In this document: piece after piece, positions 1 to 64,000 of the stretch
Layout: each line of letters opens with the position of its first letter
Numbering within the stretch: the stretch's first letter is position 1
NCBI RefSeq assembly: GCF_963675165.1
Contig: NC_087380.1
Location: forward strand, 1,913,803-1,977,802
Origin: Halichondria panicea
Taxonomy: Eukaryota > Porifera > Demospongiae > Suberitida > Halichondriidae
DNA length: 64,000 nucleotides
Reading direction: 5' to 3'
The notes under the pieces: model-generated
Database searches by the model: none
The model's input: the letters and a program-made list of their open reading frames with translations, nothing else
What the model was told of the DNA's origin: nothing
Made by a program: the position numbers and the translations under genes

Positions 1-1584
1 TGGAGTGGATCGGATCTAACGTGTGAAGGTTGGTGGAAAACGTTTACACTGTGTAGTAACAAGTGTTGTTTCTCCTATAGTTCTTATGTGTCCTCCTCTA
101 CCGGCCATTACCAATGGCATAATCTCCTACTCTCCTGATGTCCCCCCTGACTATGACCTGGGAACTGAGGCAACCTACACTTGTGAGGCTGGGTTCTATC
201 TTGAGGGTAATGAGGTACGAGTGTGTATGGATGATGATGGAATGGACGCCATTGGAGTGTGGAGTGGTCAGGAGCCAAGCTGTGTCCGTAAGTTTAGGAA
301 CTGTATTATTTCCCCAGTCGCCCCTCCTCCTGTACGTCCAGTGTTGTTCCAACTCAGACTTACCAACATCAACAACTGTCCTGACTGGGTGGTGAGTGCT
401 AAGAATGTCCTAAAGCTAAAGCAAACTAACAATTACTTATCTCTCTATACAGGACCAGGATGGGAGGTTAGAAATTGTAACGAATGCGTTTGCTGCCGAG
501 GTGGAGAGTCATTGTGGGTGTGGTTTCTCAAGCACGGTCATGACTGCCCCTCTCTTCCGCTGCTTCCCTGGGTCGGACAGAGCTGTCACATTCCAAGCCA
601 CTCTAACCGATTCCAAGCTCCTCACTCCCATACAAGCCTGGATACGGATTCATTCCCATTCAGAATATACTGATTGAGGTGGACAAGTCTTGTCAGGTGC
701 AGATATCGAGCCTTGCAGATATAGAGTGCACCACCAACCTGTAGCTGCAGCGATCATTGACCTAGCCACTGTGGTTGGTGGAGTGGTGGGAGGAGCGGTG
801 GGGTTGATCCTTCTGGTGGGCGTTGTTGTCATAGTGATTGCTGTACTGTTGTTGAAGAGTAGGAGACAGAAGATGATCGTCCACAGAACAACAAAGTGAG
901 TGAATCAATAATTTTACTGGAGCATTGAAGTGCAAACCCTCGGCGTTAATTTGTGATTTGATGTAGTCTACAGCCTCGAATCAAAGCCGCGTGAACATAC
1001 ATATATACATAGGCCACATGCAGCTTACTCACTTTTATTCGAAAACGAAACATCAAAAAATAGCTAGCCAACTTTACCTTGTTGTGTTGGGATAAAAACA
1101 GTGCTATCTCAGTTTACACAGAACGACAGACAGACTGACTGACCGACTATATACTATAAAACTCGTGGCGCCCGCGGCGCATCTCTGGTTAATTATGTAT
1201 CTCTCTACTGTTTTGAATTTGTACAAATTAACTATATCTACATTTCCCCTCCCCAGACATGACCTACCACCAGTGTCGCTAAAGGGTGTGGTCAGTACTG
1301 GTGAGATACAATCATACGAGATAATGGAAATGGGTCACGAATACGAGGAAGTGTCCAAGTTCCAACGAGCCGTTGGTGGAACACCACCCTTACATACAAG
1401 TGGCTCCGAAAGCAAGTATGTTATAAAGACTGAGCCATCACCACCCACTCTACCCACACCACCAACACCACAAACCTCACAAGCGTCTAAGGCTACTAAA
1501 AATGATACTGAGTTTACAGAGTGCATTGCTTACAGCAAGTGCACGGCCACCCACAGTTGCCCTCCACATCCCACCAGCTTATGA
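1..1584 (+). pseudogene. Gene A: 3' end of sushi receptor with transmembrane segment and YEIM/YEEV tail, frameshifted
   Basis: The window opens inside the last bases of a sushi exon (1-28, donor GT at 29). Then come a whole sushi exon (81-287), the first part of a membrane-proximal cysteine domain (318-391), its second part plus the transmembrane segment (453-895) and the tail exon (1257-1584). Borders have GT-AG signals and phases 1,1,0,2. The tail has tyrosines in SYEIM and EYEEV and a Pro/Thr-rich stretch, and ends at a TGA at 1582. Relative to genes B and D the 453-895 exon lacks 8 bases near 645 and 4 bases near 740. The first deletion shifts the frame into a stop at 671-673; the second restores the frame only afterwards. 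I therefore call it a pseudogene, or an allele with a truncated product. The 5' part lies outside the window. Type-1 tail, closest to genes C and F. Confidence 0.75.
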
Positions 1585-1900
1585 ACTAACCCAACCCCCT
1601 GTATGCTACTGTTTGACTATTTTGCATACTGTATAATCTTGTCTAATGTTATTGCTTGCATGCATTTCATTTTGCATGGCAATTCTCATAAATTTTACGC
1701 ATCCTTGTTATTTGGACTCCACCCAACAACTGTGGATTATCATGCCATGTCGTTGAATATGGTTGTTATTAGCCGCTAAAAACTCATAGCAGCCTCTATT
1801 CCAGGCCATATTTCATCTAGCATTTGAAAAGCCGTTCTGGTGACAAATTAAAAAGTAAATGTGTGGCCTGGTGGCAGAGGAAGATAGTCAGTGTCAATTA

Positions 1901-2040
1901 AATCTGCTTCCATTAAAATTGCATTTCGATCGTCTACTCTTTCTTTTTTACCTCCAATCACAGTGAGTTTACAAGGGGGAGGTACTAAAGAAAGATTAGA
2001 TGATAGGAATGCAATTAAAATGTCCTCCGAAAGCAGATTT
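1901..2040. mobile_element. Short inverted-repeat element (about 140 bp)
   Basis: The left end begins AATCTGCTTCC and the right end is its approximate reverse complement, with AGATTAGATGATAGGAATGC near the right arm mirroring GCATTTCGATCGTCTA near the left. Copies lie at about 23,907-24,058 and 50,818-50,955 in the equivalent place of genes C and F, so it was inserted before the array was amplified. Confidence 0.5.
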
Positions 2041-2195
2041 CAACTTTGACCTTGTGACTATCCAACTTGCGAGTATGAATCTAGCCGATAGACTCATTGT
2101 GACCGTATAATAATATGAAACTGTGTCCCTCCTAGGAATCTTTGCATGAAGTGTGTATTTTAATGAGTTTCATACCATAATTATGACTACAGTAT

Positions 2196-2467
2196 AGCGG
2201 GAAATTTTCGTGGGTGCAAAATTTCACGTTTTTCGAGGGCAGAGTATAAGTTAACGCGAAAATTAAAACTGGGATAATCTCCCACGCACCGGTATTTCAC
2301 ATGTAAAGCTATTGGTGGGTGTGGTTTCCTGGCATTGAACCGCAGAACGGTATTTCACATGTAAAGCTATTGGTGGGTGTGGTTTCCTGGCATTGAACCG
2401 CAGAACCCACGAAAATTTCTGCTGAGGGCTCTAAAGTCAAATAGTGAAAATTTGCCGCTATACGGTA
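2196..2467. mobile_element. MITE-like element with TATAGCGGG-type ends
   Basis: The left end reads GTATAGCGGGAAATTTTCG and the right end reads AATTTGCCGCTATACGG, an inverted pair. The same end motif occurs at 21,524, 27,894-28,083, 42,909 and 47,474, so this is a repeat family of the genome. Inside lies a 58-bp direct repeat (2,291-2,348 and 2,349-2,406). Confidence 0.6.
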
Positions 2468-3254
2468 TTAGAAAACACAATAATGTAGCTAGCACACTAC
2501 AAGCTTATACTGTAGTTGAACCCAAACATACTTATTGTGAGTCAACCAACATCTCTCTTGAGTGTATAGTCGGCTATACTGAGTATCCCTGTCAGCCCAA
2601 CGTCCACCCCATTACTACCAATACATGTAGGGCAGGTGCCCACATTGGTTTACCATTCCAACCACTGTAGACATATACAGCTGTTTACTTGTGGGTATAT
2701 GTGCGTGTGCTTGCTTTCAATCTGATGAGTGCTCAGTGTTTATTGTGAGCATTGCCTGTTGTGTTGCCCTAAGGCAATGTTTGTGCACTTTTCAATAGCC
2801 TAGGGCTGTGATAGTTTAGGAACTCTAGCAAATGATGGTGTTGACTTTGTTTCATCAATTTGTTCACCTTAGTGATGACATAATTATATAGAGTGATGTT
2901 ATCATTATTGTATAATATTGTACAATAATTAACGCACTTTGGTTTGAATTCATAACCCATCCAATACATTTACCTGCTACAATGTATGTGTTACTGTTTA
3001 GCATGCCATAACGCTTATTGACAATTCACGGTAATGCTTTAGTACATATACACACACACACTACCCCCAACACTGAACAAAGATTGATCGAAATTGAACA
3101 ATCTATATTTTAATTAAGGTGAGCTATATATGACATTGCACGTATAGAATTATGTTGATGAAAGCAATTGTGCATGTACTCCATGTTGCATGTGCGCTGC
3201 ATGTATAGATGCGTTCAGTTGCAAGGTAAACTTGTACTTTCCCTTGTCCCTATA

Positions 3255-4217
3255 TACAGGGTTTTGTAGAATTCTTGCAACAGGGCTTAAGACACAGCAA
3301 TAACTTCCATATATGGAAGTCAACTGTATAATAATAATAGTGTACATGTCCATGGAGGTACATGTATATGTATATAATTATTTGAATTGAAAGATGTCCT
3401 GTGAGCCTAGAAGAGCATCAGCTTATTCACAAGATTTAATTAAGGTGATGGATGGTGCACCAGGTGGAAATGCAAGGCAAATATTGTTGTGAAGTTGGTG
3501 TGTGCAGAACTGTTGGCATAGCTGTGTTATTGACTGATCATTATCAGTTGCTTTTAGTTGTATTCTTCAAAATATAACCAGACAGAAGATAGTTCTTGTT
3601 GCAAAGCAAAGAAGTGAGAGGAGCATACCTTCAAGACATGTAAATTTTCAATGATCATCGTGAAATGTTGATGAGACAGGAGCTGACAGAAGAAATTGCC
3701 AGAGGAGATTTGGTTACAATATAAGGCCTAAGGGGCAAGCCTTCTGTCTTCAAGCTTATCAATATCAGCCAATACCACTATTTTGAGGGTGTTTCGTTTA
3801 TCAACTGTTCCGATATCATTGAAAAGAGCAACAGTTCTCACAACCTTATGAATATAAGCTGATGCTCTCTGGACATCTTTGAATTCAAATAATTATACAC
3901 ATACCATGCAGGGTGGTGTCATACATGATTTTAAATTAGATGGGATTTTGAAAAGTCACCAGAACATTTAAAAAAAGGTCAACAGTTTTTTCAGTACCCT
4001 GCAGGCTATGGACACTCAGTCGTACGACTGAGTACCTGAATGCAAATTTTAGGGGGGAGGGAGGAATTGGAGCCAGAGGGGGATAATCATATATCCCTGT
4101 ATGCTGCATATACATGTACATGTACTCAAAATATTATTGTCAGCAGTTGACTTCCATATATGGAAGTCATTGCAGTGTCTGTTTAGCCCTGTTGCAAGGA
4201 TTTTACAAAACCCTGTA
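3255..4217. mobile_element. TIR element of about 960 bp with an internal palindrome near each end
   Basis: The left end TACAGGGTTTTGTAGAATTC and the following segment to about 3,330 are the reverse complement, with mismatches, of the right end (about 4,140-4,217, ending AAAACCCTGTA). Each arm carries the palindrome CTTCCATATATGGAAG (3,306 and 4,151). No intact reading frame is visible inside, so it is probably a non-autonomous or decayed DNA transposon. Confidence 0.6.
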
Positions 4218-4519
4218 CAACAAATGCCTTCAGCTTGTTGCTATACATGCTTGTATTGAGATAACTGTGTAAGCACTACTCATTGCATATGGTGTAGTTG
4301 TTGCCAGTTGTTGAATGTTTCTGAAAGCCTAACAGTAAGCATATGGACATTTGCTGCTAAAAAATGACCTTACTTCGAAACATTGGTATCTTTCGACTGT
4401 GTTGCTTGTGCTCTCGAGTAAGGCTGTGGTAGCTGTTTCTTTTGATAGTTCAGTGGTACTTGTGGTATGGATAATGGAATGTCTTGAGTGATTTCCAAGT
4501 GAATGTACAGCTCCCCCAC

Positions 4520-5095
4520 TCTCTCCTATGGAGAGATGGTTCTCGATACATGCTCACTGATAATTAATGGGACCTTCCTGGTTCGATCCAGCGCTGCCTT
4601 AATTGTCACACACACACACCATCGACTGTGTAAGTATAGGGAAAAGTGGTTCATACATGTTACTGTAGCTGTAATGTCTGTCTTCATAGAGGCTAGCAAC
4701 ATGGCCATTACAAGTCAACTCTCTGTATACTTGTCAATAGCCCTAAATTGGTACAGTACAATGCTGCATGCATACTGTTTTCAAAGCAACCATTTGACGC
4801 CAATAGCTTATTGTGTACATGCATACAAAGTCTTAAATGCATTAGATTATATATTTGGGTAACTATAACTTATTTACATTGGTCATTCTCCCATGCAGAG
4901 ATGGAGGCAGATTCAAGAGGATCCCGTGTACAGAGACCCTGCTGGGGGGTACGGATTTGCATCACCATTATAATTTGACTCTCTGCTCAGTTTAGCTTTG
5001 TATTATGCCACCAGCACAATGGAGAAACACAACCCTGAACTGGAGGACAATGCTTAGATACCCTGCATTCCATGTGGACAGGGGTCATTGCTGTA
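4520..5095 (+). pseudogene. Split SH2 relic 1 (FLVR exon and p85-like C-terminal exon), upstream of gene B
   Basis: About 4,524-4,629 encodes RWFS and NGTFLVRSS, the latter being the phosphotyrosine-binding FLVR signature of SH2 domains, before a GTAAGTAT donor. An insertion between the two puts them in different frames. The second exon starts after CCATGCAG at 4,899 and encodes DGGRFKRI and GGYGFASP. It lost one base in the ATCCCCGTG stretch and has a TAA where other copies have TTCGAA. The same two-exon arrangement is repeated between other receptors in the array. The family is SH2, with the C-terminal half closest to p85 regulatory subunits as I remember them. This copy cannot be translated intact. 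Confidence 0.7.
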
Positions 5096-5233
5096 CAATA
5101 TTGTGCTGTATATGTATATGTGGGTGCATGTACACTTTGATGTGTGGAAGTTAATTTATTGTAATGATAATTTCAGACTTCCTGTTGTCATCACTATATT
5201 AAATTCTGGAATCAACTAATTTGGAGTATATGC

Positions 5234-8200
5234 ATGCATGAAGACAGCATGAAGAAGTTACAAGGTGGCTGTGTCTCTTGGCTGGTCCTTTTGACTGGAG
5301 CTGCTCAGCTCCTACTAGTGTGTGGAGAGGGTATGTTTTACTTATGCATGACCTCTGCCAGCAATATTCACTACTGGATTCCTTCCACAATCTCTCTTCC
5401 AGTTGTATGCCCATCTCTTCCTGCCCTGAACAATGGAATAGTCTCATACAACAACTTAATACTGGGTCTGAACACTGTGGCCACCTACACCTGTGACACT
5501 GGCTATACTATCTCTGTAGACAGTCACACTACCAGGACTTGTGAGAGGGATGGAGTGTGGAGTGGGTTACCTCCATCTTGTGAGCGTAAGTGGAATGGAT
5601 TTTGTACTGTTTGTGTACGTGTTTCAATTTCCATACTGTGATAGCACCCTGTTCTGACCTTCCTCTCATCACAAATGGAGACATTGTCTACACTGATGGA
5701 TTCTCTGACTACAGACCTATCAACTCTCTTTAGCTTTCTACAGCTGCAATCCTGACTACACTCTCACTGGAGGGAGCTTGTTCAGGATATGTATGAGTGG
5801 AGGGAGCTGGGATGGGTCAACTGTAACTTGTCAAGGTGAGTTTTATATATCCCTTAATGTTACTATTATAAACGGTACTAATTTTAGTGAATTTTAGCGA
5901 ATTTGTAGTAACGCTAAATTAAGTCCGCTAAAAACGCATTTATGAATATCATAAAAATAAAAATAAAAATGTTCTGTGTTTTTAAGGGTATGCTAAGCAA
6001 GCTATAGCCCTTCTGTATCTGATCCAAACTCAACCTTATACTTACAAGACCCATAAAAACATTATAATTGCTAGGATTGGCCAGAGGAAACACCAAAAGT
6101 GTAGAAAACAAGAAAGCGGGCGAGAGCATAAGTCCAATCCGTTACAACGTCATTCATATGTATGTAAAATTTGTTGGTGGTAGTTTTTATTATACCATGC
6201 TTAACTCATTGCTGGTATATATAGGTGGTGTTCTCTTTCCTACATGTATATACATCCGGCTAGAAAAACATTTGCAATATGAAATATTGCTAGGATTGGC
6301 CAGGGGAACCACCAAAAGCATGGTAACAAGAAATCAGACGAGATTCTATTACAACGTCATTCACATGTACTTTTTTCGCTGGTAGTTTTCCATGTTTGTC
6401 CCAGCCAATCCAAGCAATTTTACTGGTGGGATGATGACCGATCCGTATATATACATCCATTTTGGAATGTGCGGGTATATAATCATGATGATTTGCGATG
6501 AATTGATATTCCTAATACATGCAGTGTTGAGCACAGGTATACACAGTCCATCCATGCGTAGTGACATGCATGGAATGATGTGGTGGATTGAAGCTGGTAG
6601 ATGGATCTGGCAGTCATATACATGTTCATGACGTTGTAACGGATTGGAGTTATGCTCTCGTCTGAGTTCTTGTTTCCACGCTTTTTGGTGGTTCCCCCAG
6701 CCAATCTTAGCAATTTTTCACATATTGCAAATGTTTTTCTAGTCGGATTTTCCCATTCAGTACAGAAGTATAAATTTACGTATCATGACATGTATAAGTG
6801 GAACGTCACAAGAAGCAGTACAGAAGCTCAAGAAGAGAAAACAGAGTAATATTGCTCTAACTGATTAAATTTGTGAGTCAGTATTAAATGACAGCCATTT
6901 TCTGTGCAGTATTTCAAGAGCATGGAGGCCTATGCAGGGGCATAGCCAGGGGGGTGCTAGGGGTGCTCAAGCACCCCCAACCAGCCTGAGTCAAGTATAC
7001 AAATCACGTGCAGAGAAATGTATCTGATTATCCAGCTGAGCACCCCTTCTCTTCCAGATCTTGCTGCAGTTAGGCTGTTAGCTAGCTAGTATAGCAAGGA
7101 AAACGATTCAGTCTCTAAACTGTGAGCTATTCTGTATAAAAAGGTGTGGCTTCCGGTCAAGCACATTTCGGCCCTCTTTCGTCTATGATATCACCCCTTT
7201 CTCCAAAATCCTGGCTATGCCCCTGCTATGCCTATGATATCTTTATTTAGCCAGTTCATATAGCATATCTGTCAGAGAAAGGGAGCTAGAGCTGAACGTG
7301 TGAAGAAAAACACCACCTCTGGAAAAGCACTGCACTCAGATTTTCAAAAGGCGCACGGTTTCTTAGCAACGCCTAACTCTGTGCAGAATGTCCTGGATGT
7401 GGCTGTATACTTGGAATTAAAAAATGCTCCCCAAGAAACTTAGATCTACTAGTCAGTCAGACAAAGAGCAATGAAACGTTGGAACAGTGCAATTTTCAAA
7501 ATGACAATATTCATTCATTAAAATGCTTTTATACACAGTCAGCTCATGATGAACATTAATTTTTGCATGCAAACTCAAAGAATGGGTAATGATAGACCAT
7601 TATTGTTGTTGTTAAAACGATTGATGCCAAAAGTTCAAGTCTAAAATTAATGGCATCAGCAGAGCCTTTTAATTGCAGCTCTCTTCTCACTCTTGCAGCT
7701 ACCAATAGCTAGCGTTCTAGTGCAGAGCTAACTACTAAGTAGAGTAGCAACACTCGGTAAAGAAGTTTGGCTACGTGCTCTTCTGAAAAGGCTGCAATGC
7801 AATGCATTCCAAGTAAGCAAAACTAGGCATAACTCGAGAACGAAGCATTGTTTTGCAAATCCACAAACTAAAATCCAAGAAAACATGACTTGAAGCCTAT
7901 AGAAACTCTTGCTTGCACTTCATTGATCCTTGAGCAGCTATAGCAGTCTACACACACACACAAACACACTACCGTATACCTCGCTTGCGCATGCGCACCG
8001 AGGCATAACTATCTGTTCAGCCAGTTTCTTGAGAAGGCCTTTCCCTGCAGAGATAGAACAGTTTAAACTTTGAACATGAGTCAAAATATGTGAATTGTTG
8101 CTAACACAGGCAAACCCACTGCCAATCCGATGTAAAACCACAGATAGAGTATAGAGAGGGATTGGAAACAGAGGTACCCTCGAAGTACCATCCGTGTATC

Positions 8201-11200
8201 TCCGCGGTGCTTACTTTTTAACATGAGGGCTAAACATGAAGAATTGTTTTGCTCTCTGCATCAATGTAAGAAGTCCACGAGCAGTTCTGCTGCTAAACAT
8301 CAACTTTCATCTCATGCTTGAGGCCATTTGGGACACAGGACACTATTTAGTTACACAGCCTTAGCTATATCAAATATATAATATATAATATATATATATA
8401 TATATTGAAAAGGAAGGGATTGGAAACGACCAGGCCACCCTGTGTCAACGGGTGAAACACTCCGCGTTATGATTTCGCGCTCGTGAATATTTTAGTTTTT
8501 ACCGTACTCAGGTTGTATTTCAACTGTTTCTAGCTCTCCTATTCACTATCGATCACTCAGAAGCTGGGAGGTACTCTAGAGAAGTAAGTTTACACCACTG
8601 ACAAGCTCTAAGTCCCTTGTCTTTACTCTGTTTTTACTTTTTGTTGAGTTTAGCTTGAAATACTCCATGTCAACTTTTCTCTTTCCCTGCTGTGAAGCCG
8701 AAACAGCAAAGGACATTGCTTGACTTGGTTATTATGTATCTAAGTGCTATATAGGATGGTTTCATGCTATGGATAAGCTGTACTGTTCATAAACGTTGGC
8801 AGTATAGTCCTTCAAACTGCTTTAGTGTACTTTTAGAGACACCACGGGCCTTGACCTCCCACGACTTCATAGTAAGAGCTATTCCTTCTTGTATAGCATT
8901 TATTTGTTTAGTGATAGTGGCTGCGTTGCTTAGTCTACCTTTTAGAGCTAGATTCTCTTTACTTTTTAGAATAATCAACATTAAAAGTGATCAATTTCAC
9001 CATTTCTATGTACAACACATTGTATGGCAGCAAGACAGGTAATGAGCATGCTGACTATAAACATAATCTTTTGTAGTTTTAGCCACACCCTATAACGCGG
9101 AGTGTTTCACGCAAACATTTTCGTTTCCAATCCCCTTCCTTTTCAATCTATGATCAAAGGTACTATAGGAACACAAGCATGAAAAAGCGCTCTGTGTACC
9201 TCTAGCTACTTCACGACAATCGAGATTATATTTCTTCGTTTCCAATTGATACCTACTATCAGGGGGCATGTGATTCAGTAATGGGGGTAGCAGCTCTGAG
9301 ATGTATGCATTGGACACAATAAGATCCCCGGGCTTTTGCGGGAGTTATAAAGAGATACAAGGATGGTCCCAGAGCCACTAACGTAGACTTCATTGTAAAG
9401 CATCACGTGAATCACCAATCCCTCTCTACTTTATGGTAAAACAGTAGGTTTTACCAATACATGCATTTCGGGGGAAATTTTGTGGGACATAATTTTGCGT
9501 TTTGCGCAAGGTATATATAAGTGAATGTGTTGAGTGTTAGGCATAATAATTATACATGCACAGCCCATCCATTGTGTTGACATGCATATGGAAGTAATGA
9601 TGTGGTAGATAGATTACAGTGTGTACAATCTCGATTACAAGATATAGGTTTGTAATGCTAATATAATGTACGATACCACTAGCTGGTACAATCATGTTCA
9701 TGACGTTGTAACGGATTAGGGTTATGCTCTCACCCGCTTTCTTGTTTCTATGCTTTTTGGTGTTTCCTCTGGCCAATCTAGCAATTTTTCACATTGCAAA
9801 TGTTTTTATGGGTCTGGTTCCCATGCTTTTTTAGGGAAAATTGTCTAATAGAGATGTTGGAGTTAGTGCCTTAGCGGGCCTTAGTGGGCAGCGTGTTTTT
9901 GTAAGTTTGCAGTTATTTAGGTGTTATAGCGATGTTTAATGATCCTTGTTAATGCCTCGGTGTGCATGGGCAAGTGAGGTATACGGTATAGTGTGTTTGT
10001 GTTTGTGTGTGTGTGTGTGTCTGCATGTGTGTGTGTAGACTGCTACAGCTGCTCAAGGATCTGTATGTGCTTTAAGTTCAACCCAAGTAAACTATTCCGT
10101 CATCTGCGCGACCTAAGTAAGAAAAGTCCACAAACTAGAACAATAATCCACAACGGCTCCATCATCACAGAGACTGGACAGATTGCTGAAATTTTCAACA
10201 AATACTTTAACTCGACATTCACAAGAAGTGACTATACACTTCCTCCATGGGACAAAATGCCCTCCCCCACTTATCAACTGCTCAGGTATATTAAGGACTG
10301 GGACCTTCAATTATTGCTGAATCAGCTAAAACGCAGCCACGCCCACGATTTTTAATATGTTTTGTGTGTAAAAATTTTGTGCAGCTACTGATCTTTTTTA
10401 GTTCTAAAAACGGTGTTCTAAACCTTCCTTTTAGCTCTTAATTCTTAGTGTAGTAGGTAGTTCAAAGGCTTAAGCAGACATATCTGCTGGGAGAGAGCTA
10501 CTTCTTTGGCCAAAGGTGAGATTTTGCACAAAACTTAGTCTTACAGCTGACAATAAGTGACATTTTAATTTTTATAGGCTAATAACTTACTCTAAATAGA
10601 ACATGATGCTCTCTCCCAGCGGATATGTCTGCTTAAGCCTTTGAACTACCTACTACACTAAGAATTAAGAGCTAAAAGGAAGGTTTAGAACACCGTTTTT
10701 AGAACTAAAAAAGATAAGTAGCTGCACAAAATTTTTACACACAAAACATATTAAAAATCGTGGGCGTGGCTGCGTTTTAGCTGATTCAGCAATAATTGAA
10801 GGTCCCAGTCCTTAATATACCTGAGTGAGCTCTATCTCTATAGAAGAGTCTGAGGTGTACGAAACCCTCACCTCACTAGACACAACAAAGTCACCAGGCC
10901 ACGATAATATAAATGCGTCAACCCTCAAATGCTGTGCTACCGCTCTCACAAGATCAGTCATACACATTTTCAATTCTAGCCTATCTTCACATACTTTCCC
11001 ACCCCACTGGAAGGTCCACAAAATCTGCCCAATCCCAAAGAAGGGCGACCCCCATCTTGTAGAAAACTTTCGGCCCATCTCTCTTCTCCCAATTATATCC
11101 AAAGTCTTTGAAACTATCATCTACAAGAAAATTATTACATTCGTGAGACCAAAGATAACATGCCAACAATTCGGGTTCCTAAGAAACCGATCATGTCTTT

Positions 11201-14200
11201 CTCAATTAATCCTATTCTTTTCCCAAGTTTTTGACAACATAGAAAACCGAAAACCTACAGATGTCATCTACCTAGATTTTAAGAAAGCTTTCGACACGGT
11301 CCCACACAATGAGCTGTTGCTAAAGCTTTGAAAGACAGGCATCACAGGCCCTCTTTGGCTGTGGTTTAAATCGTACCTACATGACAGGATACACTTCACA
11401 AGTGTTATTAATACTCCATCCAACTACTTACCAGTTATGTCAGGAGTTCCGCAAGGAAGCATCCTAGGCCCACTGTTATTTATTATTTTTATCAATGACC
11501 TACCGGAGTGCATCTCATCTGCCAATCCATTTCTATTTGCGGACGACACAAAGCTAGTAAAGTGCATCACTTCTACGGAAGACCAATTGGAATTACAAAC
11601 AGACATCAACCAGTTGTCATCCTGGTGCACTACTTGGAACATGCAACTCAATGAAGGAAAATGTAATGTGCTGCGCATAACTCATCCTAGCTGGCACGAA
11701 GACAACCCTAATACACTCTACTCAATCCACAATTCTCACCTTAACTTTGCTACAAAAGAAAAAGACCTAGGCTTGTGCATAGCCAACAACCTCTCCTGGT
11801 CACTGCATTATAACCTCATATCGTCTAAGGCCTACCGAGCTCTTAACCTCATCTGACGGACGATTTCAATGAAATCAGAAACCAGCACAAAAAAATCGTT
11901 ATATATAACCCTAGTTAGATCCCAGGTCACCTACTGCTCCCAAGTCTGGAGACCAAATTTGATCAAAGACATTCAAAAACTAGAAAGAATCCAGAGGAGA
12001 GCCACCAAATTCATACTCAATGATTACTCAAGCTCATACAGATCAAGGCTGTCCGATTTGAAGCTACTACCTCTAATGTACTGGTTTGAAATACAGGACA
12101 TAATGTTTCTAGTAAAGTCACTAAAGGAACCCTCGGACAACTTCAACATAAGAGATCACATCAAATTCGTTACTGGTCGCACCCGCTTCAGTTGCAACAA
12201 CAAACTCACTGTACAAGCCAATCACTACAGCGCAAGCAGACACTTCTACCTCAATCGTATCACAAGGTTATGGAACTTGATGCCCACTATGCTGATGGAT
12301 ATCAGAGCACCACTAACTTCAACAAAGAATACACTCCACCATTACTTCTGGGAGCACTTCAAACAAAACTTTGTCTCTGACATCCCATGTACCTACCACT
12401 TAATGTGCCCATGCAACAGATGCTACACACGTAATTATAGCTAGCTTCACATGTAATCATTAAATTATCCAGCTGTGTCGCTCAATGCGGCACAGTCTGT
12501 CAGCTATAGTCTTTGCTACAACAATCACTTGTTTTTATATCATTCACGTTACAGGCTGTAAAGTCTTAATATAATAATAATAATAAATAATAAGTGCAAG
12601 TAAGAGGCTTCTAGTCATAGATTTAATTTGTGGATTTACCTTAGACTTGGACTTTTGGCATCGATCCTTTTTAATAGTAACCTTAGTTAGACACTGTTTT
12701 GGAGGTGCAGGTCTAGGGGATTTAAAAGCCCAAAGGCCCTGATTTAGAAAACCTCATATCATTTGCTAGCTCTCTGTGATGACATCACCCTTGCAAATGG
12801 AATGGTGACCTTTGACCCAACCTCTCCAAGACTGGAAAGAACTACGGCCACTCACATATGTAATAGTAGTTATGTTCTCTCTGGTGAATGTGAGAGAATG
12901 TGTCAGTCAGACAGAACGTGGAGTGGAGAAATTGTTACTTGCAACGGTAAATTAATGATCCGTAAGTGTTTTTAATTTATTTCCTTATAGCGATCAAATG
13001 CCCACCTCTTGTTGACTCACCCTATGGCTCAATATCCTACTCACCTGATACTTTCCCACACTTAATTGGAACACAAGCAACGTAAACTATCACATGCCCT
13101 CCTGGACATGAGAGGAGAGGAGGAAATGATGTGAGGATTTGCTTGGGAGATGGACAAACTGCTGTGGGGGTGTGGAGTGGAACTGCTCCCATCTGTGCAG
13201 GTTGGTAATGCACCATGAGTGTATTCATGTACAATATACTGCTCTTCATAGTTGCATATCAAGTAGCAGAGTGTTTTTCCATAGGTAATTGATCATTTAC
13301 AAACACACATGCATGTATAGACATTGGTGAATGTTCTGGTACTGCTCATGGCTGTGATCATATCTGCACCAACACTCCTGGATCATACACCTGTGACTGC
13401 AACTCTGGATATCTACTTACTGCTGATGGAAGAGGATGTAAGTTTAAATTTAGTGAATGACATCATTACTCGTATGTACTAAGATATTTGGGTCACCATT
13501 ATTGACTTTCTGCCTATACAGGTGATGATATTGATGAGTGTACTGGACCCAACATCTGCCAGCAAGTGTGTACCAACACTGAGGGATCATTCACCTGTGG
13601 ATGTGACGCAGGATATGTGCTGGGCAGTGATAGAACAACTTGTTCAGGTATTTAAATTTTATATAGTGTTATTTTTGTTTACTTTATAAAATTGTCACAG
13701 CAATCACCTGTTCTGATGTCTCCACTATTGCCAATGGGGTGATTGTTTACTCTAGCGACACAACTCCACCTTATGACTATGGAACAACAGCTACGTATGA
13801 GTGTTACACTGGGTATGAGATAACAAGTGGAGACAAAAAGAGAATGTGTACTAAATCTGGTTTGAATTCAGAAGGCATTTGGAACGGAACCATACCTACC
13901 TGTTCAGGTATAGTGATGTACATTGGGAAATCCATGCAAAATGCTATGTAATAGCTGTTTCCTGTGGCTCTCCTCCCACCACTCTCAATGCATCTCCTGG
14001 TGCACCCACACATGGCACATTGTATCAAGGGACAGTGACATACACCTGTGACAGTGGATACTGGATCCATCGTGGAGTCACCACAGCAACGACTACCTGT
14101 ATGGCTGACAGGACCTGGGGACCTCTACCAACTTGTCAACGTATGTAAATTGTAACCGGTGTGTACATTGTTCTCACCCAGGGAATACATACAACTGCCC

Positions 14201-17200
14201 TCAGAAGTACAATAAGCAGATATCCATTGTACAGGTAGCTTGTACTATGAACACCTATTGATTAGAAGCAATTAGAAGCTGTTCTTCAACCCATTTACAT
14301 CTGAGTAGTAGTAAACATTCTTTGATCCCTGTGTGCATGCACTGTGCACATTTTGTGTGCTTGTGCTTGCACTTGACAAACCACATTTACAACTTCAGAC
14401 AACCCAGTTCCAATGCGGTCTGTAGTTTTAGTGAATGTGATTGGATAGTGAAGAATTTATCTTCACAATGTGATCCAAGTGTGTCACAGTAGTGTTCTAT
14501 AAAAGAGAGGACTTTTAGGCTGACCACAGCCAATGTATCTTATAATAGGGTACATGCATGTACACCCTGGAGTAGCAGGGTACATGCATGGGATTTGTAC
14601 CCTGGAGTATCCTGAGAGTTTCAATGGATATTCCTTAGTGTCAGAGCACATCATGGTACAAGTATGGTTAAATGAATTTTGTATGTACAGTGGCGTGTAC
14701 AATGGGGGGCTTGAGCACCCCCTGTCCTCCCAGACAATCTTAAAACTAATCCTATCACTCAGTAGCTAGCTAGCTATTACCGTAAGCGTTCCAATTATAG
14801 AACCAGCCTCGGTTAGGGCGCCCTCTTTTATATAACGCCCATATACTACCATATAAAATCATTTTTTTGTACATTGTTTCTATTATTTTTTACTAGTTCA
14901 GAACGTTTACGGTACTGTGCAGCTCCAGAGGTACTCATTGACAACAATTACAAGTCATGGCCACGCCCAATTGAGCATGCGCAATCAGCATTGCCATTCT
15001 AATGTTGTTATATAATGCATAATAGCTGATCAAGATCCTCTGCACTCTCCCAGTCACCTCTTGCTCTAGTTGGGAGGTCGGGTTTCTCAAGCCTATGTCA
15101 GGATTTGTCTTGCTGAATTATGTAACACGCTGATAAGCAGCTATGAATAATCTGTGAATAATATTATTCTGAAGTGGGTGTTAACCAATTTTACCTTGCT
15201 TTAGGTTGCGCAACCGGACGTGACACAGACCACAGTAGAAATGCTGCAATCTGATTGGGCTGCAACTATATTGCAGCAAAGACAAATCCTGACATAGGTT
15301 TGAAACCCTACCTCCCGTCAGGGGCGGTCGGACTCCGCCCAACTACTCTTGCTCCACTGAGAGCTAGACTGAGGACATCCCCATTGCAGTGATTGACCAG
15401 TTTGCTAGGGTGTACCCCAGGAGAATAGTGCATGGAGATCCTACAAGATGACTAACTCATGCATATTAAATTATGTCTTATTATCACGCTATGCACGTAA
15501 AAGACGCGCCGCAATAAATGCGGGGGCGTAACATCGGCCCCATGTTTTCTGTGCTCTTAAGCACCCCCCTGCTTCAATCTCTAGAAATGCCACTGATATA
15601 CGTGCAGTTTTGGACTGTGGCTTTCCTCCGACTGTTACCAATGGATCTCCTGGGACACCAACACTTGGGACAACATTTGGAGGGACAGTGTCTTACACGT
15701 GCAATGATAAATATCACATGTCAGGATTAGCCACTGTGACTTGTGAGGCTAGTGGGAGTTGGAGCACAAAACCAACTTGCTCAGGTGAATAATTGCTGTT
15801 AACTGCCTATAAGATATAAAGGTGTGCAATGCATTCATAGCCATGTGCGAAGACGTCAACGAGATTGTAAATGGTGACATCATCTACAATCCTGATACCA
15901 CACCGAGAACAGAGGGAGCCATTGCCTTGTACTCATGTGTGTCTGGTTACCAGCTGTCTGGTCTGAGCACTAGGATCTGTGTGGACGGTCGCAGAGGAAA
16001 TGGTGGTGCGTGGACTGGATCAATGCTGAGCTGTATAGGTACGAAAACAAATAGCGATCTCAATTCCCTTTGTATGTATATTTCCAATCATGCAGCTATC
16101 TGTAATGATCTCACCCTCGCCCATGGAGAGATTAGCTATAGTCCAACTATTAAACTAGAGGGATCTGTGGCTACACACAGCTGTGATGAGGGGTACGGAC
16201 TGTCTCCTAGCGTGACAACAAGAATATGTCAACCTGATATGACATGGAGTGGAGAGGACATCACTTGCCAATGTGAGAAGACATTTTTTCTGAAATATAA
16301 TGCTCACAATCAAATTTCATATTTCCACATGCACTTGTTATACAGCTATCACATGTCCACCTCTCACTCACCCCCATGGCTCAGTACTCCACTTTTCTTC
16401 TGGACCACCTTACCCCTTTGGAACACAAGCACGATACTCGACCATATCTTGTCCTGAGGATACACAGAAAAGAGGAGGAAATTATTTAAGGAATTGTACT
16501 GGTGATGGTCATAGCACTGTGGGTGTGTGGAATGGAACTGCTCCCGTTTGTGCAGGTATGTATTGCATCAATATAATTATTATGCCATGTATGCATCTCA
16601 ATTATAATCCAGGTCAACCTGTCTTTCTGTCACTTCAAGGAATAGCGTATTCTACTAACAACAGTAATATTCTAGTGACCAGAATTGGAACCACACGGGA
16701 GTCTGCCTTGACCTGTCACACTGACTCAACCTGCTGTATGGACAATCCACAAGGAAATTCAGGAGAGTGGTTGTTTCCTAATGGAGAGCGTATTACCCAG
16801 AACAGTATCACTGGTGATGGGTTCTATTGGAGCAGATACTATCAAGTACTCAGACTGTATCGTCAAGGTGATATCCAGTCTCCATTGGGACGTTACTGTT
16901 GTAGAATACCTAATCGCCGTGGTGATGTAGTGAGTGTTTGTGCTAATCTTACAGGTGAGTTTATTGTAAACATACTTCAGAACATTTTTATAACTGTTTT
17001 ATAACAGCCGACACCATTCGATGTCCCTCTGACTCGTTGATGGCTCCCACTAATGGGATGGTCTCATACTCTAGTCCAGTGGAAGATGGCAGTTACGTTT
17101 TTGGAACTGTGGCCACCTTCTCATGCTCTACTGGTTTTAGTCTTGATGGCACCTCAACTAGAACATGTGAGACTGAACAGGGAACATTTAGTGGCACCAC

Positions 17201-19524
17201 ACCATCTTGTATAGGTGAGAGAATACCATCCGCCCATCCGGTACCATGTACTGTAATTATATGCTTATACAAATTACAGCAATCACCTGCTCTGCTCTTC
17301 CTGCTATTCAACATGGGATGATTGTCTACTCCCGTGGCGGCACAACTGACTATGGAACAACAGCTACGTATCAATGCAACTATGGATATAGTATAGCGAG
17401 TGGAGACAGTGAGAGGACCTGTACTGGTGATGATAGGAGCACAGTGGGAGAGTGGAATGGTGCTGCTCCTCAATGTTCACGTATGTTCTACTATTGCAAT
17501 TGGTCGCACTGTGTCACATGATAATATACACACACAGCTGTGGACTGTGGGACTCCTCCGTCTATTATCAATGGATCTCATAGGACACCAACAACCTCAA
17601 CATTCACAGGGACAGTGACCTACAACTGTAATGATGGCTATGCACTCTTTGGGATTGCTACAAGTACTTGTCAGGCAAATGCAACCTGGAGCAGACCACC
17701 AGAATGCAGAGGTACATGTGTAGTGTGCACATTCATAAAAATGTGTTATACAGGTACAAAACAATATAATTTATGCCGCTGACTAATAAGCTCTATGGAA
17801 TATAATTATTGTGGTTCTCAGTTAATTAATTAACGTTTCTCTACATGCAGTCTCTTTAGTGATTGTACATAATTATTACAGCCACTGTAACTGCACTGGC
17901 CTGTACTGATCTGATGGATCTAGTCAATGGAAGTATTGTTTACACTATGAAGAGCATTGACAACATACCAGTGAGCACTGTGGCCACCTACACCTGTGAC
18001 CCTGGCTACACTCTCAATGGAGGTACCACCAGGACTTGTGGGAGTGGAGAGAGATGGAGTGGATCGGATCCAACGTGTAAAGGTTGGTGGCAATACGTTT
18101 ACAATCGTGTCACTGTGTTGAGCAAACAAATTAACAGTTGTTTTCTCCTATATATATATACAGTCATTATGTGTCCTCCTCTACCGACCATTACCAATGG
18201 CACCATCTCCTACTCTCCTGATGTCACCTCTGACTATGACCTGGGAACTATAGCAACCTACACTTGTGAGGCTGGGTTCTATCTTGAGGGTAATGAGGTA
18301 CGAGTGTGTATGGATGATGATGGAATGGACGTCATTGGATTGTGGAGTGGTCAGGAGCCAAGTTGTGTCTGTACGTTTTGTGTGTGTTTTGCAAGAGAAA
18401 ATTTACCACTATAATTATCGTATGTTAGTTATAGTACGTACTGTCACTATCTCCCTATAGTCATCATACGTAAATACTTAACATGGTCAGCCAGAAAAAT
18501 TATTCATGAGCTGTTTGCCACTGTTTCCCCAGTCATCCATCCTCCTGTACACTCAGTTTTGTTCCAGCTCAGACTCACCAACATCAACAACTGTCCTGAC
18601 TGGGTCGTGAGTGCAATGCTGCTTATATATTTTAACGTTACCCGAAGAAAATGTAATATTGCTCTCTGTACATGCAGGACCAGAATGGGAGGATTGAAGC
18701 TGTGATGAGTTCGTTTGCTACCGAGGTGGAGAGTCACTGTGGGTGTGGTTTCTCAAGCACGGTCATTACTGCCCCTCTCTTCCGCTGCTTCCCTGGGTCG
18801 GAAAGAGTTGTCACATTCCGAGCCACTCTAACCAATTCCAAGCTTCTCACGCCCATACAGGACTGGATACAAACCGATGGATTCATTCCCATTCAGAATG
18901 TACTGATTGAGGTGGACAAGTCTTGTCCTGTGCAGATATCGAGCCTTGCAGACACAGAGTGCACCAATCAGCCTACAGCTGCAGGGAGCAGTGACATAGC
19001 CACTGTGGTTGGTGGAGTGGTCGGGGTGGTCCTTGTGGTCGGTTTTGTTGTTGTAGTAATTGCTGTACTGTTGTTTAAGAGCAGGAGAGAGAAGCTAACT
19101 GTCCACAGAACCAGAAAGTGCGTTTATTAATCATGCTCATTATGTCTGCTACAGTTTAACTGAATTATTGTCTCCCCCCCCTAGAAATGAAGTAACACCA
19201 GTGTCGCTAAAGGGTGTGGTCAGTACTGGTGAGATACAACCATACGAGATGATGGAAATGGGTCACGAATACGAGGAAGTGTCCAAGTTCCAACAAGCCG
19301 TCGATGGAGAGTATGAGATCATTGGAGCACCCTCACAGACAACTGGCTCCGAGGGCAAGGCTCCTATAAAGACTGAGTTATCACCACCCACTCCACAACC
19401 CACTCCACCCACACCACAACCCTCACAAGCAACTAAGCCTGCCGGAAATGATATTGAGTTTACAGAGTGCGTTGCCTACAGCACGACCACCCACATTCGC
19501 CCCCCACAGTCCACAAGTTTATGA
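5234..19524 (+). CDS. Gene B: long sushi/EGF/Ig-like receptor with transmembrane segment and YEMM/YEEV/YEII tail; two exons disabled
   Basis: The exons I read are: signal peptide 5234-5330 (MKKLQGG start, hydrophobic [15 protein letters not shown]); sushi 5403-5585; dead sushi 5645-5835; sushi 12770-12946; dead sushi 12991-13200; EGF 13321-13437; calcium-binding EGF 13522-13647; sushi 13701-13907, 13955-14140, 15608-15784, 15841-16038, 16096-16272, 16346-16555; Ig-like 16613-16954 with paired CC and WLFPNG; sushi 17008-17214, 17280-17480, 17538-17711, 17882-18082, 18164-18370; membrane-proximal domain 18533-18606 and 18678-19117, which also holds the membrane helix; tail 19185-19524. If the two dead exons are skipped the frame stays open for 1,346 codons, because nearly all exons are phase 1-1. 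Role inferred: cell-surface recognition receptor signalling through tail tyrosines. It could instead be two broken pieces, as a 7-kb block of mobile elements separates its start from the rest. Confidence 0.6.
5645..5835 (+). pseudogene. Disabled sushi exon of gene B (in-frame TAG)
   Basis: Splice sites look normal (ATAG acceptor, CAAG|GTGAG donor), but the exon is 191 bases, not a multiple of three, and reads into TAG at 5731-5733. Homologous exons read AACACTGTAGCTTTC at this place. Skipping it keeps the frame. Confidence 0.7.
6935..7225. mobile_element. 291-bp TIR element, CAGGGGCATAGCC ends (hAT-like)
   Basis: It begins CAGGGGCATAGCCAGG and ends CCTGGCTATGCCCCTG, a perfect inverted terminal repeat of 16 bases. 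CCTATG lies just before it and CTATGCCTATG just after, a possible target duplication. The termini resemble those of many hAT-superfamily non-autonomous elements; this assignment is by end sequence only. Confidence 0.7.
7230..7545. repeat. Interspersed repeat copy 1
   Basis: The segment with AGAGAAAGGGAGCTAGAGCT and, further on, AGTCAGTCAGACAAAGAGC recurs at about 40,915-41,350, and its second part at about 33,040-33,140. Those copies carry an ACTT tetranucleotide run just before the AGTCAGTCAGAC motif. No coding potential seen. Confidence 0.5.
7966..9995. repeat. Inverted repeat pair about 2 kb apart
   Basis: Bases 7,966-8,010 (ACCGTATACCTCGCTTGCGC) are approximately the reverse complement of 9,951-9,995 (GTGAGGTATACGGTATAG). 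They may be the ends of one element; the right arm lies outside the 6,045-9,815 cluster, so the nesting order is unclear. Confidence 0.45.
8408..9152. mobile_element. TIR element of about 745 bp, GGATTGGAAACG ends
   Basis: The ends are inverted: AAAAGGAAGGGATTGGAAAC at 8,408 and TCCAATCCCCTTCCTTTTC near 9,150. GTGAAACACTCCGCGTTAT just inside the left end mirrors ATAACGCGGAGTGTTTCAC at the right. A diverged copy lies in opposite orientation at about 43,110-43,855. No transposase frame is intact. Confidence 0.65.
9993..10040. repeat. GT-rich microsatellite
   Basis: Imperfect GT/GTTT dinucleotide run, directly before the LINE fragment begins. Confidence 0.8.
10045..12620 (+). mobile_element. 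Decayed non-LTR retrotransposon (CR1/L2/Jockey-like LINE), reverse transcriptase region
   Basis: A reading frame with typical non-LTR reverse transcriptase blocks: CPIPKKGD and NFRPISLLP (11,025-11,100), [13 protein letters not shown] (11,269-11,310), [13 protein letters not shown] (11,440-11,480), the catalytic FADDTK (11,535-11,552) and the downstream [12 protein letters not shown] (11,980-12,015). The frame is broken by TGA at 11,329-11,331 and 11,854-11,856 and by a foldback insertion at 10,284-10,823. The 3' end has a TAA-rich microsatellite near 12,570-12,590, as in L2/CR1-type elements that lack poly(A). The endonuclease half is missing, so the copy is 5'-truncated. It lies in the long intron of gene B, same strand, and is not expected to move. 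Confidence 0.85.
10284..10823. mobile_element. Near-perfect foldback element inserted into the LINE
   Basis: Two arms of about 200 bases (10,284-10,490 and 10,610-10,823) are almost exact reverse complements, from CTCAGGTATATTAAGGACTG on the left to CAGTCCTTAATATACCTGAG on the right, around a short spacer. It splits the reverse transcriptase frame between the blocks ending SPTYQLL and beginning SSISIEESE. The high arm identity suggests a recent insertion. Confidence 0.8.
12991..13200 (+). pseudogene. Disabled sushi exon of gene B (nonsense codon)
   Basis: Splice sites and length (210 bases) are normal, but codon TAA lies at 13083-13085 where paralogous exons in gene D have TAC. A single C-to-A change explains it. 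Skipping this phase 1-1 exon would keep the gene open. Confidence 0.75.
14688..15595. mobile_element. Composite TIR element in gene B intron, CAGTGGCG ends
   Basis: It begins CAGTGGCGTGTAC and ends AAATGCCACTG. A run with GAGCACCCCC near the left end mirrors AAGCACCCCCC at the right. Inside is a foldback (about 15,050-15,345): CCTATGTCAGGATTTGTCTT against AAGACAAATCCTGACATAGG. CAGTGGCG ends also occur at 30,626-30,992. Confidence 0.6.
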
Positions 19525-20159
19525 GCACTGAAATACCCCCCTGGCCCTGTCCTGGCCCTGTATGCAAATTGACTGTAAAACTGTGACGCATAATTTTATC
19601 CTTATAGATTTGCACATTAGTTTGTGATCTTTTTAATATATGTGGTGTGGATTCTCGTTAAATCATGTACTCCAGGCTACAACAGAGTAGCAATTTAATA
19701 GTTCTTAAGATGACCTTTCCCCTAGGTAAACACTGAAGCTGTTTCATTACCCTACTAGAAGACAAAGTGTACAGAGACTAAGACCACCTCTGATCTGAGA
19801 TAGAACGACCCTTGGAGAGTGGGAGGGGCCAGACCAGAGACCACTACTATTCCACCAATAGGAGAATAAGTAGTTGCCTCATTTCTGAGTCATCCTATTA
19901 CCAAGAATTATGTGCACGTATAATTATTGCATTTTATTTTGCATGGCAATATCATTAAAATAGTTGTGGATTCTCTCGAGGTCATGCCGCGGAGGAATGT
20001 GTTACCTTATAGAGGGTTATTTTCGAGGCACTACATTTTTTATTTTGAATGACCACACCCCTACAGTAGAGAGGTATTTGTTTTGGTGCATTGACACGGA
20101 TGCATGTATGTATCAGATTATGTGATTTTTGATCACTTTCCTCTTATTTCCCTGTGCAG
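19525..20159. other. Gene B to gene C spacer, duplicated at 41.6-42.4 kb
   Basis: No gene seen. From about 19,910 the sequence (for example GTCATGCCGCGGAGGA and the segment around 20,030-20,150) recurs at 41,660-42,420. That second copy is interrupted by about 520 bases after GTAGAGAGGT. Confidence 0.6.
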
Positions 20160-20350
20160 AGATGAAGGCAGGTTCAAGAGGATCCCCGTGTACAGAGACC
20201 CTGCTGGGAGGTACGGATTTGCATCACCATTCGAATTTGGCTCAGTTTAGTTCTGTACTATGCCACCAACACGATAGAGAAACACAACCCTGAACTGGAG
20301 ACAATGCTTAGATACCCTGCATTCCATGTGGATATAGGGACCATTAGTAA
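20160..20350 (+). pseudogene. p85-like SH2 C-terminal exon relic 2, upstream of gene C
   Basis: After a CCTGTGCAG acceptor it encodes GRFKRIPVYRDPAG and RYGFASPFEFG. An 8-base deletion then shifts the frame into TAG within TCAGTTTAG. Downstream codons for KHNPELETMLRYPAFH remain readable in another frame. The copy at 42,423 has the same deletion, so the two share descent. No FLVR exon is recognisable just upstream. Confidence 0.7.
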
Positions 20351-20511
20351 CTGAACTAGCAGCTGTACAGTATTGTATGTGTATTCATTTTCTGTGTACG
20401 TGGGTGGATGTACACTCATGCAGTTTTGATGTGTGGAAATTTCAATTCAAATTCCTGTTGTCATCATTTATAATAAAGTCAACAAAACCAATGAATGCAT
20501 GTGCATGCATG

Positions 20512-23500
20512 CATGAAGATAACATGAAGAAGTTAGGTGATTGTGTATATCTTGGTTGGTATTTGACTGGAGCTGCTCAGCTCCTACTAGTGTGTGGACA
20601 AAGTTCACCTGCAGCTGGTATGTTTACTTTCATGACCTCTGCCAGCTCTAGCATGCATAGTGTAATAAATGTTAATTGGATGCATGCAGAAGTGTACTTA
20701 TCTCATGGATCAAACAACATCACCACTAACAACACTGAGATCCCCATCACTGATATTGGAGAGGATGCTGTGGGTGGTCTGCCCTCTCTCATCTGTCAGA
20801 CTGACCTCACCGCCTGCTGTAGAAGTCACGCTGAGAACAATGGTAATGGAGGACTGGGACAGTGGGGACGTATCCTGATGGGAGTGTGATACTGAACAAT
20901 GCTGGGTCAATGGCTGCTGGACATCAGTTCTACATTGTGAGGAATGCTCCACAACTCATCAGACTGGCTCGTAGACAGTCTAACAATCCCCTGAGTCCAA
21001 CCGGGTCCTACTGCTGTACCATACCAACTACTGGAGGAGAAATGACCCTCTGTGCCAATATTAACCTGGGTGAGTGAGCTAGTACAGCTATAGTACATGC
21101 AGTGCATGCATGATGGATACATGTGCATATGCGACAATATGTATAATATACAGTAATAATTATTTTTCTGGTGAAAAACAAAATTACCTTTTGCCATCTA
21201 ACTATTGCGTTCTGCCAAGGATTGTATATATTTACCAGTATACAAATTTAGGTTTTGCTATTTTATTGTTGCGAATTGATCACCTTTCGCGTATGGTATA
21301 ATATATAGTGATAAATGCATGCATACAGTTGTGGACTGTGGCCCGCCTCCCACTATTTTCAATGGATCTCCTGGGACACGAACCAGCACAACATTTGGAG
21401 GGACAGTGTCTTACACATGCAACGATAGATACCGTATGTCAGGATCAGCCACTGTAACTTGTGAGGCTAGTGGGAGTTGGAGCACAAAACCAACTTGCTC
21501 AGGTCTGTGAAACATAATTGTGGTGCCGTATAGTGGGAAATTTTCGCGGGTGAACGTTTTTGCCATATGACTCAAGAGCCCTCAGAATAAATTTTCGCAG
21601 TTTTCGTTTCAATGCCAAAAAATCATCAATCCCCCATATACAAACATTGCACAGAGACACTATTTTGAAAACTTCCTTTTGGGATTGTGTGAAAGTAATT
21701 TGCTATCTTGAAAGTATTGAGTTTAAACTTCCTTTTTAGACTATGTGGAAGTAAAAACTTTAGATTCACCTTTTTAAAGCCAACACCCATGCATCAATAA
21801 AAATATTCGTGTGTGGGCCTAGTTTTGTGTTAGTTTTGTGTTAGCTAATTGTGTTAGCTAATGGTAGGGTCGTTTTTAGCTGCGATGGAGTGTGGGGATC
21901 GGATCCAACGTGTGAAGGTTGGAGGCAATACGTTTACAGTCATGCACTCTGTGTTGAGCAATATTAATATTTCAAGTGTATTAATCTCTTACAGCCATTG
22001 AGTGTCCTCCTCTCTACCGGCCATTATCAATGGTACTATGATCTCCTACTCTCCTGATATCACCCCTGACTATGACCTGGGAACTAATGCAACCTACACT
22101 TGTGATGCTGGGTTCTATCTTGAGGGTAATGAGGTACGAGTGTGTATGGGTGATGATGGAATGGACACCATTGGAGTGTGGAGTGGTCAGGAGCCAAGCT
22201 GTGTCCGTAAGTTTAGCAATTGTAGTGTGTGTTTTGCTACAGAACATTTGCCACTATGTTAGTTTACTGTAATGGCATACGTATAGTACTGTGCACCTAG
22301 ATCTCTGATTGTTTATTGGCAAGACCTATATTCATGAACTGTATCATTTCCCCAGTCACCCCTCCTCCTGTACGTCCAATGTTGTTCCAACTCAGACTCA
22401 CCAACATCAACAACTGTCCTGACTGGGTGGTGAGTGCCAAGAATGTCCTAAAGCTAAAGCAAACTAACAATTACTTCTCTCTCTACAGGACCAGGATGGG
22501 AGGTTAGAAACTGTAACGAATGCGTTTGCTGCCGAGGTAGAGAGTCACTGTGGGTGTGGTTTCTCAAGCATGGTCATGACTGCTCCCCACTTCCGCTGCT
22601 TCCCTGGGTCGGACAGAACTGTCACATTCCGAGCCACTCTAACCGATTCCAAGCTCCTCACTCCCATACAAGACTGGATACAAACCAATGGATTCATTCC
22701 CATTCAGAATATACTGATTAAGGTGGACAGTCTTGTCAGGTGCAGATATCGAGCCTTGCAGATACAGAGTGCACCACCAACCAGCCTGTAGCTGCAGCGA
22801 TCATTGACCTAGCCACTGTGGTTGGTGGAGTGGTGGGAGGAGCGGTGGGGTTGATCCTTCTGGTGGGCGTTGTTGTCATAGTGATTGCTGTACTGTTGTT
22901 GAAGAGTAGGAGACAGAAGATTATCGTCCACAGAACAACAAAGTGGGTGAATCAATAATTTTACTAGAGCATTGAAGTGCAAACCCTCGGCGGTAATTTG
23001 TGATTTGATGTAGTCTACAGCCTCGAATCAAAGCCGTGTGTACATACATGTACATAGGCCGCATGCAGCTTACTCGCTTTTATGAAAACGAAACATCAAA
23101 ACATAGCTAGCCAACTTTACCTTGTAAAAACAGTGCTATCTGAGTATACACACAACGACAGACAGACTGACTGACCGACTATATACTATAAAACCCGTGG
23201 CGCCGCGGCGCACCTCGGGTTAATTTTGTATCTCTGAATTTGTACAAATTAACTATATCTACATTTCCCCTCCCCAGACATGACCTACCACCAGTGTCGC
23301 TAAAGGGTGTGGTCAGTACTGGTGAGATACAATCATATGAGATAATGGAAATGGGTCACGAATACGAGGAAGTGTCCAAGTTCCAACGAGCCGTTGGTGG
23401 AACACTACCCTTACATACAACTGGCTCCGAAAGCAAGTATGTTATAAAACTGAGCCATCACCACCCACTCCACCCACTCCACCCACACCACAACCCTCAC

Positions 23501-23608
23501 AAGCGACTAAGCTTACTGGAAATGATACTGAGTTTACAGAGTGTGTTGCTTACAGCAGTGCACGACCACCCACAGTCGCCCCCCACATCCCACCAGCTTA
23601 TGAACTAA
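20512..23608 (+). pseudogene. Gene C: type-1 sushi receptor, multiply frameshifted
   Basis: Exons: signal peptide 20512-20617 (MKKLGD start, GQSSPAAG end), Ig-like 20690-21069, sushi 21329-21502, remnant of a sushi exon end at about 21,886-21,917, sushi 21995-22206, membrane-proximal 22356-22429 and 22489-22942 with the membrane helix (VVGGVVGGAVG), tail from 23278. Damage: an extra base near 20,866 in the Ig exon (the frame for WGRYPDGS shifts), two extra bases in CCTCCTCTCTACC near 22,013, one missing base at about 22,729 before the cysteine SCQ codons, and one missing base in the tail near 23,446. Tail tyrosines YEIM and YEEV precede the last break. It is paralogous to gene F and, at the 3' end, gene A. 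Several independent breaks make assembly error unlikely as the whole explanation. Confidence 0.75.
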
Positions 23609-24590
23609 TACCCAACCCCCTGTATGCTACTGTTGACTATTTGCATATTGTATAATCTTGTCTAATGTATTGCTTGCATGCATTTCATTTAATTTTGCAT
23701 GGCATTGTCATCAATTTTACGCATCCTTGCTATTTGGACTCCACCCTGGATTATCATGCCATGTCGTTGAATGTGGTTGTTATTAAAACTCATAGCAGCC
23801 TGACCTCTATTCCAGGCCATATATTTCATCTAGCATTTGAAAAGCCGTTCTGGTGACAAATTAAAAAGTAAATGTGTGACCTGGTGGCAGAGGAAGATAT
23901 CAGTATATCAATTAAATCTGCTTCCAGAGGACTTGCATTTCGATCATCTACTCTTTCTTTGTTACCTCCAATCACAGGGAAGTTTACAAGGGGGGAGGTA
24001 CTTAAAGAAAGATTAGATGATAGGAATGCAATTAAAATGTCCTCTGAAAGCAGATTTTAACTTTGACCTTGTGACTATCCAACTCGCGAGTATGAATCTA
24101 GCCGATAGGATCATTGAGATGTAATAATATGAAACTGTGTCCCTCCTAGGGATCTTTGCATGGAGTGTGTATTGTAGGTATACTGAGTATTCCCTGTCAG
24201 CTCAACTTCCACCCCATTTAATACTACCACTGAATACATGTACTATTTCTTAGGGCAGGTGCCCACATTGGTTTACTATTCCAACCACTGTAGACATACA
24301 GCTGTTTACTTGTAGGGATGTGTGTGTGTGTGTGTGTGTGTGTGTGCTTGCTTTCAGTGTTTATTGTGAGCATTGCCTGTTGTGTTGTCCTAAGACAATG
24401 TTTGTCCACCTTTCGGCTGTGATAGTTTAGGAACTCTAGCAAATGGTGCATGTTGCCTTTGTTTCATTTAATAGTCAATCTGTTCACTGTGTGTGAAGTA
24501 CCTTACTAGTTAGTGATGACATAGAGTGATGTTGCAATGATTTTGTATTAACCCACCCGAGCCAGTGCAATTTTGTATTAACCCAACCCA
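23609..24590. other. 3' flank of gene C
   Basis: Duplicate of the gene A and gene F flanks, including the short inverted-repeat element at about 23,907-24,058 and a TG dinucleotide microsatellite at 24,318-24,346. No gene seen. Confidence 0.55.
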
Positions 24591-24597
24591 ACCCACT

Positions 24598-25088
24598 CTC
24601 AGGAAAGATGGTTCTCAAGACATGTCGCTCACAACGGGACCTTCCTGATTCGACCCAGCGTTGGCCTTAATTGTCACTGACACACTATATAAACTATAGC
24701 TGTAGTGTCTGTCATTGAGGCTATAGCTCATTACAAGTACATCTGTACTTGTCAATAGTCTAAATTGGTACTGTACAATGCTGTAATGTTTTTAAACCTA
24801 CCATTTGATACCAATAGCTTATTGTGTTCTTGCATTGAAATGCATCACATTGTAATTATAGACTCTATGTGGGTGACTATATTTACATCAGTCATGGTAT
24901 TCCCCATACAGAGATGGAGGCAGGTTCAAGAGGATCCCCGTGTACAGAGACCCTGCTGGAGGGTACGGATTAGCATCGCCATTCGAATTTGAAAGTACTA
25001 TGCCACCAACACGATGGAGAAAACCCTGATTCATGAACTAGAGACAATGCTTAGATACCCTGCATTCCATGTGGACAGGGGCCGTTAG
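24598..25088 (+). pseudogene. Split SH2 relic 3, upstream of gene D
   Basis: The FLVR exon (from 24,598) is the best preserved of the array, reading ERWFSRH then AHNGTFLIRPS in one frame, but it meets TGA soon after. The second exon starts after CATACAG at 24,911, reads DGGRFKRIPVYRDPAG and loses about 25 bases after CGAATTTGA. Its end GGCCGTTAG (stop 25,086-25,088) matches the other copies. Confidence 0.7.
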
Positions 25089-25323
25089 TAACTGAACTAG
25101 CAGCTGTACAGTATTAATTGTATGCATGTACTCTTTCTGTGTATAATATTATGTGGTGCATATGGGACTTATTGTGGCATGCACTTTTGATATGAATTTA
25201 CTTCCTGTTGTCATCACCAATTCATTTGGAGGCATGTTTAATCAAAGATATAGGAAGGGAAGTACGTTAGTGATAACATGAGTGATTATTCTGAAGTCTT
25301 CCCTCCTATATCTCTGGTTTAAT

Positions 25324-28300
25324 ATGCATGAAGATAGCATGAAGAAGTTACAAGGTGAATGTGTCTCTTGGCTGTTCCTTTTGACTGGAGCTGCTCAGCT
25401 CCTACTAGTGTGTGGAGAGGGTATGTTTAACTTACCTGCTAAATGACTGTGTACATATGCATACAGGAGTGTACTTATCTCTGGGATCAACCAGCATCAC
25501 CACTAACAACACTGAGATCCTCATCACTGGCATTGGAGATGATGTTGGGATTGGTCGTCCCTCTCTCATCTGTCACACTGACCTAGTGGCTTGTTGTAGA
25601 CCCAGTGAGACAATGGCAAGAGGAATTGGACTTTGGCACTATCCAAATGGGGCTCGTGTTCCTGGTGCATCAGGATCTAACTCAGCATCTCAACCATTTG
25701 TGACATTGAGAAATGTTCAATCCATTGAACTGGCTCGTAGAGAATATTTTACCCCCCCTCCCCTGAGTCCAACTGGTTCCTACTGTTGTATTATACTAAC
25801 TAATGAAAGAGTTACGGTTACCTTCTGTGCTAACCTGGGTGAGTGGTTGGGCAAATTCACACTCAATTCCATCCACAATCCCCTTCCAGTTGTGTGCCCG
25901 TCTCTCCCTGCCCTGAACAATGGAATAGTCTCATACAACGACTCAACACTGGGTCTGTATACTGTGGCCACCTACACATGTGACACTGGTTACACTCTCA
26001 TCGGAGGCACCACTAGGACTTGTGAGAGTGATGGAATGTGGTGGAGTGGATCAGCTCCGGTGTGTCAGGGTAAGTGGAATGGAATGTGGACATTCTTTAT
26101 TGAGTGTACCCTCTTCTCTACAGGTATTTGCTTTGACTTACCCCCACTGACCAATGGGATGATCTCCTACAATGATGCTGCATCCACTAACATCAGACCA
26201 GTGGGCACTGTGGCCATCTTCAGCTGTGACATTGGATACACTCTCAATGAAGACGCTACTAAGACTTGTGGGAATGATGGAATGTGGAGTGGGTCAGATC
26301 CAGTGTGTCAGCGTAAGTGGAATGGAATGTGGACATTCTTTTGTTGAGTGTACCTGCATGCTTCTCTACAGGTATCTGCTTTGACTTACCCTCACTGACC
26401 AATGGGATGATCTCCTACAATGGTGGATCCCCTAACGTGGCCACCTACACCTGTAACCTTGGCTACACTCTCAATGGAGGCAGCACCAGGGTCTGTGGGA
26501 GTGATGGGATGTGGAGTGGGTCACCTCCAGTGTGTCAGCGTAAGTGGAATGGATTTTGTAATATGTATTGATTCCCAAATAGAACTACTGATTTGTACTG
26601 ACCTCACTATCACAAATGGAGACGTTACCTATGGTGGTGATGGATCCCCTGACAACAGACCGGTGAACACTGTAGCTTTCTACAGCTGCAATCCTGGCTA
26701 CACTCTGCAAGAGTGAGAAGAGAGCTATATAGCTGCACAAGGCTGATCCAGCAGCCATTAAATTTAGACTTTGTACTTTTGACATCCTTTTTAGCAACAA
26801 TCATGGTCGATCATTTCCCACTCATTGAGTTTCCCTGCGATACTAATATAGCCTCTGCAAAAAAATAATATCATAATCATGTGTGTATATAGTACGGTGG
26901 CCCTGAGCGCTACTAGTAGTTGGTTATAATTATACTGCACTTCCCTTTTTGTAATTATAACAGGTATAGCAATCATAGTGTTAAGCTATTACGACTCATA
27001 ACCAATAGGAGATATAATACAAGAGAGATAAATGAGGATTTAAATGCTGACTCAGTTATATCTAAAAAAGTGTATTTATGTGATTTATTGATGACTATTA
27101 GACGACCTTATGCTAGCCCTGAAGATATTGTGGATAATTGAACTACACTGACCTTATGCCTTCTAATTTAAGGCATAATGAAAGCAACAATAATAATATA
27201 CCCTAAAACAAATTTGTAACCACATTTTTGTTATTACGATAATCTTAGCGTGTATTTTTTACTTGTTAGTTTCCAGCCAATACCTCAACCCGCCTGCCAA
27301 TAGTGCTATCATCTACACACCCACTTACAGTTTCCCATACATGTATCGTTACACCTGTTCCACATGCATTCCCTTCCTCACAGCAATCACCTGCTCTGCT
27401 GTCCCTACCATTGAGAATGGAACGGTTATCTATTCCAGTGACACTACTCCACCTTATGACTATGGAACAATAGCTACGTATGAGTGTGACACTGGGTATG
27501 AGATAACAAGTGGAGACAGTGAAAGGACCTGCACTGGTGATGTTGGTGATGGTCCAATGGTAGAGTGGAATGAAACTGCGGCACTTTGTTCAGGTACTAA
27601 ATGTAGTGCCTAGACGTCTATACTGCAAGCTACATGCAATTGAGATATTATACACTACACACACATACGCATGTGTAGACATTGATGAATGCTCTGGTAC
27701 TGCTCATAGCTGTGATCAGATCTGCACCAACACTCCTGGATCATACACTTGTGTCTGCAACTCTGGATACCAACTTGCTGCTGATGGAAGAGGATGTTAG
27801 TTGACTATATATCAATATTATGCTAGGGTTAGGGTTCACCAACACTGTAGTGCTAGAAATTTATGTGCAATGATATTTATGCCTGCGAGCAACTACCGTA
27901 TAGAGAATTTTTGTGGGGCAAAATATTCATGGTTTTTCGTGGTTGAAGGTCTGACCACAAATATTTTACCCATGATGGAAGTGACCTTGCCTACAGTGCA
28001 AGCTCCAACCGCGACCCACGAAATGTCTCAATATTGCTGAACCACGAATATTTTGTCCCCCGAAAATTACCCGCTATACGGTATATTGTCACATTTTTTT
28101 GTATTACTAAATAATCAGCATTTAGTTGCTGCATGTACAATCAAAATTTCGGAAAATCAAAATTGTACAAAACACAATGTTATGCTGGGGCCTATATTTC
28201 TTGCACTACAACATTAGCACTATTTCTGCGTACTATTTCTGCCTACACAGGTGATGATATTAATGAGTGTAGTACTGGACCCAACAACTGCCAGCAAGTG

Positions 28301-31300
28301 TGTGTCAATACTGAGGGATCATTCACCTGTGGATGTGAGGCAGGATATTTGCTAGACAGTGACAGATCATCATGTTCTGGTATAAACTTATAAATTTCAT
28401 TTCTCCAAACCTAACGTATCGTTTACTAGCTCTCTGTGATGACATCACCCTCACCAATGGAATGGTGATCTATGACCCAACCTCTTCTCCAAGACTGGAA
28501 GGAACTGTGGCCACTCACAACTGTAATAGTGGTTATGTTCTCTTTGGTGAACGTGAGAGAATGTGTCAGTCGGACAGAACATGGAGTGGAGAAATTGTTA
28601 CATGCAATGGTAAACTGGTGGGTAAGATCTGTAATGTTTTTACTTTGTTTATTTATAGCCATCATCTGTCCACCTCTTGCCTACTCTCCCTATGGCCCAA
28701 TATCCTACTCTCCAAACACTTCCCCATACTTATTTGGAACACAAGCAACATACACTGTTCCATGCCCTCCTGGAGAGGAGAGGAGAGGAGGAGATGATTT
28801 GAGGATTTGTTTTGGTAATGGACATAGTATTGTGGGGATGTGGACAGGAACTGCTCCCATCTGTGCAGGTTGGCAATGTACCATGAGTGTATTCATGTAG
28901 TTATCAACGATATACTGCTTTTCATTGTCCACTTAGTGGTATATCCATATGTCACACGTTCTTTAAGTAGCAGAGTGTTTTTTTCCAGGTAATTGAGATC
29001 TTATACAACTACACACATGTATAGACATTGATGAATGCTCTGGCAATACTCATAGCTGTAATCATATCTGTACCAACACTCCTGGATCATACACCTGTGA
29101 CTGCAACTCAGGATATCTACTTGCTGCTGATGGAAGAGGGTGTAAGTTTATTCAGGTTTCTCCAATTTTGATTTTGGGTAATTATTAGCACTATGTCTGC
29201 CTATACAGGTGATGATATTGATGAGTGTGCTGGACCCAACATCTGCCAACAAGTGTGTAACAACACTGAGGGATCGTTCACCTGTGGATGTGAGGCAGGA
29301 TATTTGCTAGACAGTGACAGATCATCATGTTCTGGTATAAACTTATAAATTTCATTTCTCCAAACCTAACGTATCGTTTACTAGCTCTCTGTGATGACAT
29401 CACCCTCACCAATGGAATGGTGATCTATGACCCAACCTCTTCTCCAAGACTGGAAGGAACTGTGGCCACTCACAACTGTAATAGTGGTTATGTTCTCTTT
29501 GGTGAACGTGAGAGAATGTGTCAGTCGGACAGAACATGGAGTGGAGAAATTGTTACATGCAATGGTAAACTGGTGGGTAAGATCTGTAATGTTTTTACTT
29601 TGTTTATTTATAGCCATCATCTGTCCACCTCTTGCCTACTCTCCCTATGGCCCAATATCCTACTCTCCAAACACTTCCCCATACTTATTTGGAACACAAG
29701 CAACATACACTGTTCCATGCCCTCCTGGAGAGGAGAGGAGAGGAGGAGATGATTTGAGGATTTGTTTTGGTAATGGACATAGTACTGTGGGGATGTGGAC
29801 AGGAACTGCTCCCATCTGTGCAGGTTGGCAATGTACCATGAGTGTATTCATGTAGTTATCAACGATATACTGCTTTTCATTGTCCACTTAGTGGCATATC
29901 CATGTCACACGTTCTTTAAGTAGCAGAGTGTTTTTCTCCAGGTAATTGAGATCTTATACAACTACACACATGTATAGACATTGATGAATGCTCTGGCAAT
30001 ACTCATAGCTGTAATCATATCTGTACCAACACTCCTGGATCATACACCTGTGACTGCAACTCAGGATATCTACTTGCTGCTGATGGAAGAGGGTGTAAGT
30101 TTATTCAGGTTTCTCCAATTTTGATTTTGGGTAATTATTAGCACTATGTCTGCCTATACAGGTGATGATATTGATGAGTGTGCTGGACCCAACATCTGCC
30201 AACAAGTGTGTAACAACACTGAGGGATCGTTCACCTGTGGATGTGAGGCAGGATATGTGCTGGACAGTGACAGAGCATCATGTTCTGGTATAATTATTAA
30301 TATACCGTAATACTATAGCTGGTTATTTTCAATCAGTTTTTCTACAGTATCTTCAGTACTAACTGATTGTACATATAATTATACTACAGCCACTGTAACT
30401 GCAATGGCCTGTACTGATCTGATGGTTCTAGCCAATGGAAATATCACTTACGATATAAAGAGCATTGAAAACAGACCAGTGGACACTGTGGCCACATTCA
30501 CCTGTAACACTGGATACACTCTCACTGGAGGCAGCACCAGGACTTGTGGGAGTGGAGGGATATGGAGTGGATCGGATCCAGCATGTGAAGGTTGGTGGCA
30601 GTACATTTACAAGCGTGTCACTGCCCAGTGGCGGATCCAGGGGGAGACCCCAGGGTGCCACGGATCTCCTCTTTCAGTCTAGCTATTATGGCTTTAGTAC
30701 AGCTACCAGCTAGCTATTTAGTGTAATTTGATTCAATGATTGCACCTGTTGTATCAACTGCAAAAAGAGTATTTAAAGTCAATGTTAGCCTAGGCTAGCT
30801 AGTTGACTGTTCGTAGCAGCTAGCTATAGCTCTACGCAATTAAGCCTATCATGACTTCCCCTGCTAAGAATGGGATTTTCCCTAGTCTTACTGCATACCG
30901 TGTGACTGAAAGTGGGCGTGACCTCAAAAAATGTTGCGCTGGGGGCTTGTTAGTTTGAAACCTTCCTTTCCTTTTTCCTGCATTCGCCACTGCTGTGTTG
31001 AGCAAACAAATTAACAAGTTGTTTTCTCATATATACAGCCATTGAGTGTCCTCCTCTACCGACCATTACCAATGGCACAATCTCCTACTCTCCTGATGTC
31101 ACCCCTGACCATGACCTGGGAACTAAGGCAACCTACACTTGTGAGGCTGGGTTCTATCTTGAGGGTAATGAGGTACGAGTGTGTATGGATGATGATGGAA
31201 TGGACACTATTGGAGTGTGGAGTGGTCAGGAGCCAAGCTGTATCTGTAAGCTATATCATGCAAGGGAATATTTTCCACTATATTAGCTATAAGTATACAT

Positions 31301-33705
31301 TACTGGTCCTATATATCTCCGCGTGACCATGCGTAATATTGATTGAAGGCTGGTTCTTGTTCCCCAGTCGTCCCCCCTCCTGTACGCTCAGTGTTGTTCC
31401 AACTCAGGCTCACCAACATCAACAACTGTCCTGACTGGGTGGTGAGTGCTAAGAATTTCCTAAAGCAAACAGTACTATTTCTCTCTCTACAGGACCAGGA
31501 TGGGAGGATAGAAGCTGTGATGAGCACATTTGCTGCCGAGGTGGAGAGTTACTGTGGGTGTGGTTTCTCAAGCATGGTCATGACTGCCCCTCTCTTCCGC
31601 TGCTTCCCTGGGTCGGACAGAGCTGTCACATTCCGAGCCACTCTAACCGATTCCAGGCTCCTCACTCCCATACAGGACTGGATTCAAACCAATGGATTCA
31701 TTCCCATTCATAATGTACTGATTGAAGTGGACAAGTCTTGTCTGGTGCAGATAGCAAGCCTTGCAGACACAGAGTGCACCAATCAGCCTACAGCTGCAGG
31801 GAGCAGTGACATAGCCGCTGTGGTCGGTGGAGTGGTGGGAGTGGTCATTGTGGTTGTGGTGGGCGTTGTCATCATAGTGATTGCTGTATTGTTGTTCAAA
31901 AGCAGGAGAGAGAATTCAAAGCTGACCGTCCACAGTAGAACAAAGTGAGTCAATAAATTTAAATTTTTTGTTACTCTACTGTAAAAAGATTCTGAATTCT
32001 ACATACAATCAAAACTAAAAAAACATTTGCAATGTGAACGTTGCTAGGATTGCCAGGAAAAGAAAAGCGCGAAAAAGCGAAGAAACAAGAAATTCGGCGA
32101 GTGCATAACTCCAATCCGTTACAGACCAATAACTGTGTGTTTATCCAATCTATATTTCGATTTTAAAATTCCTTATCAACAGTAGGCAACTCGACTGTAC
32201 ATGTTCATGACGTTGTAACGGATTGGAGTTATGCACTCGCCGAATTTCTTGTTTCTTCGCTTTTTCGCGCTTTTCTTTTCCTGGCAATCCTAGCAACGTT
32301 CACATTGCAAATGTTTTTTAGTTTTGATTCCCTTTCTTTTTTCATACAGTAGTACATTAATGATAAGATAAAATTAATGTGACGTTGATTAACTTGTCAT
32401 CGTCCTGTAATCTTGTTTAAGATGATATATAAGTGGTTGTTGGTATATTATACTCCTCAATAGCCTCGATCCCAGGCTGCACTTCACTCAGGGAATTGAG
32501 GAGTTAGCCTCCTTCACCGGCCTTCTTTTTCAATAATGAAAGTGAAATACCTATGAGGAACATCAAGAAGCAAGAGAAGTTCAAGAAGAGAAGACAGGAC
32601 TGGAAGAAACAGTATTCAGTATTTTATTCAGTCATTTATCTATGATAAAAATAATGGCAGCCATGTTTATACTGTAGATGTACTTCTAAGTGCAAAAGCA
32701 TGAAGGCCTACGGTAGATCCAGTCAGTGCATGCATCTAGGATAAATAGCATACCTGAAGTGAGTGAATGGAGAGCTGAGCTGAAGAAAGGATCTAGGAGG
32801 TTTTATGTTTATCGATGTCACAGCCACGCCCACCTCATAAGTTGCCATGTGCGTTGCTGTGGCAGTCATTTAAAGATGGCGGAATTGCATAGGTAAGAGA
32901 AGTGGAGCCTGAGAGGTCATCTGCCTCTTGGAAGCGGACGCAATTCTGAGAAAAACGCCCATGGTCCGGATTCTAGTCGACTAGAGGCTGTATCTAGAAT
33001 CTTCTGAACATGTCTGTACAAGGAGGAAATGCTTTCCAAGAATGTTACTTACTTACTTACTTACTTACTTAGATCTACTTACTTACTTAGTCAGTCAGAC
33101 GAAACGCAGTGAAATATGAAAATAGTGCAATTTTTCAAATATCAATAGTAATGCATAGAATATTCATAGAGTATAATATCACACATTTAGACAGATAAAA
33201 GGCTAACTAAGCTATCTGTCAACTCAGTTTCTTGCTGTGGCCCTTCCCTGCAGAAATACAGCAGTCTAAACACGAGTCAAAATTTATGCAATAATTGAAA
33301 ACACACACAACTGCACTGTCAATCCTATGTACAACCTACTGGTTGTACTAATAATCTTACATTCCTCCCCCCAGGCATGACCTACCACCACCAGTATCGC
33401 TAAAGGGTGTGGTCAGTACTGGTGAGACACAACCATACGAGATGATTGAAATGGGTCATGAATACGAGGAAGTGTCCAAGTTCCAACAAGCCGTCGGTGG
33501 AGAGTATGACATCATTGGAGCACCCTCACATACAACTGGCTCCGAGAGCAAGACTCCTGTAAAGACTGAGTCGCTACTGCCCACTCCACCCACACCACAA
33601 CCCTCACAAGTGACTAAGCCTGATGGAAATGATATTGAGTTTACAGAGTGTGTTGCTTACAACACGACCACCCACAGTCGCCCCCCACAGCCCACAAGCT
33701 TGTGA
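25324..33705 (+). CDS. Gene D: sushi/EGF receptor with N-terminal Ig-like domain, transmembrane segment and YEMI/YEEV/YDII tail
   Basis: Best-preserved long receptor. Exons: signal 25324-25420; Ig-like 25467-25838 (HYPNG, GSYCC); sushi 25890-26069, 26124-26312, 26372-26539; dead sushi 26583-26716; sushi 27384-27593; EGF 27679-27795; cbEGF 28251-28379; sushi 28430-28609 and 28659-28868; EGF 29025-29141; cbEGF 29209-29334; sushi 29385-29564 and 29614-29823; EGF 29978-30094; cbEGF 30162-30287; sushi 30390-30590 and 31039-31245; membrane-proximal 31368-31441 and 31493-31944 with a Gly/Val membrane helix then KSRRE; tail 33375-33705. Leaving out the dead exon, lengths sum to 3,993 bases: 1,330 codons plus stop. 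cbEGF exons start DDI(D/N)EC, a calcium-binding signature. The tail has PYEMI (not strict YxxM), EYEEV and EYDII. Role inferred: surface recognition receptor; ligand unknown. Confidence 0.8.
26583..26716 (+). pseudogene. Truncated sushi exon of gene D
   Basis: After an AATAG acceptor it encodes [13 protein letters not shown] up to CNPGYTLQE, then TGA at 26714-26716. The rest of the domain (the third and fourth cysteines and the WSG motif) and the donor are missing, replaced by unrelated AT-rich sequence. Skipping it preserves the frame. Confidence 0.75.
26717..27250. other. Inserted AT-rich segment with a small unassigned reading frame
   Basis: This sequence interrupts the sushi exon above and is not seen elsewhere in the window. 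A plus-strand frame from about 26,965 to 27,141 reads through [19 protein letters not shown] and [18 protein letters not shown] to a stop, with codon use that could be coding, but I do not recognise it. It may be transposon debris or chance. Confidence 0.3.
27894..28083. mobile_element. 190-bp MITE with TACCGTATAG ends
   Basis: It begins TACCGTATAGAGAATTTTTG and ends AAAATTACCCGCTATACGGTA-like, inverted ends of the same family as 2,196-2,467. It sits in a gene D intron between EGF exons. Confidence 0.7.
28340..30255 (+). repeat. Near-identical 955-bp tandem duplication of four gene D exons
   Basis: Positions from about 28,340 to 29,290 repeat at about 29,295-30,250 with an offset of 955, falling to 953 after a 2-base indel. 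Each unit carries sushi, sushi, EGF and cbEGF sequence and all introns. I saw only a handful of differences, for example AGTATTGTGG against AGTACTGTGG. The junction lies inside the cbEGF exon: the middle cbEGF (29209-29334) has a 5' half like the third copy and a 3' half (TTGCTAGACAGTGACAGATC) like the first. Confidence 0.9.
30626..30992. mobile_element. 367-bp TIR element, CAGTGGCGGATCC ends (hAT-like)
   Basis: It starts CAGTGGCGGATCCAGG and ends CATTCGCCACTG. The empty site is preserved in gene B near 18,110 (TGTCACTGTGTTGAGC), so the insertion into the gene D intron is visible by comparison. No coding capacity for a transposase. Confidence 0.75.
32012..32328. mobile_element. Foldback element in the last intron of gene D
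   Basis: The left arm (to about 32,122) contains AACGTTGCTAGGATTGCCAG and is the reverse complement of the right arm (32,208-32,328). The arms end in ACATTTGCAATGTG on the left and CACATTGCAAATGT on the right. The family is related to 40,146-40,706 and 6,257-6,765, but the arm sequence differs (CGCGAAAAAGCG). Confidence 0.75.
33040..33140. repeat. ACTT tetranucleotide run and interspersed repeat
   Basis: ACTT/CTTA repeats at 33,044-33,092 lie against the AGTCAGTCAGAC repeat family also seen at 41,250-41,350 and 7,440-7,540. Confidence 0.7.
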
Positions 33706-34390
33706 ACTATATAAACATGAAACTGCAAACTGATAGAAATTGTGTTGACTGCTCTAGCAATTAATTTAATGATACATTCATTTGCTTGTATTTGCATGCA
33801 TGGGCCTTTTTTTGGCTATTACAAATTTATGTTCAAAATTCTTTGGTCTGCATTTTCATTTACACGTTCTTGCATGGGTAATGTCATCACCAGTCCTTCG
33901 TGAATATGAATATGACGAGGTATCCTCACTGCATAACCATTCCCACCACAGTGTGTATATTAATTGATACATTGGTATTCATGAGAGAAGATAGCTTTGA
34001 CATTCAGTTGTGTGCTTAGAGGGAGTGGCGTGTGCTTGCTTTCAATATGATATAGAGTGCTTTAGTGTTTATTGTGAGCATTGCTTGTTGTGTTGCCCTG
34101 AGACAATGATTTTGCACCTCTTAATACCTAGGGCTGTGATCAGATAGAATTCCAGCAAATGTTGCATGTTGCTTTTGCTCCATGGAGCATCTCACGTATT
34201 TCTTGCCCGTTGCTATGTGGTTGCTAAGGTATACAATGGTTTATAACTGTGATACAGAACCTGCTATTACATAGGAATGATTGGGTGTTTTTCACGTGTT
34301 TAAATACATACTTAACATGATTGTGTGATAAGGAAAATAAACAAAGAAAATGGTTAAAATAATAAGCAGTATGTGCATACCATAAATTAA
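33706..34390. other. 3' flank of gene D
   Basis: No gene seen. Segments around 33,830-33,960 (CCTTCGTGAATATGAATATG) and 34,000-34,180 recur near 56,880-57,060 and 57,060-57,250 after gene G, so the D-E and G-H spacers descend from one ancestor. Confidence 0.5.
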
Positions 34391-34393
34391 TGA

Positions 34394-34784
34394 TTAAAAA
34401 GGAAGCACGTCTTCAGCAACGAAATCAAGCAGAGAGTCTAGCTCTGCATTAACAGCTACTACTGTTTGTGGTGGTTGTATAGAAAGTTGTACATAATTCA
34501 CTGGAGCTTGGTACACATGCACATTGCAGTTTTGAAACACATTGTTCGAGATTGCTCCAGAGCTGCTTGCTCCTTGATTGCTCTCAATTTTTTGGTGCTT
34601 GTTTTTCTGTGTAGCTGTCTAGGTCTTCTTCAGTGGCAGTTTTAAATCGAGATTCAAGTTGAAGTTTTTGTTTCTTTGTCAAAGGACCTGTCAAAGGACC
34701 CTCTTCATCAGAGAACCACCCTTCAGGGGCAACATTAAGTTTAAGGTCCATTGAGTAGCCTACACCTAGTCTAGTAGAACTCAT
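34394..34784 (-). pseudogene. Small minus-strand frame resembling a transposon-derived ZMYM/KIAA1958-type protein end
   Basis: On the minus strand, from ATG at 34,784, a frame reads VAPEGWFSDEEG then SRFKTATEEDLDSYTEKQAP and stops at 34,584. A second frame continues with SGAISNNVFQNCNVHV and ends DSLLDFVAEDVLPF at a stop at 34,394. The RF..AT.EED....EKQAPKN pattern and the F.NC.V pattern remind me of the termini of Crypton-derived, ZMYM/KIAA1958-like proteins with the recombinase core missing. This is a memory-based similarity only. The two frames may be two exons or a frameshifted relic. Confidence 0.35.
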
Positions 34785-34984
34785 TCTCTACTCTACTTGC
34801 TCTTTGTATGGCTAATAGCTACATGTAATAATAAATTCAAAATTGCTGTCAATAGCAACATGCAAGAAAACAGTTATTGACCAATCACACGGTTTGTATG
34901 GATATACAGTGCATTCAAACCTCGGGCAAAGCCCTCGGGCATCATGCACTGTATATTCCATACAAACCTTGTGATTAGTCTATA

Positions 34985-35880
34985 AGTTATAGTTATAACA
35001 CGGGCACAAGGGATGTATGGAATATATTGCACTGAAGCACGAGGGCGTAAGCCCCGAGGGCTGAGTGCAATATATTCCATGCATCCCGAGTGCACGTGTA
35101 ATAACTAGTTTATATCCCGAGGGCATAGCAACATAACACTGTCTTAGTAACACAATATAAACTGCACAAAAAGATGACAAAGACAGCTCTAGACACAGCT
35201 CCATCTCTTCTCTCTCCTCCTAGACGCCAGTATATGCAGCGTATAAGTGGCATGACCGACGAATGGCTTGACACAAAATTGTTGGAGTTCCAACGCTGAA
35301 ACCACTGCAAAACAGCCCCACCCCACTTCTGGTGCTGCAAAACAGCCCCACCACGCTCGCTACTGCTGGAAAGAAACAGCCCCACCCCATTTACTGCTGC
35401 GAAGAAACAGCCCCACCCCACTATACTACTCAGTGTAACTGCTGCTCGAACAGCCCCCTCCACTATCCTCGGCATCACAACCAAGCCAAAGAAGTTCGCC
35501 TCTACACTGCTGCAAAACAGCTCAAGCCCCCTGCAAAAAGAGCCGCTTCTAGTGCTATATGGTGAAGCCAGAATTGACCGTGCATCAAAGTGGAGGACTA
35601 GGTCTAGGAACACAGAATCTTCACAAAATGAGCCTGGGACGATTTAAAAACCTGCATGCTTGTAAAGAAGAAACTCCAGCAGTGCTGAACATTCCTGCAT
35701 GGCTGGACTTACTTTGATACTTGTTATTTCTCATGATAAAATATTTAATTTAATTATGCCAGAGGGGCGTTTTGTGGTCAGTGCAATATGACTTTTCAGC
35801 AGTGCAATATGACTTTTCAGCAGTGCAATATGCTTCATATTGCACTTGGCAACAACATAGCAACGGGATATAACTATAAC
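34985..35880. mobile_element. Palindrome-rich repeat region between genes D and E
   Basis: About 34,900-35,100 is a set of inverted repeats: CACTGTATATTCCATACAAA with its mirror, and GTGCAATATATTCCATGCAT with its mirror, around CGAGGGC motifs. The motif returns at 35,778-35,880, where AGTGCAATATGACTTTTCAG occurs in tandem before ATATTGCACTTGGC. Between them, 35,290-35,460 repeats the motif AAACAGCCCCACC four times. No gene I would defend, although a 168-codon minus-strand frame spans part of it. Confidence 0.45.
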
Positions 35881-35957
35881 ATATAGACTACCTGTATACT
35901 ATATTGTGCAATCATGTATACTACTTTGTTTTGAAGTCATAATTATAACCACCCACC

Positions 35958-36078
35958 CCACCTCAGGAGATGGTTCTCGAGACATGCTCACTGGCATGGT
36001 AAACCTTTCCTGGTTTGACCCAAGGATAATGTGGAGGAGTCCTCAACTATGCCTTGTTACACACACACCATCGACATT
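35958..36078 (+). pseudogene. SH2 FLVR-exon relic 4, upstream of gene E
   Basis: RRWFSRHAHWHGK then FLV can be read from about 35,968, followed by a TGA in place of the arginine codon of FLVR (CGA to TGA). The donor ATT|GTAAGT at about 36,078 is kept. The p85-like C-terminal exon, expected near 36,310, is missing in this spacer. Confidence 0.6.
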
Positions 36079-36457
36079 GTAAGTTAAAGGGAAGAGCAGT
36101 GCATTGCTGTAGTGACTGTGTCTATAGAGAGAGGCCATTAGTTATACATGAAAAATTGATCTGCAAGTATGTAGACTATATTTTGTACTGGTCAATAGAG
36201 CTTAAATTGGTATTGTACAGTTCTATGCTTTATACTGCTTTGAAAATTGATGCCAATAGCTTGTTGTATGATATGATACAGAGTCTAAATGATTTTCTTT
36301 CTGTGTCTATGTGCTCAAGAGTACTCTTATAATACATGCATGTGGGTGCATGTACATTTTATACTTCCTGTTGTCATTAATTAAAGTGAATAATATGTAG
36401 ATCTACATGTAGATTCTACACTATAGAATTACCAATGACTGCATGCAAGAAGACAGC

Positions 36458-39400
36458 ATGAAAAAGCTACAAGGTGACTGTGTCTCTTGGCTGGTCCTTT
36501 TAACTGGAGCTGCTCAGCTCCTACTAGTGTGTGGAGAGGGTATGTTTAACTTACCTGCTAAATGACTGTGTACATATATGCATACAGGAGTGTACTTGTC
36601 TCTGGGATCAACCAGCATCACCACTAACAACACTGAGATCCTCATCACTGGCATTGGAGATGATGTTGGGATTGGTCGTCCCTCTCTCATCTGACCTTGT
36701 GGCCTGTTGTACACCCAGTGAGACAATTATGGCAAAAGGTATTGGAAATTGGCGCTATCCAAATGGGACTCATGTTCCTGGTGGATCAGGATCCAACTCA
36801 GCATCTCGACCGTTTGTGTCATTGAGAAATGTTCAATCCATTAAACTGGTTCGTAGAGAGAGTGTTAACCCCCCTCCCCTGAGTCCAACTGGTTCCTACT
36901 GCTGTACTATACCAACTACTGGAGGAGAGATGATCTTCTGTGCCAACCTGGGTGAGTGGTTCTTTAATCTTGGATTCCATCCACAATCTGATTCTGTTTC
37001 CAGTTGTGTGCCCGTCTCTCCCACCTCTGACCAATGGAATAGTCTCATACAGCCACTTAACACTGGGTCTGAATACTGTGGCCATCTACACCTGCGACAC
37101 TGGCTACACTCTCAATGGAGGCACCACCAGGACTTGTGGGAGTGATGGAGTGTGGAGTGGGTCAAATCCAGTGTGTCAGCGTAAGTGGAATGGAATGTAG
37201 ACATTTTTATTGAGTGTACCCGCATGCTTCTCTACAGGTATCTGCTCTGACTTACCCTTACTGACCAATGGGATGATCTCCTACCTTGGTGGATCCACTA
37301 ACAACAGACCAGTGGGAACTGTGGCCGTCTTCAGCTGTAACACTGGCTACACTCTCAATGAAGACGCTACTAAGACTTGTGGGAATGATAGAATATGGAG
37401 TGGGTTAGATCCAGTGTGTCAGTGTAAGTGGAATGGAATATGGACATTATTTTTTTAAGTGTACCCTCTTCTCTACAGGTATCTGCTTTGACTTACCCTT
37501 ACTGACCAATGGGATGATCTTCTACCTTGGTGGATCCACTAACAACAGACCAGTGGGCACTGTGGCCATCTTCAGCTGTAACACTGGCTACACTCTCAAT
37601 GAAGACGCTACTAAGACTTGTGGGAATGATGGAATGTGGAGTGGGTCATCTCCAACATGTGAAGGTCATAATTATTAGCTGAGTGGTAGTACATGTACCG
37701 TGACTCCTGAGCTTATTCCTACAGCCATTATGTGTCTTCCTCTACCGATCATTACCAATGGCATGATCTCCTACTCTCCTGATGTCACCCCTGACCATGA
37801 CCTGGGAACTGAGGCAACCTACACTTGTGAGGCTGGATTCTATGTTGAGGGTAATGAGGTACGAGTGTGTATGGATGATGATGGAATAGACACCATTGGA
37901 GTGTGGAGTGGTCAAGAGCCAAGCTGTGTCCGTAAGTTATCAGTGAAAGTGTGTAGGTACTATACAAACACGAACATGCATGTGTTTGGTCATATACAAT
38001 TAATTATCACAGCCCTTATTTGTCCTCGTCTCCTTGTTCCTACCCACACTTCAATATCTTACCTTCCTCGTACCAGTTCCCTTTTCTCCTATGGAACACA
38101 AGCAACTCCAATAATAATTGTATTGTCGGCAGGTATCACATGTTCTGCTCTCATTAATGTTATTAATGGGTCCATTAGTTACTCTAGTGGTACTACTGCA
38201 CCATATGACTATGGAACAACAGCTACTTATCAATGCAACCTTGGGCACATGTTAACAACTGGAGACAGTGAGAGGACCTGTACTGGTGATAGTAGTACTC
38301 CTAGTGGTCAGTGGGATGGTGCTGCTCCTCAATGTCCACGTACGTTCTATTATTGCATTATCGTATCACATGATAATGTACACGCAACATAGCTGTGGAC
38401 TGTGGGACTCCTCGGCCTACTACCAATGGATCTCCTGGGATACCAACAACCACAACATTCACAGGGACCGTGACCTACAGCTGTAATGATGACTATACAC
38501 TCTTTGGGATTGCTACAAGTACTTGTCAGGCAAATGCAACCTGGAGCAGACCACCAGAATGCAGAGGTGTGTGCTTTAATACATTAATTACTGTTTGCAT
38601 TCAAAAGTTTAGTCCTGTTGTGCTATGTTGTTTGTTAGAGCATATATGCCCAGTGGGAACCTATCACGAAGAGTTGTCAACTGGAGAGAGTGTGTGTGTG
38701 TCTTGCCCTAGAAACACCTTCAGCATTGTTGAAAATAGTGTGGAGTGTACCTGTTTTCGCGGCTACTACAGGACAAAACTAGAAGGACCAAACTTTCCAT
38801 GTTCATGTAAGAATTGCACTCTGCAAGGCATGCATGTATGTGTGCAAGCGGGTGTTGTTCAGTATTTGAATTGTACAATACATATTGACAATTAAAATGT
38901 TCATATAGCCCCTCCGGTTAGCTGTAAGAGTTTCCAAGTAGTTACTGAGAGAACTCGAGGTAACACAATCACTGTGCGTTGGGAGAGGCCCAAGATCACT
39001 GGGAGAGACGACTTCTATTACAACATATTCTACTCTGAGGACAACCAGACCTTCACTCAACACAACAGCAGGCCGTACGTCAAACAAGACTCCCTGGTGG
39101 ACTACTCAGTGTCTGGTCTGCGGCCACTCACCACCTACACCATCCGAGTGATCCCTGAGAATGGAGTGAGTGATCAGGAGGACGAAGGGCAGAACAGGAG
39201 CTGTGATGTGGTAACCATGACTGGGGATACAAGTGAGTGGACTCGCATTTTTGAAACCATTCTGTTTAGATAATTATTGCATGTGTAGTTAGTTGTACAA
39301 TTGAAAATTATTGTGATTGATTAATATTTCTACCTTGCCCTCAAGGGTCTAATGCCCCCTCCCTGGTGATCGGTTTCTGCACCGTTGTGGTTTGGATCGA

Positions 39401-39755
39401 GCCCACAAGGTCGTATGGGAGGATCACTGGCTATGACGTCAGGTTCATTCCTCAAGGGTCTGGTTCAGATTTGGTGGTGTCCAAAGGAAGAAAAGAACTT
39501 TTCCACGCCATTGGAGATGATACCGGGCTCATCAGTACTGATAACGCCATGGTGCAGGTATGACTATATACATTGTATTTTAGCAATGCAATGTATATTG
39601 TTCAGGTGAGAGCAAAAACATCAGTTGCAGAGGGGAGGTGGAGTGAGCTGGTACCACTGGGTAAGTTTTGTGTGTGATTACACCAAGTTCCACATCACTA
39701 TACACTTCTATGTACAGGTTGCAAGAATACCGAAGGTTCCACTGACCCTATATGA
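36458..39755 (+). CDS. Gene E: sushi protein with Eph-type cysteine module and two FN3 domains, no transmembrane segment
   Basis: Exons: signal 36458-36539 (MKKLQGD start); broken Ig-like 36588-36951; sushi 37004-37180, 37238-37423, 37479-37664, 37725-37931; dead sushi remnant from 38,013; sushi 38133-38339 and 38393-38566; cysteine-rich 38639-38806; FN3 38909-39232; second FN3 in two exons 39346-39557 and 39606-39660; short last exon 39718-39755. Without the Ig exon the lengths sum to 2,016 bases: 671 codons plus stop. The cysteine-rich exon (CPVGTYHE, CTCFRGYYRT) followed by FN3 (TVRWERP, YTIRVIPENG) is the order found in Eph receptors. There is no membrane helix before the stop, so the product as read would be secreted, unless further exons were lost in the repeat-filled 2.6 kb downstream. 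Confidence 0.7.
36588..36951 (+). pseudogene. Broken Ig-like exon of gene E
   Basis: Nearly identical to the gene D exon 25467-25838, but 8 bases are missing at the CTCATCTGTCACACTGACC site, giving TGA at 36692-36694. Acceptor and donor are intact and the exon is phase 1-1, so skipping it would rescue the gene. Confidence 0.8.
38639..39660 (+). CDS. Eph-like cysteine-rich plus tandem FN3 block of gene E
   Basis: Unique within the window. The cysteine exon has the spacing C-P-x-G-x-Y, C-x2-C, C-x-C then GYYR, as in the Eph/GCC-type cysteine-rich repeat. The first FN3 carries the B-strand tryptophan (VRWERP) and the F-strand YTIRV; the second carries WIEP, GYDVRFIP and VRAKTSVAEGRWSE. They join in phase with the preceding sushi exons (phase 1). 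In Eph receptors such a block is followed by a membrane helix and kinase; neither is present here. Confidence 0.75.
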
Positions 39756-40145
39756 GTGAATGATGATACGCATGTTTAGAACAAAACATTGTGTATAGAC
39801 GATGTAGCAACAGCTAATGTTTAGATATTGTATAGATGATAGATGATGTAGCAAGATCTTTAGAGGTGATATTATTTGCAACCCGTTGAGGAAAGTAGAA
39901 AGTATAGTAGTAGAACTATCTGGACATTTTTTGCCGGGCTAATGGAACATGGGGAATGTAGTGGGTCGGTTCTAGTATGTACGAATGTTTGCTGTCGGTG
40001 TGTTTCTGTGCATTGATGTTTTCACATTGCTATAATAATTTATTCACTTTCAGACATTTTTTGAACAGCGTTATACAAAACTAAATGTAATGAAAAATGG
40101 ACGTTGTTGCCTATAATTATCATTCCCAGACACCTATTATTAAAT
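39756..40145. other. Downstream of gene E, nothing recognised
   Basis: AT-rich sequence without sushi, SEA-like or tail exons. I see no continuation of gene E in it. Confidence 0.4.
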
Positions 40146-40706
40146 CCGACTAGAAAAACATTTGCAATGTGAAAAATTGCTAGGATTGGCCAGGGGAACC
40201 ACAAAAAAGCGTGGGAACAAGAAATCAGACGAGAGCATAACTCCAATCCGTTACAACGTCAATCACATGTATACTGGTAGTTTTCCCATGTTTTCCCAGC
40301 CAATATGCCACGCAATTTTTACTGGTGGAGTGATGACCAATCCCTATATATATTTATTATACATCCATTTTAGAATGTGGTGCACATAATCATGATGATT
40401 TGTGATGAATTGATGTTCCTAATACATGCAGTGTAGAGCACAGGTACACACAGTCCATCCATGCGTAGTAACATGCACGGACCGTACTGGTGACTGCATG
40501 GAATGATGTGGTGGATGGAAGCTGATAGGTGGATCTGGAACACAGTCTATTATTTAATATACTATGTATTGTACATGTTCATGACGTTGTAACGGATTGG
40601 AGTTATGCTCTCGTCTGATTTCTTGTTCCCACGCTTTTTTGTGGTTCCCCTGGCCAATCCTAGCAATTTTTCACATTGCAAATGTTTTTCTAGTCGGATT
40701 CCCTTT
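40146..40706. mobile_element. Foldback element with about 110-base arms
   Basis: The left arm (40,146-40,262) contains TAGAAAAACATTTGCAATGT and GGATTGGCCAGGGGAACC; the right arm (40,572-40,706) is its reverse complement, with only a few mismatches. The interior resembles 6,390-6,630 in the gene B intron, so both are copies of one family. Confidence 0.8.
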
Positions 40707-40914
40707 CTTTTTCAGTACAGTTTACGTATCATGACATGCATAAGTGGAACGTCAAGAGGCAGTACAAGAAGAGAAGACAGGACTAATCAGATATCTTCTC
40801 GAATATCTCTGGACTAATAATTATAGTATGAGTAATAATTTATTGCTTGATAATTATGTTGAATTTGCGAATCATTATTAAATGACAGCCATTTTAAGAG
40901 CATGATATCTAGCC

Positions 40915-41570
40915 AGTGCATATAGCATGCCTGTCAGAGAAAGGGAGCTAGAGCTGAACAGTGTGAAGAAAAGGAACACCTCAGGCTCTGGAAAAGCACT
41001 GCTGCACTGATTTTAGGCACACGGTTTATTAGCCACGCCTATCTATTATTATTGGCCACAACGCAATTGCTGAGTCATTAAAGATGGCGGAATTGTCTAG
41101 GTAAGAGAAATAGAGACTGAGAGGTCATCTGCCTTGTGGAAGCAATCGCAAATCTGAAGAAGCGCTTTGTAATCCAGGTTGTAGTCGTTTGGAAACCCTG
41201 TGCAGAATGTCCTGGAGATGGCTGTACTTGGAGTAAATGCTGGGCAAGAAACTTACTTACTTACTCACTTACTTACTTACTTACTTACTTAGTCAGTCAG
41301 ACAAAGAGCGGTGAAACGTCGAAATAGTGCAATTTTTAAAATGAAAATATTCATTCATTAAAATGTTTATGGATTATGAAATGAGAGATACAAAGAGAGA
41401 AAAGGCTAAATAAACTATCTGTTCAGCCAGTTTCTTGATGTGGCCTTTCCCTGCAGAGATAGAACAGTTTGAACATGAGTCAAAATAATTGAAATATTGC
41501 TAAACACGGGCAAACCCACTGCCAATCCTATGTAAAACCTACTGGTTTTACTAATAATTATGCTAAAAGT
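40915..41570. repeat. Interspersed repeat copy with ACTT run
   Basis: Matches 7,255-7,545 and 32,990-33,330 in pieces (GTCAGAGAAAGGGAGCTAGA; ACTT repeats at 41,252-41,292; AGTCAGTCAGACAAAGAGC). Confidence 0.55.
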
Positions 41571-41589
41571 ATTCCGAGCATAATTAATT

Positions 41590-42872
41590 TTATCGGGATC
41601 CCACAGCCCACAAGCTTATGAAATACCCAACCTCCTGTAATCATTATGCAACTGTCGACTATGTGCACGTACAATTATTGCATTTTATTTTGCATGGCAA
41701 TATCATTAAAATAGTTGTGGATTCTCGAGGTCATGCCGCGGAGGACTGTGTTACCTTATAGAGGGTTATTTTCGAGGCACTACATTTTTTATTTTGAATG
41801 ACCACACCCCTACAGTAGAGAGGTCTTTCAATACGAGGATTTAAATACTGAAAGTAAACCATGATTTCAAAATTTTAGAGGCACTAAATACAAGGTTTGA
41901 GGTCAATCCGCGAAAATCAGTAGATCCATCTTTCAATAAAAAGCCGCAACTTATACTGATAGCCTCGATTCCAGGCCATGTCATTTATACACGTCCCAAG
42001 ATTAGAGGTACGTAGTTGTCATCCTGATTCACCACTGGCCACTCTCAGGGGCCTCTGGATGCAGCCAGACAAAAATGAATGTGTAGAAACTAGACCACCC
42101 CCTCTGAGAAACGAAACTATGTCCCCTTACCGGAATTTTAATATAGCCAGTGTGCATTGTGTTTCAATGATTAATTATAGCATACTTCAATCTTACACTA
42201 CATTAACCTATTCTCCCCCCAGCGTGCCCTCCCGCCTTGTCTGAGAAAATTACAAGTACATAATTATCTGTAACTTGACAATGAGCCTAAATTAGTACTG
42301 TACATTCATGCTGTTTTGAAACCCACTTGTTGTCAATAATTTGTTTTGGTGCATTGACACGGATGCATGTATGTATCAGATTATGTGATTTTTGATCACT
42401 TTCCTCTTATTTCTCCGTGCAGAGATGGAGGCAGGTTCAAGAGGATCCCCGTGTACAGAGACCCTGCTGGGAGGTACGGATTTGCATCACCATTCGAATT
42501 TGGCTCAGTTTAGTTCTGTACTATGCCACCAACACGATGGAGAAACACAACCCTTAACTGGAGACAATGCTTAGATACCCTGCATTCCATGTGGATAGGG
42601 ACCGTTAGTAACTGAACTAGCAGCTGTACAGTATTGTATGTGTATTCATTTTCTGTGTACGTGGGTGCATGTACACTCATGCAGTTTTGATGTGTGGAAA
42701 TTTCAATTCAAAGTCCTGTTGTCATCATAATAAAGTCAACAAAACCAATGAATGCATGTGCATGCATGCATGAAGATAACATGAAGAAGTTAAATGATTG
42801 TGTATCTTGGTTGATATTTGACTGGAGCTGCTCAGCTCCTACTAGTGTGTGGACAAAGTTCACCTGCAGCTG
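41590..42872 (+). repeat. Second copy of the gene B to gene C boundary (3' flank, SH2 exon, signal exon)
   Basis: From CCCACAGCCCACAAGCTTATG at about 41,605, which matches the last codons and stop of a receptor tail exon, through 42,872 the sequence parallels 19,500-20,617. About 520 bases are inserted near 41,823-42,341. The tail exon upstream of those last bases is gone. This suggests an ancestral gene here lost its membrane and tail exons, and that gene E now occupies that slot. Confidence 0.7.
42423..42608 (+). pseudogene. p85-like SH2 C-terminal exon relic 5, upstream of gene F
   Basis: Same as relic 2: DGGRFKRIPVYRDPAG, then the same 8-base deletion after CGAATTTG and a premature TAG. 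It also has TTAACTGGAG where others read CTGAACTGG. Its stop-context remnant ACCGTTAG ends at 42,608. Confidence 0.7.
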
Positions 42873-42908
42873 GTATGTTTACTTTCATGACCTCTGCCAG
42901 CTCTAGCA

Positions 42909-43115
42909 CATACCGTATAGCGGGTATATTTCGAGGGTATAAATTTTCGCGGATGGACCATTACAAAGGATTTCGCAGATTTTATTTTCGTGGTCTGAGT
43001 TCCCTTTGGCCAGAGATACAAAAGAAAGGGGCCTCGATCCCTGACCGAGTTTTCTCTTTTATAAGGGTTTGCCTACCGTTATAAAAGCGAAAACTCGGCC
43101 TGGGATCGAGGCTAG
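42909..43115. mobile_element. Stacked MITE end and palindrome
   Basis: TACCGTATAGCGGG at 42,909 starts a member of the 2,196-2,467 family. It is followed by a hairpin (43,018-43,115) with GGGGCCTCGATCCCTGACCG against GGCCTGGGATCGAGGC. GCCTCGATCCCAGGC-type ends also occur at 32,464, 41,962 and 51,650-51,749. Confidence 0.55.
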
Positions 43116-43855
43116 GATTGGAAACAAAATTTTTACGAAATTTTTGCGTGAAGCATTCCGCGTTATAGGGCGTGGCTAAAACTACAAAGGATTATATTTA
43201 TAGTCAGGCATGCTCATTACCTGTCTTGACTGCTCTACAATGTGCTGCACATAGAAACAGTGAAATTGATCATTTTTAATGTTGATTTTTCTAAAAAGTA
43301 AAGAGAATTTAGCTCTAAAAAGTCGACTAAGCAACGCAGCCACTATTACTAGACAAATAAATGCTATGCAAGAAGAAATAGCCTTTACTATGAAGTCGTA
43401 GGAGGGACAGGCCCGTGGTGTGTCTAAAAGTATACTAAAGCAGTTTGAACGACTATACTGCAAACGCTTATGAACAGTACAGCTTATTTATAGCATGAAG
43501 CCATTCTATGTAGCACTTAGATACATAATAACCAAGTCAAGCAATGTCCTTTGCTGTTTTGACTTCACAGGAGGGACAGAGAAAAGTTGACATAGAGTAA
43601 TTCAAGCTAAACTCAAAAAAATTGGAAACAGAGTAAAGACAACGGACTTAGAGCTTGTCAGTGGTATAAGCTTACTTCTCTCAAGTATCTCCTAGGCCCT
43701 GAGTGATCTCTAGTGGATAGGAGAGCTAGAAACCAGGGATACAAAACCGTAGCGCAGTCCTCCATGTAATTATTTGCGAGCGCAATAATTACACGGAGTG
43801 CTTCATCGGATCATACATGTAGATAGTGTAGAAAGAGGGATTGGAAACGGATCGC
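43110..43855. mobile_element. Inverted copy of the 8,408-9,152 TIR element
   Basis: Begins GGATTGGAAACAAAATTT and ends GAGGGATTGGAAACGG. The inside (TTTATAGTCAGGCATGCTCA) is the reverse complement of 9,030-9,070 with mismatches. Confidence 0.6.
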
Positions 43856-44159
43856 AATCGTCGGCCAGTCCAGGCTGCGCAGGAAGTTAATTCCTGCACC
43901 GGAAGGGGATGGCAGCACAGATTACAGAGCAGACAGACAGCATATGAGACTTGAGAAGAGCTAGAGCTAAAGAGCAGTGATGAGCATTGAAGGTATAAGC
44001 CCAAAATACCAGTCTACATTTGTATAGCTTGCTTGTCCAATTTAATATTGTCCCTTTTAATTAATATTAATTAATACAGAGAAACACTCTACTGAGATCG
44101 AGAGAAGCCACTAAGCCTCTGTTTGTGAAGACGAAGGATTCAAGATATTTAGCAGTGCC

Positions 44160-44770
44160 AGCATCAGGCCACAACAAGAGGTAGTTCTGTTTCTGGTCCA
44201 TCCGCCGCTCAATATTTCACTGGGCTGTTTTTTCAGCAACACACCTAATGCGCATGCGCAAACCACACCCACTTACTTTAGGTTGAGTGGGTGTTGCAAT
44301 AATTACATGTACAGCACCTATACAGCACTTCAATATTCAGTAAGTTATAGTGTTTGTATCTTGTATTAATGTATGTAAAATTATTATCTTGTATTTTGCA
44401 TGAAAGATGTTATTATGCTAACACAATAATTATAATTATGGTCTCAGTTTGCGTTATAGCTTTGATAAGCTTACAGAGCACGTATAATGGCTCAAGCTAA
44501 TGACAGTATATAATTATATAGGTTTGATATAGAGACAATTCTCAGTTCAATGTTCTGCTTACCAAAAGCCTAAAATACCTCTACCTGTATGTTATTTATA
44601 GATGTTATTTTTGTGTTGTAAACCTTTTTTAAAGACAAACTGTGAAAAATAAAAAAAGTGATAACACTGCAAATATGTGTGGCTCAGTTGCTGTTGTCCC
44701 TCCTGGCCTCACGTAATCAGGAAAGCAACCTGACCAGAAACAGAACTACCTCTTGTTGTGGCCTCATGTA
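44160..44770. mobile_element. TIR element of about 610 bp
   Basis: The left end CAGGCCACAACAAGAGGTAG followed by TTCTGTTTCTGG mirrors the right end, which contains CCAGAAACAGAACTACCTC and TTGTTGTGGCCT. No coding frame seen. Confidence 0.6.
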
Positions 44771-45003
44771 ACTGCACTGACTTTAGCAACAAAGTTGTAG
44801 CTATGAATGGATGATTTACGAGGGAAATACAATTTAATAGCTTGATCACTTTAGCGTATTGTGTATTCACACTCTTATACTCTTAGTATTATAGTTGATT
44901 CGATTCATAATTATAATTAGGGTTGTTTGATCACACGTAAAAAAATAATTATGTGCATCAAATAGAAATGTATTTAAACACTTCGAGAGGGTTCTAGCCG
45001 ATT

Positions 45004-45245
45004 CACTCACTCAGAAAGGCACTTGCGTCAGGGAGGATGAACAGGTCCCCTACCATGTCAATGAATGATTTGACTGCAAAGGGACGAGGGGAGTTTTAGG
45101 TTTACAATACACATTGTATATATACGTACATGACTGTGAACTTCAGTCCTTGTGGCATCACTACAGCATCTTAAGCTCCTTACGGCTAGAAACAGATTTT
45201 TCCCAGTATCCCAGTCGTCCAGGTATTCATTCTCCAACCCTATAG
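45004..45245 (-). CDS. Candidate two-exon 3' end of an unrelated minus-strand gene
   Basis: On the minus strand, after an ATACTATAG acceptor near 45,243, a frame reads LENEYLDDWDTGKNLFLAV then CCSDATRTEVHSHV up to a possible donor near 45,130. After a CCCTTTGCAG acceptor near 45,073 it could continue KSFIDMVGDLFILPDASAF and end LSE-stop near 45,005. I do not recognise the protein. Splice consensus and balanced codons are the only support; the first donor must be a weak GTATAT to keep frame. No upstream exon could be joined with confidence, so it may be a gene fragment carried among the mobile elements. Confidence 0.3.
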
Positions 45246-45904
45246 TATATATCACCCATGGGTAAGTAAACAAGACGGTAGTAACATAATAACGTATGAC
45301 CAGTATGTATATGCATGTACGTACGTCAATTTGTAAATATACATGTAGACTAAACATCACAGCTACTGCCAAAATAAGGCTTTGTTCAGTCAAATGAAGG
45401 TGTCTATTGCACAATATACAGCACTCACTATAATATAAAGGCATTTAGAAATACTCACGACAAATTATATGCCAAAGAGAGGTACGGAAAAGTGGACATA
45501 AATTTAGGTCAATTTGTCATTTTATCACCATGTTGTGAACTTTTCTTAGTACTTAGCAGGGCCAACTCAACACCATTTCATTCCTTACCTAATTCTCTAT
45601 CAACAACATCATCAATCTTTAATATTGCTTGTATAACAAAAAAGATATAGGTACAGAAAGTCATTCCAGTTTGAAAATGCCGCCAATTTCTGATATAGGA
45701 CTGGTCCCAATAAATAATAAGTATCTACATGGTAAAAGAGGCTCTAATAAATACTGCTACTAGTTTTAGTGCTTTACCTTTGTCCTAGAACAGGAGAAAA
45801 CCTTGTCTTTGTATCTCTGGACGGGCGTGATTTAGCGCTTATAGCTGCGTTACGCGCAGCCTGGATTGTCCGCAAGGCCCCAAGTTCATTACTGATAAGC
45901 CCAC

Positions 45905-46600
45905 GTGATCCCGTTTCCAATCCTTCTTACAGGGATTTGAGGAGTTCTTGCAACTGTAATGTCGAGAGCGGAAGTACCTGTCACGTGAACCTTGGTAACA
46001 AGATTGAATTTTGGCTCATTCCAAACCAATTTTTCTCCAATAGAGCCTATTCATTTTTGTTAAACTGGGAAAACATCGACTTACATCAGAAAGCTAAGAG
46101 CCTTTGGTAAATATAAAGGCTTTGCACCACAGCAGGTTGTCAGCTGAAGCTATCCTTGAGATTCTAATCGTTTTGTGAGCTACTACTTGCCCCAGCCTGC
46201 CCATAAGCTGTTGAAAGTGTATCACTAGTCTTAGTAAAATCTCTCTTAGGCTAGCTCCAACTGGATACACAGTTTGTGTGACAGACTAATAGTAGTAGCT
46301 CACGATTGGGCTCAAGGATAGCTTTAGCTGTGGTGCAAAGGCTTGCAGATATTTATATGCAGAGCAAAGCCTCCTGTATAGGTCGATTTTTTCCCAAAAT
46401 AAACAGGCCTAAAGGCTTTATTGGAGAAAAATTGGTTTGAAATGAACCATAATTACGTAACTGTTCACGTGACAGGTACTTCCGCTCTCGACATTATAGT
46501 TGCAAGAACTCCTCAAATCCCTGTACTACACTATCTATGACCGGATGTCAGTCCTTTTACATAGGGCGTGGGCGGTCGTTTCCAATTCCCTTTCTGCAGC
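45905..46600. mobile_element. Foldback/TIR element of about 700 bp
   Basis: The left arm (45,908-46,160), with CAGGGATTTGAGGAGTTCTT and CGGAAGTACCTGTCACGTGA, is mirrored by the right arm (46,300-46,600), with TCACGTGACAGGTACTTCCG. A further short inverted pair, GCTAGGTCAGCATTAATACC (46,611) and GGTATTAATGCTGACCTAGC (46,815), follows immediately. Confidence 0.65.
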
Positions 46601-48000
46601 CACAAAAAGTGCTAGGTCAGCATTAATACCATAGCAACTAATTTTAGGAAGCCTTATTTACTGTACCTACATTATGTAGTTAGAATATTGGGTATAGACT
46701 TGACGGTAGGACCTTGTTTGAACGAGATACATTGTTGAGGGGGAGGGGTTACATGTGTACATGTAATTTAGTCAAACAGCAAGGTGCGGCTAGCCCTCGA
46801 TAATTGACTTGTAGGTATTAATGCTGACCTAGCACTTTTTGTGCGAATACTTCTCAGCAAGTTTTCATTTGTGCAGCAGTGCAGCTGTTTCTGCTCAGCT
46901 AAAGGTTGATCCAGAGTAAAGTGGACATGAAAAAAAGCTGATGGCAAACTCAGATTTAGCTAATTGATGCTCTAAGTAGCTCAACTCGAAATTGCATCGC
47001 ATTCTCCGAATGCAATTATCGCACGTTTATTTTTGCATGCTCATTACCTCATTATGAAGAAAGCTGTGAAGCTGATACCGCACCAGATCGATAGTTTCTG
47101 CATAGCTCTTTCTGTTTTTGCTAGCCGTCGTGCTAAATCGTCCGGATTTTCATGTAGCTTGAATTTCCATGCTTTACTCTACATGCACAAATTTATTTTA
47201 TTGTTGCGAATTGATCACCTCGCAAAGTTCGCGTATGGTATAATAATTATAATTATAGTGATACATTCATGCATGCAGTTGTGTACTGTGGCCCACCTCC
47301 CACTATTCCCAATGGATCTCCTGGGACACCAACCAGCACAACATTTGGAGGGAGAGTGTTTTACACATGCAACAATAGATATTACATGTCGGGATCAGCC
47401 ACTGTGACTTGTGAGGCTAGTGGGAGTTGGAGTACAAAACCAACTTGCTCAGGTCTGTGAAACATAATTGTGGTGCCGTATAGTGGGAAATTTTCGCGGG
47501 TGAACGTTTTTGCGATATGGCTCAAGAGCCCTCAGAATATATTTTCGCAGTTTTCGTTTCAATGCCCCATATATATACAAACATTGCACAGAGACACTTT
47601 TGAAAACTTCCTTTTGGGATTGCATGTGTAAGTAATTTGCTATCTTGATAGTATTGAGTTCAAACTTCCTTTTTGGACCATGTGGAAGTAAAAACTTTCG
47701 ATTCAAGCCAACACCCATGCATCAATAAAATATCCGTGCGTGGGAGTTTCTCCTAGTTTTGTGTTAGCTAATGGTGTTAGCTAAGTGGTAGGGTCGTTTT
47801 TAGCTGCGGCTATTTTTTATATGAGGCCACCTTGCTATTCCGACCAAGCTGCACTTCCCAAGGGTGGCCGGATTAACGAGAGTCCATTAATAGCTACTCT
47901 TTCAAAATTCATAAGAAATGGAAAAACAGATCAAACAAAAACGTTGGTAGTGATAATGGATTACACAACTGTAAAAATTATGCCGTAGGGTAAAGCTGAC

Positions 48001-48022
48001 TGTGTGTGTGTGTGTGTGTGTG
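48001..48022. repeat. TG dinucleotide microsatellite
   Basis: Uninterrupted TG repeat. Confidence 0.85.
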
Positions 48023-48517
48023 TATTCTAGCTGTAACTGCTCAACTGTTTACTAATGCAACGAAAACTAACATGTACAGTTTTGATATGCTTCTAGCCAT
48101 GTCCATTTGGATTATAATTTGTGGATTTGCAAAACTAAAGCTTCTTTCGGCTTTAGTTTTGCTTACTTGGAGGCCATTGAAGTCTCAGTTTAGACTCTTG
48201 CGTAGCAATATCTGTTAATTTATAGGATAGTAGTTGTTTCTGCATGCAGTAAAGCAATAGTTGCAAAAGTTACACTGCCTTGCAATATATCCGTTGCATC
48301 AAGTTATTGCATCATGCAATGCTACACATAATACATGCCAACTTATAGTCTACCGCGTGATGTTGTTTTACTTTTAGCATCCGTTTCACAGTTATTCATT
48401 TCCTCAATTCATCACTGTGTGTAAACTTGAATTATTCGTTATTACAGCTGCTGAAACTGCAATGGTCTGTACTGATCTGATGGATCTAGTCAATGGAGGT
48501 GATATGGAGACCAAAGA

Positions 48518-48910
48518 CAGGGGCGTAGGGAGGGGGAGGGCTTTGGGGGCTGGAGCCCCCCCTTTCTCTGCAAAAACTACACTAAGAGCCCCACCTTCTC
48601 TGATGAGTCTTCAGCCTGGGAATTACTGGTATAGATTAGTGGCAGACAAACAGCATGTCCAAGAGCTAGCTATACTATACTAGTAACTTTGATTCTTTAG
48701 TGCAACTAAGCTAGCTAGCTACGGCTAGCTAGCTAGCTTTAGCAGTATTATTAATTGAAGCAAGGTGTGGCTATTTCTTGCACATGTGCAATGAGTCATT
48801 AATTAGGGGGTGTGGCTTCCCGTCACCGGAATTTTCGGCGCTCCGCGCCAAGTAGTTTCTGGCCCGAACAGCTCAGCCCCCCCTTCCTCAAATTCCTGCC
48901 TACGCCCCTG
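48518..48910. mobile_element. 393-bp TIR element inside a sushi exon of gene F
   Basis: It begins CAGGGGCGTAGGGAGGG and ends CCTGCCTACGCCCCTG. AAAGA precedes it and AAAGATAA follows it, a possible short target duplication. The sushi sequence continues on both sides (ending LVNGGDME before, starting [12 protein letters not shown] after), so the insertion is directly exonic. Confidence 0.85.
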
Positions 48911-50564
48911 AAAGATAACAGACCAGTGAACACTGTGGCCACCTACACCTGTGACACTGGCTACACTCTCAATGGAGTCAGTACCAGGACTTGTGGGAGT
49001 GATGGAGTGTGGAGTGGATCAGATCCAACGTGTGAAGGTTGGTAGCAATACATTTACAGTCATGCACTCTGTGTTGAGCAATATTAATATTTCGAGTATT
49101 ATAACAAGTTGTTTTCACTTGGGTGTATACAGCCATTGAGTGTCCTCCTCTACCGACCATTACCAACGGTATGATCTCCTACTTTCCTGATGTCACCCCT
49201 GACTATGACCTGGGAACTAATGCAACCATCACTTGTGAGGCTGGGTTCTATCTTGAGGGTAATGAGGCACGAGTGTGTATGGATGATAATGGAATGGACA
49301 CAATTGGAGTGTGGAGTGGTCAGAAGCCAAGCTGTGTCCGTAAGTTTAGCAATTGTAGTGTGTGTTTTGTGTTTTGCTACAGAACATTTGCCACTATGTT
49401 AGTTTACTGTAATGCATACGTATAGTACTGTCACCTAGATCTCTGATTGTTTATTGGCAAGACCTATTCATGAACTGTATCATTTCCCCAGTCGCCCCTC
49501 CTCCTGTACGTCCAGTGTTGTTCCAACTCAGACTCACCAATATCAACAACTGTCCTGACTGGGTGGTGAGTGCTAAGAATGTCCTAAAGCTAAAGCAAAC
49601 TAATGATTTACTTCTCTCTCTACAGGACCAGGATGGGAAGTTAGAAACTGTAACGAATGCGTTTGCTGCCGAGGTAGAGAGTCACTGTGGGTGTGGTTTC
49701 TCAAGCATGGTCATGACTGCTCCCCGCTTCCGCTGCTTCCCTGGGTCGGACAGAACTCTCACATTCCGAGCCACTCTAACCGATTCCAAGCTCCTCACTC
49801 CCATACAAGACTGGATACAAACCAATGGATTCATTCCCATTCAGAATATACTGATTGAGGTGGACAAGTCTTGTCAGGTGCAGATATCTACAGCCTCGAA
49901 TCAAAGCCGTGTGTACATACTGTTACATGTACATAGGCCACATGCAGCTTACTCGCTTTTATTCGAAAACGAAACATAAAAAAATAGCTAGCCAACTTTA
50001 CCTTGTTGTGTTGGGATAAAAACAGTGCTATCTGAGTATACACAGAACGACAGACAGACTGACTGACCGACTATATACTATAAAACCCGTGGCTGGCGCC
50101 GCGGCACACCTCTGGTTAATTATGTATCTCTCTACTGTTCTGAATTTGTACAAACTACATTTCCCCTCCCCAGACATGACCTACCACCAGTGTCGCTAAA
50201 GGGTGTGGTCAGTACTGGTGAGATACAATCATACGAGATAATGGAAATGGGTCACGAATACGAGGAAGTGTCCAAGTTCCAACGAGCCGTTGGTGGAACA
50301 CTACCCTTATATACAACTGGCTCCGAAAGCAAGTATGTTATAAAAACTGAGTCACCACCACCCACTCCACCAACACCACCCACACCACAACCCTTACAAG
50401 CGTTTAAGGCTACCGGAAATGATACTGAGTTTACAGAGTGCGTTGCTTACAGCAGTGCACGACCACCCACAGTCGCCCCCCACATCCCACCAGCTTATGA
50501 ACTAATACCTATAACCCCCTGTATGCTACTGTTGACTATTTGCATATTGTATAATCTTGTCTAA

Positions 50565-52229
50565 TGTTTTTGCTTGCATGCATTTCATTTCATTTTGCAT
50601 GGCATTGTCGTCAATTTTACGCATCCTTGCTATTTGGACTCCACCCAACAACTGTGGATTATCATGCCATGCCGTTGAAGTGGTTGTTATTAGCCGCTAA
50701 AAACTCATAGCCTCAATCTACTTCAAGTCATATTTTATCTAGTATTTGAAAAGCCTTTCTGGTGATAAAAAGTAAATGTGTGGCGTGGTGTCAGAGGAAG
50801 ATAGTCATTGTCAATTAAAATTTGCTTCCGGAGAACTTCAAAATTGCATTTCGATCGTCTACTCTTTCTTTGTTACCTCCAACCACAGTAAAGTTTACTA
50901 GGGGGAGGTACTAAAAAAAGATTAGATGATAGGAATGCAATTAAAATGTCCTCCGGTATCCTCCTAGGCCTGGCGTGGTGGGTGGTGGTCATCTAGCCAG
51001 CTGATTTGAGAGAGGACGACCCTCGGAGAGTGGGAGGGGAAAAACCAGATACCACTATATATATGTACCGCTACTACCCACTGGTATAGGTAAAACTCAC
51101 AGCAAAAGTGACGGCTCGCGAGTACGAGTACAAATCTAACAGGTAGGATCATTGAGAATGTATAATAATATGAAACTGTGTCCCTCCTAGGGATCTTTGG
51201 AGTGTGCATTGTAATATGAGTTTTATACCACATGACTATTAGAAAACACAATAATTATTATATAGCACATACTAGATCTACAAGCTTACACTGCCCTTTC
51301 GGATGAACCCGGCCAAAGTTTGTATAGCCGACTATGCACTCAAGAGTTGACTCACGATAAGTATGTTTGGGCCAAAACAAACTTATCGTGAGTCAACTCT
51401 TGAGTGTAGTCGGCTATAAATACTGAGTATTCCTGTCAGCCCAACTTCTACCCCATTAGGCCAGTGTTCGTCAATGTCTTGTTTCTGGTTTGGAAATCAC
51501 CTTACCACTAGTGAGGGAGGGAGGTTATCATTATTCATTATTGTGACATCACTTCCTGTAAAACCCCATTTCCTGTTAATTAAAATAACCACACTGGATA
51601 TACAATAAAACCACAAATATGAAAAAGGAAAATCTTACCTAATCTTAGCCTCGGTCCCAGGCCGATTTTTTTTTAATAGAACAAAGTTGAAAAATACGTA
51701 GGCGACCTAGCGTTCAATTGGAGACGGATCGGCCTGGGATCGAGGCTAACCTAATCTATGCTGCAATCTATGCTATTTATCATGTGACACACCCACAAGT
51801 AGGTGTGGCTAATGAAAATAATGGAGTGATGTCATAATAATGAGTTTTTTGATGAGGCAGTGAAATTTGAGGAGGGAGGTAACCAGAAACAAGACATTGA
51901 TTAACACATTGGCCTTACTACCAATACATGTACTATTCTTAGGGCAGGTGCCCACATTGGTTTACCATTCCAACCACTGTAGACATACAGCTGTTTACTT
52001 AGTGTGCATGTGTGTGCTTGCTTTCAATCTGATAGGCTCAGTGTTAGTGAGTTGTTGTGTTGTCCTGAGGCAAGCACCTTTCAATAGCCTAGGGCTGTGA
52101 TAGTTTAGGAACTCTAGCAAATGGTGCATGTTGCCTTTGATTGTCAATCTGTGTGAAATACCTTAGTACTGAGTGATGTTATCATTGTACAATCATGATG
52201 CAAATCATAAGTATTAACCCACCCCCCAC
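50565..52229. other. 3' flank of gene F with palindromic insertions
   Basis: The first part duplicates the gene A and C flanks. A near-perfect hairpin lies at 51,331-51,418, with ACTCAAGAGTTGACTCACGA mirrored by TCGTGAGTCAACTCTTGAGT. A TIR pair, TGTCTTGTTTCTGGTT (51,476) and AACCAGAAACAAGACA (51,881), encloses a smaller pair with GCCTCG(G/A)TCCCAGGCCGAT-like ends (51,650-51,749). No gene seen. Confidence 0.6.
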
Positions 52230-52767
52230 CTCAGGAAAGATAGTTCTCGAGACATGCTCACAACGGGACCTTCCTGGTTTGACCCAGCGTTGCCTATTGC
52301 CACACACACACCATTGACTGTGTAAGTATATAGGTTCATGCATGTAGCTGTATATAGTGTCTGCATGTCTTCATACACGTAGAGGCTAGCAACGTGCAAG
52401 TGCAGATAGCCCTAAATTGGTACTGTACAATGCTGACTGTATACTGTTTTCAACCCTGCCATTTGACGTCAATAGCTTATTGTGTACATGCATACAAAGT
52501 CTTGCATTATGAAGATTATTATAATTATTTGGGTGACTATAATTATTTACATTGGTCATTCCCCCATGCAGAGATGGAGGCAGGTTCAAGAGGATCCCCG
52601 TGTACAGAGACCCTGCTGGGGGGTACGGATTTGCATCACCATTCGAATTTGACTCTCTGCTCAGTTTAGTTCTGTACTATTCCACCAACACGATGGAGAA
52701 ACACAACCCTGAACTGGAGACAATGCTTAGATACCCTGCATTCCATGTGGACAGGGGCCGGAACTAG
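52230..52767 (+). pseudogene. Split SH2 copy 6, upstream of gene G; C-terminal exon intact
   Basis: The FLVR exon (about 52,236-52,322) is dead: the TGG of RWFS is TAG, and the FLVR arginine codon is TGA. The second exon, 52572-52767, is fully open: DGGRFKRIPVYRDPAG, GGYGFASPFEFDSLLSLVLYY, EKHNPELETMLRYPAF and a stop TAG at 52765-52767. Similarity: the GYGF.SP...DSL..LV..Y..N....HN..L...L.YP pattern matches the C-terminal half of p85 SH2 domains, which read GYGFAEP and LNVTLAYP in the corresponding places. To join the FLVR exon in SH2 frame, the second AG of CAGAG must be the acceptor. Two explanations remain: a terminal exon still in use, or a slowly decaying relic. Confidence 0.7.
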
Positions 52768-52905
52768 CAGCTGTACAGTATTGTATGTGTATTATATATA
52801 CACTTTTGATGTGTGGAAATTCATTGCAATGATAATTTCAGACTTCCTGTTGTCACTGATCACTATTAAATTGGAGTACATGTAGGCATGCATGCATGAA
52901 GAAGC

Positions 52906-55900
52906 ATGAAGAAGTTACAAGGTGACTGTGTCTCTTGGCTGGTCCTTTTGACTGGAGCTGCTCAGCTCTTACTAGTGTGTGGAGAGGGTATGTTTTACTT
53001 GTGCATGACCTCTGCTAGCAAGATTGACTATTGGATTCCATACAATCTCTTCCATACTGAGGTAGCAATCTGTTCTGACCTCACTCTCACCAATGGAAAC
53101 ATTTTCTACACTGCTGGATCCCCTGACAACAGATCTCTCTATTCTGGAGCTACCTACACGTGCAATCCTGGCTACACTCTCATTGGAGAGAGCACCACCA
53201 GGACTTGTGTGAGTGGAGGGATCTGGAGTGGGTCACCTCCAACTTGTCATAGTAAGTTCTATATAATTGTTAGATACTGTTTTTTGGAGGTGTTTAGGGG
53301 TTAGAAGCCCAAAGGCACTGATTTAATATCCCAAGCGGTAGCGATGGGTATAATTATATAGAGTAAGTAACCCATTTTCGCCAGACACCTATAATCGGCG
53401 GCTATTGCACGAAGCACAAGACCATTTTGCACAAAACTTAACTACATGGACCTACAGATGGGTAAGAAAGTAACAGCTCCCAAAAATTTGGAAAGAATAA
53501 CTTGCTTGCGGACGGAATGGTGGTCATGAGAAGTGAGCTGCCGAATGTATCGATTAGGCCACTCCAAATGAGACTGTAGTTTCCCGTCAGAGACTCTAGT
53601 AAATTATATGCGGGTGTGAGCATAATGAACTCATTATAAATGTGTTGCGTCATGAATGGCTGCATTAGCAGAGCCTTGCAGCTCTCTTCTCATTCTTGCA
53701 GCTACCAATAGCTAGCATTCGAGTGATGGTAGCACTCCTAGTGGTCTGTGGGGTCAATGTCAACGTATGTTCTGTAGTTGCACATGCATCCATGTCACAT
53801 GATTGCATGCAAATATATACAGCTGTGGACTGTAGCACTCCTCCATCTATTACCAATGGATCTCCTGGGATACCAAGGAACACAACATTCACAGGGACAG
53901 TGACCTACAGCTGTAATGATGGCTATGCACTCTTTGGGATGGCTACAAGTACTTGTCAAGCAAGTGCAACCTGGAGCAGACCACCAGAATGCAGAGGTAC
54001 GTGTGCATATTCATCATTGGGTACATAACATGCATGCACCATACTCTAACACAGGTGTCCACATTGGTGGTATCCAATCTGGTGTGCCCATCTTAATTGG
54101 AGGTTCTGTTACTATCAGCTGCACCACTGATTCTCCTGCTGACTCAATAATGTTGCTCCAAGATGACCAACCTCTTCATGAAGCTCAACAGTCATCAACC
54201 ACCACCTTGATGTATACTAGTTCTTTTGTGTCTGACAGCATTCATCGAAACACTTTCAAATGTGAAGCACTGCTAACAGAGAGAACATATTCTTCAGATA
54301 CTGCCTTTGATATGGTTACCATTTCCATAGAATGTAAGTAATACAGCATATGTATGTGTATGGACTTAATTTCCCCACAGTTCCCCAACAACCTATTACC
54401 GCTATCATTAGAACATCTAGCCCATCAATTCCACAAGTTGGAGAGCCGTACAGTCGAATTTGCACTGTGTCTAAATTTCCTGGACTAGCTCACACACCAA
54501 CTGCACAATGGCTCAAGATTTCCACGGGGACTGAAAGAATCGGCATGCCCACTCCTAATGAAGCTGCTCTTGAGTTCTTTCCACTGAGAACCTCAGATGC
54601 TGGTAGATACCGTTGTCAGGGAAACCTCAATACTACTGTTCGCTCTCAACCTCTTTTAAACAGTAGCGATTTCGATTTAATTTCTCAAAGTAAGTCAATC
54701 TTTGTAGGCTATATGAATATTGTATTGCACTCATGTTTTTACAGTACCAGCACCAACAGTGATAATCACAAGGTCTCCCTCTGATTTATTTTTGTTTGCT
54801 AACCTCAGTGTGGTAACATTTACATGTCAAGTGTCCATACATACAAGCATCGATACTCCTGTCAATCTGAGCTTGACTTGGACTCGTGAGGTTTATAGTG
54901 ATGAAGATGATACAACCACTGAAGTGATCATGGTGAATAGTACAACCAAAGTAATCGAGAGAAGATGGACCTTTAATGATTTAAGTTCAAAAGACCAGAG
55001 AGTGACTTGCAATGGAACAATTAGTTCAGCTATCAGTTTTATTCGAGGCAATAGCAGTACGGCTGATGACATGTTATCTGTTGCTGGTGAGTTGCCATCT
55101 TCATAACCTATGATAATTGAAGTGAACACTTTCTATTTCAGGTGTGTTTCTTGTGTTCAACAACAGTGTACTGGACAATACTACCTCTGTACTAGCGAGG
55201 GACTTACGTGTCATACAGTGTCACTCTGACAAGACAGATACATTCAATGAAGACCAACACGGATGGACTTTTCCTAATAGCACCAAGATTACCAACATCA
55301 GCACACTGGCTGTTGCAACACGGGAAGGAGGACACCTGGCACTCACTCGAGTGGGAAACAGTTCCTTGCCAGCTGGAGAGTATTGTTGCAAGGCTCAGGA
55401 CGCCAGGGAAACCAGCCACACCCTCTGTGTGCATGTGGAGCCAGGTGAGGGTGAAGGTAGATGTTATGTCATCTAATCTGTAGTGCAGCTAGTAGCCATC
55501 TAATTGCTCTGGGAATTAATGTGAGCTGGCACATGTGTAACCAACTCCTAGATGTAACTAACTATAGCGATGACTACTTCTAGTTACATAGCCCTAGCTA
55601 TACGCTCTATTTACTATCCACAGAACCAAGTCCCAGTGGCAGTGTCATGATTGGAGGGATAGCTGCTGCGATTGTAATTTTGGTGGTTGCTCTACTGATC
55701 ATCATTGGAGCAGTTATTCTCATTGTTGTCAGGTAAGTAAACATTGTAAACTAAGTCCTTTCTCTGGGAACCAGTCACACCCTCTGTGTGCATGTGGAGC
55801 AAAGTCGCTCAGTGTTGTTAAGGGCCCGATTGGTCGGTAGAGTGGTAGGAGGAGTGGTCATTGTCCTTATCCTTGGGGTTGTTGTCATAGTGATAGCTAA

Positions 55901-56315
55901 TTTTGTGTTTAAGAGCAGAAGAGAGAAGCTTACTATCAACAAAACAACAAAATAAATAGATGAATGTTTTATATGTTTATATTGCTGAATTCTGATACAC
56001 TTTCCTCTCTCCCCCAGATGTAACGTACCACCAGGGTCGCTAAAGGGTGTGGTCAGTACTGGTGAGATACACACATACGAGATGATTGAAATGGGTCACG
56101 AATACGAGGAAGTGTCCAAGTTCCAACGAGCCGTTGGTGGAGAGTATGAGATCATTGGAGCACCCTCACAGACAACTGGCTCCAAGAGTAAGGCTGTTAT
56201 AAAGACTGAGCCAATACCACCCACTCCACCACAACCTTCACAAGCAACTGGAAATGATATTGAGTTTACAGAGTGCGTTGCTTACATCACGACCACCCAC
56301 AGTCGTCCCCCATAG
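52906..56315 (+). CDS. Gene G: receptor with two sushi and four Ig-like domains, new transmembrane exon and YEMI/YEEV/YEII tail
   Basis: Exons: signal 52906-52987; sushi 53066-53251 and 53823-53996; Ig-like 54055-54333, 54381-54689 (SDAGRYRCQG, the classic Ig Y-x-C), 54745-55086 (VTFTCQV, SLTWTRE), 55142-55444 (GWTFPNS, GEYCCKAQ); transmembrane 55624-55732 (GGIAAAIVILVVALLIIIGA); tail 56018-56315. The lengths sum to 2,082 bases: 693 codons plus stop, with every phase matching. The membrane exon replaces the usual SEA-like plus Gly/Val helix exon of the array; it is phase 1 in and phase 2 out, so the standard tail still joins. The tail has TYEMI, EYEEV and EYEIIGAP. No internal stop, so probably functional. 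Role inferred: Ig/sushi recognition receptor. Confidence 0.85.
55624..55732 (+). CDS. Alternative transmembrane exon of gene G
   Basis: Encodes EPSPSGSVMIGGIAAAIV, then a hydrophobic run of about 23 residues ending ILIVVR. It is not similar in sequence to the [10 protein letters not shown] helix of the other receptors and has no paralogue elsewhere in the window. Confidence 0.85.
55769..55955 (+). pseudogene. Decayed ancestral Ig-end/transmembrane exon of gene G
   Basis: Reads TLCVHVEQS(R)SVLL directly into GRVVGGVVIVLILGVVVIV and [10 protein letters not shown], then AACAAAATAAATAG. The array's usual donor AAA|GTGAGT has become AAATAAA, giving a stop. An internal deletion joined the Ig end (compare gene I 63,340-63,380) to the helix. 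It lies downstream of the replacement exon and is skipped in the reading given for gene G. Confidence 0.75.
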
Positions 56316-57399
56316 CCCACAGGCTTATGAACAAATACAGCCGTTGATGTTGACTGCTTACATATTATATGTGTACCTGTACATAATTTGTGCATATATT
56401 CGTGAAAACTCTGATAACGAGTGCAAGCGTTTTGCTTTGCTCATGTGTTAGCTATAACTATTATTACTTCTTGCTTTGTATATTTATTGTGTTTGCAATT
56501 GTTGACATGAACCCACACAGTCAATATCATAATTATAGAAGAGGAGTTTAGTTGAAACAGATGATGCGAATTATCTTCAAAGATAGATCTATACTGAGTA
56601 GACTCTCGCTCTTCCGGCTTTCTGAACTGCCAACATGAGTCAACCTATTAGTTCTGCTGATAACACACTACAAACCAGCTGATATATAGCCATTACCCAG
56701 AATACCACCTCCGAACAGCGTTGAATGCGACCTATATGCTCTACCGGCTCGGCTCGTATACACTAAAGGTATTTGTCACTCTCATTACTGTACATGTCAT
56801 TCTCTATATTAAACATTTACCCCATGGGGGGTCTCGGAATATATTTTTGATTTTAGTTCATCATGTGTCCGTTAGTTCATGTTCGAAGATCTTTGGTCTG
56901 CATTTGCATTTATGGCATCACCAGTTCTTCGTGAATATGAATATGACGAGGTTTCCTCATTGTACTATGTTTAGTAGCCATTCCCACCACGTGTGTATAT
57001 CGACACATTGGTATCATGAGACGATAGCTTTGACATTCAGTTGTGTGCTTAGAGGGAGTGGCGTGTGCTTGCTTTCAATACGATATAGAGTGCTTTAGTG
57101 TTTATTGTGAGCATTACTCGTTGTGTTACCCTGAGCATAGATAACAGAGACTGCTCTATTATCTACGCCCTGAGGCAGTGATTACCACCTCTTATAGAGG
57201 CCTTGTGATAGCTTAACAGCAAATGGTGCATGTTTTGCCTTTGCTCCAATATCAATCTGTGTTTGATATAATAGATCTAGAGATCTACTAACATGCAGAT
57301 CTATAGTGCCATGCATCTAACTTAAGACTATACTATAGTGCAGCAATCATGTACTTTGTTTTGAAGTCATGATTGTAATTATAACGAACCACCCCCCCC
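56316..57399. other. 3' flank of gene G
   Basis: No gene seen. 56,880-57,250 parallels the gene D flank (33,830-34,180). Confidence 0.5.
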
Positions 57400-57746
57400 A
57401 GAGATGGTTCTCAAGACATGCTCTGGTAAACCCAACAGGACCTTCCTGGTTTGACCCAGGATAATGTGGAGGAGTTTTCCACCTTGCCTTGTCACACACC
57501 ATTGTAAGTAAGGTTAGTTCATTGCTGTCTGTCATGTCTATCTCTTATCCCCCATGCAGAGACGGAGGCAGATTCAAGAGGATTTTAGTGAACAGAGATC
57601 CTGCTGGGGGGTACGGATTTGCATCACCATTCGACTTTGACTCTCTGCTCAGTTTAGTTCTGTACTATGCCACCAAGGAGAAACACAACCCTGAACTGGA
57701 GACAATGCTTAGATACCCTGCATTCCTTGTGGACAGAGGCCGTTAG
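57400..57746 (+). pseudogene. Split SH2 copy 7, upstream of gene H; C-terminal exon intact
   Basis: The FLVR exon (about 57,402-57,503) keeps RWFSRHA, but its FLVR arginine is a TGA and the frame between is altered. The C-terminal exon 57560-57746 is open: DGGRFKRILVNRDPAG, GGYGFASPFDFDSLLSLV, KEKHNPELETMLRYPAF, LVDRGR and stop. It has in-frame changes only (three codons fewer than copy 6), which is weak evidence for past or present coding constraint. Confidence 0.7.
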
Positions 57747-57900
57747 TAACTGAACTAGCAGCTGTACAGTATTGTATATGTCACTGTGTATGTGTAGGAT
57801 TCTCTTTCTGTGTATGTGGTGCATGTATATACACGTTTGATGTGTGGACAATTCAGACTTCCTGTGATTTGGAGCGTGCATGAATGCATGAAGACACAGC

Positions 57901-58800
57901 ATGAAGAAGTTACAAGATTACTGTGTCTCATCTTGGCTGGTCTTTTTGGCTGGAGGTTTTCAGCTCCTAGTAGCCTGGGTTTGTGTAGACAGTATGTTTA
58001 ACAGTTTCTTTTGTAACCTCTCCAACCACTAAGTATAAATGCTAGAGTCTCGTAAGCCAACCTGTGTCCGTAAGTATTTTATTTATACCATAGCAATAAA
58101 ATTATCTGTTACAAAGCAATTGTACAGGCTGTCTGTCAATGGTAGGTTTCGGAAGTAAATGAAATTTTGAGGATAATTTGGTACATTGGCAGTCTATCAC
58201 AAGTGTGCTTACAGTGAGAGTCGAACGTGTATCTTTGTTAATGGTGGAGAGACAATCGGGAGATTCAATGGAAGTGAACCAACTTGTGATCGTGAGTTGA
58301 TTGACTGCTATAATAAATTATTAATAAGCGTATTGTCCACAGGTATCACATGCTCTGCTCTCCCTGATGTTACGAATGGGACCATTGACTATACTCTAGT
58401 GAGATAACTGCACCATATGACTATGTAACAACGGCTACTTATCAATGCAAGGATGGGTATAGTCTAGCAAGTGGAGACAGAGTGAGGACCTGTACTGGTG
58501 ATGGTAGGAGCACAGTGGGAGAGTGGGATGGTGCTACTCCTCGATGTCCATGTTCGATTTATTATTGCAATTGGTCGTATCACATGACTTATACCACATG
58601 ATAGCTGTGGACTGTGAGATTCCTCCGCCTATTACCAATGGATCTCCTGGGATACCAACAACCACAACATTCACAGGGACAGTGACCTACAGCTGTAATG
58701 ATGGCTATGTACTTTTGGGGATTGCTACAAGTACTTGTCAGGCAAATGCAACCTGGAGCAGACCACCAGAATGTAGCACCATCGACATCGTGTAAGTGTT
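57901..58800 (+). pseudogene. Gene H: short sushi gene remnant
   Basis: Signal-like exon 57901-57991 (MKKLQDYC, then LVFLAGGFQLLVAW); half sushi exon 58193-58291; sushi exon 58343-58551 with two extra bases and in-frame stops; sushi exon 58605 onward, which lacks its usual donor (GCAGAG|GTAC). Its end runs into ACCATCGACATCGT|GTAAG, which looks like the end of an SH2 FLVR exon. No membrane or tail exon follows. Probably a leftover of a receptor deleted between the last sushi exon and the SH2 region. Confidence 0.65.
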
Positions 58801-58924
58801 ACCATGTAAATGTATACAGGCTAAATTGACTGTACACTGCTTTGAAACTAACGATTTACTTGAATTCTAAACGAATTATGCATCTGATTTTCGATCACTC
58901 TTTCCCTATTATCCCCCTATGCAG

Positions 58925-59118
58925 AGATGGAGGAAGGTTTAAGAGGATCCCTGTGTACAGAGACCTTGTTGGGGGGTACGAATTTGCATCACCATTCGAA
59001 TTTGACTCTCTGCTCAGTTTTTAGTTCTGTACTATGCCACCAACACGATGGAGAAACACAACCCTGAACTGGAGACAATGCTTAGATACCCTGCATTCCA
59101 TGTGGACAGGGGCCGTTA
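58925..59118 (+). pseudogene. p85-like SH2 C-terminal exon copy 8, upstream of gene I
   Basis: Reads DGGRFKRIPVYRDLVG and YEFASPFEFDSLLS; then an extra T in CAGTTTTTAG shifts the frame to a stop. The remaining KHNPELETMLRYPAFH codons and GGCCGTTAG (to 59,118) are intact in another frame. The preceding gene H exon is in compatible phase with its start. Confidence 0.7.
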
Positions 59119-59160
59119 GTAACTGAACTAGCAGCTGTACAGTATTGTATGTGTATAGTG

Positions 59161-59293
59161 TCAGAGGAGGTACGACATCCGCCTGCCAAAGGAAATGTTT
59201 TAGACACACATTCCTTATAGGTCAAGAATTCAATATAATAAGGAATGTGTGTGTTAAGACACGCGGATGACACGCGGATGTCGTACCTCCTCT
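59161..59293. mobile_element. 133-bp near-perfect palindrome
   Basis: The left side CAGAGGAGGTACGACATCCG is mirrored by CGGATGTCGTACCTCCTCTG. The inner parts ACACACATTCCTTATA and TAATAAGGAATGTGTGTG also pair. It lies between the SH2 relic and the gene I signal exon. A hairpin element or a former mobile element. Confidence 0.7.
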
Positions 59294-59476
59294 GGTGTAG
59301 GATTATCTTTATGAGTATGTATGTGGAGCATGTACATTTTTGATGTGTGGAAATTCATTGCAATGATAATTTCAGACTTCCTGTTGTCATCATATTAAAC
59401 TCAACCAAAAATTCATTTGAACTCTTGACTCAACTAATTTGGAGCATGCACCATACATGCACAAAGACAGCCAAGC

Positions 59477-62400
59477 ATGAAGAAGAAGTTACAAGGTGAC
59501 TGTGTCTATTGGCTGGTCTATTTGACTGGAGCTGCTCCGCTCCTACTAGTGTGTGGAGAGGGTATGTTAACTTATGACCTTTGCCAGCAATATTCACATC
59601 CACAATCTCCTTCCAGTTGTGTGCCCATCTCTCGCTCCCCTGAACAATGGAATAATCTCATACAGCAACCCAACACTGTGTCTGGGCACTGTGGCCACTT
59701 ACACCTGTGACACTGGCTACACTCTCTTTGTAGACATTACCAGGACTTGTGAGAGTGATGGAATGTGGAGTGGGTTAGATCCAGTCTGTCTGCGTAAGTG
59801 GAATGGAATGTGGACATTCTTTTTTTGAGTGTACCCTCTTCTCTACAGGTATCTGCTCTGACTTACCCTTCTTACTGACCAACGGAATGATCAGCTACGA
59901 TGATGCTGGATCCACTAACAACAGACCAGTGGACACTGTGGCCATCTTCAGCTGTGACGCTGGATACACTCTCAATGAAGACGCCACTAAGACTTGTGGG
60001 AGTGATGGAATGTGGAGTGGGTTAGATCCAGTGTGTCAGCGTAAGTGGAATGGAATGTGAACATTCTGTTTTTTTATTTTTTAGTGTACCCTCTTCTCTA
60101 CAGGTATCTGCTCTGACTTACCCTCACTGACCAATGGGATGATCTCCTACAATGGTGCTGGATCCACTAACAACAGACTAGTGGACACTGTGGCCATCTT
60201 CAGATGTAACACTGGCTACGCTCTCAATGAAAACACCACTAAGACTTGTGGGAGTGATGGAATGTGGAGTGGGTTAGATCCAGTGTGTCAGCGTAAGTGG
60301 AATGGAATGTAGATATTCTTTTTTTGATTGTACCCTCTTCTCTACAGGTATCTGCTCTGACTTACCCTTACTGATCAATGGGATGATCTCCTACAATGGT
60401 GCTGGATCCACTAACAACAGATCAGTGGACACTGTGGCCATCTTCAGCTGTAACACTGGCTACGCTCTCAATGAAGACGCCACTAAGACTTGTGGGAATG
60501 ATGGAATGTGGAGTGGGTTAGATCCAGTGTGTCAGCGTAAGTGGAATGGAATGTGGACATTCTGTTTTTTATTTTTAGTGTACCCTCTTCTCTACAGGTA
60601 TCTGCTCTGAATTACCCTCACTGACCAATGGGATGATCACCTACCTTGGTGGATCCACTAACAACAGACCAGTGAACACTGTGGCCATCTTCAGCTGTAA
60701 CACTGGCTACGCTCTCAATGACGCTATTAAGATTTGTAGGAATGATGGAATATGGAGTGGGTCAGATTCAGTGTGTCAGCGTAAGTGGAATGGAATGTGA
60801 ACATTCTTTTTTTGAGTATACCCTCTTCTCTACAGGTATCTGCTTTGACCTACCCTCACTGACCAATGGGATGATCTCATACAATGATGCTGGATCCACT
60901 AACAGGAGACCAGTGGACACTGTGGCCACCTTCAGCTGTGACTCTGGCTACACTCTCAATGATGACGCTACTAAGATTTGTGGAAATGATGGAATGTGGA
61001 GTGGGTCATCTCCAACATGTGAAGGTCATAATTATTAGTTGAGTGGTAATACATGCACCGTGACTCCTGAGCTTATTCCTACAGCCATTATGTGTCTTCC
61101 TCTACCGGCCATTATTACCAATGGCATGATCTCCTCCTACTCTCCTGATGTCACCCCTGACTATGACCTGGGAACTGAGGCAACCTACACTTGTGAGGCT
61201 GGGTTCTATCTTGAGGGTAATGAGGTACAAGTGTGTATGGATGATGATGGAATGGACGCCATTGGAGTGTGGAGTGGTCAGGAGCGTAGCTGTGTCCGTA
61301 AGTTTATCGGTGAAAAGATATAAGTCCCTGGTACTGTAAAAACACGAACATGTGTATATTGTTTGGTCATGTGTCAATTAACTTATCGCAGCCATCACTT
61401 GTCTTTGTCTCCTTATTCCTACCCACACTTCAATACCTACCCTTCTCGCACCAGTTCACTTTCCCCCTATGGAACACAAGCAATTTACTCCAATAATAAT
61501 TGTATTGTCCGCAGGTATCACATGTTCTGCTCTCATTAATGTTATTAATGGGACCATCAATTACCCTAGTGGTACTACTGCACCGTATGACTATGAAACG
61601 ACAGCTACTTATCAATGCAACAATGGACATGTATTTACAAGTGGAGACAGTGTGAGAACCTGTACTGGTGATGGTAGTACTCCCAGCGGTCAGTGGGATG
61701 GTGCTGCTCCTCGATGTCCACGTATGTTATATTCTTGCATTATCGTATCACATGATAATGTACACACAGCTGTGGACTGTGGGACTCCTCCGTCTATTAC
61801 CAATGGATCTCCTGGGATACCAACAACCACAACATTCACAGGGACAGTGACCTACAGCTGTAATGATGGCTATGCACTCTTTGGGATTGCTACAAGTATT
61901 TGTCAGGCAAATGCAACCTGGAGCAGACCACCAGAATGCAGAGGTACATAATATTGGGCATGGTGACATGTATACTATACACCATATAACTGCACAGGTA
62001 TCACTATTGGTGGTATCCAATCTGGTGTGCCCATCTTAATTGGAGATTCTGTTACCATCAACTGCATCACTGACTCTCCTGCTGACTCAATAGTGTTGCT
62101 CCAAGATGACCAACCTCTTTATGGAACTCATCAGTCAACCATTTTGTTGTATACTATCCCTCTTGTGTCTGACAACATTCATGGAAACACCTTCAAATGT
62201 GAGGCTCTGCTAACAGGGAGGACAAGCTCTTCAGACACCGCCTTTGATACAGGTACCATTTTCATTGCAGGCAAGTAGATATTTTCGTGTGAATTTCGGA
62301 TCAACTTTGCTCCACAGTTCCTGAACAACCTATTACTGCTAGCATCAGCCCAACTATCCCTTCACTTCCACTAATTGGAGAGCCATACATTGTGACTTGC

Positions 62401-64000
62401 ACTGTTTCTTTATTGCCTGGACTAACTCGCACACCAACTGCTCAGTGGCTGAAGGTTACTATGGGAGAGGAAATAAATTACCTTAATCGATCCATTCTCA
62501 ATTTCGCTCCACTAAGACCCTCAGATGCTGGCAGATACCGTTGTCAGGGAAACGTCACTACTACTGTTCACTCTCAACCTCTCTCAGACAGCAACGATTT
62601 CGATTTAATTGCTCAAAGTAAGTAAAATCTTCGTACTGAGCTACTATAAACAATTCATGTTTTGCAGTACCAACACCAGGAGTGAAAATCTCAAAGTCTC
62701 CCTCTAGTTCAGCCTTGTTTGCTAACCTCAGTGTGGTAACATTTACATGTCAAGTGTCCATACATACAAACATTGATACTCCTGTCAGTTTGAGCTTGAC
62801 TTGGACTCGTGAGGTTTATAGTGATGAAGATGATACAACCACTGAAGTAATCATGGTGAATAGTACAACCAAAGTAATGGAGAGAAGTTGGACCTTTAAT
62901 GATTTAAGTTCAAAAGACCAGAGAGTGACTTGCAATGGAGAATTAAGTTCAGCTAGTAGGTTTATTCAAGGCAGTAGCAGTATATATGAAGACACGTTAT
63001 CTGTTGCTGGTGAGTTTGCCATCTTCGATAAAACCATGATAAAGCTAATACACTATTCAGGTGTGTTTTTGATGTTCAACGGCAGTGTATTTAACGACAA
63101 TATTACCTCTGTACCAGCGAGGGATGTACGTGTCATACAGTGTCACTCTGACAAGACAGATACATTTAATGAATACCAACGTGGATGGACTTTCCCTAAT
63201 GGCAGCAAAGTTATGGAGACAGATGCACTGGCTATTGCAACACCCGAGGGAGGACAGCTGGCACTCACTCGACTAGGAAACACGTTCCTGCCAGCTGGAG
63301 AGTATTGTTGCAAGGCTCAGGATGCCAGAGGAACCAGCCACACCCTCTGTGTGCATGTGGAGCAAAGTCACTCAGTGTTGTTCCAGCTCAGACTCACCAA
63401 CATCAACCACTGTCCTGACTGGGTCGTGAGTACAATATAACATTGTGTCGTTGTATTAACAAGTCTCTAATATACAGGAACAACCAGACAGGATAACTGC
63501 TGTCACTGAAGCATTGGTGTCTGAGATCCAAGGCCATTGTCAGTGTTCCTTTGCTCCTAGTGATATCCAAGAGCCATCCTTCCAATGCTTCCCGAAGTCA
63601 AACCAAGCTGTAACGTTCCGTGCTATCACTACCTCAACCTTCATTGATGATATATCACGCTGGATTGCTGACGTTGGTTTACTGAGAGTACAGATGGTTA
63701 TCATACGAGTAGACAAGTCTTGTCAGGTGGAGATATCGAGCCTTGCGGACACAGAGTGCAGTGCAGGGAGCAGCGACATTGCCACTGTGGTCGGTGGAGT
63801 GGTTGGGGTGGTCATTGTGGTTGGCATTGTTGTCATAGTGATTGCTGTACTGGTGTTCAAGAGCAGGAGAGAGAAGCTAACTGTCCACAGAACAACAAAG
63901 TAAGTTTATATGCATCTCTGCTAGTTTATTGTTTATGCAATTTATTATTGTGACGTTCCCTCCCACCAGACCTGACCTACCAGGGTCACTAAAGGGTGTA
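59477..64000 (+). CDS. Gene I: receptor with nine sushi and four Ig-like domains, SEA-like domain and transmembrane segment (3' end beyond window)
   Basis: Exons: signal 59477-59561; sushi 59617-59793, 59849-60040, 60104-60292, 60348-60536, 60598-60780, 60836-61024, 61085-61297, 61515-61721, 61770-61943; Ig-like 61998-62270, 62318-62617, 62668-63009; Ig-like fused to the first part of the membrane-proximal domain 63061-63425; the rest with the membrane helix 63478-63899 ([13 protein letters not shown], then FKSRREK); tail from 63970 (PDLPGSLKGV), cut by the window. All joins are in phase and no stop is seen. The intron after 62270 appears to use a GC donor (GCAG|GCAAGT). A decayed sushi piece (61,394-61,514) is skipped. 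Ig domains are closest to gene G, sushi domains to gene E. Likely functional. Confidence 0.85.
59849..61024 (+). repeat. Five-fold tandem array of one sushi exon and its intron in gene I
   Basis: Five exons (starting 59849, 60104, 60348, 60598, 60836), spaced about 240-255 bases, share [26 protein letters not shown] ends and nearly identical introns with GTACCCTCTTCTCTACAG. Gene E has two or three relatives (37238, 37479) and gene D one (26124). This is recent local exon amplification. Confidence 0.85.

Follow-up and report, generated by a model that had tools for sequence, protein, structure and literature searches.

Relics of a PI3K p85 gene in a receptor array of the sponge Halichondria panicea, probably passengers of receptor duplication

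Receptor genes of the sponge Halichondria panicea alternate, in a stretch of 64,000 nucleotides (contig NC_087380.1, positions 1,913,803 to 1,977,802, here called the window), with short exons that resemble halves of the C-terminal SH2 domain (cSH2) of the PI3K regulatory subunit p85. Why do pieces of a signalling domain stand between receptors whose tails carry motifs of the YxxM class? A preliminary description, made from the letters alone, had seen in each unit a receptor together with a reader domain for its own tail motif, and had considered an ancestral receptor with an alternative SH2 3' end, the sweeping of a PI3K-regulatory gene into the array, or a decoy adaptor. In this study, we trace the pieces to an intact p85 gene at the head of the array and hold, with a probability of roughly 0.8, that the 3' half of this PIK3R-like gene left them behind as passenger relics.

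The pieces themselves are real. With the last exon (exon 11) of the parental p85 gene as blastn query, all seven C-terminal pieces were recovered within one base of the positions first given (starts at 4899, 20160, 24912, 42423, 52572, 57560 and 58925; 84.8-96.5% identity to the parent), and these seven as well as five damaged pieces carrying the FLVR region (exon 10) are all relics of p85 cSH2 exons. Used as a query, the piece at 57,560 gave 46 matches across the genome of 131 Mb, and the best of those elsewhere than at the piece itself had E 1e-30, so its similarity is not due to chance; 45 of the 46 lie on the plus strand of contig C4 at 1.873-2.296 Mb, among them the N-terminal SH2 (nSH2) of the parent, and the 46th lies at 3.67 Mb of C4. 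The proposed check against an SH2 profile succeeded in part: the C-terminal half alone had no Pfam match (0 of 2 pieces), whereas the spliced parental cSH2 matches Pfam SH2 (E 7e-7) and p85-alpha in PDB (E 1.8e-23), and through it the pieces are identified as SH2. Two relics of p85 exon 7, at 19781-19862 (82.4% identity to the parent) and 50982-51058 (79.2%), had been missed in the first reading. No match to p85 exons 1-6, 8 or 9 was found in the window (blastn, E 1e-4). The window pieces therefore lack the combination of nSH2, iSH2 and cSH2 in one protein that defines a p85, nor do they form a functional SH2 domain, since five of five FLVR relics are broken in the FLVR frame and none continues in frame into the C-terminal half.

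All features of the window lie on the plus strand. The first receptor tail exon, with YEIM, is found at 1267-1574, its receptor start being upstream of the window. It is followed by an exon 10 relic at 4531-4631 (89.7% in the leading 58 nt; the FLVR frame contains a stop, there are 23 gapped positions, and the arginine codon is still CGA at 4575), by an exon 11 relic at 4899-5089 whose frame is broken by -1/+1 frameshifts (93.2%), and by a receptor signal-peptide exon at 5237-5326 (84.4% to exon 1 of the receptor that opens the array). After a tail exon with YEMM (19196-19516) and the first exon 7 relic there is a broken exon 11 relic with 35 nt of 3'UTR at 20160-20382 (92.6%), then a signal-peptide exon matched by blastn at 20512-20602. 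A YEIM tail at 23288-23593, the second half of which is in another frame than the remaining tails, precedes an exon 10 relic at 24603-24688 (80% over the first 60 nt; 25 gapped positions, stop in the FLVR frame), a broken exon 11 relic at 24912-25115 (84.8%) and a signal-peptide exon at 25327-25416 (blastn match). Behind the tail exon at 33388-33697, which reads YEMI and thus not YxxM, a frameshifted exon 10 relic (35967-36080; 86.4%; TGA at the arginine, 36007) has no exon 11 relic between it and the next receptor start, a signal-peptide exon at 36446-36535. The exon 11 relic with 3'UTR at 42423-42643 (94.3%) is broken, being a split match with stops, and stands before a signal-peptide exon at 42769-42857 (blastn match).

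In the last part of the window, a YEIM tail (50184-50490) and the second exon 7 relic are followed by an exon 10 relic at 52235-52323 (78.3% over the first 60 nt; 35 gapped positions; TGA at the arginine, 52271), an open exon 11 relic at 52572-52790 (94.7%), from which a small deletion removed the parental stop codon, and a signal-peptide exon at 52895-52983 (blastn match). Then come a YEMI tail, again not YxxM, at 56028-56321, an exon 10 relic with a stop in the FLVR frame at 57400-57499 (87.4%; TGA at the arginine, 57443), an open exon 11 relic with an in-frame deletion of two residues at 57560-57781 (91.7%) and a signal-peptide exon at 57887-57966 (78.3%; first 81 of 100 nt matched). A broken exon 11 relic with 3'UTR (58925-59154; 96.5%) and a signal-peptide exon (59482-59557; blastn match) end the series. 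The earlier statements that every FLVR exon is damaged (five of five, by stops or frameshifts in the FLVR frame, three of them with TGA at the arginine codon) and that the C-terminal exons at 52,572 and 57,560 are open were thus confirmed. Three of the FLVR relics are full-length with 23-35 gapped positions, of which blastn covers only the first 58-60 nt.

The intact parent gene, for which the preliminary description had asked, is an NCBI-annotated p85 upstream of the window, its end lying 35 kb before it. Its stop codon is 153 bp 5' of the start of the first receptor, a Sushi receptor (NCBI P0124) on the same strand. The gene comprises 11 spliced exons with GT-AG borders; our model of 542 aa, hand-joined and with a hand-corrected exon 7 donor, is over its whole length 100% identical to NCBI P0001 (666 aa), which is labelled 'regulatory subunit gamma-like'. 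Pfam finds SH2 in two stretches (E 1.8e-22) and iSH2 (E 1.7e-18), and the presence of nSH2, iSH2 and cSH2 in one protein makes it a PI3K p85 regulatory subunit. In a genome-wide iSH2 search the cut-off was passed only at a second p85 gene, the parent being weak.

Two pooled searches place the p85 last exon at 38 sites, 37 of them besides the parent: 36 are on the plus strand of C4 at 1.879-2.323 Mb (parent included) and two are inverted at 2.59-2.60 Mb, so that 35 non-parental copies form one same-strand array of 0.45 Mb. Remnants of p85 exons 6-11 stand 5' of the array receptor starts in parental order and orientation; over a contiguous 161 kb, the order has a single exception, an extra exon 10 at 1987891. 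In the same 161 kb, 14 of 16 receptor starts are preceded by the exon 11 block at a distance of 105-328 bp, those at 1910860 and 1950248 having none. The pieces were said to lie between consecutive receptors, where they are indeed found; more exactly, they lie just 5' of receptor starts. No copy of p85 exons 1-5 besides the parent was found in the 201 kb compared, and the introns of the copies are partly alignable. The array thus shows the marks of a partial gene duplicate of the RCCX kind: an intact parent beside it, a copied part limited to the receptor-facing end, retained introns and exons in the order of the parent. Of the three meanings first offered, the swept-in PI3K-regulatory gene comes closest: an intact p85 heads the array and its exons 6-11 were copied, but this holds for the 3' half, exons 1-5 not being found among the copies. 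A retrocopy origin of the SH2 exons was rejected, as no spliced exon 10-exon 11 junction exists in the genome at up to three mismatches. In open PMC literature we recognised no description of p85 fragments in receptor arrays.

We infer the following course of events. A tandem duplication may have had its breakpoint in p85 intron 5. The p85 part would then have been shortened by further duplications and by unequal exchange, while the last exon, together with the adjoining 35 nt of 3'UTR, would have been kept uniform by exchange between units. A working receptor copy would have had to bring the p85 tail along, because the receptor promoter presumably must sit within or beside that tail.

The capture of the last two p85 exons occurred at the second p85 gene (p85-2) as well, similar to the main array. 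p85-2 lies some 60 kb from the parent on the opposite strand, and its last two exons are copied on the minus strand at 1803900, 1793238, 1766363 and 1759895, with receptor exons (SEA-TM) between them on the same strand. These copies, too, retained the p85 tail and its 3'UTR. In one of the four copies read, that at 1803900, exons 10 and 11 are both open, the arginine is kept and an AG acceptor of its own precedes them; the similarity does not include exon 9.

Do the pieces of the main array make protein? The exon 11 frame is open in 8 of 28 non-parental copies read, and an open exon 11 beside an intact exon 10 was found in 0 of the 8 open copies and 0 of the 28 read. The proposed comparison of substitution rates among C-terminal copies spoke against recent purifying selection: private changes (N=59, S=22) give an omega of 0.93-1.07, and older shared changes (N=17, S=16) one of 0.37-0.42, in a count that leaves out the 5' ends of three truncated copies. 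Selection at the protein level on the present copies was rejected on the private-change omega of about 1. Since recent changes are neutral and most frames are broken, the SH2 halves of the main array have no protein role at present. An ancestral receptor with an alternative SH2 3' end is not supported, as the exons come from a neighbouring gene, stand 5' of receptor starts, evolve neutrally and have no intact FLVR partner in 28 copies. That free decoy or dominant-negative SH2 adaptors are made from the pieces is hardly credible: even though eight of the copies read open, none has an intact exon 10 beside it, recent changes are neutral, the exons are those of the neighbouring gene, exon 9, where cSH2 begins, is unmatched in the window, and no such gene model was returned by a search covering proteins of about 366-1165 aa.

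Receptor transcripts could also splice into the exon copies, giving receptor-SH2 proteins by an alternative 3' end, or run on into the next receptor. In the same range of about 366-1165 aa, a search returned four proteins, of which P0121 and p85 only are named as H. panicea; in NCBI P0121, a model of 599 aa, a tail exon is connected through a remnant of exon 10 and an exon 11 copy that is open (1898834-1899022) to the ectodomain of the next receptor. The p85-2 copy at 1803900, doubly open behind its acceptor, likewise speaks for this reading. However, P0121 begins in the middle of a tail, half an SH2 domain would have a cytoplasmic tail on one side and an extracellular domain on the other, neither signal peptide nor transmembrane stretch is seen by eye in P0121, and the main array shows neutral recent change. 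We consider such fusions improbable, and P0121 is likely a run-on gene prediction. Two near misses lie outside the window: at C4:2058524 (L030) exon 10 is intact with splice sites and exon 11 has a +2 shift, and at C4:2029237 (L019) exon 11 is open and exon 10 has one stop. These two and the near-intact copy L074 of the p85-2 locus make the passenger reading slightly less and a receptor-SH2 fusion slightly more likely; L030 and L019, the P0121 model and the open 1803900 copy count against the passenger reading.

The passenger reading has further to account for the low divergence of the p85-derived exons, the last-exon copies being less diverged than expected of neutral passengers. Substitutions relative to the parent, measured by anchored extension, amount to 4.1% in the last exon (17 copies), compared with 12.9% in the signal exon, 8.1% in the tail, 11.8% in the SEA-TM part and 24% in the upstream intron, so that among the four unit parts the last exon has diverged least. 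Eight exon 6 copies are 1.6-4.4% diverged, and their flanks 12-37%, with one not alignable. The p85-derived exons thus diverge far less than flanking introns and reach a plateau near 5-6%, which suggests conversion rather than steady constraint. Only 39 of 325 pairs of copies, not independent of one another, were usable for comparing block and flanks: 21 older pairs differ at 236/4342 positions of the block versus 706/2476 of the flank, and the six pairs whose upstream flanks have diverged least at 36/1279 positions of the block, 33/928 of the upstream and 56/827 of the downstream flank. Gene conversion would be the likely explanation of the low exon divergence.

The last-exon DNA might, compatibly with a passenger origin, be part of the receptor promoter or transcript leader and be kept for its nucleotides, a reading to which we give a small but appreciable weight. 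It would fit the rank of the last exon as the least diverged part, the position of the block before most receptor starts, the tail and 3'UTR retained in the p85-2 copies, and a low divergence that crosses the stop codon into the UTR: stop and UTR (38 nt) differ from the consensus in 22 of 1043 cells (2.1%), and the two parts of the coding sequence in 5.6% and 2.6%. On the other hand, in the least diverged pairs the block is almost as different as the upstream flank, the plateau points to conversion, two receptor starts do without the block, and exon 6, which in the parent lies over 3.5 kb further upstream than the last exon, is equally little diverged. As a tentative and rather doubtful extension, the last exon with the proximal 3'UTR could be a portable promoter or leader of the receptor family, needed by the units, kept alike by conversion or selection while the frame decays, and arisen at both p85 genes; a regulatory seam would then be common to the receptor arrays and the gene of their PI3K adaptor. 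That the receptors use exon 11 as a spliced exon of their 5'UTR was considered because the low divergence seemed to run from the acceptor to GTATGT; the annotated P0124 gives no support, and the idea is kept as part of the promoter or leader reading.

The receptor tails bear on the last part of the preliminary description. YEIM or YEMM was reported for them; of the six tails that are complete in the window, four have one of these motifs and two read YEMI. Across the p85-linked array, 8 of 13 tails read, out of about 25 and among paralogues that are not independent samples, have YxxM at the first motif; in an unlinked sister family the count is 0 of 8 (Fisher p=0.007). The pairing of each receptor with a reader of its own tail is not borne out, as five of the 13 array tails have no YxxM and the intact p85 could act in trans. 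Judged from sequence, the intact p85 protein would be the likely candidate reader of phosphorylated YxxM tails. The excess of YxxM in the linked array could be taken to mean that the linkage was selected and that the array gained p85-binding tails through the p85 neighbourhood. We regard this as unlikely: only about half of the array tails, all of them related, enter the count, the ancestral state is not settled, M and I codons are one base apart, and a p85 acting in trans does not require linkage.

If the passenger reading holds, the receptor array has grown in a compact sponge genome with the edge of its unit inside a neighbouring gene. Scraps of a signalling domain can thereby spread without protein function and mislead gene prediction, as has probably happened with P0121. 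Because the capture recurs at two p85 genes and the broken exons are little diverged, the system offers a clean natural test of promoter retention versus homogenisation of coding exons by conversion.

Compared with known systems, the parent is an ordinary member of the PIK3R family, with nSH2, iSH2 and a cSH2 at the end like the p85-alpha chains in PDB, whereas the array copies have neither nSH2 nor iSH2 nor a complete cSH2. Within H. panicea, PMC8242945 names Sushi as a partner domain of SRCR receptors and places it also among LPS-responsive genes; its main text has no mention of SH2 or PI3K. The array receptors share the Sushi repeats, the immune type and the species with those receptors. 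Like the partial gene duplicates reviewed in PMC3449122, the p85 scraps are truncated copies made at the DNA level with introns kept, and differ in that no new function was found for them. A close parallel is the human RCCX module (STK19-C4-CYP21-TNX). As PMC8362596 describes, an immune gene was duplicated there, and of the gene upstream of it nothing but a 3' end (STK19B, 914 bases) came to stand before the second copy; unequal exchange and conversion follow. The units of the H. panicea array likewise hold a 3' scrap of the upstream gene. Unlike RCCX, which as presented there has one to three segments, H. panicea has some 37 copies that are far more diverged, a p85 scrap can comprise as many as six exons, and a second, paralogous p85 gene has likewise had its tail captured.

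Comparison with the exons of p85-1, an intact gene for the PI3K regulatory subunit p85 that heads the main plus-strand receptor array upstream of the window, recovered all seven C-terminal SH2 pieces of the preliminary description, none displaced by more than one base, and also yielded five FLVR pieces and two relics of exon 7 absent from that description. This confirms that p85-like SH2 pieces lie among the receptors. The modelled part of p85-1 spans C4:1872410-1879050 (C4, contig NC_087380.1) and has 11 exons with GT-AG borders. Its spliced model is 100% identical over 542 aa to the Halichondria panicea NCBI protein P0001 (666 aa); for exon 7 the automatic donor pick breaks the frame, and CCG|GTAGGA was chosen by hand, which matches the NCBI protein. 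Exon 10 (1878473-1878592) encodes the FLVR half of the cSH2 domain and exon 11 (1878858-1879050) its C-terminal half. The assignment to SH2 holds for the spliced parent cSH2, which reaches the profile with E 7e-7 and has p85-alpha chains as its best PDB relatives; the C-terminal half alone reached no Pfam model. The first receptor of the array (NCBI P0124, 658 aa, three Sushi matches) has its start codon at 1879204, 153 bp past the p85 stop.

The window occupies C4:1913803-1977802 of a 131-Mb genome, in which the C-terminal piece as query gave 46 matches. After merging of split ones these represent 35 places with the parent counted, the remainder being the nSH2 of the parent and a single place at 3.67 Mb. 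A probe of 83 nt from the end of exon 11 gave 36 places. Both searches combined yield 38 exon 11 places including the parent, 36 of them on the plus strand at 1.879-2.323 Mb and two inverted at 2.59-2.60 Mb. Throughout one uninterrupted stretch of 161 kb (1846001-2007000), the receptor signal exons are preceded by p85 remnants of exons 6 to 11 in parental order, except for one unit with an extra exon 10. Exon 11 is located 105-328 bp upstream of 14 of the 16 receptor starts in this stretch, and the two starts without it (1910860 and 1950248) retain a relic of exon 10. Array units are not all whole: within the 161 kb, neither a SEA-TM exon nor a tail exon could be matched between the starts 1950248, 1971689 and 1995803 and the next p85 relic. 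Since exon 6 is the farthest 5' part of p85 copied, the initial break would lie in p85 intron 5; within the 201 kb compared, exons 1-5 are confined to the parent. The proposal of a PI3K gene swept into the array was right in kind, though the part found swept in is the gene's 3' half alone.

Further along the array, L025 (C4:2232758) and L026 (2295441) are near-identical units 63 kb apart with 0/217 differences in the block (exon 11 copy plus proximal 3'UTR), and appear to be a recent segmental copy. Within the window, an inverted-repeat stretch, MITE-like by eye, lies at 59160-59292 directly 3' of a p85 3'UTR relic. A decayed retrotransposon-type reverse transcriptase is found at 10825-12444 (RVT_1 E 3e-13 for the piece 10825-11331), its frame running on through two stops, and a tandem duplication at 28363-28797 and 29318-29752, about 955 bp apart, has identical 144-aa frames and is therefore very recent.

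The receptor family is large: the SEA-TM query matched 133 times, mostly on C4 and C5. An ephrin-receptor-like cysteine-rich piece with an fn3 domain (Pfam E 1e-5 and 1e-8) is present at window 38377-39273. Besides the array, the close tail family includes an unlinked second group (C4:122-234 kb; L060-L065, L067) and a single member at 848 kb (L066); neither SH2 search nor block search found p85 pieces at these sister loci. Receptor tails had been said to contain YEIM or YEMM, and YxxM is indeed present in four of the six complete window tails, the other two departing from it. Of the 13 tails read in the p85-linked array (out of about 25), 8 have YxxM as their first tyrosine motif, whereas all 8 of the sister family have YEMI or YEII there and none has YxxM (Fisher p=0.007, with paralogues that are not independent samples).

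The exon 11 frame is kept through in 8 of the 28 non-parent copies, and an intact exon 10 (FLVR frame) was found beside none of these eight. Three loci come close: at L030 (C4:2058524), exon 10 is intact and flanked by AG and GTAAGT, but exon 11 carries a +2 shift; at L019 (C4:2029237), exon 11 is open, with two in-frame deletions, and exon 10 is interrupted by a single stop; and at L017, exon 10 is open with the arginine changed to glutamine, and an insert splits exon 11. As is established for SH2 domains, a half that lacks the FLVR arginine is not expected to bind phosphotyrosine. We found no sign of a functional reader domain in the main array. NCBI model P0121 (599 aa) runs from a tail exon (1897595-1897807) through an exon 10 scrap and an exon 11 copy (1898834-1899022) into the next receptor's ectodomain; it begins mid-tail, and half an SH2 would fall between cytoplasmic tail and ectodomain. 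It looks like a run-on gene prediction spanning two receptor units.

In the selection alignment of 29 loci (29 of the 38 places, parent counted), changes confined to a single copy, or to a pair of near-identical copies, gave N=59, S=22 and omega 0.93-1.07 depending on kappa, whereas older shared changes gave N=17, S=16 and omega 0.37-0.42 (p 0.004-0.012). This difference in omega indicates that protein selection acted on older variants, not on recent ones. Older selection is expected for a sequence stemming from, or converted by, a working p85 gene.

Exon 11 copies differ from the parent by 4.1% (17 copies), as compared to 12.9% for receptor signal exons (18 copies), 8.1% for tail exons (12 copies) and 11.8% for SEA-TM exons (9 copies) against the parent unit; around exon 11, the upstream intron differs by 24% and the downstream DNA by 12.4%. 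For exon 6, divergence is 1.6-4.4% in 8 copies, whose flanks align mostly over short stretches and at far higher divergence; FLVR exon copies are more decayed. An upstream flank alignable over 120 bp or more was available for 39 of 325 pairs, which are not independent of each other. In the 6 pairs of the young class, selected by this very flank, flank divergence is 3.6% and block divergence 2.8%; block divergence is 5.4% both in the 12 pairs with 13.9% flank divergence and in the 21 pairs with 28.5%. Such a plateau is the pattern that putative conversion among copies would give. The block may instead be kept through a nucleotide-level role as promoter or leader; steady constraint, however, would lower the young pairs too. 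The likeness among the p85 scraps may reflect either putative conversion or a promoter or leader role.

A second, diverged p85 gene, p85-2, occupies C4:1809-1813 kb on the minus strand, in head-to-head orientation with p85-1, to which it is 53% identical in nSH2 and 36% in the C-terminal exon. At least four minus-strand copies of its last two exons exist, at 1803900, 1793238, 1766363 and 1759895 (locus C4:1759895-1813 kb; L059, L074-L077). Among these copies lie minus-strand SEA-TM receptor exons (1794978, 1775610, 1768084, 1739840) with 32-36% identity to the main array's query. Since each locus carries copies of its own p85 among receptor exons, receptor clusters captured p85 tails at both p85 genes, each from its own p85. 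The four copies read differ by 2.6-3.4% in exon 10 and 0.6-1.7% in exon 11, with the exon 10 acceptor as the 5' limit of similarity. One of the four (1803900) has both exons open and the arginine retained, 1759895 has TGA at the arginine by reading of the alignment, and the other two carry indels in exon 10 and exon 11 alike. Because the copies are young, open frames among them say little about function. A more diverged p85-2-like last-exon pair (67% and 63%), one with a stop, is located at C4:3671792-3673937.

A parallel is known from the human RCCX module, in which STK19B, a 914-base piece from the 3' end of an upstream gene, precedes the duplicated human C4 gene (PMC8362596). RCCX represents the same kind of event as the sponge array, the 3' end of an upstream gene being carried along; the sponge array differs from it in copy number, in divergence, in how many exons the copies carry, and in having recurred at a paralogous locus.
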